From positions 1 to 33,176 of the IMG/VR virus record IMGVR_UViG_3300031227_000230: a DNA stretch of 33,176 nucleotides; one strand, 5' to 3'. The stretch comes from a virus. Below are positions 1 to 33,176 of the stretch, piece after piece. Both the position numbers and the translations under genes were made by a program. Below the pieces are notes generated by a model. The model saw nothing but the letters and a program-made list of their open reading frames with translations. It ran no database searches and was not told where the DNA came from. Numbering within the stretch: the first letter of the stretch is position 1; each line of letters starts with the position of its first letter.

Positions 1-430
1 TTTTATGTGCTAGGTTTTTTTGCATTGTTCGGTTCCGTACTGCAAGTGGTTCTTTCCAAATACAATGCCTTGCAATATAATGGAATCCCACTTCTTCATG
101 CAATCGTATAATATCTCCGGGGAAGTCCATTATATGATCACATCCTGAATTTCCTTGTGGTATGTCTGTACAATGGACGGCGGTACATCTGCCAGCTTTT
201 GTCAATCTAAATAAAGCTTGAACAACAAATCGGTAATGATTGAAAAAATCTTCTCTGCTATCGGCATTTGACAAATCTCTTTCACTACTTGAATAATGAT
301 ATAGGCCACAAAAAGGCGGGCTGTATATCGATAGGTCTATGGGCTCACCTTTCATGTCTTTCATAACTTCTATACAATCACCATTATATACAGCATACTT
401 CTTAGTTATTTTTTGGGCTTTTACAGCCAT
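1..430 (-). CDS. DNA methyltransferase (N4-cytosine/N6-adenine type), C-terminus beyond window
   Basis: The reading frame starts at ATG 430 and runs off the left edge, giving about 143 residues. Near the N-terminus it reads YAVYNGDCIEVMKD, then LSIYSPPFCGLYHY. This is the usual 'GDC-x-E-x-(L/M)' segment followed by catalytic motif IV, here SPPF. SPP(Y/F) is typical of amino-methyltransferases, more often N4-cytosine than N6-adenine (DPPY). Motif IV lies at the N-terminus and the SAM-binding FxGxG motif is not in the visible part, so the order is catalytic motif first (beta-like). The start overlaps the last 10 bases of the upstream helicase gene, so the two are translationally coupled. Likely role: methylation of phage DNA against host restriction, or an orphan regulatory methylase. 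Target sequence and exact class cannot be told from the fragment. Confidence 0.85.
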   Translation of the reverse strand, partial: MAVKAQKITKKYAVYNGDCIEVMKDMKGEPIDLSIYSPPFCGLYHYSSSERDLSNADSREDFFNHYRFVVQALFRLTKAGRCTAVHCTDIPQGNSGCDHIMDFPGDIIRLHEEVGFHYIARHCIWKEPLAVRNRTMQKNLAHK

Positions 431-1803
431 GATGGCACCTCAATTTCCTTTTTAAATTTTGTTATTGTTGATATTCCTTCGGCATTATTCATTTCTTTTA
501 TTAAATTAGTGAACATACAATCAGCTTGTTTTTGTTTACGCCTTAGATTCTTAATTGCATTTATATCCCCTTGTGTATAAATTAAATTAACTGTGACTGG
601 TTTCTTTTGTCCAAAACGCCAACAACGTCGAATAGCTTGGTAGTATTGTTCGTAACTGTATGCAGGAAAAAATATGACATTGTTGCAGTGTTGCCAATTT
701 AATCCCCAAGCTCCTATTTTTGGTTTTGTTATTAGTGTTTTTATTTTACCATTTGTGAAAGCTGTTAATTTTTTTTCTTTACTGTCGTCTTTGTCTCTTC
801 CACTTATTTGAACAGAATTAGGTATTATTCGTTCTAATAAATCACCTTCAGCATTCAAATTACACCATATTATAGATATGGTATCTTTATCTTTTACAAT
901 ATCACAGGCCCTTTCACATCTCTCTTTAATTGTTGCTCTTCTTTCGTCCCTAACCTCTTTTAATCCTGAAGCTGGTAATGTGAATAATCTATTTGCTTCT
1001 GGTTTTCGTGATATTTGTAGTTTGTGTAATTCCTCTTTTAATTCCGGTAAAATAAAACCATCATCATCAAATCCTAAATCAGATGGATATCTAATAGCTC
1101 TTGACCAACTTGTCACCCATTTCCAAAATGATTGTTGTGCATGTCCTTTGAGCCTCCATTTTGTGGCTTCTGTAAATCGGCCTCGTCTATTGGTAGCACA
1201 ATTGTTTTGGTCATTTTTAAAGAATTTGGATAACATATCCATATAACCTAAATATCCAAGGGCCTCGCTTGACGTTCCCAATTCTATAAAGTCATTTGGT
1301 GAAGGCGTTGCCGTAGCTAATAATCTATATTTAATTTTCCTCATGAATATATTAATAGCGTGTTTGGTAGCTCCGTTGAAATTTTTTAATATTCCACTTT
1401 CATCTAATATAACACCAGTAAAATCTGAAGGATTAAAATAGTGTAGTCTTTCATAATTACTTATTATTATTTTACTATTTAGTTTACCATCGATTGAACG
1501 TTTGGCGGATATTCCAAATTTGGTAGCCTCTTTTACCATTTGTATTCCCACGGCTATTGGGGTGAGTAATAAAACCCTTCCATTGGTCTTTTTTACAATA
1601 TTTTCAGCATACACCAACTCCATAACACTTTTACCGAGACCGCAATCTGCGAATATTGCTGAACGTCCTTTTTTGATAGACCATTCCACCAATGATTTTT
1701 GAAAATCGAATAGGTAATCAGGGATAAAAAGTGGTTTAAATCCATCGTATTTATTACAACCACTTTTTTGTTTTAAATAATTATTATAACTCATTTTCGC
1801 CAT
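421..1803 (-). CDS. SNF2/DEAD-like helicase-family ATPase
   Basis: About 460 residues. Helicase superfamily 2 motifs are in order: Walker A in ADCGLGKS near residue 60, motif II LDESG, motif III LATATPSPND, and C-terminal motifs including a RRCWRFGQKKPV segment that matches SNF2 motif VI (R-x-x-R-x-GQ). DESG replaces the more usual DEAH/DESH. The length is that of a bare two-lobe motor without accessory domains. ATG codons occur at 1812, 1803 and 1794. The 1803 start has AAGGA 8 nt upstream; 1794 would give a 4-base ATGA overlap with the upstream membrane-protein gene. It directly precedes and overlaps a methyltransferase gene, so a joint role in DNA modification, anti-restriction or replication is inferred. 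It is a different SNF2-type protein from the one at 13251-14612. Confidence 0.85.
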   Translation of the reverse strand: MAKMSYNNYLKQKSGCNKYDGFKPLFIPDYLFDFQKSLVEWSIKKGRSAIFADCGLGKSVMELVYAENIVKKTNGRVLLLTPIAVGIQMVKEATKFGISAKRSIDGKLNSKIIISNYERLHYFNPSDFTGVILDESGILKNFNGATKHAINIFMRKIKYRLLATATPSPNDFIELGTSSEALGYLGYMDMLSKFFKNDQNNCATNRRGRFTEATKWRLKGHAQQSFWKWVTSWSRAIRYPSDLGFDDDGFILPELKEELHKLQISRKPEANRLFTLPASGLKEVRDERRATIKERCERACDIVKDKDTISIIWCNLNAEGDLLERIIPNSVQISGRDKDDSKEKKLTAFTNGKIKTLITKPKIGAWGLNWQHCNNVIFFPAYSYEQYYQAIRRCWRFGQKKPVTVNLIYTQGDINAIKNLRRKQKQADCMFTNLIKEMNNAEGISTITKFKKEIEVPSWL

Positions 1804-2009
1804 TTGTACCATCCTTCAACTGCTAATAATAAAAACACAATATCTCGAACAACTAAACTATATAAATCCACATTCAAATGAACATAAATTAAAATAATAT
1901 TACTGATAAACCAAACATAGAAACAATTACGATTCTTACGGTTATTTAATAGCACACCAATAACAGCTAAAACCATAGCTATCATTCCCAATACCTCCAA
2001 CACTATCAT
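1791..2009 (-). CDS. Small integral membrane protein, PnuC-half-like
   Basis: 72 residues with about three hydrophobic segments (residues 2-20, 30-44 and 50-66) and an aromatic C-terminus EGWYKWRK. The NNRKNRNCFYVWFISN segment after the first helix and the GWYKW end resemble half of a PnuC-type nicotinamide riboside transporter or a similar small 3-helix phage membrane protein. This is a resemblance from memory, not a proven assignment. Its start overlaps the polymerase stop by 4 bases (ATGA) and its stop overlaps the helicase start, so it belongs to the replication operon. A role in nucleotide-precursor uptake would fit the neighbourhood but is inference. Confidence 0.7.
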   Translation of the reverse strand: MIVLEVLGMIAMVLAVIGVLLNNRKNRNCFYVWFISNIILIYVHLNVDLYSLVVRDIVFLLLAVEGWYKWRK

Positions 2010-3451
2010 ATTTTCACCTTTTGTTTTTCAAACCAACTCTTACCAAGTGGGGCAACCTCTGCCTCAATTTCAATTGGTGTAGTTATAAATTTATAATGCT
2101 TTTTAATATCAACAGTCATTACTTGATTTACTAATTCCAAGTAATTTTTTAATTCTTTGCGGAGTACATCAGCGATAATACTATCATGAATTTGGCCTAT
2201 CAACAGACTTTTCATTTTATATTTCTTCAGTAGTTTTTGAATACGAATCAAAGACCATAACAGGCAATGAAAAGCCGTCCCTTGTATAGGGTAGTTAATA
2301 ACTTCATTACGTTTCATTTCCCCTTCGATGTGGAAACCTGTTAGCGTATCAAACCCACCATTTTCACAATATGCTGCATACCATTCGTCTTTCCATTGCT
2401 TGTATTTTTTAAATCTGTTGTTCCAAAAATCATATTCAACTTCTTTTATGTGGTGTATAAATGTGCCGGGTTTTGGTTTGGGATAATTCCACTTCCCATT
2501 TACGCCCCTTTCTTTTTCTAATGAACCGAGTTCATAAATCCCTTTAGTTTCTAAATGGCTATACAAATCATATCCGTTTCTGCATTGTAGTTTTAATTTT
2601 TCAATGTTATTCCACAAAGCAGGGGCACAATCATAAAACCAGTCACCATAAAACATAGGAAAGACAAACCCATTTTTGCCACTATACCTAATATCTTTTA
2701 TTCGTTTGGCGTCTTTTTTACCTCGTGATTTCATTTCTCTTTTAGCAAGCATGTAACATTGTTGGGCCATATCACGATGCATATCTTTGGTAGGGTCACA
2801 AATATATTTAAGCATTACAGGATCTTTGTGATACCATTGTGCTCCATGTACTTCTATACCACCATAATCAGCTTCTACAATGTGTCCAGTACGCCACCGG
2901 GATATAAAACATTGCCTTATAAGTTTACCTATATCGTAATTTCTAATAGGCTGATTTTGGATGTTGGGTGAATCACAAGAACCTCTATAAGTTTGTACTA
3001 AATGCAAATTGAAAACAGCGTGAATAAAACCATCACTTGACACTTCACGCAAAATACCTTTTAAATATGTACCCCTTGCTTTTTTTAATTTCTTAATGTT
3101 TAAATGATCTTTAACAAAAGGTATATCGAGTTTTTCTAATGCTTCAATATCTGTCTTTGGTATCCCGCTGGCAGTGCGTTCGCTACACTCATACCCCATT
3201 ATATTAAATAGTACTTTTCCTAATTGCTGTCCTGAATTAAGATTTGTTTTTTGTCCAAATTGTTTTCTCCAGACTTTACAAACTTTGCTATTTTTGATTT
3301 CATCTTCCAGCCTTTTAATTTCATTACCCGTATCAGTCATAGCCTGATTGAGATAATTTGTGTCTATGCACATACCATTGGCTTCTACTTGTGATAAAGC
3401 AATGACGCCGTTGTGTAGTAGTTTATATGCTTTGTTGGTTATTGGTCTCAT
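2006..3451 (-). CDS. Family A DNA polymerase, polymerase domain only
   Basis: 481 residues covering thumb, palm and fingers of a Pol I-type polymerase. Motif A is VEADYGGIEVHG with catalytic D195 (usual DYSQIELR). The motif B region is RIKDIRYSGKNGFVFPMFYGD at 250-270, ending in the conserved YG. A NYPIQGTAFHCL segment (about 387-397) matches the family NxPIQGxAAD motif, and motif C is GQIHDSIIADV with H422-D423. The thumb contains TNLNSGQQLGKVLF, the 'N(L/F)NSPKQL' motif. No 3'-5' or 5'-3' exonuclease domain is present. The proofreading domain is in the separate UDG-fused gene at 4005-5213, two genes upstream. The start codon overlaps the MazG-like stop (ATGA). Residues about 270-345 look like an expanded insert between motif B and the rest of the palm. 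Function: replicative polymerase working with the clamp at 5213-6229. Confidence 0.95.
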   Translation of the reverse strand: MRPITNKAYKLLHNGVIALSQVEANGMCIDTNYLNQAMTDTGNEIKRLEDEIKNSKVCKVWRKQFGQKTNLNSGQQLGKVLFNIMGYECSERTASGIPKTDIEALEKLDIPFVKDHLNIKKLKKARGTYLKGILREVSSDGFIHAVFNLHLVQTYRGSCDSPNIQNQPIRNYDIGKLIRQCFISRWRTGHIVEADYGGIEVHGAQWYHKDPVMLKYICDPTKDMHRDMAQQCYMLAKREMKSRGKKDAKRIKDIRYSGKNGFVFPMFYGDWFYDCAPALWNNIEKLKLQCRNGYDLYSHLETKGIYELGSLEKERGVNGKWNYPKPKPGTFIHHIKEVEYDFWNNRFKKYKQWKDEWYAAYCENGGFDTLTGFHIEGEMKRNEVINYPIQGTAFHCLLWSLIRIQKLLKKYKMKSLLIGQIHDSIIADVLRKELKNYLELVNQVMTVDIKKHYKFITTPIEIEAEVAPLGKSWFEKQKVKI

Positions 3452-4008
3452 GTATTATCTTTCGGTGCTGTATACCAATATTCGGCTTTCACATAATTGT
3501 ATGTCTGTACTAATGTTTCTTTTGATAAGCAACGTTGTATGACGGCCATTATTTCTTTCTCTTGTCGATGGCTAAATCTTTGAAGGATAGTACTAAATGG
3601 GCAGGTTCGGTCTTTAAATGAAGCAACACACTGGATTATTTTTTCTTCCAAATTGTCTTCCAATATTTCACGTTCTTTTTCTAAATCTCTGTTAGTGGCT
3701 TTTTCTTGTGTAAATTGTTCGGGGTATCTTGCTTTCAATTTGGCTATGTTTTTATTCATAACATATTCGAAAGAAACATTTAGCCGCCCACAAATTATTG
3801 CCAAATACCAAAATACATCGCCCACTTCTTCTACAACATTTACGGGGTCTAATTCCCTACCATAAAAAAGTGCTTTCTTAGCGGCGTCTAATAACTCGCC
3901 AGCCTCAGTTGATACTCCTATTATGCCATGTAATAATCTTTCATCCATTGTAGTAAAAGTGGGTGATTCAGTTTTCAATGCTAATTTCATATACTCTTCG
4001 TTTGTCAT
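3448..4008 (-). CDS. MazG-like NTP pyrophosphohydrolase with C-terminal extension
   Basis: 186 residues. The N-terminal about 115 residues are a phage MazG-like all-alpha NTP pyrophosphohydrolase. Metal-binding residues are visible as STEAGELLDA and, after a helix, EEVGDVFWY (E-x-x-E and E-E-x-x-D). The domain ends in the usual IAKLKARYP..F..EKA.NRDLEKE. Such enzymes hydrolyse dNTPs or NTPs, often aberrant ones, to monophosphates. The last about 70 residues (from about 118) form an extra domain of unknown type, possibly a winged helix, not part of standard MazG. The gene is wedged between the UDG-exonuclease and the polymerase with ATGA overlaps on both sides, so all three are likely made in fixed ratio. 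This suggests nucleotide-pool cleaning coupled to replication, which is inference. Confidence 0.88.
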   Translation of the reverse strand: MTNEEYMKLALKTESPTFTTMDERLLHGIIGVSTEAGELLDAAKKALFYGRELDPVNVVEEVGDVFWYLAIICGRLNVSFEYVMNKNIAKLKARYPEQFTQEKATNRDLEKEREILEDNLEEKIIQCVASFKDRTCPFSTILQRFSHRQEKEIMAVIQRCLSKETLVQTYNYVKAEYWYTAPKDNT

Positions 4009-5213
4009 TTTATTTTCTCCAATATTTTAATTTGTTTCATTGCTAATTGATATTCCAAAAGTGAATCCATGCCGTTATATAATAACAATTCTTCAATGTT
4101 TATTTCTCTTATCCGATTCAGTTTACTAGTGCCTTTTGATTTTAAAAATGGGGATATATGACTATCATAATCACCGGCACCCAATGTTACAAACGATTGA
4201 AACTTTAATCCCGTAATGCCTGCCCTATTATCGATAACGTGGGCGGCAATCATTGTATCCCAATACCAATTTTTAACACGATGCCCCAATTTATTCATCG
4301 TCCATCGGTCTTCAAATTTGATATTTGTGGCTATTTTCTTCACTGGTCTTTTCAATAGGTCTGATGTTGCTTCAATAGCTTCACCTTCAAAAGGAAAGGC
4401 GATAGTATGTTTACCATCAAAACAAATAGAACAACTCACAAGTTCAGATTTATCATACTCTGGTTTCAAACAATTTGCCTCATAATCAAAAGCAATACAC
4501 TTTGCTTTCTTACCTAATAACTGTATTGCCTTTGCGGCTCTTGATGGCCTTAATATTATATCAATTTTCTTTTTATAATCTGGTACTGTTTTAAATGGTT
4601 TGGATTTTGATTTTCTCACTCCCATTTTCAAATGCTTATATAATAAGTTTTCCAGTATGTCACTATTCATTCTTAAAAGATATGCCGGGTGATATGTAGG
4701 TATTATCCACGTATTTAATTTCTGACATGGGATGCAAAAGCCAGCCCATTTTTTAATGCCCCCAAAATCCTCATCATCTTTCCATGCGTAAGATAATAAT
4801 GATTGTGTGGCAATACCACCTAGTGTGATAATTACATTGGGTTTTAATCTGTTGATTGTTTTTATTAAGTTGGGTCGGCAGGCTTTTATTTGTCTGGCAT
4901 CGGGTGTTTTGTTATCTTTTGGATGACAAATAATTGCATTCGTTTTCCAACAGTCTCTATCTAATTTTATATTTAACTGCTCTAAAGTTTCCCATAAAAA
5001 TTGGCCGGACTTACCGATAAGCTGAATACCTTTTCTGTCCTCTTCTTTGCCCGGTGCCTCAGCAACAATCAATATCTTCTTCCTGCCTTTGCCTGTAGGT
5101 TGCATCTTCGGTGTTTTACAATGCCTAGACAAGCCACAAGCACCACAATGGGCTATGGTAGATAGTGGGCGTTTACTTTTTACAGTGGATAGGTTAAAGA
5201 ACGCTTTTGCCAT
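4005..5213 (-). CDS. Uracil-DNA glycosylase (family 4-like) fused to 3'-5' exonuclease
   Basis: 402 residues with two domains. Residues about 20-190 resemble a family 4 iron-sulfur uracil-DNA glycosylase: cysteines C23, C26 and C32 at the N-terminus, motif AEAPGKEED at 51-59 (family GEAPGxxED), a TN...C.P..N segment at 91-101, C112-R-P, and the HPAYLL motif at H175. Residues about 235-395 are a DEDD exonuclease of the DNA polymerase I proofreading type: Exo I D243-x-E245 (FDYEA), Exo II N297...F-E-D302, and Exo III Y379-N-G-M-D383. This is the exonuclease missing from the polymerase at 2006-3451. The start shares one base with the clamp stop (TAATG), and the stop overlaps the MazG-like start (ATGA). 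Likely role: proofreading plus recognition or excision of uracil at the fork. The glycosylase could be catalytic or a uracil sensor. Confidence 0.88.
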   Translation of the reverse strand: MAKAFFNLSTVKSKRPLSTIAHCGACGLSRHCKTPKMQPTGKGRKKILIVAEAPGKEEDRKGIQLIGKSGQFLWETLEQLNIKLDRDCWKTNAIICHPKDNKTPDARQIKACRPNLIKTINRLKPNVIITLGGIATQSLLSYAWKDDEDFGGIKKWAGFCIPCQKLNTWIIPTYHPAYLLRMNSDILENLLYKHLKMGVRKSKSKPFKTVPDYKKKIDIILRPSRAAKAIQLLGKKAKCIAFDYEANCLKPEYDKSELVSCSICFDGKHTIAFPFEGEAIEATSDLLKRPVKKIATNIKFEDRWTMNKLGHRVKNWYWDTMIAAHVIDNRAGITGLKFQSFVTLGAGDYDSHISPFLKSKGTSKLNRIREINIEELLLYNGMDSLLEYQLAMKQIKILEKIK

Positions 5214-6229
5214 TACTCAACACCCAGACAAGAAACGTAAGTAAATCTACCGTCTGTAATTTTTAGGATACCATCACCAATTTCACACTTCACATTTTTG
5301 TTTAATATTTGAACAAGTGTTTTTGGTGAAATTCTAAATTCTCTAGGTTCTCCATTATACTTTATCTTTGCAATTTCTGTGTAAGCACCATTAACGCCCG
5401 TCCCAGTAATCCGTAATTTATTGGCTTTCAGTTTGATAGTTACTTGGTTATCGTCCGGGTTCTCTGCTGAAAATATCTCGGCTTTGTCTGCCGCTTCTTG
5501 TAGCCCTTTTGGTAATACAGTTGGTTCTCCTGTTTTCTTTAATACTGCTGTTAATTCTTTACTGTGGTATTCTTCAATATACCTGCGACAACTAATGACA
5601 AGGCCAACAGGATTTCTGAAATGAATCCAGCTTTCTGTTTCACTAAATTCTGTCATATCCAAATTAACAATATGTGTCAACGCATCTTTTCTTATCAGGA
5701 TAGATTCTTCTAACCCTGTTTTAATTCTATACCTTGCTACTTGATAACTGTCACACGCTTCAACCCATTTAGGAGTGATATGTACACACACTAAAGAAAA
5801 TTTTGTTTCATCCCTACCGGCACAATCCTTCACTTTATCAATTGCAATTATAAAATCTGTTGGTAGTTCCCGCCACTTCTTCGGCGTTTCTACGGATTCT
5901 ATTGGCAGGAGTATTTCCTGTTCCATTTTTATAGTGGCTAGTCTTCGTTTGCCACTTGCTATAGTTATTTCTGCATCCTCATCTGTTGTTGTGTTTACGT
6001 CAACTTCTTCCTCTTTCATTTTCCTCAGTATGGCGAGGAGTGGTGCTGATTGTACTGCCCCGGTTATCTTTAGTTTTGTTTTAAACCTGCACGCCACATC
6101 ATCATTGAACGTCATAACTACACCTTTTGAAAATACAAAACATGTACTCTGTTCAATTATAGCCCTTGACGATAGGCCCGATGTTACTACTTCCAAATTC
6201 TTTAATAAATCTTCCCGATTGATTCTCAT
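5213..6229 (-). CDS. DnaN-like sliding clamp (beta subunit homologue)
   Basis: 338 residues, close to the bacterial beta clamp length of about 366. The whole-length pattern fits the clamp: N-terminal MRINREDLLKNLEVVTSGLS, a central acidic/hydrophobic repeat pattern, a VHITPKWVEACDSYQVARYR segment like the family 'DG..l.aTDg.Rla', and a C-terminal ISPKTLVQILN...EIGDG.LKI segment. No catalytic residues are expected. It would form a ring on DNA and tether the polymerase and UDG-exonuclease encoded immediately downstream. A phage-borne clamp of this length with a family A polymerase means processivity need not depend on host thioredoxin or the host clamp. It lies 15 bases after the radical SAM gene. 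Confidence 0.85.
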   Translation of the reverse strand: MRINREDLLKNLEVVTSGLSSRAIIEQSTCFVFSKGVVMTFNDDVACRFKTKLKITGAVQSAPLLAILRKMKEEEVDVNTTTDEDAEITIASGKRRLATIKMEQEILLPIESVETPKKWRELPTDFIIAIDKVKDCAGRDETKFSLVCVHITPKWVEACDSYQVARYRIKTGLEESILIRKDALTHIVNLDMTEFSETESWIHFRNPVGLVISCRRYIEEYHSKELTAVLKKTGEPTVLPKGLQEAADKAEIFSAENPDDNQVTIKLKANKLRITGTGVNGAYTEIAKIKYNGEPREFRISPKTLVQILNKNVKCEIGDGILKITDGRFTYVSCLGVE

Positions 6230-6244
6230 TTTGCTTTCCTTATG

Positions 6245-7180
6245 TTAGAATAATTTTTTTCTGTTCTTATTTAGTTTATCATCATGTTTTGCTTTAGCGT
6301 TTTTCTTTACACCAATATAATAATCTGTTTTTTTATATAATCCCGGATGACAAGACCACTCATATATTTCTCTATAAATGGTATTATCTCTAACTTTTTT
6401 ATCTCGCATCAAAAACACAAATTGCTTATTTTCCTTTAGTATTTTTATTCTTTCCATTACAGTATCAACGGTATCCTTTACACCTACATACACATACCAC
6501 CGTGTAAACCAATCAGGCATTCCATTATCTTTCAATAATTTCAATGCCTTAAGAACTGACTTTTTAGATTTGATATCGTCAAAAGCAAAACGCAACCCCA
6601 TTGAGGATACAAACTTTAAAGATAAAATATCTCTACACAATTTATCGGTGAGTAATCGACAGTCCAGACCTTGGTTAAAATCTACAATCAAATTTTCTTT
6701 TCTCAGTTGGTCGCATATTTTGGAAAAATGTTTTGGTGCGGCTAAAATATTATTATCCATCAAAATAACCCTATCGCTTTTCCCATCCCATATGTCGTAA
6801 ATATCACCAACTATTTTTATCTTGCCTTCTTTTTGTGGTACTATACAAAAATAACAATTTCGAATGCATCCACGAGTCGTAAAGCCGAAGTTTATTTTTG
6901 GTTTTATTGCGTCAATTTCGGGGGGTAGTTCTTTTTTTAAAGAGTAACCAGAACCACCAATTTCTGCCACACCTTCCCATTTAGTACAAAAATGTTTATT
7001 CCAATCAAAGACACAAGATACATACACTTTATCATAATTTTGTAATAATAAAGGAAAGGTATTTGGATGTTCATCTTTTATCTGGTTAACCACATCCCCC
7101 AATAATTCATGGTGGATTTTAATTTTTTGTAGTGCCAGATTAGGAATAATGCTATCTACATTTACTAATAATATTTTCAT
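6245..7180 (-). CDS. Radical SAM protein
   Basis: 311 residues. The radical SAM iron-sulfur motif is C105-I-R-N-C109-Y-F-C112 (CxxxCxxC), inside GFTTRGCIRNCYFC, which resembles MiaB/B12-type radical SAM proteins. A GLDCRLL segment and (V)RFAFDD follow in the positions of the barrel strands. The N-terminal about 90 residues (MKILLVNVDSIIPNLALQKI) look like a degenerate cobalamin-binding-like Rossmann domain, as in B12-radical SAM proteins, though no DxHxxG motif is seen. The C-terminus is Lys-rich. It sits between a DNA-binding candidate and the sliding clamp in the replication operon, so a nucleic-acid or nucleotide modification is possible. Substrate unknown. The start is 1 nt after the previous stop codon. 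Confidence 0.85.
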   Translation of the reverse strand: MKILLVNVDSIIPNLALQKIKIHHELLGDVVNQIKDEHPNTFPLLLQNYDKVYVSCVFDWNKHFCTKWEGVAEIGGSGYSLKKELPPEIDAIKPKINFGFTTRGCIRNCYFCIVPQKEGKIKIVGDIYDIWDGKSDRVILMDNNILAAPKHFSKICDQLRKENLIVDFNQGLDCRLLTDKLCRDILSLKFVSSMGLRFAFDDIKSKKSVLKALKLLKDNGMPDWFTRWYVYVGVKDTVDTVMERIKILKENKQFVFLMRDKKVRDNTIYREIYEWSCHPGLYKKTDYYIGVKKNAKAKHDDKLNKNRKKLF

Positions 7181-7181
7181 G

Positions 7182-7787
7182 TTATGCTAATTTGTATGTA
7201 CCGTCTGAGTCTCTTGTTGCATGTCCTGCTTCAATTAATCTGTCAAGATGTGCATAATACTTGCTTTTCAATTCCACACCAGCTTTTTCTGTTAGTTGTC
7301 GAACTGTTTTTCCTTTTTTAGATAGTGTAGCATTCACCTTTGCATTATCTGAATCGAGTTTACTTCCAAATTTATCACAACCAACTTCTTCTTTTGCCTT
7401 TGGTTTCTTACCGCTCTTCTTTGAGTCCGTTTTACCCGTTTTATTCTTCACCCTCTTCTTCGGCTGTTCTTTTGTAGAACTCTTATCCTTTTTCTTTTTT
7501 GCTTTCTCTTCTGGCTTCTCTTCTTTTTCAACTTCCGGCTCTGCCTCTGCCTCTGCCTCCACTTCTTTCTTAGCTTTCTTTTTATTACGGGTTACTTCAA
7601 CGTCATCGGTTGAAATTATTTCGTCCAGTAACTCATCCAACGCATCATCGTTTGTTGTGGTATCCTCATCGACGATGGTATGGAGCAAATTAACTTTCTT
7701 TTGCACTTTTTCCAGCGGCCACTTCACAGCGGTTTTGAATCCAATGCCTACCAATATCTCTACTACTTTTTCTTTTTTAATCTTCAT
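7182..7787 (-). CDS. Lys/Glu-rich protein with C-terminal winged-helix-like domain
   Basis: 201 residues in three parts. Residues 1-45 (VVEILVGIGFKTAVKWPLEK) form a small helical domain. Residues about 60-135 are a low-complexity linker of Lys, Glu and Ala with repeated AEAEAE and KKAKKE stretches. Residues about 150-201 (KKGKTVRQLTEKAGVELKSK to the C-terminus) look like a winged helix with a DG-Y hairpin at the end. The architecture suggests a DNA-binding protein with a flexible charged tether. Function not recognised. It is followed after 1 base by the radical SAM gene and preceded by the Imm5-like gene. Confidence 0.7.
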   Translation of the reverse strand: MKIKKEKVVEILVGIGFKTAVKWPLEKVQKKVNLLHTIVDEDTTTNDDALDELLDEIISTDDVEVTRNKKKAKKEVEAEAEAEPEVEKEEKPEEKAKKKKDKSSTKEQPKKRVKNKTGKTDSKKSGKKPKAKEEVGCDKFGSKLDSDNAKVNATLSKKGKTVRQLTEKAGVELKSKYYAHLDRLIEAGHATRDSDGTYKLA

Positions 7788-7822
7788 TTCATTGTCCCTT
7801 CCAAAATTGTTTTAATATTTTT

Positions 7823-8467
7823 CTATTTGCCTTCTAGTATTATATCTATGTTTGGCCAATCTTCCCGCACTATGTCAGCACATAATTTTAATGTCGTAGC
7901 ATGAGCAGCAGCATGAGCAGCAGCATGAGCAGCAGTATGAGCAGCATAAGCAGCATGAGCAGCATGAGCAGTATGAGCAGCATAAGCAGCAGTATGAGCA
8001 GCATAAGCAGCATGAGCAGCATGAGCAGCATAAGCAGCATGAGCAGCATAAGCAGCAGCATGAGCAGCATGAGCAGCATGAGCAGCAGCAGCAGCAGTAT
8101 GAGCAGCATGAGCAGTAGCAGCAGCAGTATGAGCAGCATGAGCAGTAGCAGCAGCAGCTTCCAATTCTTCTCTGCTAATAACGTCGCCGTTCACCCATTT
8201 TTCATGTAGCAGAATACAATCTTTGCTCGCTTGTGTCATCCATTCCCAAGCTAACCTCGCACATTTCAGGGATGTTTTAGTAATTGGTTTGCGTTCATTT
8301 GAATAAGGTTTCGAGTCGTCCATTGACCCGATTAACCACAGCATCCAATCGCCACGCTCGCACTTGTCCCATGCCTCCTGAGAGGTTGCGAATTGGTGTG
8401 ACCATTGAATGGCACTTTCACAAGCGTTTAATTCTTTAAGTTTTTCAATGTATTTTTTAATTTCCAT
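7823..8467 (-). CDS. Imm5-like 'putative immunity protein' with Ala-repeat tail (copy A)
   Basis: 214 residues. The N-terminal about 100 residues contain AWDKCERGDWMLWLIG and LKCARLAWEWM. The last 25 contain LCADIVREDWP. Both ends are hallmarks of the family named Imm5-like or 'putative immunity protein' in phages and bacteria (from memory). Between them, residues about 103-188 are an alanine repeat built from AAH, AAY and AAT units, expected to form a long helix or solenoid. No biochemical function is established for the family. A paralogue, nearly identical in the N-domain, is at 25451-26041 on the other strand. A promoter-like element with GATAAT at 8509-8514 lies directly upstream, and the same element precedes the paralogue. 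Confidence 0.85.
   Translation of the reverse strand: MEIKKYIEKLKELNACESAIQWSHQFATSQEAWDKCERGDWMLWLIGSMDDSKPYSNERKPITKTSLKCARLAWEWMTQASKDCILLHEKWVNGDVISREELEAAAATAHAAHTAAATAHAAHTAAAAAHAAHAAHAAAYAAHAAYAAHAAHAAYAAHTAAYAAHTAHAAHAAYAAHTAAHAAAHAAAHATTLKLCADIVREDWPNIDIILEGK
7898..8158. repeat. Tandem 9-bp-unit Ala-codon repeat (copy A)
   Basis: The stretch is built of AGCAGC followed by ATG, AT(A) or AGT triplets (GCTGCT plus CAT, TAT or ACT on the coding strand). Alanine is written almost only as GCT. It encodes the Ala-rich tail of the Imm5-like protein. The frequent AGCAGCATG 9-mer makes replication slippage likely, so length variation between isolates is expected. Confidence 0.9.
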
Positions 8468-8508
8468 TTCGTTTTCCTTAATTTTGCCGTTTTCTATGTC
8501 ACTATACT

Positions 8509-8538
8509 ATTATCGGTTTTTCTATTCGTTTTTGTTAA
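8509..8538 (-). promoter_or_regulatory. Promoter-like element, GATAAT class (copy 1)
   Basis: Read on the minus strand: TTAACA (8538-8533), 18-bp spacer ending in AAAAACC, then GATAAT (8514-8509) followed by AGTATAGT. It sits at the end of the gene at 8522-8800 and about 41 bases before the start of the Imm5-like gene. It is one of four matching copies (others at 13054-13083, 21441-21470 and 25127-25156), always oriented with transcription. Confidence 0.65.
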
Positions 8539-8800
8539 TCTTTTTCAAATTTTTTGTTATTTTTTGCAAATATCCCTTAATTTCGGCGATTTTGCTCTTC
8601 CAATGGGTCTGATTGGCTATAATTATGACTTGTTGAGGTGTTCTGCCATCTGATATGCAATCTTCCACAAAGTCTTCGATTGTGCGTATTTCAGGTTTAA
8701 AACACCATTTTTCGCCATCCCAGAAATTAGGGCCTGTTTTGCTTATATACAGCCCTATTTCCCTTTTTTCTTCAGCGTCCATAATATTCTTTGATGGCAT
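8522..8800 (-). CDS. Hypothetical protein
   Basis: 92 residues from the ATG at 8800, chosen because AAGGAG lies 8 nt upstream. A start at 8806 would place AAGGAG only 2 nt away. The sequence has a Trp/Phe-containing centre (GPNFWDGEKWCFKPE), an acidic helix (EDFVEDCI) and a Lys/Asn-rich C-terminus. No family recognised. It overlaps the end of the upstream HTH gene, which suggests co-expression. Its stop codon lies inside a promoter-like element serving the next gene. Confidence 0.65.
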   Translation of the reverse strand: MPSKNIMDAEEKREIGLYISKTGPNFWDGEKWCFKPEIRTIEDFVEDCISDGRTPQQVIIIANQTHWKSKIAEIKGYLQKITKNLKKINKNE

Positions 8801-9050
8801 TACCATAACTCCTTGTGATTTCGATGTTTGATTCTTTTATTTTTTCACGTTTGGCCATTTCCATTAATTCTGCCATATTTAAAGCAAGCATTTGAGCTAA
8901 TTGTATAACTTGAGATGGTGTCGGTGTTTTTGTGCCTCCTACAATTTTAAGTGCTTGCAATTCTGTTATTTCTAAATAATCAGCAACATCTGCCGCTTTC
9001 TGTCCCGTACATCTCATTTTATTATTTATTCTATTTCTGAACTGGCCCAT
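8772..9050 (-). CDS. XRE-like helix-turn-helix protein
   Basis: 92 residues. Residues about 12-62 read as a Cro/CI-type five-helix HTH: helix 2 around QKAADVADYLEI, recognition helix around ELQALKIVGG, then TPTPSQVIQLAQMLALNMAEL, the usual 'pt...l..iA.aL.vs..el'. The C-terminus is a short charged tail. It is a candidate transcription regulator of the replication arm or of the GATAAT-type promoter just downstream. No partner repressor or integrase is seen, so a lysogeny role is not supported. Confidence 0.7.
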   Translation of the reverse strand: MGQFRNRINNKMRCTGQKAADVADYLEITELQALKIVGGTKTPTPSQVIQLAQMLALNMAELMEMAKREKIKESNIEITRSYGNAIKEYYGR

Positions 9051-9267
9051 GACTTTTTACCTTATTTAAAAATTTATAAATAGTTTTTTTTATTATTGTT
9101 TTATAATCCGGAAATGGTGGGAACCCACCAAAGCATTTTTTATTTAAACATCCATCTATCGTTTTGGAACAAGTGATATTTGTCCCCACATACCCACACT
9201 CTCGCCCACCAAATACAAATGGACAATTAAGCCAAGGATTTTTACCCCTTTTTATTTCTAAACTCAT
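9031..9267 (-). CDS. Small cysteine-motif protein resembling the C-terminal Fe-S segment of tail protein gpL
   Basis: 78 residues with C15, C24, C33, C40 and C45. The core reads C-x8-ECGYVG-x4-C-S-K-T-x3-C, then CFGGFPPF. This closely parallels the C-terminal metal/iron-sulfur segment of lambda-type minor tail protein L (ECGYxG...C.KT..GC....FGGFP) as I recall it, with the same C-x8-C and C-x6-C spacings but a shorter middle. Here it is stand-alone, in the replication operon, with no tail genes nearby. It probably binds an Fe-S cluster or zinc. AAAGG lies 7 nt before the ATG at 9267, and the stop region overlaps the start of the HTH gene by 20 bases. Confidence 0.7.
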   Translation of the reverse strand: MSLEIKRGKNPWLNCPFVFGGRECGYVGTNITCSKTIDGCLNKKCFGGFPPFPDYKTIIKKTIYKFLNKVKSHGPVQK

Positions 9268-9280
9268 TTTTCTACCTTTT

Positions 9281-10675
9281 CTAAAATGTTGATTTAATTG
9301 CCGGATTACTCAAACCCAAACACCCAGCTACATGAACACATTTTTGCACATTGAATCTACTTTCCCGCAATACTATCCAATTCAATCTTATTATGTCTCT
9401 AGCCTTTTCTGCATCAACCACATTCAAACCAACCATGCCGGTTACATGAGCAAACTTGCGTTTATCCTCGCTAAAGTTTTGCATGGTGATGGTTTTAGCA
9501 TCGTAAGAGCTTGCGTCCGCTTGTGTGGCTGTTACAACAAGGCAATGGTATTCTTGTGACAATGCCCGCAACTGCTTCCATGTTTCGTTTATGCGGTCCC
9601 TACCTTCAATGCCGGGGAAGTCCATATTCATAATGTCAGCATAATCAACAACAATTACATCAGGCACCCAATCATCACGTTCCCAGTTTTGCAAAATGCT
9701 TTTCATCATCCTGACATTTAGTGTTGAGTTGGGGTGGCATGATAATTTGAATAATGGGCGTTTCGATTTAATCTTTGTTCGCATGACTTTTTCACATGCC
9801 TTTTTTGCTATCTTCCAATTCAACTTTTTATTGAATGTTTTCACTTTCGATTTAACACGGGCAACATTTTCTTTCTCTTTTATTTTCATTGCTACTGGGA
9901 TATTTAATTTACAGGGGTATAATGGACGACCAGAAACGCGGATCATCAATCTACGCATTATTTGGTTCTGGCTCATATCACCAGCTTCAAAGAATGCTAC
10001 TTTCTTTCTTTGTAGCATTGACCTGTAAGCAATATCCAAAAGCCAAAAAGTCTTCCCCCTTTTCTCTGGTCCTAAAAAAGCAATAAATGCATCACGTTCC
10101 AAAGCATCCTTGAAAAACCTACCTAAATCACCGGGATATTCAATCAGTGCTTCTTTTTTATCAGCAAAGGCCGCTTTAATTGCTTCTTTATCTTGAAGGA
10201 TATTTATACCTTCACCATCACCCAATTCTATTTTGTTAAATTGCACAACCCTGTCATTTGCTTTTTCCGGTTTATCAATTTCAATATCACCTTGTATTTC
10301 CTCAGCTAATTTTTCTAATTGGACTTCATTAAAATACTTACCGGCAACATCAATTACATATTGGCTATTGGTTTCTTCTTCTTGTTCTTCATAATCATCT
10401 GAAATTGAACCTAAAAACTTTTCAACTAGTTTAGTGTTTTCTTTGCTGGTATGATTATTTGCCCAACTTTGGTACAAGTTTTCAATTTGTCCTTTTGGGG
10501 CTTCGTTGTATTTATTGTAATATTTGATACACCAGCCAGCTATCAAGTTCGCCCAGTTGATCCTGAAAAATCCACTTTTCCATTTGTTAGCAATCTTAGC
10601 CAACACCAAATCATCCACAATTAGTGCTGTTAATACTAATCGTTCGCTGTGTTTGTTTTTCCTGTCTATTTTCAT
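9281..10675 (-). CDS. DnaB-like replicative helicase / RecA-fold ATPase
   Basis: 464 residues. Residues about 1-130 are helical, like a DnaB N-terminal or linker domain. The ATPase core starts near 180 with Walker A LGPEKRGKT (G202-T209), a FFEAGDMS segment (DnaB motif H1a-like, usual 'S(L/G)EM'), Walker B VIVVDYADIM, a VVTATQAD segment with the H3 glutamine, and a final IVLRESRFN with the arginine-finger-like motif H4. It unwinds DNA ahead of the fork and should load with the initiator encoded just upstream and the primase at 12180-13046. A 129-base gap upstream holds no convincing gene. The protein lacks a separate primase domain. Confidence 0.85.
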   Translation of the reverse strand: MKIDRKNKHSERLVLTALIVDDLVLAKIANKWKSGFFRINWANLIAGWCIKYYNKYNEAPKGQIENLYQSWANNHTSKENTKLVEKFLGSISDDYEEQEEETNSQYVIDVAGKYFNEVQLEKLAEEIQGDIEIDKPEKANDRVVQFNKIELGDGEGINILQDKEAIKAAFADKKEALIEYPGDLGRFFKDALERDAFIAFLGPEKRGKTFWLLDIAYRSMLQRKKVAFFEAGDMSQNQIMRRLMIRVSGRPLYPCKLNIPVAMKIKEKENVARVKSKVKTFNKKLNWKIAKKACEKVMRTKIKSKRPLFKLSCHPNSTLNVRMMKSILQNWERDDWVPDVIVVDYADIMNMDFPGIEGRDRINETWKQLRALSQEYHCLVVTATQADASSYDAKTITMQNFSEDKRKFAHVTGMVGLNVVDAEKARDIIRLNWIVLRESRFNVQKCVHVAGCLGLSNPAIKSTF

Positions 10676-10804
10676 ATTTTAGTCATTTTCTTAATAATAC
10701 CTTGTAAATAACCTCATATCTTATCGAATTTCGCACAAAACCGCTTGTTTCCCGCCGTTTCTTTTGAATTTGATACCATAACACCATATTTTAATTAAAA
10801 GCCG

Positions 10805-12013
10805 TTAGACGACAGCCTGAAGCATTTTCTTATATTGGCCCCACCTTTTGGGGTCAGCACAAAAGCCAAGGGCTAATTGCTTGCCCATAGCATCAAATCT
10901 TTTGTGGTTGATATTAAATGTGTAATTACGGAAATCACCATAGAATCCTTCCCAGCCTTTGATATTGTCCCATATTTTCTTTAGCCATATTCTTTCCACA
11001 AACCACTCAACATCAATCAAATTTTCATTATCTGAAATAACATGATGGGCAAAGGAAAATACATCTTCTATCCTATCCGTTTGCTTTTTAGTTTTTAATG
11101 AGGCCGTTAATTCAAAATGATTTTTCAAGTATTCACGATAATTATTGCAAGAAGTTTGAACCACTTCTGGCAACAACTCAACACAACCGGCAGGCCAATT
11201 ACCAAAATTGGCAAGCGTTTCTGCTATTTGACGGGATGCTTTTGTTATTTTGATGTTTGTCTTTTTGTTTTGTTTTGCGTCTGCTATATTATTACATTCA
11301 GCCCGGTGCATGGCATCCTCAATCCTTTTGAACTTGTCAGTAAGGTCATTTGCTTTGTAAATTTGAGGGGTGTACTTTTCCTCTATATTTTGACAATACC
11401 ACAATATAACTTTTTTGACATATGACTTGGTTGATTTGCTAATTAACTTTCTGATTTGGTTTGACCATGTTTTCAATTGAATAGTTCTATTGATGTTACC
11501 TTTCTTATCTATTGCTTTTTTGAGCTTCTTGGCTAATTTCAATTCAAATGAATCTTTTGGATTTATTAAATGTTCACGGGGGTTCGAAGAATCCCCAAAT
11601 ATTTCTTTTTTCTTATTATTCTTTTTAGTATTATTATTCTTTAATACACCGTGTATTTCAACTAGTTGATTTTCTACTTCTAGGTTTCCGCATAGTGGCT
11701 TTTCATATACAAGATATTCCCAACGGGATATCCTATTTTTGCCATCTCTCAATACATTACATTTCATATATCCATATTTTATCAACTCTTTTATGCCAGA
11801 TTTTAAACTGGATTCCCCATCAGGTGCGTGGGTTTTGAGTTCGCTCATGTATAATTTCCAATTACTTGGTAAAGATAATATGTAAGAAAGTATTCCTCTG
11901 GCTTTCCATGACAGTCTTTTGTCCCCCAAAGTTTTTCTATCAATTTGGACGTATGGATTCTGTTTATTTTTTACTACTTTGAAAATTGAGTTATTTTCAT
12001 TATTGTTTTCCAT
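10805..12013 (-). CDS. Replication initiator / helicase-loader-like HTH protein
   Basis: 402 residues. Residues about 12-105 are a winged HTH of the phage/plasmid replication-initiator type: YVQIDRKTLGDKRLSWKARG, ILSYILSLPSNWKLY, then GESSLKSGIKELIKYGYM (the 'LS.kA.GlL..llSlp..W.........ir..l.eL...GY' pattern). An Asn/Lys-rich linker follows (about 125-145), then a helical C-terminal half with Trp-rich segments, perhaps for helicase binding. It is directly upstream of the DnaB-like gene, the usual place of an initiator or loader. GGGAAGG lies 6 nt before the ATG. A 17-bp-spaced promoter and a structured leader precede it (12038-12177), so expression is probably controlled. Confidence 0.75.
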   Translation of the reverse strand: MENNNENNSIFKVVKNKQNPYVQIDRKTLGDKRLSWKARGILSYILSLPSNWKLYMSELKTHAPDGESSLKSGIKELIKYGYMKCNVLRDGKNRISRWEYLVYEKPLCGNLEVENQLVEIHGVLKNNNTKKNNKKKEIFGDSSNPREHLINPKDSFELKLAKKLKKAIDKKGNINRTIQLKTWSNQIRKLISKSTKSYVKKVILWYCQNIEEKYTPQIYKANDLTDKFKRIEDAMHRAECNNIADAKQNKKTNIKITKASRQIAETLANFGNWPAGCVELLPEVVQTSCNNYREYLKNHFELTASLKTKKQTDRIEDVFSFAHHVISDNENLIDVEWFVERIWLKKIWDNIKGWEGFYGDFRNYTFNINHKRFDAMGKQLALGFCADPKRWGQYKKMLQAVV

Positions 12014-12037
12014 TACATACCTTCCCTATATAAAAGA

Positions 12038-12138
12038 AAACACCGGCCACGGTATTTCAGACCCACGTTACAGAATGAGAAATGTGCAGCCGGTGTTTGT
12101 ACTTTGTAAAATTGTTTTGGTTTTGTAACGTAGGTCTA
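12038..12138 (-). ncRNA. Structured 5' leader of the initiator gene (two interlocking stems)
   Basis: In the minus-strand transcript, AGACCTACGTTACA (12137-12124) pairs with TGTAACGTGGGTCT (12072-12059): 14 bp with one G-U. AAACACCGGCTGC (12098-12086) pairs with GTGGCCGGTGTTT (12050-12038): 13 bp with two G-U. The order is P1 5', P2 5', P1 3', P2 3', which is a pseudoknot topology. All three G-U pairs would be A-C mismatches in a plus-strand transcript, so the RNA of the initiator operon is the one under selection. Predicted transcription starts at about 12142, just before P1. P2 ends 24 bases before the start codon and is followed by TTTTCTTTT, so it could also act as a terminator. Possible roles: attenuator, translational control, or initiator-protein binding. 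Confidence 0.65.
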
Positions 12139-12148
12139 TCATGTTTTT

Positions 12149-12177
12149 AATATAACTGTTTTACTTTTACTTGGCAA
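12149..12177 (-). promoter_or_regulatory. Sigma70-type promoter of the initiator operon
   Basis: Minus strand: TTGCCA (12177-12172), 17-bp spacer, TATATT (12154-12149). Predicted start about 12142. It lies immediately after the primase stop codon and drives the structured leader and the initiator gene. Confidence 0.6.
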
Positions 12178-12179
12178 TA

Positions 12180-13046
12180 TTATTTTAATAATTTTTTTAA
12201 CTTGTTTATTTCTTTAGGTTTAGCTGAGGCTGCATCATTCGCATCGAGTGTTATGTTGTAAGTTTTGCCGGGAAACAAAGACAATTCATCACATAATCGC
12301 TTTGCTCTTTGTTGTGCTTGTGGTTCATTATCAAAACAAACATAACGTAAAGGATGCTCAATCATTTTAGCAACTTGGGCCTTACTATAATTTATGCCAA
12401 GGGTGGCAACTGCTCCCGGCCCAATTGCCCAAACATCAGTCGGCCCTTCAAAAATTAAAATTGTATGGCTTGCATATTCTTCACCATATAATAATTTACT
12501 ATGTAAAACTGATTCTTGTTCTGCCGTTGCATTTATGTATTTTGCTTTTGTTTCATCGCTGATAGAACGAGTGGTCCAGCTAACTACTTTTCCTCTGTAG
12601 TGTATAGGTATAAAAATTCGCCATTGCAATTCACTGGCAATGCCTATACCTTTTATTTCCCAATACTTTTCTAATCGTTTAGGATTAAATCCTCGTCTGG
12701 TTAAATATTTTCTGTGGGGTGATTGTAATTTGCAAACACCTTTTGGGATGATTAACTTGCCTGCATGTTTTTCTTCTATATGTTTTACAGAAGATAAATC
12801 ACCAATAAGTTTTTTAGCGGTTGAAAAAGAAGTATCTGTAATTTCGGCAACTACCTGAATTAGAGGATGCCAACCACACCGCCAACAAATACAATACTTG
12901 TCTGATAGGTTATATCCTAGATGCCACTTGTGCGTATCTTTACCACAGAACGGGCAGTCTATTTGCAGCCAGCCACTCCGGCAATGGTGGTGCCCTTCTG
13001 GTGCTTGTGGTATATTGTATTCAGATAATATATCGGTAAAGTTCAT
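12180..13046 (-). CDS. DnaG-type DNA primase (zinc finger plus TOPRIM)
   Basis: 288 residues. The N-terminal zinc-binding region has histidines around 19-21, C31-P-F-C34, and CICWRCG with C54 and C57, as in CHC2-type primases. The catalytic TOPRIM domain shows LIFEGPTDVWA (the E of motif 1), then AVATLG and VCFDNEPQAQQRAKRL (the DxD-like metal site, here D-N-E). The C-terminal helicase-interaction domain is absent and the protein is half the length of bacterial DnaG. It synthesises RNA primers for the phage fork. A GATAAT-class promoter element ends 7 bases before the ATG, so mRNA from it would be almost leaderless. No Shine-Dalgarno is visible. Confidence 0.88.
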   Translation of the reverse strand: MNFTDILSEYNIPQAPEGHHHCRSGWLQIDCPFCGKDTHKWHLGYNLSDKYCICWRCGWHPLIQVVAEITDTSFSTAKKLIGDLSSVKHIEEKHAGKLIIPKGVCKLQSPHRKYLTRRGFNPKRLEKYWEIKGIGIASELQWRIFIPIHYRGKVVSWTTRSISDETKAKYINATAEQESVLHSKLLYGEEYASHTILIFEGPTDVWAIGPGAVATLGINYSKAQVAKMIEHPLRYVCFDNEPQAQQRAKRLCDELSLFPGKTYNITLDANDAASAKPKEINKLKKLLK

Positions 13047-13053
13047 ATGTCTT

Positions 13054-13083
13054 ATTATCGGTTTTTTACTCTGGTTTTGTTAA
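13054..13083 (-). promoter_or_regulatory. Promoter-like element, GATAAT class (copy 2)
   Basis: Minus strand: TTAACA (13083-13078), 18-bp spacer ending AAAAAACC, GATAAT (13059-13054). A transcription start 6-8 bases on would coincide with the primase ATG at 13046. From AAATAATTATTAACA onward it matches the copy at 25127-25156, and over about 31 bases it differs from the copy at 21441-21470 at only 2 positions. Confidence 0.65.
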
Positions 13084-13086
13084 TAA

Positions 13087-13254
13087 TTATTTTTTACTTC
13101 CCACTCTTTTCCGCATAAAAGCAGAAATAGTCCCTGTCATTGATTTGCCCCGTTTGGCACAATATGCCTTAAAATGGGCTTTGAGACTTGCGGGCACTTG
13201 GATTAGTATTGGCTTTTTATCATCCTTATATTTGTTTGGTGTTTTGATTTTCAT
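13087..13254 (-). CDS. Small ribbon-helix-helix (Arc/CopG-like) protein
   Basis: 55 residues. The sequence KPILIQVPASLKAHFKAYCA, then KRGKSMTGTISAFMRKRV, fits the RHH fold: a short beta strand (ILIQVP), helix 1 with the 'P..lk..f...c...g.s' pattern, and helix 2 beginning at the turn SMTGTISAFM. RHH dimers bind operator DNA, so it is a likely small repressor or DNA-binding accessory of the replication arm. The start overlaps the SNF2 gene stop by ATGA. It precedes the primase gene with the GATAAT-class element in between. Confidence 0.75.
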   Translation of the reverse strand: MKIKTPNKYKDDKKPILIQVPASLKAHFKAYCAKRGKSMTGTISAFMRKRVGSKK

Positions 13255-14612
13255 TTCTTTTTCCTCTTAAATGATTTGGCCAATTTGTCATATATTTCTA
13301 AATCGTAGTCACTGATTGTTCCATCTAATACTTGACTGATTACTTCTTGTTTGCTTTGAAGTAATTCACAAAGTGGTTCTTCAATTGTATCTTTTGCGAT
13401 TAGGTATGAGATAACAACGGCATTTTTCTGGCCTATCCTATGTGGCCTGTCTTCTGCTTGTAGCATGATACCCGGTACAAAGTCTATTTCAACAAAAGCT
13501 AATTGACTAGCTGCTGTTAATGTAATACCTGTACCAGCGGCTATCATTTGTCCGATGAATATTTTTATTTTTTTATTATTGTGAAAACTGGTAATGGCTA
13601 ATTCTCTTTTTTTCGATGGGGTGCTTCCATCGATAACAACACTTATTTTTTTGTATCTGTCATGAAGTTGTTTTAATATGCTTTTGTGGAATCCATATAG
13701 GATTAACTTTTCATCTGTCTCTTCTAAGAAATTATCCACCCATTCAAAAACAGCTTTCATTTTTAGTTCGGCAGCAAGTCTTTTAAGATATCCCATTTTC
13801 ACAACTGCTTCTGCCTTCATTGCTCGCTTGGCTTTCGCTGTTGATTTTTTGGACAGCCATTTTATAAATTCGTTTTTTGCTGTGTTGTATTCTTTTTTAT
13901 TTGATATGGTTAGAGGTATTATCTGTCTTGTTTTTTCTGGTAATTCTTTCAATACATCTTTTTTTAATCGTCGTATCATGCCTAGTGATTTTAGTTTGTT
14001 ATGCAGTTCGTCTAGATGTGCTGCCCCCTTGAACTCCCATCCCCACGGTCTTTTCGATGCTTTACAATAACGAAAAGCAAATGTCCAAAAAGAAGGAAAT
14101 TCTTTTGGCCATATTAAATTCAATGTTGTAAATAATTCAGAAGGTCTATTAACAAGTGGTGTTCCACTGAGTGCTATAACGTGTTTTGTTGTTTTGGCTA
14201 ATTGTTTAACAGCCTTTGTTCGTTTGGCACTTCTTGATTTGATATAATGACTCTCATCAATGATAAAGACAGATGGTTTTATTTTTTGTATATAATCCAT
14301 CCAATATTGTAAAATTTCATAATTGATTATTAGTATTTCGCACTTATTTAAAATGCCTTTCTTTGGCGGTGTTCTACTTTCTAATACCACTGTCCGAAGG
14401 TTCATATGTTGTAGTGCCTGCGTTGCCCATACCCATTTTAAAGTGGCGGGGCTTACAATAACTACAGGGCGTTTTTTAGGGCATTTCATTAACCAATATA
14501 GGCATTGTATTGTTTTACCTAAACCCATTTCATCAGCAAGTAAAGTCCTACCTTTGCATCTCCGTATCTGTTTGGCTCCTTTTAGTTGGAAGGGTAAAAG
14601 TTTAGTGACCAT
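13251..14612 (-). CDS. SNF2-family helicase (SMARCAL1-like core)
   Basis: 453 residues containing the full set of SNF2 motifs: LADEMGLGKT (Walker A, residues 26-34), VIVSPATLKWVW, NYEIL, motif II FIIDESH, motif III ALSGTPLVNRPSELF, a helicase C lobe with DGSTPSKKRE, GTGITLTAAS, and motif VI QAEDRPHRIGQ. The length is that of a minimal two-lobe motor as found in many phages. Likely roles are fork remodelling, recombination or displacement of host proteins. The start overlaps the sigma-like gene by 11 bases, and the stop overlaps the RHH gene. Confidence 0.93.
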   Translation of the reverse strand: MVTKLLPFQLKGAKQIRRCKGRTLLADEMGLGKTIQCLYWLMKCPKKRPVVIVSPATLKWVWATQALQHMNLRTVVLESRTPPKKGILNKCEILIINYEILQYWMDYIQKIKPSVFIIDESHYIKSRSAKRTKAVKQLAKTTKHVIALSGTPLVNRPSELFTTLNLIWPKEFPSFWTFAFRYCKASKRPWGWEFKGAAHLDELHNKLKSLGMIRRLKKDVLKELPEKTRQIIPLTISNKKEYNTAKNEFIKWLSKKSTAKAKRAMKAEAVVKMGYLKRLAAELKMKAVFEWVDNFLEETDEKLILYGFHKSILKQLHDRYKKISVVIDGSTPSKKRELAITSFHNNKKIKIFIGQMIAAGTGITLTAASQLAFVEIDFVPGIMLQAEDRPHRIGQKNAVVISYLIAKDTIEEPLCELLQSKQEVISQVLDGTISDYDLEIYDKLAKSFKRKKK

Positions 14613-15135
14613 CTTGTATTACTTCCTTTATCTCATTTATTGTTTTGATTATTTGCTCAGATGACCAGCCTATACTTTTCATAATGCTTTTGAGTTTACA
14701 ATGAGGGCGGCGTACATGTGGTTTTTCCGTCCGCATTATTTGTTGTATTTCTTTTGGTGAAGAACGGATTAAATTTATCATGGTTTTACCATCATTTGAT
14801 AAATCACATAATAAATCGTCGAGTGATGTGGTTTCGTTTTTGGCTGGTAGAAATTCATTTACTTCACATACACTTTTTATTTTTTTGAATGAGTTTTCCA
14901 TTTTTTCTAGGAGGCCATGCCATATTGTAAAATGGATGTGGTTTGTGAAAGGCCCTTTTTCTGGATTGTAGTTTTGGTAGGCATCTAAGAAAAGCAAATT
15001 GGCTTCAGAACTCAAATCATCATATTCATTAAATGGATTGAAATGCCGTTTGATGAATTTATGACAAATATTGTGGATGAGTTTCTCTACGTCTGTGTAA
15101 GTTTCTGAAATTGCTTGCTGCTTCAAAGTTCCCAT
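14602..15135 (-). CDS. Sigma-70-family-like protein
   Basis: 177 residues. Residues about 14-75 match sigma70 region 2: LIHNICHKFIKRHF, NEYDDLSSEANLLFLDAYQN, YNPEKGPFTNHIHFTIWHGL (the 'DDL.QE..l.l..A...yd...g.F..y....i' pattern). The remaining 100 residues could include a poorly conserved region 4 (IGWSSEQIIKTINEI), but no clear HTH is seen. It could redirect host RNA polymerase to the four-copy GATAAT-type elements, or be a sigma mimic. It is the first gene after a strong 17-bp-spaced promoter (15176-15204), which suits an early regulator. Confidence 0.65.
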   Translation of the reverse strand: MGTLKQQAISETYTDVEKLIHNICHKFIKRHFNPFNEYDDLSSEANLLFLDAYQNYNPEKGPFTNHIHFTIWHGLLEKMENSFKKIKSVCEVNEFLPAKNETTSLDDLLCDLSNDGKTMINLIRSSPKEIQQIMRTEKPHVRRPHCKLKSIMKSIGWSSEQIIKTINEIKEVIQDGH

Positions 15136-15175
15136 AAAATAGCTCCTTTAATTTTTGGGTATTTGTTTTATATAG

Positions 15176-15204
15176 TTTATATACTTTATATATGGCAACG
15201 TCAA
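15176..15204 (-). promoter_or_regulatory. Sigma70-type promoter before the sigma-like gene
   Basis: Minus strand: TTGACG (15204-15199), 17-bp spacer, TATAAA (15181-15176). The -35 is preceded by ATTATAC, giving ATTATACTTGACG. The same ATTATACTTG precedes the promoter at 16802-16830. Predicted start about 15169, 34 bases before the ATG. Confidence 0.7.
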
Positions 15205-15220
15205 GTATAATTTTTATTTT

Positions 15221-15409
15221 TTATTCTGAGGGGTGCCCTAATGCCTCATTTAGTATTTCGCGTAAGATGTCGGACCATATTATATTTTTGCCGGTGTTCT
15301 TGCGTCTCTGCTCCGCTGTTCGTTCTAATATTAAATAGATGTGGCGGGGTACTTGGTATGGGTTCCTGCCTGTTTTTTTCTGTTTTGTTTTTGTTGTTTT
15401 CTTTTTCAT
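15221..15409 (-). CDS. Small basic ribbon-helix-helix-like protein
   Basis: 62 residues: a Lys/Thr-rich N-terminal tail (MKKKTTKTKQKKTGRNPYQV), then VPRHIYLILERTAEQRR and a second helix WSDILREILNEAL. The strand, helix and helix order and the 'P.hi...L...a...g....'-like spacing suggest an RHH DNA-binding fold with a basic arm. A role in repressing the promoter at 15176-15204, just downstream, is possible. It follows the zinc-ribbon gene after 1 base. Confidence 0.6.
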   Translation of the reverse strand: MKKKTTKTKQKKTGRNPYQVPRHIYLILERTAEQRRKNTGKNIIWSDILREILNEALGHPSE

Positions 15410-15410
15410 T

Positions 15411-15590
15411 TCAATTTCCTTTTGGTTTTATTATAGTATAGTATGATTTTATACATTTTTCATTACAGAATAACACAACAAGAGAATCATCATCCGATTC
15501 ACTTTCTTTAGCATAGTATCCGTCATCTTGGCTCACGAATTTGCCACAGTTTTGACATTGGATAGATTTTGTGTTGTTTTGTTCTTCCAT
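15411..15590 (-). CDS. Small zinc-ribbon protein
   Basis: 59 residues from ATG 15590 to TGA 15411. It has CQNC at residues 12-15 and FCNEKC at 41-46, a CxxC...FCxxxC arrangement like MYM/FCS-type zinc ribbons, separated by an acidic loop (ESESDDD). It probably binds one zinc ion. Partner unknown. It sits in a chain of small early genes with almost no spacing on either side. Confidence 0.65.
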   Translation of the reverse strand: MEEQNNTKSIQCQNCGKFVSQDDGYYAKESESDDDSLVVLFCNEKCIKSYYTIIKPKGN

Positions 15591-15591
15591 T

Positions 15592-15885
15592 TTAGAATCC
15601 TCTAATTTCAGTTTTGATTTCTTTAGGTACAGATGCTTCCAATAGTTTTTCTACAAATTCTAATACAGTTTCGCCGATTGTTGGGTCTATTTTATATTTC
15701 ATTATTGCTTGTACATCTCGGCATAATGACGCAGCTACTACTAAACAGGTTTTAATATCAAGTGTTAGTTCTATTTTGCCTGCAAATATTTCATCAGCGT
15801 CCGGGCTGTCTAGTATTTTGTTTAATACTTCACTAGCGTATTTCTGTCCTCTGACTGATGCTATTGCTATGTCACTTTTATCCAT
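15592..15885 (-). CDS. Hypothetical early protein
   Basis: 97 residues, all-helical in appearance, with an acidic centre (DSPDADEIFAGKIELTLD) and the segment TCLVVAASLCRDVQAIM. No family recognised. A GGGAG lies 6 nt before the start. An AGATAATATA sequence about 15-25 bases upstream is a degenerate match to the GATAAT-class -10. Confidence 0.6.
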   Translation of the reverse strand: MDKSDIAIASVRGQKYASEVLNKILDSPDADEIFAGKIELTLDIKTCLVVAASLCRDVQAIMKYKIDPTIGETVLEFVEKLLEASVPKEIKTEIRGF

Positions 15886-15944
15886 TTTGCTTTCACTCCC
15901 TTATATTATCTGCTTAGAGAATTTGTTTTTGTTTTATTTTCACG

Positions 15945-16415
15945 CTATTTTATCATTGTGGACATCAATTTTAAATTCAAGTCTAGGTATTCACGGTATA
16001 TCTCCAGCCCGGCACATATTAGTGTATTATGTGATAAGTCTGTAAACTCTTCCAAAGCGTTAACAAAACAGTTCTCAGCCTTACGCTGAAGCTCCTCAGC
16101 TACTAGTAGCGGGCAAAAGTCGGGATGATCGGTCTTGAGTCCCGCTTTTGCTTGTTTAGTACGACATTGGGCCATATAGAGCTTGAAATTAGCATCAGAC
16201 ATTTGATAGTCTTGCTTTGGATCGCTAACATAATTGGAACAATTGACGCGGCCTCGTGTAATATGCTTATCGGCGTAGGGGTATTTTTCAGCTTCCAGGA
16301 TTTCCCGTTGGTATCCTTCAACAATAGGTCTTATCGTTTGGACAAAAGCCATTGTTTTGAAAACGGTTTTAGCTAAACTAATGAGATGTTTGGGAGGATT
16401 CTTGAGTTTTAGCAT
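15945..16415 (-). CDS. Conserved phage protein of unknown function
   Basis: 156 residues. It begins MLKLKNPPKHLISLAKTVF and continues with VQTIRPIVEGYQREIL, an ITRGRVNCSNYVSDPKQDYQ loop, MSDANFKLYMAQC and a Cys-containing helical C-terminus (FCPLLVAEELQRKAE). I recall similar phage proteins with 'PKHL...A..vf', 'MSE.dF..Y' and 'yCPaLiAE.L...AE' blocks, but none with a known role. It is in the first early operon, in the same direction as the sigma-like gene. Confidence 0.65.
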   Translation of the reverse strand: MLKLKNPPKHLISLAKTVFKTMAFVQTIRPIVEGYQREILEAEKYPYADKHITRGRVNCSNYVSDPKQDYQMSDANFKLYMAQCRTKQAKAGLKTDHPDFCPLLVAEELQRKAENCFVNALEEFTDLSHNTLICAGLEIYREYLDLNLKLMSTMIK

Positions 16416-16483
16416 TTTTTAAAGTTTCATTTTTTGCTCCTTGGTTGTGTTTTTATTTGTTGTTTCTTGTTATAGTGACCGGA

Positions 16484-16750
16484 TTAATTTTTTGCCCGAC
16501 TAAAAGACTTAATGGCCTCAGCCTTATTTGACATATGAGATGCCGCATTTTTTACACTCTCTCGCCAGTTACGACCAAAAGCAAAGGTACGAAGTGCGAT
16601 GTATGAACTCAACTCAATATCACTCATCTGGGTAAGTATTTCTGAGTTGCTTAGTTTGGTGTCTTTATATCTGCGTTCTGCTTTTTTGACAATTCTTATT
16701 GCTTCTTCTCTTTGTTTCGGTGCCAGTGTTTTGATTTCTGTTGTTTTCAT
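16484..16750 (-). CDS. Hypothetical first early protein
   Basis: 88 residues, basic and helical, with RIVKKAERRYKDTKLSNSE, then a Phe/Arg patch FAFGRNWRESVKNAASH. No family recognised. It is the first gene after the leftward promoter at 16802-16830, with GGAGC 8-10 nt before its ATG. The position is typical of host-takeover proteins, but nothing in the sequence shows that role. Confidence 0.6.
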   Translation of the reverse strand: MKTTEIKTLAPKQREEAIRIVKKAERRYKDTKLSNSEILTQMSDIELSSYIALRTFAFGRNWRESVKNAASHMSNKAEAIKSFSRAKN

Positions 16751-16801
16751 TTTTAAGCTCCTTGATTTTGTTATTAACTTTTTAATACCTTAACTGTTAT
16801 A

Positions 16802-16830
16802 AGTATACAACTATATATCGGTATATACAA
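16802..16830 (-). promoter_or_regulatory. Leftward early promoter
   Basis: Minus strand: TTGTAT (16830-16825), 17-bp spacer, TATACT (16807-16802), with ATTATACTTG spanning the -35 as at 15204. Predicted start about 16795, leading to the gene at 16750. Confidence 0.65.
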
Positions 16831-16961
16831 GTATAATCTTTAGGAAATAGTGAAATTTATTGAAAATCCCTGTTTTTAGCCTAAAAACGAAGAAAAAGAG
16901 TAAAAAAACATTCACAAAATCCTTTACTTGTTTGGCCATATATAGTTTATATATATTTTTA

Positions 16962-16990
16962 TTGATTTTCGCCCTTTAAATCGTTATAAT
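16962..16990 (+). promoter_or_regulatory. Rightward promoter of the packaging/head arm
   Basis: TTGATT (16962-16967), 17-bp spacer, TATAAT (16985-16990), with a predicted start about 16997 and the terminase ATG at 17029. The same TTGATT-17-TATAAT occurs at 28332-28360. A second possible promoter, TTGTTT at 16928-16933 with TATATA at 16950-16955, lies just upstream and shares GCCATATATA with the promoter region at about 15185. The divergent intergenic region (16751-17028) otherwise holds only AT-rich DNA. Confidence 0.65.
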
Positions 16991-17028
16991 ACCACCCAAA
17001 TTTAACAACTAAAAAATGGAAGCTAAAA

Positions 17029-17805
17029 ATGAAACAATGTCGATGGAAAGATGATTACTATTTAATGTCATATGAACTGGCAAAAACCGGTCTAACTAAC
17101 AAAAAGATAGCATCAGTAATCGGATGCCACCCAGAAGCATATACTGTGTGGATAAGAAAAAAACCAGCACTCAAAAAAGCCTTAATAAAAGCCCGCAAAG
17201 TATTAGACAAAAACAATTCTGACGTATCATTTTTAGACTATATCAATTCACAAATCCCAAAAGAATTAGTAAAGATTTGGAACCGTATAACAAACTATGA
17301 AAAAGAAAAGAATGGAATCTGTAAAATAGAGCGATTACTAGAAAAGAACGGCGAAAACGTAAGACAAGGCATTTTCCTACATTCACTGGTTAAACACAAT
17401 TTCCAAACAAACCTAGCATTAAGAAAAGCACATGTATCATGGAAAAGATTTAATATGTGGATGGAAGAAGACCCACAGTTCCCAGAACTATTAAATTATA
17501 TAGAATTCTTAAGAGGTAATTTCTTCGAAGATGCTTTAATGTCATTAGTTGCTGGTGGTGATATAGGTGCAATAAAACATGTTAATGAAACATTCAATGC
17601 TAAAAGAGGATATGCTAAACAACCAACACAAATAGATATGAAAGTAACTGCTAATATACAAGTTAATGTAATGAAAATGGCTGATTTGGGTTTATCTTTA
17701 GAATGTAGGAAAGAGATTTTGAAGAAGTTAAGAACGAACAAGCAACTGGAATCGGGTGTTAAAGAAATAAATGGAATGAAGGTATTAGAACAGGCGGTTG
17801 TGTAA
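17029..17805 (+). CDS. Terminase small subunit-like protein
   Basis: 258 residues. Residues about 10-55 form an HTH (MSYELAKTGLTNKKIASVIG, then CHPEAYTVWIRKKPALKKAL), the 'a..G.t.k.IA..lgv...tl..W....p.....l..g' pattern of phage small terminase subunits. A second helical repeat (FQTNLALRKAHVSWKRFNMW and MEEDPQFPELLN) gives another HTH-like unit. The C-terminal part resembles oligomerisation regions. Position just before the large subunit supports the call. It would bind the pac site and start packaging. It is the first gene of the plus-strand arm, 32 bases after the predicted transcription start. Confidence 0.72.
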   Translation: MKQCRWKDDYYLMSYELAKTGLTNKKIASVIGCHPEAYTVWIRKKPALKKALIKARKVLDKNNSDVSFLDYINSQIPKELVKIWNRITNYEKEKNGICKIERLLEKNGENVRQGIFLHSLVKHNFQTNLALRKAHVSWKRFNMWMEEDPQFPELLNYIEFLRGNFFEDALMSLVAGGDIGAIKHVNETFNAKRGYAKQPTQIDMKVTANIQVNVMKMADLGLSLECRKEILKKLRTNKQLESGVKEINGMKVLEQAVV

Positions 17806-17836
17806 ATTTATAGTTTTTAGAATAGGAGAATTAAAA

Positions 17837-17962
17837 ATGGCGAATAAAGATGGAAAAGGACCAAAAGGCACAGGGCCAAAAGATGGACATGGTGGTGGAA
17901 AAGGTGGTGGTAGATCTAAACCAACAGGACCAAAAACAGGAGGTAAAAAAGGGAATTGCTAA
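17837..17962 (+). CDS. 41-residue Gly/Lys-rich peptide (DUF5320-like pattern)
   Basis: ATG 17837 to TAA 17962, with AGGAG 8 nt upstream. It reads MANKDGKGPKGTGPKDGHGG, then a GGGKGGGR stretch and a C-terminal GGKKGNC. The 'DG.GP.G.GP..G.G...C' layout, ending in Cys, recalls the small bacterial and phage peptides of the DUF5320 type (MP.GDGTGP.G.GP.TGR..G.C). No function is known. It is probably unstructured. The match is from memory of the pattern. Confidence 0.6.
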   Translation: MANKDGKGPKGTGPKDGHGGGKGGGRSKPTGPKTGGKKGNC

Positions 17963-17971
17963 CAAGTGAAT

Positions 17972-18124
17972 AAGGGCAAGGCGGCGGCGTGTATGAAACG
18001 CAAGTCGAATAATGGCGATTGGGTTGAGTTCCCTATGAGTTAACAACCATTACCACTGATTCATAATGAATAGGCTCAGTAAAGTATCCTAGCAGGTTTG
18101 AATCCTGCCGCCGCTTTTGCCCTT
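17972..18124 (+). ncRNA. tRNA-like structured RNA between the terminase genes
   Basis: The 3' half looks like a tRNA: GCAGG-TTTGAAT-CCTGC (18092-18108) is a 5-bp T-arm with a 7-nt loop, followed by CGCCGCT (18109-18115), which pairs with GGCGGCG (17980-17986 or 17983-17989) as an acceptor. ACTGA (18055-18059) pairs with TCAGT (18076-18080) around a loop that starts TTCATAA, the form of a CAU anticodon loop, but with 9 extra bases. A GCGT/ACGC hairpin is in the D-arm position (17987-18001). About 50 further bases (18002-18054) do not fit a tRNA; TAATGG/CCATTA (18010/18047) can pair there. An outer stem AAGGGCAA/TTGCCCTT (17972/18117) closes the whole. No CCA is encoded. It is either a degraded or insertion-bearing tRNA-Met-like gene or a regulatory RNA. 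Confidence 0.45.
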
Positions 18125-18191
18125 TTGAAAAGTAAACTTAATATGGAGAGAATAGAACATAAAAAGAAAGGAAAGAAAAAGGGAATTGTTA

Positions 18192-19646
18192 ATGCCAGTA
18201 ACAAAACCACAATCATTAAAACAGACAACTGCATTTGAAGAGAATGATGTATTGGCGTCTATTTGTAAAGACAGCTTTTATGAGTTTGTGAAAGAGTTCT
18301 GGGGTGAGATTATAGCCGAAAAGCCTTCATGGAATTGGCATATAAAGTATTTGTGTGATGAACTCCAAAAGATGGCTGAGCGTGTATTTCTTGGATTGCC
18401 TAGAGAATATGATTTAGTTATCAATATACCACCCGGCACAACAAAATCAACAATATGTAGCGTTATGTTTCCTGCTTGGACATGGATAAGGATGCCTTCG
18501 ACAAGAATAATAGGAGCATCGCATAAAGAAGGATTACAAACAGATTTAGCCCAGTTCTGTAGAAATGTAGTAAGGTCGGATAAGTATAAGACGTGTTTTC
18601 CAAATGTGCAAATAAGAAAGGAACAGGATGCCAAATCTTATTTTATGAATACGGCAGGTGGTCGTCGGTTGGGTATAGGTGTTGGGGGAATTGCGGGGTT
18701 TCATGCTCATTTTATTCTTATTGATGATCCGATAGATCCAAAAGAAGTAACGGATACGAAAGTACATGCTGCTAATTTTTGGATGACTAATTCATTATTA
18801 TTGAGAAAAGTGGATAAAGAAATAACACCAACTATTCTAATAATGCAGAGAGTATGTCAAAATGATTGTTCTAATGAGATGCTAAATCGTAAAAATGTAA
18901 ATGTTAAGCATATATGTCTTCCAGCAGTTTTGTCTGAGGATGTGAATCCACCAGAGATTAGAAAATATTATGTTGATGGGTTGTTAGACCCAGTTAGATT
19001 ATCGCGTAAAGCTTTGAGAGAATTAGAGCCACTTGAATGGCTATATAAAGCTCAGATAATGCAAAAACCTATTCCGTTAGGTGGTGAGATGTTTCACGTT
19101 GAGCGTATAGGCATAGATACGGCTCCTAACAAGTGGAAGAAGAAAGTAAGGTTTTGGGACAAGGCCGGTACTAAAGACGGTGGAGCCTACACTGTGGGCG
19201 TTTTAATGGGTGAGGATGTGAAGGATCAGTTTTGGATACTCGATGTAGTAAGAGGACAGTGGGATTCGGCACAAAGAGAAGATATAATAAAGCATACAGC
19301 TTTATTAGATGGGAAGAGTATTTTAGTTGGTGTAGAACAGGAGCCGGGTAGTGGTGGAAAAGAATCGGCACAAAATACAATTAGGAATTTAAGTGGTTTT
19401 TCTGTATTTGCTGAAAGACCTACAGGTGATAAAGCACAACGAGCAACACCATTTTCAGCTCAAGTGAATGGTAATAATGTATTTTTAGTAAAAGCTGATT
19501 GGAATGAAGAATATACAAGAGAGCTTCGTACATTTTCACCAGAAAATTCGAAGTGTAAAGATCAAGTCGATGCTTCAAGTGGGGCGTTTACTAAATTAAC
19601 AGGTGGCGGAACATTAGAAATAGGTGTGTTTAAATTATTTGATTAG
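18192..19646 (+). CDS. terL: Terminase large subunit
   Basis: 484 residues from the ATG at 18192 (AAGGG 8 nt upstream). A TTG six bases earlier is less likely. The ATPase has Walker A VINIPPGTTKST (about 77-87) and Walker B FILIDDPIDP. The C-terminal RNase H-like nuclease shows RFWDKAGTKDGGAYTVGV (first Asp), VGVEQEPGSGGKES (middle Glu), and KDQVDASSGAF (last Asp). The pattern 'WD.A...k' with 'EqEpGsgGk' is common in large terminases of many siphoviruses and myoviruses. It cuts concatemers and drives DNA into the prohead through the portal at 19911-21458. Confidence 0.95.
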   Translation: MPVTKPQSLKQTTAFEENDVLASICKDSFYEFVKEFWGEIIAEKPSWNWHIKYLCDELQKMAERVFLGLPREYDLVINIPPGTTKSTICSVMFPAWTWIRMPSTRIIGASHKEGLQTDLAQFCRNVVRSDKYKTCFPNVQIRKEQDAKSYFMNTAGGRRLGIGVGGIAGFHAHFILIDDPIDPKEVTDTKVHAANFWMTNSLLLRKVDKEITPTILIMQRVCQNDCSNEMLNRKNVNVKHICLPAVLSEDVNPPEIRKYYVDGLLDPVRLSRKALRELEPLEWLYKAQIMQKPIPLGGEMFHVERIGIDTAPNKWKKKVRFWDKAGTKDGGAYTVGVLMGEDVKDQFWILDVVRGQWDSAQREDIIKHTALLDGKSILVGVEQEPGSGGKESAQNTIRNLSGFSVFAERPTGDKAQRATPFSAQVNGNNVFLVKADWNEEYTRELRTFSPENSKCKDQVDASSGAFTKLTGGGTLEIGVFKLFD

Positions 19647-19655
19647 GAGTTTAAA

Positions 19656-19880
19656 ATGGAAAAGCGTAAAGACAGGATGATAAAGGTAGCGATAGTGAAG
19701 GTAACCAGAAAAAACGCAAAGTCAATACGTCGTATTTGTCGTATGGATAAGCCTTATAAAGAAGCAATGATTGTGCTTATTGCGAATGAGTTGGAAAACA
19801 AGGAACATCCCGTGATTGTAATTGAAACGGATTATATGGAAGAGGAGAAATATGAGTCAATTGAAAAGACAAATACTTAA
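19656..19880 (+). CDS. Hypothetical basic protein
   Basis: 74 residues. The N-terminal half is strongly basic (MEKRKDRMIKVAIVKVTRKN and AKSIRRICRMDKP) and the C-terminal half acidic. AGGAG precedes the ATG and also contains the TAG of terL. No family recognised. It sits between large terminase and portal. Confidence 0.6.
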   Translation: MEKRKDRMIKVAIVKVTRKNAKSIRRICRMDKPYKEAMIVLIANELENKEHPVIVIETDYMEEEKYESIEKTNT

Positions 19881-19910
19881 TTTTTAAAGATATAATAAAG
19901 GAATAATGAA

Positions 19911-21458
19911 ATGACAAAGAAAAAAATAGCTCATAGTGTTGGTATAAATGATGAGCCGGAAGAGACAATGGAATTTAATACAGAAGGTGAACAAACACAG
20001 GAACAGGTACAAAATCAAATATTTAGGGAAGAGGTAATAGCCAATGCGACTATTGCAAGGGCTGAGTTAATGTCTCAATTTCTAAATCCCGGCAAAGACA
20101 TCAATCATGAATGTGGTTATCCAACATCTATCACAAAACAAAATTACAGGGAGTTGTATGATAGGATGGGCTTGGCTTCCCGTGTTGTTAATATTTTCCC
20201 TGAAGAGAGTTGGTCATTACTACCAGAAATAAATGAAAATGAAGATGAAAAAGAAACTGAATTTGAAAAACAGTGGAAAGAAATACAAGAAGAGAAACAT
20301 GTTTATCAAATATTAAAGCGTATAGATGTTTTGAGTGGTATAGGTAGATATGGTTTGTTGTTGATTGGTATTGATGATGGTAAGAGATTAAATGAGCCGG
20401 TTGAAAGTATTAACCCGGTTACGGGTGAAACGATGGAGGGTGAAGGTACTAAAGAAAGGAAATTGCTGTATTTGAAACCGTTTGATGAATCGGTCGTGGA
20501 TATAACAGCACGAGAAGGAGATGCTACAAGCCCGAGGTATGGCAAGCCAACAAAGTACTCCATCAAGTTTGAAAACATAAAAGACGGTACGACAGGTGGT
20601 GAAAGCAAAGAAGTACATTGGACAAGAATATTACATGTTACTGATAATAGAATATCAAGTGATATTGTGGGCGAACCGAGAATGAAAAAAGTCTATAATC
20701 GCCTATTAGATATCAGGAAGGTTTTGGGTGGTAGTGGCGAAATGTTTTGGAAAGGGGGGTTCCCCGGCATATCTATAAATGTTGACCCTTCAGCTACATT
20801 CTCAACTGAACAGCAAGCGGATATGAAAACAGAGATGAGAAATTATTCGCAAAGTTTACAGCGGTATTTCTCGGCAGTTGGTGTTGATGTTAAGATGTTA
20901 GAAACACAAGTAGCAGACCCACGAGGTAATTTAGATTGTCAAGTAGATTTCATTTGTGCTGCATTGGGTATACCGAAAAGGATATTTGTAGGTAGTGAGC
21001 GTGGCGAGTTGGCTAGTAGTCAAGATTCGAAGGCATGGAATAAACGTATAGTACATAGACAAGAGTTTTATTTAACACCTTTACTCATTAGGGAATTTAT
21101 TGATAGGTTGATTGCTTTGCGAGTATTACCTGTAGTTGACAATTATGGAATAACTTGGCCGGATCTGAATGCCCCATCAGATAGTGAAATTGCTGAGGTG
21201 GCGGGCAAACAGACAGAAGCAATGAGCAAATATGTTGCCGGTACTGTTGACCATTTAATACCACCACGAGAATTTTTAACAATGATAATGAAGTTTTCAG
21301 ATGAGCGGGCGGATGCAATAGAAAAGGCTGTTAAGGGTTATGCGGGCGATGTTATTGACGAAAAAGAGGCCGAAATGGCTGTCCGTGAAGCCGAAGCACT
21401 CAAGGCAGAAACCGAAGCTGAGAAAAAAATTAAAAAATCTTTACCAAAATCAGAGTAA
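19911..21458 (+). CDS. Portal protein (DUF1073-like)
   Basis: 515 residues. The core reads RELYDRMGLASRVVNIFPEE-SW, then a central SGIGRYGLLLIGIDDG, and later QVDFICAALGIPKRIFVGSERGELASSQD, the well-conserved portal signature (G.P...L.G.s.ge.as.e.D...w). This matches DUF1073-type portals. The N-terminal about 35 residues and the last about 50 are charged and probably disordered. Twelve copies would form the DNA entry ring. The last codons and stop overlap a GATAAT-class promoter element. Confidence 0.9.
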   Translation: MTKKKIAHSVGINDEPEETMEFNTEGEQTQEQVQNQIFREEVIANATIARAELMSQFLNPGKDINHECGYPTSITKQNYRELYDRMGLASRVVNIFPEESWSLLPEINENEDEKETEFEKQWKEIQEEKHVYQILKRIDVLSGIGRYGLLLIGIDDGKRLNEPVESINPVTGETMEGEGTKERKLLYLKPFDESVVDITAREGDATSPRYGKPTKYSIKFENIKDGTTGGESKEVHWTRILHVTDNRISSDIVGEPRMKKVYNRLLDIRKVLGGSGEMFWKGGFPGISINVDPSATFSTEQQADMKTEMRNYSQSLQRYFSAVGVDVKMLETQVADPRGNLDCQVDFICAALGIPKRIFVGSERGELASSQDSKAWNKRIVHRQEFYLTPLLIREFIDRLIALRVLPVVDNYGITWPDLNAPSDSEIAEVAGKQTEAMSKYVAGTVDHLIPPREFLTMIMKFSDERADAIEKAVKGYAGDVIDEKEAEMAVREAEALKAETEAEKKIKKSLPKSE

Positions 21459-21470
21459 AAAACCGATAAT
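21441..21470 (+). promoter_or_regulatory. Promoter-like element, GATAAT class (copy 3)
   Basis: TTACCA (21441-21446), 18-bp spacer with CAGAGTAAAAAACC, GATAAT (21465-21470). It straddles the portal stop codon. Compared with copy 2 (13083-13054) only 2 of about 31 bases differ. It would start transcription of the small-gene island 21493-23472. Confidence 0.6.
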
Positions 21471-21492
21471 ATAGTAGTGGAATGATATTACT

Positions 21493-21684
21493 ATGTTGTT
21501 GGGAGTTTATTTATTATGGCAAAGCGTAGAAATAATAAAAAAATTATCTAAGATGCCCCAAGATGCCAAGGTTCAGTATGGTTATACTGAATTCAATGGT
21601 CCTGATGATACTTGTGGTTATGAAAATGAAATTGATGTGGATTCCGTGTATGTTTGTGATGGTGTTGTTAATTTAGATGGATAG
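21493..21684 (+). CDS. Small hypothetical protein
   Basis: 63 residues from ATG 21493, or 43 from ATG 21553. The upstream part is hydrophobic (MLLGVYLLWQSVEIIKKLSK) and has no strong ribosome site. The downstream part MPQDAKVQYGYTEFNGPDD, ending DVDSVYVCDGVVNLDG, looks like the conserved body. An 11-codon ORF starting at 21516 with GGGAG upstream ends just before 21553 and could couple translation to it. Start therefore uncertain. Function unknown. Confidence 0.5.
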   Translation: MLLGVYLLWQSVEIIKKLSKMPQDAKVQYGYTEFNGPDDTCGYENEIDVDSVYVCDGVVNLDG

Positions 21685-21699
21685 AAATAAGGAGTTATT

Positions 21700-22146
21700 A
21701 TGAAAACGATGCAAGAGTTTATAGACGGTTTAGAAAAAGTGGAAGTGAAAATACGTGGTTTTTGGCAATCGCGTTTTGCTTTGTATAAAATGGATGATGT
21801 GGTTGTAATAATATCCGAGGTGGACACTGAAGAGAAGTTATTGGATAAAATCACAACTTTAGGTCATATGGAAAGTGCCCTTTTGTTGAGTGTTGGTATG
21901 GATAGTTGGCGAAAACCAGAAAAGAAAATAAGGTATGGCAAAGTTGGCCGGGATATGTTAGGTGCTTCTGTTTTTAATGTAAGTGGGACGAACATGGGTC
22001 ATGTGGTCAGTTATAAAAATACCGATAAAGGAGTATTGCTTGAAACAGATGTGGGTTGCTTTTTTGATTTGAATTGGTTAATAGCACAAAGAAGCCATTT
22101 TCAAAAAGGTAAAGTAAATTCGACGTTCAGTATATTTGAAGAATAG
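21700..22146 (+). CDS. Hypothetical protein
   Basis: 148 residues, mixed alpha/beta, with MKTMQEFIDGLEKVEVKIRG, then a strand-rich middle (DDVVVIISEVDTEEK) and a C-terminal KGKVNSTFSIFEE. AAGGAG lies 6 nt upstream. No family recognised. It is the last gene before the hairpin at 22152-22217, so it probably ends a transcription unit. Confidence 0.6.
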   Translation: MKTMQEFIDGLEKVEVKIRGFWQSRFALYKMDDVVVIISEVDTEEKLLDKITTLGHMESALLLSVGMDSWRKPEKKIRYGKVGRDMLGASVFNVSGTNMGHVVSYKNTDKGVLLETDVGCFFDLNWLIAQRSHFQKGKVNSTFSIFEE

Positions 22147-22151
22147 TAAAT

Positions 22152-22217
22152 AAGATGGCATTGTTGGCAAATATAATATTGCTTGCTCGCGTGTATAAAT
22201 GCCCGTGCCATCTTTTT
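22152..22217 (+). terminator. Rho-independent-like terminator with large branched loop
   Basis: AAGATGGCA (22152-22160) pairs with TGCCATCTT (22206-22214), followed by TTT. The 45-base loop can form an inner GGCA/TGCC pair (22166/22200). The T-tract and position after a stop codon suit termination. The large loop is unusual and recalls the other long-loop hairpins of this arm. Confidence 0.6.
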
Positions 22218-22339
22218 AATACATAAAAACTGTTACAGAAAGGCAGGTGTATCATGCTGGGTGTATAAAGACAATTTAATAGCGTCGATGTGTTTTAATG
22301 TACTAATTTTTAACGTCTTTTTATGAAAGGGACAACGAC

Positions 22340-22744
22340 ATGCGAAGAAGTTTTATTTTAATCTTGTTAGTAGTGGTCATGGCCATGCTGGCAGGGTGCT
22401 CTCGATTCCAGTGTTGGAGCGGGGCATGTAAAGATATTGACAACGTCATTGAATTGACTAAGTTAATCGCCATAGACGAGTCTGCGACTGAAAGCGACAT
22501 GGTGAACCAGTTGGAGAATGTTGCTAATTACTACGCCGATTTATATGATGATTCCAAACCGTTCGGCGGGTTATATGCTAATGCTCAATATAAAGACATA
22601 CTTGTAAGGAGTACGGCACTTTCCGCAGACATTGCCCGGCGTGCCAAAGCCGGTTCACTTTCAAAAGAGCAAATGATTTTAGCATTAAAGAAAGAAGCGT
22701 TTCATTTGACTCAGTTGAAGCTGGGTACTTTAGGCGAACAGTAA
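22340..22744 (+). CDS. Small phage lipoprotein
   Basis: 134 residues. The N-terminus is a type II signal peptide: MRRSFILILLVVVMAMLAGC, with lipobox L-A-G-C and lipidated Cys at 20. The mature part is helical (IDNVIELTKLIAIDESATES, then SKEQMILALKKEA). AAAGG lies about 10 nt upstream. It lies in a cassette with a 121-residue protein and a holin-like protein, so a lysis role (outer-membrane partner) or superinfection exclusion is possible. The length is more than the usual Rz1. The upstream 120 bases (22218-22339) hold AT-rich DNA with an AAAGAC/GTCTTT inverted repeat but no clear promoter. Confidence 0.7.
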   Translation: MRRSFILILLVVVMAMLAGCSRFQCWSGACKDIDNVIELTKLIAIDESATESDMVNQLENVANYYADLYDDSKPFGGLYANAQYKDILVRSTALSADIARRAKAGSLSKEQMILALKKEAFHLTQLKLGTLGEQ

Positions 22745-22808
22745 TTGTTTGCCGAGTGCTATGTTGATTTGAACTAAAAATAAAACTTTTAAAATGTAAG
22801 GGTATAAA

Positions 22809-23174
22809 ATGGGAATAGATATTGCTGGATTGATTGGTAATTTGCCTGAGGAATTACAAACAATCATAAACGATTTTGTAACCCAATACCAAGTTGATAT
22901 AAAGAATATGACGCTTGATGAGCTAACAGGATTCATCAATGATATTGGTAGTGGTAAGACGGTGGAAGCCCATATGGCATTGTTTGCGAAGAAGGGTGCC
23001 GATGAGGCAATAGCTGAGTGGGATGGTATTTCTGGTGATACGGCGGAAGTAAATGCTGAAAATGCTGCATCGATTGCCAAGCAAAAAGAAATGGTTTCAA
23101 ATTTGCTAAAGGCGTTGGCAGGCTTGGGCGTATCACTGTTGATATCTCAAGTAGATATTCCATCCGTAAATTAA
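22809..23174 (+). CDS. Hypothetical protein, possibly membrane-associated
   Basis: 121 residues. The N-terminal two thirds are soluble and helical (MGIDIAGLIGNLPEELQTII, KNMTLDELTGFINDIGSG). The C-terminus is hydrophobic (LLKALAGLGVSLLIS), enough for one membrane anchor. AAGGG lies 6 nt before ATG. Sited between the lipoprotein and the holin-like gene, it may belong to a lysis or envelope cassette. No family recognised. Confidence 0.6.
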   Translation: MGIDIAGLIGNLPEELQTIINDFVTQYQVDIKNMTLDELTGFINDIGSGKTVEAHMALFAKKGADEAIAEWDGISGDTAEVNAENAASIAKQKEMVSNLLKALAGLGVSLLISQVDIPSVN

Positions 23175-23226
23175 TAGTTAGCGTAATTACTAAAAGATTA
23201 TCTCTTTTTTAAGGAGAACAATCGAC

Positions 23227-23472
23227 GTGAAAATATTAAGTACTATTTGGAATGGCGTTGATAATTGGAAAACCATAATAGGTGGACTTGTTCTCGCCCT
23301 ATGTATTATTGCTCGATGCGTTGGTGTTGATGTGCCAGAGTTGGCATTTACAGCGGCAATAGGATTATGTGGTGTAGGTATGACTCATAAGTTTGTTAAA
23401 CTCCAGTCTATAATTTCTATTGTCAAAGAGGAACTCGATAAGGTTGTTAAAAATCTTCCTAAAGAAGATTAG
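23227..23472 (+). CDS. Holin-like two-helix membrane protein
   Basis: 81 residues starting at GTG 23227 after AAGGAG. Two hydrophobic helices are visible: TIIGGLVLALCIIARCVG (residues 16-33) and LAFTAAIGLCGVGM (about 39-52), then a charged C-terminal tail (VKEELDKVVKNLPKED). The size, two helices and charged tail are those of class II holins or similar small phage membrane proteins. No endolysin is next to it, so the holin assignment rests on topology. Confidence 0.6.
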   Translation: MKILSTIWNGVDNWKTIIGGLVLALCIIARCVGVDVPELAFTAAIGLCGVGMTHKFVKLQSIISIVKEELDKVVKNLPKED

Positions 23473-23493
23473 AAATAGAGTTTTCTCCTCCCT

Positions 23494-23577
23494 CAAGGTA
23501 TGGTGTAATGGTTGCACAGTGAAACGAATCCATATAAGGTTGTTTTGTAAGAGTGGGTTAAATTCCTACTGCCTTGA
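23494..23577 (+). ncRNA. tRNA-like RNA with elongated anticodon arm
   Basis: All cloverleaf parts are present. Acceptor CAAGGTA/TGCCTTG (23494-23500/23570-23576, 7 bp, one G-U), TG at positions 8-9, D-arm GTGT-AATGGTT-GCAC (23503-23517), one spacer base, variable loop AAGA (23549-23552), T-arm GTGGG-TTAAATT-CCTAC (23553-23569) and discriminator A, then a T-run. The anticodon arm is not normal: bases 23519-23548 fold into about 11 bp with one bulged G and several G-U pairs, capped by loop CATATAA (23531-23537), which lacks the U33 of a tRNA. C56 of the T-loop is also lost (TTAAATT). This is either a decayed tRNA gene with an insertion or a tRNA mimic. Confidence 0.5.
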
Positions 23578-23598
23578 TTTTTTAGAAATGGAGTTATG

Positions 23599-23808
23599 AT
23601 GTTTAGTGTTAGACAAAAACGAGAAATATCTGAGAAGATACAGGAAGTATTAAGGGAAACAAACCATCCAGAATTACCTGATGATGAGATACAATTTTTG
23701 ATACATATAAGAGGTAAAGAAAAATAGAGTTGGGCTAATATCCGTAATAATTTGGCTATTTTAACACCAAGAATCAATCCGTGGAATGAAGTACAAGATA
23801 GGAAGTAA
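23599..23808 (+). pseudogene. Small conserved phage gene with in-frame TAG
   Basis: ATG 23599 (GGAG 5 nt upstream) opens a frame that reads MFSVRQKREISEKIQEVLRE, then TNHPELPDDEIQFLIHIRGK-EK, and reaches TAG at 23725-23727 after 42 codons. The same frame goes on without another stop for 26 codons (SWANIRNNLAILTPRINPWN-EVQDRK) to TAA 23808. Both halves together look like a known kind of small phage protein whose middle reads '...hv.g...WSWA.IRNN...NPWNE' (from memory). So either the gene is broken by one substitution, or the TAG is read through, or only the 42-residue half is made. Function unknown. Confidence 0.55.
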
Positions 23809-23817
23809 TTTAAAAAT

Positions 23818-24204
23818 ATGGGTAATATGAAAAAATTACGAAGAAAGTTAATACAGTCAATGACAGGTAAGATAAATGTATTTGCCTGTACAGGGTGCAA
23901 ACATAAAATTGTTACTGTTGATTTGTGTAATGGCACTACGCCGGGTTCGATGGTATGCCCTAAATGTCAAGGTGTTTTAACATCATCATTTTATCCATCC
24001 ACATCACAAAAAGAAAAACCGAAGTATGGCTGGTTCAAACCGGCGAATGATGATGTATTGAGAAAACAAATTGAATGGGAAATTAAATGGTCAGGTATCC
24101 CGGTTACTGATGAAAAAAAGGAATTGTGTTTTAAGATAATGAAGGACAGAATTAAAAAGGGCGGTCTCTGCCTGAAGGTTTTGGAAAATAAAATTGGAGC
24201 TTAG
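23818..24204 (+). CDS. Zinc-ribbon phage protein of unknown function
   Basis: 128 residues. A zinc ribbon lies at about residues 24-50: FACTGCKHKIVTVDLC and MVCPKCQG (CxxC...CxxC). A YGWFKP segment and a C-terminal IKKGGLCLKVLENK follow. I recall phage proteins with the same order (ribbon, 'SSFYR', 'WYRP', 'H...GGL.LR'), function unknown. ATG codons at 23818 and 23827 are both possible. It lies just before the MuF-like head gene. Confidence 0.65.
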   Translation: MGNMKKLRRKLIQSMTGKINVFACTGCKHKIVTVDLCNGTTPGSMVCPKCQGVLTSSFYPSTSQKEKPKYGWFKPANDDVLRKQIEWEIKWSGIPVTDEKKELCFKIMKDRIKKGGLCLKVLENKIGA

Positions 24205-24206
24205 TT

Positions 24207-24281
24207 ATGAATGTGCAGTTTACTTTTGATTCTGGAAAATTAGTAGTAAGAAAGAGAAAAGAATTATGCCAAGCTCATTAA
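24207..24281 (+). CDS. 24-residue peptide overlapping the MuF-like gene
   Basis: ATG 24207 to TAA 24281 with GGAG 7 nt upstream. It reads MNVQFTFDSGKLVVRKRKEL, then CQAH. It ends 16 bases inside the next gene, whose ATG (24266) lacks a good ribosome site, so translation of this peptide may feed ribosomes to it. The beta-hairpin-like look and charge do not identify a function. Confidence 0.4.
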   Translation: MNVQFTFDSGKLVVRKRKELCQAH

Positions 24282-25123
24282 AAAAAGACCCAACAAAAAC
24301 AACAATGCTCAGACGGGCTTTTGTAGTTGATATTAATAGGCGTTTTGGAGCATTGCGAAAAGCGACAAGGCAATTAGTATTAATGGATGATGCTTTTGAT
24401 TTAGCTAAGAAATCAAGTCATTTAAAATTAAATGCTGTCGGACAGTTTAAATTTCAAACCAGTTCACAAAAAGTAGCTACGTTTAGGAAATGGTTAGACC
24501 AACAAGTTAATGCTGGAATATTGACAGTTGATAAGGCAGGTAAGCCGTGGACAAATACTTACGTTCACAGTTCCTACAAAAAAGCGATGACAGAAGCATA
24601 TTCACAAGTCCACCCAGAAGCCATATCGGGCAAGGTCAAAGGATTCTATCAAGGCAGTAGGCATCAGTTCTTAATGAGTGCCTTTGCAGCACCCGAGACA
24701 ACGGAGAAATTGGAGTTATTATACACAAGAGCCTATGGGCAATTAAAAGACGTTACGTCGCAGATGTCGCAGCAAATGAGCCGTATTATGGCCGATGGGC
24801 TGGCACATGGTAAAGGTGTTGGTGAAATATCCCGTAATTTATCAAATAATATAAATAAAATCACCAAAACAAGGGCAAGGGTGATAGCCAGAACAGAAAT
24901 AATACATGCCCATGCTGAGGGCATGTTGGATGGGTTCACAAAGTTAGGTATAAAGAAAGTGGCGGGTGTTGCTGAGTGGGCTACGGCGGGTGATGACAGG
25001 GTATGCCCTGACTGTGAAAGCATGGACGGAGAGGTGTTTTCAGTAAAACAGGCTCATGGTATGATACCCCTTCACCCGAATTGCCGGTGTAGTTGGGTGC
25101 CGTCAGAAGAAGTAATTAAATAA
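24266..25123 (+). CDS. MuF-like minor head protein
   Basis: 285 residues. The C-terminal half carries the Mu gpF / SPP1 gp7 head-morphogenesis domain: KTRARVIARTEIIHAHAEGM, then EWATAGDDRVCPDCESMDGE and IPLHPNCRCSW. The cysteines C246-x2-C-type pair and the HPNCRC end form the usual metal-binding motif. The N-terminal half is helical (FRKWLDQQVNAGILTVDKAG and a long central helix QMSQQMSRIMADGL). It binds the portal and is packed with the DNA in related phages. In other phages it directly follows the portal; here seven to eight small genes lie between. Confidence 0.88.
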   Translation: MPSSLKKDPTKTTMLRRAFVVDINRRFGALRKATRQLVLMDDAFDLAKKSSHLKLNAVGQFKFQTSSQKVATFRKWLDQQVNAGILTVDKAGKPWTNTYVHSSYKKAMTEAYSQVHPEAISGKVKGFYQGSRHQFLMSAFAAPETTEKLELLYTRAYGQLKDVTSQMSQQMSRIMADGLAHGKGVGEISRNLSNNINKITKTRARVIARTEIIHAHAEGMLDGFTKLGIKKVAGVAEWATAGDDRVCPDCESMDGEVFSVKQAHGMIPLHPNCRCSWVPSEEVIK

Positions 25124-25126
25124 TTA

Positions 25127-25156
25127 TTAACAGAACTGGCAAGAAAAACCGATAAT
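25127..25156 (+). promoter_or_regulatory. Promoter-like element, GATAAT class (copy 4)
   Basis: TTAACA (25127-25132), 18-bp spacer ending AAAAACC, GATAAT (25151-25156) then AGTATAGT, the same trailing bases as copy 1. It follows the MuF-like stop and would drive the peptide at 25278 and the second Imm5-like gene. Between it and 25278 a hairpin TAGCA...TGCTA (about 25198-25231) is visible. Confidence 0.65.
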
Positions 25157-25277
25157 AGTATAGTAAGTTAGTTTATTTGAAAATTAAATATCCTCCCGTA
25201 GCATCATTACCGTCGAAACGTAATGCTATAGAATAATAATGCACAACGGCACCCCGTTATTTTGAAAGGTTTAAGTG

Positions 25278-25373
25278 ATGGAAACGGAACTGTTGATACT
25301 GGAAGAGCTTAGGGGGATACATCTTGGCGTTGCTAGTGATGTGGCCGTGGAAAACAGGAGTGACGGAAGTTAA
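25278..25373 (+). CDS. 31-residue peptide upstream of Imm5-like copy B
   Basis: ATG 25278 to TAA 25373, with AAAGG 8 nt upstream. It reads METELLILEELRGIHLGVAS, then DVAVENRSDGS, and is mostly one amphipathic helix. Its stop overlaps an ATG at 25373 that is in frame with the next gene, but that gene has a better start at 25451. No family recognised. Confidence 0.45.
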   Translation: METELLILEELRGIHLGVASDVAVENRSDGS

Positions 25374-25450
25374 TGACTTCGGCGTATATCGCAGGTTCCT
25401 TTAGTGTGGCAACAAGCCCTTTTCTTATTATTTTTGGAAGGAGAAGCGTA

Positions 25451-26041
25451 ATGCAAATAAAAGAATGCATCAAAAAACTTGAAGAGTTAAACGCTTGTGG
25501 TTGTGCCATTAAATGGTCTAGGCAATTCACTACTGCACAAGAAGCTTGGGATAAGTGCGAACGTGGCGATTGGGCGTTGTGGTTAATCGGCAAACTAGAT
25601 GAATCTAAACCTTATTCTGATGAGCGCAAGCCGTTAGTGTCAACGTGCTTAAAGTGCGCAAGATTAGCTTGGGAGTGGATGCCGAAGATGGGCAAAGACT
25701 GCATCGAATTATATGAAAAATGGGTTAACGGGGAAAAAATCTCCGTTGAAGAATTAAAAACCGCCTCTGCCGCCTCTGCCGCCTATGCCGCCGATGCCGC
25801 CTCTGCCGCCTATGCCGCCGATGCCGCCACCTCTGCCACCTCTGCCGCCTCTGCCGCCGATGCCGCCACCTCTGCCGCCTATGCCGCCACCTCTGCCGCC
25901 TATGCCGCCACCTCTGCCACCTATGCCGCCGATGCCGCCTCTGCCGCCTATGCCGCCTATGCCGCAACACTAAACCAATGTGCTGACATAGTGCGGGAAA
26001 ATTATCCGAATGTAAATATGATACCGGAAGGAAAAATGTAA
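25451..26041 (+). CDS. Imm5-like 'putative immunity protein' with Ala-repeat tail (copy B)
   Basis: 196 residues from ATG 25451, chosen because GGAAGGAG precedes it and because the paralogue at 7823-8467 starts at the same point (MQIKECIKKLEELNAC against MEIKKYIEKLKELNAC). The conserved parts are AWDKCERGDWALWLIG, LKCARLAWEWM and the C-terminal QCADIVRENYPN. The repeat (residues about 104-172) uses AAY, AAD, AAS and AAT units, not the AAH of copy A. Family function is unknown; the 'immunity' name comes from toxin-immunity gene surveys. It is placed between MuF-like and protease genes, behind the same promoter class as copy A. Confidence 0.85.
   Translation: MQIKECIKKLEELNACGCAIKWSRQFTTAQEAWDKCERGDWALWLIGKLDESKPYSDERKPLVSTCLKCARLAWEWMPKMGKDCIELYEKWVNGEKISVEELKTASAASAAYAADAASAAYAADAATSATSAASAADAATSAAYAATSAAYAATSATYAADAASAAYAAYAATLNQCADIVRENYPNVNMIPEGKM
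25761..25965. repeat. Tandem 9-bp-unit Ala-codon repeat (copy B)
   Basis: It is built of GCCGCC plus TAT, GAT, TCT or ACC triplets. Alanine is written as GCC throughout, whereas copy A uses GCT. The repeat codes for the Ala-rich tail of Imm5-like copy B. Confidence 0.9.
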
Positions 26042-26071
26042 GGAATTATAATGATCCATTTGCCGTGGATG

Positions 26072-26120
26072 GGTGGGTAGTTAGTTACACCCATAACGAA
26101 GCTACCCACCTTGTATTTTT
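26072..26120 (+). terminator. Terminator hairpin after Imm5-like copy B
   Basis: GGTGGGTAG (26072-26080) pairs perfectly with CTACCCACC (26102-26110), followed by TTGTATTTTT. The 21-base loop has an inner GTTA/TAAC pair. A 9-codon ORF (ATG 26051) with AAGGA upstream runs into the stem and could be chance. Confidence 0.75.
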
Positions 26121-26128
26121 AGGAGCTG

Positions 26129-26392
26129 ATGTTGATTACTGGTAAAATTACAGATAAAGCAATAAAAAGATATGTGACTATGGATATTGGTGGTGATTCT
26201 TTTGAGGTTTGGAAAAAACAACCTGAAAGGGTTGATGGTGATTTTGTTGATAAGTGGACGGGAGAATATAAAGATAATCCGAAGAGTGTTGAAACTCAGA
26301 CGCAGCAATGGAAACCGAAAGAATTTAAACATTTTTATCCCGGCATACCATATCCCAAGCCCGGTCGATGTTTAGTGATATTATTTGAATAA
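26129..26392 (+). CDS. Hypothetical protein
   Basis: 87 residues: MLITGKITDKAIKRYVTMDI, DSFEVWKKQPERVDGDF, and a Pro/Gly-rich C-terminus (YPGIPYPKPGRCLVILFE). AGGAG is 3 nt before the ATG (a TTG at 26132 would have better spacing). It directly follows the terminator hairpin. No family recognised. Confidence 0.55.
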   Translation: MLITGKITDKAIKRYVTMDIGGDSFEVWKKQPERVDGDFVDKWTGEYKDNPKSVETQTQQWKPKEFKHFYPGIPYPKPGRCLVILFE

Positions 26393-26405
26393 AAGAATTT
26401 TTAAA

Positions 26406-26603
26406 ATGAAAAAGAAAAAAGACGTTTACCATTATCGGATAGTCGCTTACGATATTAAGGGTAAAAGGCACCACTTAAAAGCATTTAGTGAAGTAGAAAA
26501 AGTTTTAGATGCTAAAGATGCAATTGAAAGAACATCGAATTATCATAGGGCATTTGTACAAAGACGAAAAGTATCAAAATGGGAACCTTGGGAGCCTAAA
26601 TAA
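26406..26603 (+). CDS. Small basic hypothetical protein
   Basis: 65 residues from ATG 26406. It reads MKKKKDVYHYRIVAYDIKGK, then RHHLKAFSEVEKVLDAKDAI, with a strand-strand-helix look and C-terminal KWEPWEPK. It could be a small AP2-like or integrase-arm-like fold, but this is not established. Ribosome site weak. Confidence 0.5.
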   Translation: MKKKKDVYHYRIVAYDIKGKRHHLKAFSEVEKVLDAKDAIERTSNYHRAFVQRRKVSKWEPWEPK

Positions 26604-26604
26604 A

Positions 26605-26988
26605 ATGAATTATAGAAAAGTAAATTTTTTGATGAATGTAATTATGAGTGTGTTGGTTATCACTTCAGCAATAGTAATTGGTGTATTATCGACAAAGATC
26701 GTCCAAGCAGAAGAAGGTGTTGTTGTTAATAATGCTGAGTGGGTTGCTGGTTTAGCCGAGCGGTGGCCTAATGTTATTGCAATGAATAGAGTTATATCGG
26801 TAAAAATTGAATGGGATGATCCAAGCAAAGTACCTGTCAATCATCAGTTTGTTTTTTCACCGGATGACCCCGGTACGCTAGATGATAGGCGATGGCTTAC
26901 AGAGATTGATGGTGGCAAAATGTATATTAGTGTTTTACCGGCAGAAGTCAAAAAATATGACCTTACTTTATTTAAGAGGTGTGAATGA
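26605..26988 (+). CDS. Secreted or membrane-anchored phage protein
   Basis: 127 residues from ATG 26605 (GGGAG about 10 nt upstream), although the frame is open further back. The N-terminus has a positive start (MNYRKVNF), a hydrophobic core (VIMSVLVITSAIVIGVL) and a likely cleavage site after IVQA before EEG, as in a type I signal peptide. The mature part is about 90 residues, strand-rich, with HQFVFSPDDPGTLDDRRW. A secreted product among head genes suggests a moron-type function in the host envelope. Its stop overlaps the next start (ATGA). Confidence 0.6.
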   Translation: MNYRKVNFLMNVIMSVLVITSAIVIGVLSTKIVQAEEGVVVNNAEWVAGLAERWPNVIAMNRVISVKIEWDDPSKVPVNHQFVFSPDDPGTLDDRRWLTEIDGGKMYISVLPAEVKKYDLTLFKRCE

Positions 26989-27179
26989 TGAATGGATTTG
27001 GTGCTGAGTTAATTTTGGATTTACACGGTTGTGACATAACCACATTCAATCGTGAGAGTATTACTAATTATTTTATTACACTTTGTAAAGCAATCGATAT
27101 GCAGCGTGAGGATTTGCATTTTTGGGATTATGAAGGTGTACCAGAGGATGAGTTGGCCGACCTCATTTGGCTTGTATAG
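26985..27179 (+). CDS. Truncated S-adenosylmethionine decarboxylase-like protein
   Basis: 64 residues. The first about 52 (MNGFGAELILDLHGCDITTF, then an ITNYFITLCKAIDMQREDLHFWDYEGVPED segment) follow the N-terminus of a phage-type S-adenosylmethionine decarboxylase family (family pattern as I recall it: 'GKELILDLH.CD...F.R.SI..YF..LC..IDM....L.WWDD.G.P'). The intact proteins continue with 'EPHLKGTSAVQFI', which includes the serine that becomes the pyruvoyl group. That part is missing: after PEDE the frame runs 8 codons and stops. So no decarboxylase activity is expected. The downstream frame is a piece of another protein (27167-27370). AGAGG precedes the paired ATGs at 26985 and 26988. Confidence 0.65.
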   Translation: MMNGFGAELILDLHGCDITTFNRESITNYFITLCKAIDMQREDLHFWDYEGVPEDELADLIWLV

Positions 27180-27370
27180 AAGCAGGTATCCCAATAATAG
27201 CAGTGAGAGAAAATAAAACTATTCTTAATGATCCTATGCCTGATAGTTTTATCATTGTAGATAATTACTTGGAAGCGGTTGGCGTCATCAAGGCGATGGA
27301 GATTGGCGTTACGCGTGAATCTGTAACTAGGCCATTGAAAAAAACTAAAATTTATAAGGAAAATAAATGA
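27167..27370 (+). pseudogene. C-terminal fragment resembling DUF3326 proteins
   Basis: 67 codons with only a TTG start at 27167. The frame opens after a TGA at about 27145 and reads VGRPHLACIEAGIPIIAVRE, then SFIIVDNYLEAVGVIKAMEI and GVTRESVTRPL. This is like the extreme C-terminus of DUF3326 proteins as I remember it ('GIP.IAVREN', 'NYLEA.GV..A...GI...S..RPL'). The rest of such a protein (several hundred residues) is absent. Together with the truncated decarboxylase upstream, it marks a recombination or deletion junction. Expression by translational coupling is possible because the two frames overlap by 13 bases. Confidence 0.5.
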
Positions 27371-27666
27371 AACACAAAGGAGACGAATCAAAGCTGTTAG
27401 ATTTTTTAAAACAGCTAACAACAAAAGAGCAATCAATTGTGGATATAGCAAAAGCCATAAAGACCAAAGCTGAGTATGTCCCAAAATATATCAATAAGGC
27501 TATGGATGCTGGTATTTTGTTTGACCTCACTATGGGCGATAAAAGTGTAAATACAATTTGGATTAAAGAAGAATCGAAAAGTAAACTGAAAGAATTTATA
27601 TGTAGATTGGATAAGGAAAGGAAGATAAGAAAACAGGCAAAAGCTAAACATAAAAATGTAAATTAA
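27367..27666 (+). CDS. Small winged-helix-like protein
   Basis: 99 residues. Residues 8-75 look like a winged helix: LLDFLKQLTTKEQSIVDIAK, AEYVPKYINKAMDAGILFDL, then a short hairpin ending NTIWIKEE. The C-terminus is a basic helix (KERKIRKQAKAKHK). It could bind DNA or RNA. AAGGA lies 6 nt before the ATG, and the start overlaps the previous stop (ATGA). Confidence 0.55.
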   Translation: MKHKGDESKLLDFLKQLTTKEQSIVDIAKAIKTKAEYVPKYINKAMDAGILFDLTMGDKSVNTIWIKEESKSKLKEFICRLDKERKIRKQAKAKHKNVN

Positions 27667-27686
27667 TTTTGCATTTCCTAACCCTC

Positions 27687-27751
27687 GGTTGGGCGGGCAC
27701 AACTTAACAGAGCATTTCATAATTTAACAGTCGAGAAGTGTTTGCCCAACC
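27687..27751 (+). terminator. Long-loop hairpin with U-rich tail
   Basis: GGTTGGGCGGGCAC (27687-27700) pairs with GTGTTTGCCCAACC (27738-27751): 14 bp with three consecutive G-U pairs that exist only in the plus-strand RNA, so the structure belongs to this transcript. ATTTTATATTTTT follows. The 37-base loop holds two TTAACAG copies. Probably a terminator or processing signal. Confidence 0.6.
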
Positions 27752-27775
27752 ATTTTATATTTTTAAGGAGTTATT

Positions 27776-28048
27776 ATGGTTAGATGTAATTTTAAGAAGG
27801 AAGCAGACCATGCTGATGGAAATGGTGGAACGATTAGTGGTAATACGATACAACAAAGTGATTTATATGATGCCGGGAAGTATGAAGTGATTGGTGCTAT
27901 ACGAAATAAAGAAACAGGTAAGGTAGTTGAAACTGATGTGCCCGTTTTTATTATGATGGGAACCGATAAAAATACCCCGCAAGCACTGGCAAAATATTTC
28001 GAATTATGTGTACAATCGAACCATGTAGTAGAGAGGGCTACGATTTGA
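27776..28048 (+). CDS. Hypothetical protein
   Basis: 90 residues with MVRCNFKKEADHADGNGG, a YEVIGAIRNKETGKVVETDV strand pair, and a helical end (PQALAKYFELCVQSNHVVER). AAGGAG lies 6 nt before the ATG. No family recognised. It follows the hairpin at 27687-27751 and so begins a unit. Confidence 0.55.
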   Translation: MVRCNFKKEADHADGNGGTISGNTIQQSDLYDAGKYEVIGAIRNKETGKVVETDVPVFIMMGTDKNTPQALAKYFELCVQSNHVVERATI

Positions 28049-28161
28049 TTCAAAAGTTTCGTAAATGGCAGGAAAATAATGCAGAAAGGGTGCATGAACC
28101 CGATTCAAGGATGTAATTCCTCACTTTTGTAAAATTTTTTATCTTTTTGGTGAGCAGTGGA

Positions 28162-28335
28162 ATGAGTGAAAAAACGGATTTGGAATGGATAACAAATGAA
28201 ATTGTAACTCTATTAAATAAAAGAAGTTATGCTAAATTAGTGATTGTTATTGATGATGGGAAAATAAAGCATGTGGTACAAGAATTATCATTGAAACCAC
28301 CTTCTTATTACAAAGAATCTAAAAATAGTTCTTGA
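28162..28335 (+). CDS. DUF2292/YezD-like small protein
   Basis: 57 residues from ATG 28162 (GGTGAG 7 nt upstream). After a short helix (EWITNEIVTLLNKRSYAKLV) comes IVIDDGKIKHVVQ, the 'i...i.yG.v.IvihdGkIv.ie' pattern of YezD-like DUF2292 proteins, here slightly diverged. Function of that family is unknown. It ends at the promoter before the prohead protease gene. Confidence 0.5.
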   Translation: MSEKTDLEWITNEIVTLLNKRSYAKLVIVIDDGKIKHVVQELSLKPPSYYKESKNSS

Positions 28336-28360
28336 TTGATTGAAAATATGTTTGTATAAT
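28332..28360 (+). promoter_or_regulatory. Sigma70-type promoter before the prohead protease
   Basis: TTGATT (28332-28337), 17-bp spacer, TATAAT (28355-28360), identical in hexamers and spacing to the rightward promoter at 16962-16990. Predicted start about 28367. Confidence 0.65.
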
Positions 28361-28363
28361 GCT

Positions 28364-28438
28364 CGCAAATAGAATATTCGTTTGCGGTACTTGAAGAACG
28401 AGGCCGATAGGTTTAACAGCCCATCGGCCTTTTTTTTA
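28364..28438 (+). ncRNA. Short terminated transcript: sRNA or leader attenuator
   Basis: From the predicted start near 28367 there is a first hairpin (CGCAAA 28364-28369 with TTTGCG 28381-28386), a short single-stranded stretch, then a strong terminator: AGGCCGAT (28401-28408) pairs with ATCGGCCT (28423-28430), extended by GG/CC after one mismatch, and eight T residues follow. A promoter followed 35-70 bases on by a terminator with no ORF between is the layout of a small RNA gene of about 72 nt, or of an attenuated leader for the head genes at 28456. Confidence 0.6.
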
Positions 28439-28455
28439 TGTAAAGGGAAGTAAAA

Positions 28456-29898
28456 ATGCTACAAAGAATAGTAAGAAATTTTACGGCGGCTGTTAGAAAC
28501 GATACAATGGAGGGGCGTGATTATTTAGTCGTCCCGATGATTATGATTGTTGAAGGTGTTTTAAATGGCACTGCCGGACCTTTGTATTATCCAAAAGAGG
28601 AGTTGGCAAAGACGCCCGGCGTTTGGAATCATAAACCTGTAGTCGTCAACCACCCAGACGGGACGGCGTGCAGCCCTGAAGAAATAACAAATAGAAAAAT
28701 TGGTGTTATAATGAACACCAAATACGATGATGGAAAATTAAAGGCTGAGGCTTGGTTGGAAGAGAGTAGGATGGAAGCCGTTAATAATAAAGTATTGACA
28801 GCGGTGCTGGATGGCGAGATGTTAGAATTATCAACTGGGCTACTAACAGAAAATGAAGAGGTTACCGGTGATTTTGGTGGTGTCCCATATACAGCCATAG
28901 CACGTAATTATAAACCGGATCATCTTGCTGTACTGCCTTATGATAGAGGTGCTTGTTCAATAGATGACGGGGCAGGTTTTTTAAGGTTAAACAGAGAATC
29001 CAATTCATATACTGTTTCTTTAGCGGCATTATCAAAAGAAAAGAAAACTATTTTTAATGCATACAGAGATAAGTATTTAGTACAGCATGTCATACACTTA
29101 GTCAATAATGAATTAAGTTTTGATGATACAAGGCAGCTCCTATATTCAATGATAAGGGATCGATTGGGCAAAGATGTTGATTTTTGGATTGAAGATACAT
29201 TTGATGGATATTTTATCTATGAAGTGGGAGGTGTTTTTCATAAGCAGACATACACGGAAAAAGAAGGTAAGTTAGAATTAATAGGACTGCCGTTTGTGGT
29301 AGTTAAAAAAATCGATTATATTATTACAAATGAAAGGAACGAAGACATGAATAAGGAAAAACTTATTGCTTTACTCATAGCTAATAAGCAGACCACGTGG
29401 ACTGATGAAGATAAGGATACATTGACGGCAATGAATGAGGAAACTCTTGCTAAAATGGTTCCTGTCGAGAACAAGGTTATAGAGTCTGAAGCAAAACCAG
29501 AAGACGAAGTGGAAGCAAAACCAGAAGACGAAGTAAAAAACCAGGATGTAAAGCCCGTTACTGTGGCTGAGTATATCGCAAATGCCCCGTCCGAGATAGG
29601 TGGTATGTTGCAAAATGGATTGAATTCATTTAATGCTGAAAAGAAGCGTTTGGTCAATACCATTATGGCGTTCCCAAAAAATGCTTATACAGAAGTAGCG
29701 TTGAACGAAAAAGGTTTGGACGAATTGAAATGTTTGTCAAGTATGGTATCCCCACAAGTTGCTAATGCGAATTTAAATGTAGCAATGTATGATGGGCAGG
29801 GTGATAGTGTGACTGCAAATGCTATTGCTGCCGATGTATCTTTGCCGAAACCTAAGATGAACTTTTCAAATGAAAAGGACACCGCAGACGCAAAGTAA
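28456..29898 (+). CDS. Prohead protease (DUF2213-like) fused to scaffold
   Basis: 480 residues. Residues about 1-175 match DUF2213: RDYLVVPMIMIVEGVLNGTA, GVWNHKPVVVNHPDGT, KIGVIMNTKYDDGKLKAEAW, EMLELSTGLLTENEE, and PDHLAVLPYDRGACSIDDG. This domain is taken as a phage prohead protease. Residues 175-297 (AYRDKYLVQHVIHLVNNELS and following) are an extra domain not recognised. From residue 298 the sequence is acidic and helical like a scaffold, with KLIALLIANKQTTWTDEDKD, two copies of EAKPEDEV and a C-terminus of KDTADAK. It should direct capsid assembly and then cut scaffold and itself. AAAGGGAAG precedes the ATG. Confidence 0.85.
   Translation: MLQRIVRNFTAAVRNDTMEGRDYLVVPMIMIVEGVLNGTAGPLYYPKEELAKTPGVWNHKPVVVNHPDGTACSPEEITNRKIGVIMNTKYDDGKLKAEAWLEESRMEAVNNKVLTAVLDGEMLELSTGLLTENEEVTGDFGGVPYTAIARNYKPDHLAVLPYDRGACSIDDGAGFLRLNRESNSYTVSLAALSKEKKTIFNAYRDKYLVQHVIHLVNNELSFDDTRQLLYSMIRDRLGKDVDFWIEDTFDGYFIYEVGGVFHKQTYTEKEGKLELIGLPFVVVKKIDYIITNERNEDMNKEKLIALLIANKQTTWTDEDKDTLTAMNEETLAKMVPVENKVIESEAKPEDEVEAKPEDEVKNQDVKPVTVAEYIANAPSEIGGMLQNGLNSFNAEKKRLVNTIMAFPKNAYTEVALNEKGLDELKCLSSMVSPQVANANLNVAMYDGQGDSVTANAIAADVSLPKPKMNFSNEKDTADAK
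29347..29898 (+). other. Possible internal start giving a separate scaffold protein
   Basis: An in-frame ATG (codon 298 of the protease gene) has AAAGGAA about 8 nt upstream. Translation from it would give a 183-residue acidic protein beginning MNKEKLIALLIANK, exactly at the start of the scaffold-like part. Lambda uses this nested arrangement for its scaffold (Nu3 within C). Confidence 0.45.
29488..29535 (+). repeat. 24-bp tandem duplication in the scaffold region
   Basis: Two head-to-tail copies (29488-29511 and 29512-29535) differ only in the last base and encode EAKPEDEV twice. Confidence 0.9.
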
Positions 29899-29928
29899 AA
29901 AGTTGTTTTTGTTGATATAAAAATAGTC

Positions 29929-29967
29929 AAAAATAAAAATATAATTTTGAAAGGGAAAATAAAATGG
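29929..29967 (+). repeat. Duplicated leader, copy 1 (decoration-like gene)
   Basis: A 39-base stretch ending at ATGG of the decoration-like gene matches 30441-30479 at all but two positions. It contains ATATAATTTTGAAAGGGAA, so it carries the ribosome site and a possible -10. Confidence 0.85.
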
Positions 29968-30416
29968 CTACGACAAAAAGAAGGATTCATAATAAGGGCG
30001 AATATATGCAAGAAGAGGCCAATGCGGCTGAGGCTGGTATATATCCGGGAATGCTTGTTGTGTTGGGTTCCGCTGGCACTCTTACTATGCACGCTACTGA
30101 AGGTGGTAGGGGTGAAATTGCAATTGCTGCTGAAGATGCTCTTCAGGGCAATACAGTATCGACGGTGTACACTAACCTCTATCCGGTAACGTATCTGATA
30201 CCAAACCGAGGCACTATCCTGAACGTGCTTATTGAAGCGGGGCAGGACATTGCAATTGGTGATGCACTGATGTCCGCTGGGAATGGTACGTTTATGGAAG
30301 ATACAGATTTAGCGTCTGGTGAAACATTATCACAGGTTATGTTCTATGCAACAGAAGTGTGTGATTTGTCTGCCAGTGGTGCGGTCAATACTTTATGTGC
30401 TGCTCGTTGTGCGTAA
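29964..30416 (+). CDS. Probable capsid decoration/head protein
   Basis: 150 residues placed between protease/scaffold and major capsid, the usual place for a decoration protein. It is rich in Ala, Gly and Thr and beta-strand-like: AGIYPGMLVVLGSAGTLTMH, AIAAEDALQGNTVST, and LIEAGQDIAIGDALMSAGNG. The 'PG.lV.l...G.v..H' followed by 'A.Ed...G..i' and 'G..i..Gd.LmSaG.G' pattern is seen in phage head-stabilising proteins. AAAGGG lies 9-10 nt before the ATG in a leader shared with the capsid gene. Confidence 0.7.
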   Translation: MATTKRRIHNKGEYMQEEANAAEAGIYPGMLVVLGSAGTLTMHATEGGRGEIAIAAEDALQGNTVSTVYTNLYPVTYLIPNRGTILNVLIEAGQDIAIGDALMSAGNGTFMEDTDLASGETLSQVMFYATEVCDLSASGAVNTLCAARCA

Positions 30417-30440
30417 GAATTAGAAATTGTAAAGTACACA

Positions 30441-30479
30441 AAAAATAAAGATATAATTTTGAAAGGGAAAATAAGATGG
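30441..30479 (+). repeat. Duplicated leader, copy 2 (major capsid gene)
   Basis: This is the second copy of the 39-base leader at 29929-29967 and gives the major capsid gene the same ribosome site and AT-rich upstream region. Confidence 0.85.
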
Positions 30480-31546
30480 ACAAGATGATAACAAGCAACA
30501 AACAATTGCTTCAGACGCTAAACCCTTCTGTATTGCAGTTGGTGACAAATTCGAATTTTGATACCGGTGCATTGAGGCCGTTTGTTTATGATGGAAGAGC
30601 CCATGTAACCATCACTAATGCAGAGGGCAAGGATGAAACCTTCCCAGTACAAAACACGGCGGCAACGCTGCGTTTGGATGAATGGAAAGAAATTGACAGA
30701 GCACTCATCCGTGTTGCCCGCCCACGCTTGAAGCTCGTTGGCGATTTGCGTGGTGCCGGTTTGGTGCATACTGTCGCAAGTGGTATGGGCAAGACTGTTT
30801 TTGAATCTGAAAATTTAGGCGATGTTGGTGAAGCAAGTATCGGAATGGATGCTATAACCAAGAGCGAAAACGACCGCCCGAACTACGATTTGGTTGGCTT
30901 GCCCCTTCCAATCGTATTCAAAGACTTCCACTTTTCGGCAAGGCAGATAGCAACAAGTCGAAATGTTGGTGATTCGATTGATATTTCAACTGCCGAATCT
31001 GCTGGTCGTAAAGTTGCCGAGTATCTTGAGAAGATGGCTATTGGTACTGCCACCGATTATAAATATGCTGGTTATTCCGTACAAGGTTTAGTCAGTTATG
31101 ATAATCGTATTACCCGTACCATTACATCACCTGCTGCAAGTGGTTGGACTCCTGTTACTACTTACAACGAAGTTAATTCGATGATTCAGGATAGTATTGA
31201 TGCTTATTACTATGGCCCGTGGATGTTGTATTGTTCAACAGCGTGGTCTCAATATCTGAATCGTGACTACAGTTCTAACTATCCAAACAAAACTTTGGGT
31301 ATGCGTATCAAAGAAGCTGAAGGTGTTACTGATATGCGTATTTTGGATTACTTGGAAGATTATGATATGGTTTTGGTACAAATGACTTCTGATGTTGTTC
31401 GTCTGATTAATGGTATGGATATGACAACCGTTCAGTGGGATACGCAGGGTGGTTTGCAACAGAACTTCAAAGTGATGTCAATTATGGTTCCTCAGACAAG
31501 AGCAGACCAAAATGATAATACTGGTATCGTTCACGGTTCTGTTTAA
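30476..31546 (+). CDS. Major capsid protein (HK97-fold likely)
   Basis: 356 residues. It follows the protease/scaffold and decoration-like genes. The middle reads LVGLPLPIVFKDFHFSARQI, then DISTAESAGRKVAEYLEKMA, the 'P.....df..s.R.......lD......aa..va...e.....G' pattern of encapsulin/linocin-like and related HK97-fold shells. Later blocks (ILDYLEDYDMVLVQMTSDVV and RLINGMDMTTVQWDTQGG) resemble the P-domain and end of phage capsid proteins. No signal or membrane segment. The strong ribosome site suits the most abundant head protein. Confidence 0.85.
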   Translation: MDKMITSNKQLLQTLNPSVLQLVTNSNFDTGALRPFVYDGRAHVTITNAEGKDETFPVQNTAATLRLDEWKEIDRALIRVARPRLKLVGDLRGAGLVHTVASGMGKTVFESENLGDVGEASIGMDAITKSENDRPNYDLVGLPLPIVFKDFHFSARQIATSRNVGDSIDISTAESAGRKVAEYLEKMAIGTATDYKYAGYSVQGLVSYDNRITRTITSPAASGWTPVTTYNEVNSMIQDSIDAYYYGPWMLYCSTAWSQYLNRDYSSNYPNKTLGMRIKEAEGVTDMRILDYLEDYDMVLVQMTSDVVRLINGMDMTTVQWDTQGGLQQNFKVMSIMVPQTRADQNDNTGIVHGSV

Positions 31547-31596
31547 TTTAAAAGGCATTTAGTGTTTTATATTTAATTTTTGGAAAGGATTAAGTA

Positions 31597-32145
31597 ATGC
31601 GGTATTTTCAGGTAGTAGCTGGTATTCATAAAGATGGAGATGGTGTATATATAAAAGGCGACACGGTTCAATCAACACAAGATTTAACCAAGAAGTTCAG
31701 GAATAAGTTTTTTGAAATTCCTGTCCCTGTTGTAAAACCCAAAGCATCAGAGAAACAGAAGCCAAAATTACATAGCTCCCCGGTGGCGAAAAAAAAGGAG
31801 AAGGAGGTTGTTGATTTCCCTCCTTCTCCTGCTGTCGGAAAAGATGAGGCTGTTGTTGAAGAAATACTTGTGGTTGATGTTGATAAAGAAGAAGAGGTTG
31901 TCGAAGAAGAAGCCAATGATACTGAAAAGGCAAAAGTTGATTTCACTGCCTTTGGAAAAGAAATCACTAAAAAGTTTAGTGATGCTGTACCCCTTGAATG
32001 TCGTGTGTTTGTAAAAGATAGCAAAAGGGTTATTGTGGATGTAAACAATGGAGACATTTTGGCTTCTGATTTGAACACACACGATGAAGTCAAGACATTT
32101 CTTGTGGATATAACAGCGGTAGAAGATGATGCCGAACTGGAATGA
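31597..32145 (+). CDS. Head-region protein with acidic linker
   Basis: 182 residues. Residues 1-45 (MRYFQVVAGIHKDGDGVYIK and the FRNKFFEIP segment) look like a small beta domain common after capsid genes ('...gG.H......Y..Gd.v.s...L...f..KF'). Residues about 50-110 are a Lys/Pro then Glu/Val-rich linker. Residues 110-182 form a second small domain (CRVFVKDSKRVIVDVNNGDI). Function unknown. GGAAAGG precedes the ATG. It overlaps the following gene by 20 bases. Confidence 0.6.
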   Translation: MRYFQVVAGIHKDGDGVYIKGDTVQSTQDLTKKFRNKFFEIPVPVVKPKASEKQKPKLHSSPVAKKKEKEVVDFPPSPAVGKDEAVVEEILVVDVDKEEEVVEEEANDTEKAKVDFTAFGKEITKKFSDAVPLECRVFVKDSKRVIVDVNNGDILASDLNTHDEVKTFLVDITAVEDDAELE

Positions 32146-32761
32146 TTTACAACCTGATTGGCAAGGACAAGATGTTTTTATCATTGGTGGTGGCACATCG
32201 TTAGAGAATGATTTTGATTGGTCGCTGTTAAAAGGTAAAAACACTATTGGTTGTAATGCTGCTTTTTTCTTAGGCGTGTCACTATGCAATATTTGTATAT
32301 TTGGTGACGGCAAGTTTTTCAAAAAGTATCATGAAAACTTAGAAGTATATAGTGAAGAAGGTGGTGTGGTTGTTACTAATACTCCAAGTTTAAGAAAAAA
32401 CAAAGAGCCGTGGTTATGGTGGATACAAAGAAAAACATCTGGACTTCATAATGAGGCCCTTGGATGGAACACTAATACAGGTGCCTCCGCCATAAACCTT
32501 GCTCTTATATTAGGTGCCAAACGTATCATCCTTTTGGGCTTTGATATGAAGTTATCAGAAGACGGGAAAAACAATTGGCATGATAAAGGGTTGGATAGGC
32601 CGGACCAGAATGTTTGTAATAGAATGTGCCAAGAATTCAATAAAGTTAAAATGGATTGGCAAAAGAAATTTGTTGATAGGGAAATTATAAATGTTAATGA
32701 CAATTCTGCTTTGGATGTGTTTCCGAAAATGACAATGAAAGAGTTTTGGGGTAATAACTGA
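32126..32761 (+). CDS. Rossmann-like DUF115/MptE-type protein
   Basis: 211 residues. A glycine-rich start QDVFIIGGGTSLENDFDW, then KNTIGCNAAFFLGV, FGDGKFF, GASAINLALILGAKRIILLG and FDMKLSEDGKNNWHD. These blocks recall the DUF115/6-hydroxymethylpterin-kinase-like (MptE) or sugar-nucleotide-binding Rossmann proteins that many phages carry among head genes. Catalytic role there is unknown; capsid or glycan modification has been suggested in general terms only. ATG codons at 32126 and 32129; no strong ribosome site, so coupling to the upstream gene is likely. The stop overlaps the next start (TGATG). Confidence 0.65.
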   Translation: MMPNWNDLQPDWQGQDVFIIGGGTSLENDFDWSLLKGKNTIGCNAAFFLGVSLCNICIFGDGKFFKKYHENLEVYSEEGGVVVTNTPSLRKNKEPWLWWIQRKTSGLHNEALGWNTNTGASAINLALILGAKRIILLGFDMKLSEDGKNNWHDKGLDRPDQNVCNRMCQEFNKVKMDWQKKFVDREIINVNDNSALDVFPKMTMKEFWGNN

Positions 32762-33165
32762 TGGCAGTACGTACAACATCAACTTTGGTAGGTGGTATTA
32801 TAGAATTAGAAGATGATTTTGACATATCGCCTTTTATTGCTATTGCTAATGAATTAGTTACTGAGTGTTGTAGTGAAGATGATTATGATGCTACAAGGCT
32901 TGAAATGATAGAGCGTTATTTATCAGCCCATTTATATACAAATTATGATCCAAGAGCAAAATCGGAAAAGGCGGGTGATGTTTCTGTTAGTTATCAGAGT
33001 GCTGTAGATTTGGGATTTAATACGTCCCATTATGGGCAGCACGCTATGTTATTAGATACGGCTGGGGGTTTAGCAGCGTTAAATAAAAGAACACAAGATG
33101 GGAAAACTTCATCTGTTGCCGTCACTTGGATGGGTAAAACTGCTGATGAAGTTACTGATGAGTAA
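32761..33165 (+). CDS. Head-completion / head-tail connector protein (DUF4054-like)
   Basis: 134 residues. It reads ISPFIAIANELVTECC, then a YDATRLEMIERYLSAHLYTN segment, GDVSVSYQSAVDLGFNTSHY, and GQHAMLLDTAGGLAALN. The 'l...iE.yLaAH....', 'G.vs..y' and 'YGQ.A..lD..G.Laal' blocks are typical of small connector or adaptor proteins (gp6/gp15-like, DUF4054) that cap the portal. It is the last gene in the window, and tail genes should follow. Confidence 0.75.
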   Translation: MAVRTTSTLVGGIIELEDDFDISPFIAIANELVTECCSEDDYDATRLEMIERYLSAHLYTNYDPRAKSEKAGDVSVSYQSAVDLGFNTSHYGQHAMLLDTAGGLAALNKRTQDGKTSSVAVTWMGKTADEVTDE

Positions 33166-33176
33166 GAAAGGTTTTG

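Follow-up and report, generated by a model that had tools for sequence, protein, structure and literature searches.

A stretch of 33,176 nucleotides (hereafter the window), a 33-kb virus fragment carrying terminase and portal genes, was found to encode a family-A DNA polymerase in two pieces. A uracil-DNA glycosylase (UDG) domain and a proofreading exonuclease domain were located on one 402-residue protein (UDG-exo), the polymerase domain was located on another, and a MazG gene stood between them. We regard it as probable that the two proteins form a two-subunit phage replicase, derived from the UDG-exo-PolA enzyme by a cut at the linker, in which UDG-exo would bring uracil handling to the replication fork.

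Gene order, domains and the exo/pol cut

The clamp, UDG-exo, MazG and polymerase genes formed a single operon on the minus strand (window 2006-6229), with successive overlaps of 1, 4 and 4 bases. The clamp/UDG-exo junction was TAATG, and both the UDG-exo/MazG and the MazG/PolA junctions were ATGA. Re-checking of the reading frames and junction sequences upheld the gene coordinates, order and overlaps of the original prediction, and its domain identities (UDG, exonuclease, MazG, polymerase, clamp) were borne out by Pfam, PHROG and Foldseek.

Table 1. Features of the replication operon in the window
Feature	Position	Strand	Evidence or key residues
Beta-type sliding clamp, 338 aa	5213..6229	minus	PHROG_947 1.5e-28; AlphaFold pLDDT 91; Foldseek to bacterial DnaN 2.5e-22
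UDG-exo protein, 402 aa	4005..5213	minus	PF03167 and PF01612; AlphaFold mean pLDDT 91.1
Disordered UDG-exo N-terminus, residues 1-13, with AFF motif (GFF in most relatives)	5175..5213	minus	pLDDT <50
Family-4-type UDG domain, Pfam residues 41-185	4659..5093	minus	E52, E58, N92, N101, H175; Fe-S Cys 96 and 112
DEDDy-type 3'-5' exonuclease domain, residues 226-390	4044..4538	minus	Ligands D243, E245, E301, D383 with Y379
MazG-type NTP pyrophosphohydrolase, 186 aa	3448..4008	minus	PF03819 1.1e-7; PHROG_229 2e-42
Family-A polymerase without exonuclease, 481 aa	2006..3451	minus	PF00476 2.7e-47

On the flanks of the operon, the end of the polymerase gene overlapped by 4 bases with the gene of a 72-aa protein (1791-2009, minus) whose similarity was limited to the initial part of the PnuC-type NMN transporter family. 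The gene of a radical-SAM-like protein (PHROG_9298, 6.6e-51; 6245-7180, minus) lay immediately before the clamp gene on its upstream side, and distant relatives of this protein adjoin the clamp in loci L013 and L028. Elsewhere in the window, a small protein (14602-15135, minus) gave a weak match to sigma-70 region 2 (3.7e-5), slightly below the cut-off. The proteins encoded at 7823-8467 (minus) and 25373-26041 (plus) opened with a common N-terminal part (KKLEELNAC..AIKWSRQF), beyond which came short tandem repeats rich in Ala, and resembled paralogues placed in different modules. Assignment of a host was dropped, as the binned contigs indicated very different taxa.

In the 402-residue protein, the Pfam matches were PF03167 (UDG, 5e-26) and PF01612 (DNA_pol_A_exo1, 9e-10). 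The original prediction would have been abandoned if a profile search had shown no UDG similarity, and the strong match at residues 41-185 settled this point in its favour. Structure prediction of the protein alone gave a confident model, the folds of which matched family-4 UDGs and the Klenow exonuclease; in the Foldseek ranking, the family-A polymerase of phage phiLo (9qhs) came first, followed by the family-4 UDGs 1l9g and 1ui0 and then by the Klenow exonuclease domain. The PHROG_17 profile (named DNA polymerase) matched UDG-exo over its positions 473-829 and the window polymerase from position 835 onward.

UDG-exo-PolA in a single chain is thus an ordinary, already known phage polymerase (PHROG_17; SPO1 gp31; PDB 9qhs). 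It was found in the annotated Lysinibacillus phage LysYB1, Vibrio phage R01, Edwardsiella phage ZHS and Pseudomonas phage Lebethron; SPO1 gp31 had this layout plus an intron, and Bacillus phage BSTP12 and Weizmannia phage Youna2 had an additional break within the polymerase part. The exonuclease had been described in the original prediction as cut off from the polymerase and joined instead to a glycosylase: the cut was real, the new joining was not, since the three-domain chain is usual in phages, and what is peculiar to the window lineage is the cut between exo and pol rather than the UDG-exo junction. Compared to the fused enzymes (PHROG_17; SPO1 gp31; LysYB1; R01; 9qhs), the window had the identical three domains in identical order, but on two genes with MazG between them instead of one polypeptide. 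In a GenBank-derived phage collection the fused sequences shared at most 28% identity with it, and no phage matched above that value. The glycosylase residues were degenerate in all cultured fused polymerases sampled. In fused relatives the UDG-exo match ended and the polymerase match started within about 20 residues, at the site of the cut.

The survey of gene order suggested by the original prediction was carried out by scanning IMG/VR and GTDB contigs, which yielded 105 non-redundant loci. The exo/pol cut was common to 73 related loci, none of them from a cultured phage. In the tree of UDG-exo, the 73 split rows (window included) and five rows of unassigned state formed one clade (SH-aLRT 100); all fused rows lay outside it, and no return to the fused state was seen within it. 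This topology points to a single, long-standing cut that was then kept in the main clade. Four further split rows stood elsewhere on weakly resolved branches, so that two further cuts outside the main clade are possible. A smaller tree, built quickly and holding just six fused rows, called for two changes and was compatible with one origin.

Inteins and introns are known in related polymerases, and one polymerase gene interrupted by an intron, an intein or an assembly error would also appear as two pieces. This cause of the split was refuted and keeps next to no probability. Neither a group I intron nor an intein was recognised: no Rfam intron matched the window, the two genes overlapped or lay within 20 nt of each other in 20 of 74 related records (with zero-length gaps in some), which leaves no room for an intron, and the identical cut recurred in 73 distinct loci. 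A literature search on the UDG-exo-pol fusion, its split and phiLo gave nothing specific except a split polymerase in OM43 phages (PMC10580990). In these phages, MEP401 and MEP402, the family-A PolA is likewise divided over two ORFs that flank a small third one, whereas the cut falls inside the polymerase domain rather than between exo and pol, and no UDG was reported (PMC10580990).

Active sites of the divided polymerase

The polymerase protein carried motif A (D195/E200), motif B (R255/K259/Y268-G269) and motif C (H422-D423), which were conserved at 95% or more in the split clade. Intein-like insertions of about 280-350 aa were observed in the polymerase of three relatives (L112:2200-4656, L120:11734-14235 and L142:8705-13309), and in L142 an apparent second intein lay directly after the UDG Fe-S cysteine C96.

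The exonuclease had the four acidic ligands and the motif III Tyr of the DEDDy type, residue 301 being Glu where Asp is usual. D243, E245, E301 and D383 were each present in 73/73 members of the clade. The original prediction had chosen D243, E245, D302 and D383; three of these stood and D302 was rejected, as residue 302 varied (Asp in 34, Glu in 27 and others in 12 of the 73) while E301 was invariant. The second motif, N297-I-K-F-E301, aligned with N-L-K-Y-D424 of Klenow. In the E301 column, most sampled polymerases outside the lineage had Asp, and R01 and ZHS had Glu.

The pocket of the family-4 UDG TthUDGa is lined by E41, E47, N80 and H155 (PMC5387724), the equivalents of which in the window protein were E52, E58, N92 and H175. 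The Fe-S cysteines C96 and C112 were present together with C23 and C26, which stand just ahead of the Pfam match. The domain therefore resembled the family-4 enzymes TthUDGa (1ui0) and TM0511 (1l9g) in fold, four Fe-S cysteines and pocket Glu, Asn and His; it was unlike them in belonging to a polymerase, in an additional conserved Cys32 and in the stacking residue, where the Phe (F54 of TthUDGa) was replaced by Leu (L65). At this position the clade (n=73) had Leu in 49, Phe in 15 and Tyr in 3 members, and in TthUDGa the F54A substitution cost about 17-fold (PMC5387724). Loss of the glycosylase residues across homologues, named beforehand as a ground for giving up the uracil reading, was not observed: pocket residues and four cysteines were all intact in 64 of 73 members (Asp allowed at 58). 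The other nine lacked at least one catalytic residue and kept all four cysteines. A complete site was found in none of the seven cultured phage polymerases (Youna2, Lebethron, LysYB1, R01, BSTP12, ZHS, SPO1) and in one of two metagenome-assembled GenBank phages.

Because the site is intact in most of the clade with the pocket Phe changed to Leu in 49 of the 73, the domain probably functions in this clade as a glycosylase or as a uracil sensor, with its efficiency or specificity altered. Retention of every cysteine in nine members without a full catalytic set suggested that the domain probably has some role besides catalysis, and that catalysis may be dispensable. These same nine, the Leu at the F54 position and the persistence of the domain in SPO1 and the other cultured polymerases sampled despite their loss of catalytic or Fe-S residues would also fit a relic of the polymerase, structural or DNA-binding in role, that cleaves no glycosidic bond. 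We hold such a relic to be rather unlikely, as the clade is deeply diverged and yet 93-96% of its members retained each of E52, N92 and H175, a conservation that neutral drift would not have left in place.

The domain might instead act on or read a modified base in a phage with modified DNA. The DNA of SPO1 contains hydroxymethyluracil, and its gene 29 is annotated as a dUMP hydroxymethylase; the top Foldseek match, 9qhs, was solved with a modified template, and the Phe to Leu change falls in the base pocket. This possibility was judged quite improbable, as the Glu that excludes thymine (E47 of TthUDGa, here E58; PMC5387724) and the uracil-binding Asn were kept, and the scanned genes of the window, itself a fragment, included none recognisable as a base-modification gene.

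The adjoining clamp and the genes in the gap

The clamp was weak in Pfam (0.003, below cut-off) and clear in PHROG and by structure, with a Foldseek TM to DnaN of about 0.7 over the whole predicted chain, matching the three-domain clamp fold. Its gene was found upstream of UDG-exo in 64/64 loci checked, at a distance of at most 60 nt in 39 of them. Of 77 split-gene proteins, 58 had an FF motif in the disordered N-terminus of UDG-exo; a wider aromatic or hydrophobic pair was present in 93 of 95. Among fused polymerases, R01 and ZHS also had the N-terminal FF, with the clamp gene directly upstream; the motif was absent from the seven other GenBank polymerases compared. Protein distances correlated best between clamp and UDG-exo (r 0.61), followed by UDG-exo and polymerase (0.42) and by polymerase and clamp (0.30), although such correlations could also arise from gene distance and recombination. 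Given the two lower values, the polymerase may have been exchanged.

Beta-clamp ligands typically end in LF, and the conserved aromatic motif beside a beta-type clamp gene suggests a putative clamp-binding peptide. A parallel is offered by human UNG2, the N-terminal PIP motif of which docks on PCNA (PMC10810282). Like UNG2, which acts at the replisome, UDG-exo would be a glycosylase with an N-terminal clamp motif; UNG2 belongs to family 1 rather than family 4 and carries no exonuclease. On the motif, the adjacent clamp gene, the distance correlation, the LF ligands and this parallel, we put forward docking of UDG-exo on the clamp as a reasoned guess.

The window MazG was above the Pfam gathering score (PF03819, 32.4 bits against 22), and continued at its C-terminus for about 60 residues past the MazG domain (3448-3640, minus), an extension that most gap homologues lacked. 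The original prediction had treated MazG as part of the set. Constant membership was rejected, as MazG was missing from most relatives; its recurrence in the gap above chance was confirmed. In an unbiased Pfam scan of 74 related records, 7 of 10 MazG matches over the cut-off fell in the gap between the UDG-exo and polymerase genes, a region accounting for 1.9% of the bases (p ~1e-10 in a binomial test that treats the records as independent, which is not quite so). The gap proteins comprised several distinct NTP-PPase types, and presence of MazG in the gap changed at least 10 times on the tree. ThyX, dCTP deaminase and dATP/dGTP pyrophosphohydrolase were also present in gaps of relatives. Where the genes did not overlap or nearly touch, the gap ranged up to 4.7 kb; CsrA-like regulators were encoded in three gaps (L014:6800-6985, L120:10497-10730 and L132:13384-13749), and another was filled by a long low-complexity Ser-Arg/Trp-rich repeat region (L087:3045-4472).

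A permissive intergenic site that collects neutral cargo, with no functional tie of MazG and its neighbours to the polymerase, would account for the many empty gaps and for the unrelated CsrA-like, HNH-like, methyltransferase-like and unknown genes that gaps also house. We give this a substantial but minor chance; the concentration of MazG in so small a share of the bases, the several enzyme types and the repeated changes on the tree speak against it.

A predicted two-subunit replicase

In an uncultured tailed phage, the locus would specify the replicase, in the form of the known UDG-exo-PolA enzyme severed at the exo-pol linker. UDG-exo and the polymerase, whose genes share an overlapping operon with that of a phage-encoded beta clamp, would probably reassemble on this clamp, with the N-terminal aromatic motif probably docking UDG-exo in the manner of the UNG2 PIP motif on PCNA. 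The UDG-exo subunit would couple excision or sensing of uracil with 3' proofreading, and MazG, like several other dNTP-pool genes that have repeatedly come to lie in the gap, would lower abnormal dNTPs. In favour of this reading, a dUTPase of the PF00692 type was not found in 24 large relatives of 17-100 kb, which are fragment records. The division into editing and synthesis subunits was evident at the gene level, and we infer that the two act as one replicase, on uracil. Replication-coupled exclusion of uracil by this predicted system is plausible. A fully active glycosylase acting on template could harm replication, which counts against this explanation.

A variant in which an active UDG and exonuclease form a separable, clamp-docked editing subunit beside a detached polymerase, stripping dU from the new strand while pool-cleaning enzymes encoded in the gap replace dUTPase, was considered unlikely.

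The UDG domain on phage polymerases has been hard to interpret owing to its degeneracy in the cultured phages sampled. The split clade retains the site and carries it on a tractable stand-alone protein of 402 residues, which makes cutting and sensing of uracil directly testable. A family-A replicase long divided into an editing and a synthesis subunit would be a counterpart to epsilon and alpha of DNA polymerase III.

Follow-up and report, generated by a model that had tools for sequence, protein, structure and literature searches.

A candidate phage sigma factor and its proposed promoter class in a family of uncultured phages

Four copies of a promoter-like sequence are spread over both arms of a 33-kb piece of DNA from an uncultured phage, and the question raised by this locus is which sigma factor would read them. 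This fragment (hereafter the window), 33,176 bases long, makes up the whole of its IMG/VR record; no close DNA relatives of it were found among 50,697 named phages, and no Rfam families or tRNA were found within it. The two arms diverge from approximately 16.8 kb. The leftward arm carries, in order, small genes, a sigma-like gene, a SNF2 helicase, an RHH protein, a primase, a replication initiator, DnaB and the clamp and PolA genes, and the rightward arm carries a terminase, a portal, a Mu-F-like protein, a protease, and decoration and capsid proteins.

Four copies of a two-box element

The first-pass annotation of this DNA had described four copies of a two-box sequence, and each was confirmed exactly at the coordinates and on the strand given there, with an 18-bp gap in every case (slots are defined in the next section):

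8509..8538, minus strand: copy 1, TTAACAAAAACGAATAGAAAAACCGATAAT; -35 box TTAACA (8538-8533), 18 bp, -10 box GATAAT (8514-8509), trailer AGTATAGT; slot C
13054..13083, minus strand: copy 2, TTAACAAAACCAGAGTAAAAAACCGATAAT; TTAACA-18-GATAAT, with the primase ATG 7 nt downstream; slot not conserved in relatives
21441..21470, plus strand: copy 3, TTACCAAAATCAGAGTAAAAAACCGATAAT; TTACCA-18-GATAAT, overlapping the 3' end of the portal gene; slot not conserved in relatives
25127..25156, plus strand: copy 4, TTAACAGAACTGGCAAGAAAAACCGATAAT; TTAACA-18-GATAAT, directly 3' of the Mu-F-like head gene; slot A

Common to all four are TTA(A/C)CA, AAAAACC, GATAAT and the spacing of exactly 18 bp. As had been noticed, copy 2 differs from copy 3 at only 2 of 30 bases and the trailer is common to copies 1 and 4; the orientation with local transcription also held, as all four precede a gene on the same strand, whose start lies between 7 and about 290 nt away. 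When the window was searched for TTAMCA-N11-AAAAACCGATAAT with up to three mismatches, these four copies alone were returned and no fifth was found. Dinucleotide shuffles searched at the same threshold gave a mean of 0.04 matches, with no shuffle reaching four, and the reversed pattern matched once in 0.99 Mb of sequence (the window plus the loci described below). Chance does not account for these four copies, which are genuine and exact.

Three of the genes that follow the copies are as follows:

7823..8467, minus strand: gene behind copy 1, 214 aa, with an H/A/Y-rich repeat; paralogue of 25451-26041
12180..13046, minus strand: primase, the gene behind copy 2
25451..26041, plus strand: gene behind copy 4, probable start at 25451; paralogue of 7823-8467

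The paralogues behind copies 1 and 4 are 53% identical, and 25451, where the copy 4 gene aligns with its paralogue, is a likelier start for it than 25373. Both had been labelled Imm5-like; a Pfam search up to E=1 returned no family for either, Imm5 included, and the label is therefore unsupported here.

Occurrence and position in related phages

IMG/VR was scanned for TTAACA-N11-AAAAACCGATAAT and four contigs matched. Clear copies were present in L005 (one copy) and L007 (three full copies and one without the -35 box), while the match in L006, which lies within a gene on the opposite strand, is probably due to chance. The L008 match falls inside an ORF. With the shorter core AAAACCGATAATANNNTAGT, IMG/VR yielded only L005 and L007, together with matches in other contigs that have different upstream sequence. 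Across 84,980 bacterial and archaeal genomes the same two-box promoter gave only five scattered matches; it is thus not a common host promoter, and a role as promoter of the host's own genes was rejected for sequenced species.

The genes of L007 and L005 appear at first sight unrelated to those of the window. A link is provided by G006, a contig of 63 kb: it shares 65% identity with L007 in the RecA-like gene and 52% with the window in the portal. L007 therefore carries the genome half of this phage type that is missing from the window, and both L007 and L005 come from close kin of the window phage. The idea that a Mu-F gene stands beside the motif in L007 and L005 was rejected, as the 285-aa protein in question has another sequence.

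Further relatives were found via the portal and the RecA-like gene, and their upstream regions were compared pairwise. These contained repeated promoter-like sequences of their own, with the common core CRATAATATARTR, and in the more distant kin this -10 part was located at positions equivalent to the window and L007 copies, in relatives down to approximately 30-50% protein identity. The positions compared were slot A (after the Mu-F-like head gene), slot B (after the clamp loader and ahead of the SSB/RecA operon, before a 163-aa gene preceding SSB), slot C (downstream of DnaB and a small ORF and before the clamp/PolA operon), slot D (the primase), slot E (after the portal) and slot F (before a 316-aa gene); the equivalent positions fell in slots A, B and C. 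Slot A also holds a site in G006, G018, L020 and L022, and a TATAAT variant in G007/L012; slot C holds orthologous sites in G006, G008, G011, G016 and G018. G011, a phage of 56% GC, has kept GCGATAATATAGTG and GCGATAATAGAATA in slots B and C.

When slots A-C were scored in nine nearer relatives with a matrix built from the window and L007 -10 regions alone, high scores were obtained (Fisher P=1.5e-8 from 17 tests), for slots that were themselves taken from the window and L007 copies and with some of the relatives' matches known before testing. With the same matrix, five more distant relatives gave P=0.06 for these slots, and no conservation in relatives was found for slots D, E or F (P=0.86, 0.98 and 0.057, respectively). 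Due to the prior knowledge of some matches, a fixed pattern was then applied to 20 newly fetched slot B loci, some of them near-duplicates. Three matched exactly, five with at most one mismatch and nine with at most two, compared to means of 0.13, 0.31 and 1.71 and maxima of 2, 3 and 7, respectively, in 1000 null draws. Two slot B loci, L172 and L178, carry TATAAT. The motif was absent from three distant relatives that have the sigma gene (G019, G024 and G026), and most of the SNF2-neighbour loci L153-L165 lack it. As copies 2 and 3 are not positionally conserved, the four window copies do not have one common history: copies 2 and 3 are lineage-specific additions and copies 1 and 4 ancient, family-wide sites.

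The two boxes behave differently between lineages. In lineage A (the window, L007 and L005) the -35 box is TTAACA, exactly 18 bp before the -10 box, and in lineage B (G006, G008, G016, L020, L022 and G009) it is mostly TTTCAG, 18 bp before RATAAT; no clear -35 box was seen in G018 or G011. Among 26 listed sites from four lineages the first -10 base was always A or G, preceded by C, and the box was never TATAAT, a count partly biased by selection, as CRATAAT was part of the pattern scanned for. Further conserved bases flank the -10 box on both sides. In L022 it is T, not C, that precedes the -10 box.

A sigma-like protein and the candidate readers

Two features of the leftward arm bear on how the sites might be read:

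14602..15135, minus strand: sigma-like protein of 177 aa with a region 2 fold and a C-terminal helical domain; proposed reader; phrog_351
15176..15204, minus strand: candidate promoter of host sigma70 type, TTGACG-17-TATAAA, 40 nt before the ATG of the sigma gene

The product of 14602-15135 matches Sigma70_r2 (E 3.7e-5), as do 8 of 10 family members at E<=0.05, and a profile of the ten members searched against solved structures had sigma-H, FliA and RpoS among its matches. In the predicted model, region 2 forms three helices (pLDDT about 90) that superimpose on known sigma factors with Z about 10.8 and an rmsd of 1.6-1.7 over 77-78 residues. The C-terminal domain is modelled as helical at low confidence (pLDDT 71), and a fold search with it gave no clear fold; its weak matches to region 4 of SigL and SigR (Z 4.8 and 4.7) were tied with unrelated folds. 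This domain would be the part that contacts the -35 box.

No match to the window's sigma protein was found in IMG/VR or in named phages, and the L007 fragment has no sigma gene. Homologues adjoin the SNF2 helicase in G006, G007, G008, G010, G011, G016, G018, G019 and G024, and every relative examined whose sequence spans that slot has the sigma gene there. These homologues are 18-31% identical to the window protein, compared to 39-60% for the neighbouring helicase. The most alike sigmas are those of G006, G008 and G016, the phages with TTTCAG as -35 box: identity is 43-53% among these three and 28-31% between them and the window protein. The -35 box differs by lineage at a constant spacing of 18 bp and follows the lineage of the sigma. 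A clear host-type promoter before the sigma gene was not seen in the other relatives except G024, where TTGATA-17-TATAAT lies 43 nt upstream.

We consider it likely that the four copies are promoters read by the host core RNA polymerase together with the phage's own small sigma (14602-15135). That the copies constitute a distinct promoter class, as the first-pass annotation proposed, is well supported by the motif in L005 and L007, the -10 part at orthologous positions, the performance of the fixed pattern on new loci and the accompanying sigma-like gene. The temporal role that this annotation also gave the class is no more than putative: the sites stand before replication genes, before accessory genes placed among the head genes and, in both L007 and G018, before the endolysin. 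While copies, orientation, spacing, slots, the conserved sigma-like gene and the -35 box that tracks it can be read from the DNA, which factor reads the sites, where transcripts begin and when the genes are expressed are what we infer. Host sigma70 would transcribe the sigma gene early from TTGACG-17-TATAAA, and the phage sigma would direct the polymerase to -10 boxes of the CRATAATATARTR type, preceded at exactly 18 bp by a -35 box that depends on the lineage. Copy 1 would turn on the clamp/PolA operon, copy 2 the primase, and copies 3 and 4 the genes behind the portal and the Mu-F gene; in kin, such sites would turn on the SSB/RecA operon and the endolysin.

It is unlikely, although less so than the other alternatives, that the host housekeeping sigma reads these sites, with flanks that are phage-preferred and a phage sigma acting elsewhere. 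TTAACA-18-GATAAT has 10 of the 12 consensus bases of sigma70, so that this factor might read both boxes, and the TATAAT variants in slot A (G007/L012) and slot B (L172 and L178) agree with it. However, sigma70 prefers a -10 box that begins with T, and a purine stands there in 26 of 26 of the partly selected sites; the -35 box switches, at the same spacing, to TTTCAG, which is poor for sigma70; and extra bases are conserved before and after the -10 box. By these features the sites do not belong with sigma70 promoters, which have an initial T in the -10 box and a TTGACA-like -35 box, and the window's own host-type promoters differ from the four copies (TTGACG-17-TATAAA and TTGATT-17-TATAAT).

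A very unlikely alternative is that the motif is the operator of a repressor or activator instead of a promoter core, for example of the RHH protein. An RHH/Arc-like gene (13087-13254) does adjoin copy 2, and similar A-rich AAAACC sequences occur twice within some copies, but the motif is not palindromic, is strictly oriented to the gene, consists of two boxes at fixed promoter-like spacing, and keeps its -10-like core while the rest changes.

Even less probable is that the reader is an alternative sigma of the host, of the flagellar type (sigma28/FliA). The -10 element of this factor is GCCGATAA, which the ACCGATAA of the sites resembles, and region 2 of the phage sigma is also close to FliA, which is among its best profile and fold matches. 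Against this, sigma28 promoters have TAAA 15 bp before the -10 element, a box and spacing from which lineage A is off by one base and which lineage B, with TTTCAG, lacks. The phage protein is also shorter than FliA, and the near absence of the lineage A promoter from the 84,980 bacterial and archaeal genomes speaks against a host factor of this kind.

A chance origin, or the recent duplication of a short functionless repeat, would suit the near-identical, lineage-specific copies 2 and 3 but is already contradicted by the orthologous positions in diverged phages and by the blind test on new loci, and its probability is practically negligible.

Comparison with known phage sigma factors

The late sigma of T4, gp55, acts with TATAAATA late promoters. 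Like it, the protein described here is a small phage sigma-family protein, encoded by a phage with its own clamp and clamp loader and associated with an element centred on the -10 region; unlike the TATAAATA element without a -35 box, the motif here is CRATAATATARTR and two lineages carry a -35 box.

The closest known cases are phiEco32 and phage 7-11. The middle and late promoters of the phiEco32 sigma, gp36, consist of a single element, tAATGTAtA, without a -35 box (PMC8948821), and the late promoters of the 7-11 sigma, gp47, have the form GTAAtg-16-aCTA (PMC8948821; computationally predicted in PMC4331800). In these two phages the sigma-dependent promoters lie at similar genome positions while their consensus shifts with the sigma (PMC8948821; PMC4331800). 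With phiEco32 the window phage would share a phage sigma working with the host core polymerase, a few well conserved promoters at fixed positions, and host sigma70 for early genes (PMC8948821). It differs in that two boxes stand 18 bp apart in two lineages, in belonging to another phage family, and in that the present case is drawn from sequence. With 7-11 it shares bipartite promoters and related phages that keep the positions while the consensus changes with the diverging sigma; here the sequences and spacing are different, and it is chiefly the -35 box that varies between lineages, with the -10 core retained.

For every feature that sequence can address, membership of this kind is supported: a phage-encoded sigma70-family protein with region 2 is present, a few highly alike promoters, unlike those of host type, stand upstream of phage genes, and their positions are kept among related phages for slots A, B and C, though not for D and E. 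The sigma and its promoter class are thus best read as a new case of the phiEco32/7-11 kind. It is possible, and is put forward tentatively, that one phage family here presents a series of sigma/promoter pairs in which the -10 box is nearly constant, the -35 box is rewritten together with the C-terminal domain of the sigma (TTAACA to TTTCAG, with the 18 bp unchanged), and the promoters stay at fixed slots while some of the genes behind them are exchanged.

Few pairs of phage sigma factor and promoter are known, and such promoters are difficult to recognise from sequence. In this family a promoter class and its likely sigma could be read from metagenomic genomes, with several lineages showing parts that change together, which provides sigma/-35 pairs that can be tested and a way to sort an uncultured phage family's genes into an early and a later group.

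Promoter copy 2 and the start of the primase gene

Only 7 nt separate the GATAAT of promoter copy 2 from the primase ATG (window 13046-13059), and alignments of the primases of relatives with the window primase begin at residue 1; on these grounds of spacing and alignment, the primase transcript from copy 2 may be leaderless. An arrangement similar to that of copy 2 and the primase ATG was seen in the related contig G011 (36201-36210), at the conserved promoter position before the 163-aa gene preceding SSB.

The genes 3' of promoter copies 1 and 4 (7823-8467 and 25451-26041, respectively) are paralogous, and both contain long alanine repeats that are rich in H/A/Y/S. No counterpart of these paralogues was found in relatives.

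Control sites between and along the arms

16726-16908: divergent control region
16962-16990: TTGATT-17-TATAAT, head of terminase arm
28332-28360: TTGATT-17-TATAAT, ahead of protease/capsid genes

The divergent control region contains a leftward-pointing TTGTAT-17-TATACT and the palindrome-like GTTTTTAGCCTAAAAAC, and a sequence resembling the latter was also found 5' of terS in three related contigs (G007, G016 and G018). The region occurs three times in L009, the closest relative of the window (700-870, 1851-2028 and 2930-3115). Similar TTGAT sites were observed in the related contig G024 close to the same two places as the TTGATT-17-TATAAT pair.

Repeats and an apparently split polymerase gene

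In L007, a contig from close kin, GTTACCCA...TTAGTTTTTACTAAAAAGGAAATA repeats (~11300-13200) flank two promoter copies and the gene for a 285-aa protein, which from its appearance may be transposase-like. Near terS in G018 (23.7-28.7 kb), small genes are preceded by leader sequences that carry ATACCCGATATAGATTATCGGGTAT and are repeated in arrays. Two ORFs at window 2006-5213 represent an apparently split DNA polymerase A, with a MazG-like gene in between.

Follow-up and report, generated by a model that had tools for sequence, protein, structure and literature searches.

What is encoded in the gap between the DNA primase and replication initiator genes of an uncultured phage, and does it regulate the genes behind it? 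The window, meaning the whole 33,176-bp virus record analyzed here, had received a first-pass annotation in which this gap holds a leader RNA with two interlocked stems that controls initiator dose, like copy-number control in plasmids, or acts as an attenuator. The interlocked-stem leader RNA is strongly supported by the results described below. Attenuation is the better reading of its role, because promoter, stems, U-tract, and RBS are all present, whereas plasmid-like control of initiator dose found no support.

Layout of the leader in the window

The interlocked two-stem RNA lies on the minus strand at 12038–12137, in the gap that runs from the primase stop (12180) to the initiator start (12013). 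In minus-strand order, the features of the locus are as follows:

12180–13046, minus strand: DNA primase, the upstream gene (PHROG 47, Pfam DNAG_N), with its stop 42 nt before A
12149–12177, minus strand: promoter-like TTGCCA-17-TATATT, by consensus match only, with 11 nt from the end of the −10 element to A
12124–12137, minus strand: A, the 5′ strand of S1, AGACCUACGUUACA, near the predicted RNA 5′ end
12099–12123, minus strand: loop L1, 25 nt, from the crossing-helix finder
12086–12098, minus strand: B, the 5′ strand of S2 (putative terminator stem), AAACACCGGCUGC
12073–12085, minus strand: loop L2, 13 nt, from the crossing-helix finder
12059–12072, minus strand: A′, the 3′ strand of S1, UGUAACGUGGGUCU
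12051–12058, minus strand: loop L3, 8 nt, which can alternatively serve as 5′ arm of a local hairpin formed with B′
12038–12050, minus strand: B′, the 3′ strand of S2, GUGGCCGGUGUUU
12028–12037, minus strand: U-run UCUUUUAUAU directly after S2, a putative intrinsic-terminator tail
12020–12027, minus strand: Shine-Dalgarno-like AGGGAAGG, called from the sequence
10805–12013, minus strand: winged-helix/DnaD-like replication initiator of 402 aa, the downstream gene (PHROG 4707, 428, 186)
9281–10675, minus strand: DnaB-like helicase, further downstream on the same strand (PHROG 19, Pfam DnaB_C)

S1 (A/A′) comprises 14 bp including one G-U pair, and S2 (B/B′) comprises 13 bp including two. The A-B-A′-B′ order originally called is confirmed on the minus strand, as is the claim that all three non-Watson–Crick pairs are G-U there. 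With the crossing-helix finder the weaker stem scores 30.0, above the maximum of 26.0 obtained from 40 shuffles scored on both strands (80 strands in total), and the runner-up crossing pair on the minus strand of the window reaches 21.0. The promoter-like site said to precede the first stem is indeed present at 12177–12149, and stands out from shuffles of the 60 nt upstream (p = 0.005). Also as described, 24 nt separate the end of S2 from the initiator ATG (12013), and a U-rich run follows the stem, with T in 7 of the 10 nt right after B′. Folding without pseudoknots gives an unremarkable MFE for the 201-nt region (z = −1.2) because the program is unable to make crossing stems; the 100-nt core has a z of −2.7.

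The window sequence also contains a local alternative. At 12037–12058 (minus strand), B′ on its own makes an 8-bp local hairpin, AAAUACCG-UGGC-CGGUGUUU, before the U-run. This hairpin is a possible second candidate terminator, compatible with S1 and without need for B. Local hairpins of similar stability are rare among the relatives described below, being absent or weak in most, and we rejected the idea that such a hairpin replaces S2 as a general rule.

Relatives and conservation of the pairing

As a single query against viral contigs, the initiator protein found no relatives. The route to relatives was instead through the primase and the SNF2-like helicase of the window phage, with the primase leading to L002 (54% identical). 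The primase–initiator gap of L002 reads GGUGUACAAA - AGAACCUACUGGAGA - UUUGUACACC - UCUCCAGUAGGUUUU, then UAAGGG and the initiator ATG; its stem order equals that of the window, and the two have no stem sequence in common. SNF2, DnaB, and primase searches together gathered ∼130 distinct contigs, the bulk of them through DnaB and primase alignments. From these we have 30 elements in 28 contigs, all of one uncultivated lineage, with the same topology and unrelated sequences; there are two elements apiece in L020 and L059. Among the 30, L016 and L022 were accepted under relaxed pairing rules that allow a bulge or mismatches, and two others (L010 and L148) are less secure members that have the topology and the U-tract at another genome location. 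Across elements, S1 spans 7–20 bp (median 11) and S2 8–21 bp (median 14), while the loops measure 15–35 nt (L1), −1 to 28 nt (L2), and 0–22 nt (L3), for element lengths of 72–117 nt. A possible further version with one mismatch, judged by eye, is present in L019.

The recovery of these elements was measured against controls. In 1.17 Mb of non-redundant contigs, a summed score of ≥56 is reached 22 times on the sense strand, 3 times on the antisense strand, and twice in three shuffles together (0.67 each); at ≥60 the counts are 11, 1, and 0. When 24 contigs were fetched later, with thresholds fixed beforehand, two new elements appeared, L328 (66.5) and L320 (55.5); each immediately follows the primase gene, with A starting <50 nt from the primase stop. 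The same 24 contigs gave no antisense matches, and four shuffles of them gave none at ≥56. Chance complementarity of the stems, for which only the AT-rich background speaks, is contradicted by the shuffles, the antisense control, the fresh contigs, synteny, and recurrence in 28 contigs, and its probability is negligible.

The first-pass annotation had named a lack of compensatory change in homologous leaders as grounds for refutation. Run on the relatives, this test shows that 30 elements retain the pairing although their stem sequences are unrelated. All 671 stem pairs in 26 elements are standard, which the finding method guarantees. Along positions 1–12 of either stem, every position shows at least three standard pair types among these 26 elements, and stem strands have a mean identity of 32% between elements. 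Therefore, the pairing is conserved and the sequence is not. We built the covariation argument on per-element pairing and controls because formal pair counting on the L047/L053/L059a alignment is weak, with three sequences and one stem moved by a column by MAFFT.

The mismatches reveal which strand is under selection. Conserved DNA would tolerate G-T and A-C mismatches equally. With Watson–Crick pairs only, 11 matches are found at ≥56; the addition of G-U raises this to 22, whereas the addition of A-C instead leaves it at 11. Where stems built from Watson–Crick pairs only meet a first mismatch followed by a pair, that mismatch is G-T in 11 cases and A-C in 2. With both kinds allowed, the stems contain 45 G-U versus 9 A-C, a count with some residual bias, since G-U pairs were permitted in the initial search for the elements. 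G-U is retained and A-C is not, and thus the sense-strand RNA is the conserved object. The one-strand argument, which began with three pairs in the window, is widened by these data to the whole element family. Two stems in A-B-A′-B′ order conserved as RNA, the mark of an H-type pseudoknot, are what we find, and on this sequence evidence it is near certain that the interlocked structure is a real, conserved RNA.

Rfam contains no counterpart, with 0 matches at the gathering threshold in the window and in the loci of 12 relatives; the best sub-threshold match has 17.5 bits versus the 46.5 required. Covariance tools that forbid pseudoknots and depend on sequence similarity are blind to the element, as the region z of −1.2 and the empty Rfam result illustrate, whereas a search by topology only recovers ∼30 members. 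No named phage is closely related, identities being at most 33% for the helicase and below 30% for the primase. A literature search of titles and abstracts, with subscription papers mostly outside its coverage, returned no description of the element. As judged from its sequence and predicted mechanism, the element is outside every described family, and it would function like a candidate attenuator.

Genome neighborhood and predicted transcription signals

The minus-strand replication module of the window runs in the order sigma-like, SNF2-like helicase, primase, initiator, DnaB helicase, radical-SAM-like, clamp, exonuclease, and polymerase A, where names without a family match were assigned by reading the sequence. 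Several other genes of the window deserve mention. By eye, the 402-aa ORF at 4005–5213 (minus strand) appears to have a uracil-DNA glycosylase-like domain fused to a 3′–5′ exonuclease, and the polymerase A ORF at 2006–3451 (minus strand) is separate from it, a split arrangement. The genes at 7823–8467 (minus strand) and 25448–26041 (plus strand) form a homologous pair (54% identity), with one member in each half of the genome; both have long alanine-rich tails from 9-bp tandem repeats whose letters differ (AH/AY versus AS/AT/AD).

In 27 of the 30 cases the element sits between primase and helicase, the exceptions being one of the two in L020, plus L148 and L010. The gene behind it is a replication initiator in most members. 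Elsewhere it is a methylase-like gene (first element of L059), a NUMOD3 protein (second element of L059), an HNH-like protein by eye (L089 and L020), a CxxC protein (L123 and L132), or DnaB behind a small ORF (L047). Many relatives have primase and initiator genes that overlap by 4 nt, with no element and no space for one. Eight others (L004, L007, L008, L017, L036, L039, L040, and L042) have the intergenic space and no clear crossing stems, and relatives of the initiator from other phages (L210–L287) have no element. On the DnaB tree, presence is clustered yet requires 13 changes (shuffled mean 20), and therefore the element has been gained or lost repeatedly, or was missed in some contigs. 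These distributions speak against a device for initiator dose of the copy-number kind: the element also precedes NUMOD3, HNH-like, DnaB, and CxxC genes, antisense promoters are not consistently present, the initiator occurs in other phages without it, and many relatives in the lineage lack room for it. It looks more like a replication-operon leader than an initiator-bound device.

Other sequence patterns occupy this interval in contigs without the element. In a sister clade (L004, L007, L036, L039, L040, and L042), the gaps downstream of primase contain repeated GATAATAT motifs and short GCGTCAGACGC-like dyads, possibly an origin or a different leader. In L052 and L120, the primase–DnaB interval has perfect palindromes, CTGCATATGCAG, at even spacing, a candidate iteron array or origin.

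The flanking signals follow a common pattern. A promoter-like site upstream of A is found at p ≤ 0.05 in 13 of 28 elements, where ∼1.4 would be expected (shuffles of the same 60 nt); in a stricter rerun at p ≤ 0.05 the sense strand gives 11/27 and the antisense strand 3/27, with an antisense mean p of 0.45. These scores are matches to a promoter consensus. TTGACA-16-TATAAT precedes A at a distance of 10 nt in L099 and 8 nt in L059b. On the far side, the first 10 nt past B′ have a mean of 5.6 T versus 2.5 expected, and 23 of 27 elements have a U-tract after B′ (at least 5 T within 8 nt), compared with 12% of random positions; the tract is weak in L002, L059b, L073, and L104. An RBS and start codon usually come <30 nt past the element. 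A GC-containing stem followed by a U-tract, the signature expected of an attenuator, therefore lies between the putative promoter and the RBS.

Comparison of the members yielded no ligand motif, regulator, or leader peptide that they share. Subgroups do have loops in common. In L018 (4142–4220), L026 (6059–6135), L099 (8076–8151), and L020 (5215–5294), both stems differ while L2 is UGARCU and L3 ends in UAG beside the S2 apex, which might reflect the binding of a factor or a tertiary contact. In L103 and L104, a common L2 of 24–25 nt with ACACUUCCUUUCUGAAAGU is able to form a small hairpin within the loop.

Folding order and candidate roles

In RNA ending at A′, S1 is part of the MFE structure in 25/25 folded elements, and therefore S1 should close before B′ is made. 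S2 is the more stable of the two stems in 20 of 25. We had considered that the stems might be sterically exclusive, but this is contradicted by a simple A-form model in which 26 of 30 elements accommodate both full-length stems, and the other four do so after ≤2 bp of fraying, with either L3 across the shallow groove of S1 or L2 in its deep groove. Combined L2 and L3 lengths of ≤4 nt occur in 0 cases versus 2.5 in shuffled pairings of the same loop lengths (P = 0.03). S1 and S2 are disjoint in 30/30, except that their ends overlap by 1 nt in L128 and L132. The coexistence geometry, the minimum on L2 plus L3, and the disjoint stems together favor a standing knot over an either/or switch.

These observations suggest the following model. 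The element would be the 5′ leader of a replication operon that encodes the initiator, the DnaB helicase, and then the clamp and polymerase on one strand. A promoter between primase and initiator would begin the RNA at or slightly before A. A′ would emerge first, so that S1 closes with B held in its loop, and B′, emerging later, would pair with B to form S2. Together with the U-run, S2 would serve as an intrinsic terminator at which many transcripts stop as a structured RNA of ∼100 nt, while the remainder read through into the initiator; a factor that prevents S1 formation would be expected to raise operon expression. Termination at S2, the direction of the S1 effect, and S1-linked upregulation are all what we infer from structure. 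Transcription attenuation is the most probable role of the element, at about even chances, in the form of a promoter-proximal attenuator whose terminator is interlocked with the first-folding stem. The loop of S2 is 17–56 nt, far longer than is usual for intrinsic terminators. In our model we lean slightly toward S1 aiding S2 by closing this long loop and away from S1 as a block to S2, since the two stems do not overlap as an antiterminator and its terminator do. More tentatively, the members might constitute a class of phage gene-control RNA, a knotted terminator in which the only conserved property is that a replication operon begins with two disjoint helices interlocked in the order of their transcription, such that closure order and kinetics, not sequence or a ligand pocket, decide whether polymerase stops.

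It is less probable, though the best placed of the alternatives, that the pseudoknot acts on translation or mRNA stability without termination, with a protein (initiator, SSB, or other) on the knot blocking the RBS or the knotted 5′ end protecting the mRNA. The positions of the stems would suit this, since S2 ends 13–26 nt from the start codon in many members and S1 begins approximately at the predicted RNA 5′ end. There is also a phage precedent in the T4 gene 32 operator, a pseudoknot of ∼28 nt located 5′ of the RBS, at the operator's 5′ end, with UUAAA repeats, that is bound by its own product (PMC535899). Like that operator, the element is a phage pseudoknot that precedes the RBS of a replication gene; unlike it (no terminator is described there), the element is 72–117 nt long, variable in sequence, and followed by a U-tract. 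Two features of S2, the strongly enriched U-tract directly behind it and its A-rich 5′ strand, are typical of terminators and unnecessary for a translational operator; loop sequences are common only within subgroups, and the downstream genes vary.

An improbable reading is that the element is a phage small RNA, a knotted species of ∼80–115 nt with its own terminator that acts in trans as a regulator or as a decoy of host defence or RNase, and that the gene behind it is merely co-located. A compact structured RNA bracketed by a putative promoter and terminator would fit, and pseudoknotted small RNAs such as RydC are known (PMC4337610). An RBS and ATG immediately behind the element in most members argue otherwise. 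Matches to A and B elsewhere in the window are at chance level, except for their own arms and a mild excess for B at 3 mismatches, and stem sequences are unrelated between phages, so that there is no conserved seed.

We consider a replication origin or primer site, consisting of DNA hairpins or a promoter-made RNA primer beside the initiator gene, to be quite unlikely. Although the location within the replication module and the single copy per genome, as a rule, are compatible with it, the retention of G-U over A-C points to selection on the RNA of one strand, L020 and L059 carry two copies before different genes, and the window leader has no iteron-type tandem repeats.

Control by antisense RNA, as in plasmid copy-number systems, is very unlikely. 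It draws on the position before a replication initiator and on the attenuators or pseudoknots of the pT181 and ColIb-P9 leaders. Like the attenuators of the pT181/pIP501 type (repC leader), the element is an initiator 5′ leader with hairpins and a putative intrinsic terminator before the RBS. In pT181, an antisense RNA acts, and the 5′ portion of the terminator stem is the partner with which an anti-terminator pairs (PMC4878617). The element has neither trait: its interlocked stems are disjoint, and antisense promoters are not in excess in the consensus scan.

Other known leaders resemble the element in part. In the ColIb-P9 type, the pseudoknot consists of a short pairing between a loop and the RBS, and translation of a leader peptide together with an antisense RNA switches it. 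The ColIb-P9, IncB, and IncL/M rep leaders place a pseudoknot in the initiator mRNA leader, where it serves initiator translation in the ColIb-P9 type (work cited in PMC10724649). The element is similarly located but differs from ColIb-P9 in its two helices of 7–21 bp, its lack of a leader peptide among the members compared, and the U-tract after it. The preQ1-I, SAM-II, and fluoride riboswitches combine a leader pseudoknot and a terminator decision with a conserved ligand-binding core, whereas no nucleotide of the element is conserved across members and Rfam gives no match. In type III toxin–antitoxin systems (ToxIN; for a review, see PMC5086642), a promoter, a tandem-repeat pseudoknotted RNA, and a terminator precede an endoRNase gene. 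The gene order here is alike, the terminator being putative, but we rejected a type III antitoxin since there are no tandem repeats and the downstream gene matches replication initiator PHROGs rather than encoding a ToxN-like endoRNase.

Finally, recovery by topology alone suggests that uncultivated phages contain a hidden stock of RNA regulators conserved in topology. If the attenuator reading is true, the members would be a natural set of terminators, diverse in sequence, whose terminator helix is separate from the helix made first, and they would provide a clean system for testing how the order of co-transcriptional folding controls termination.
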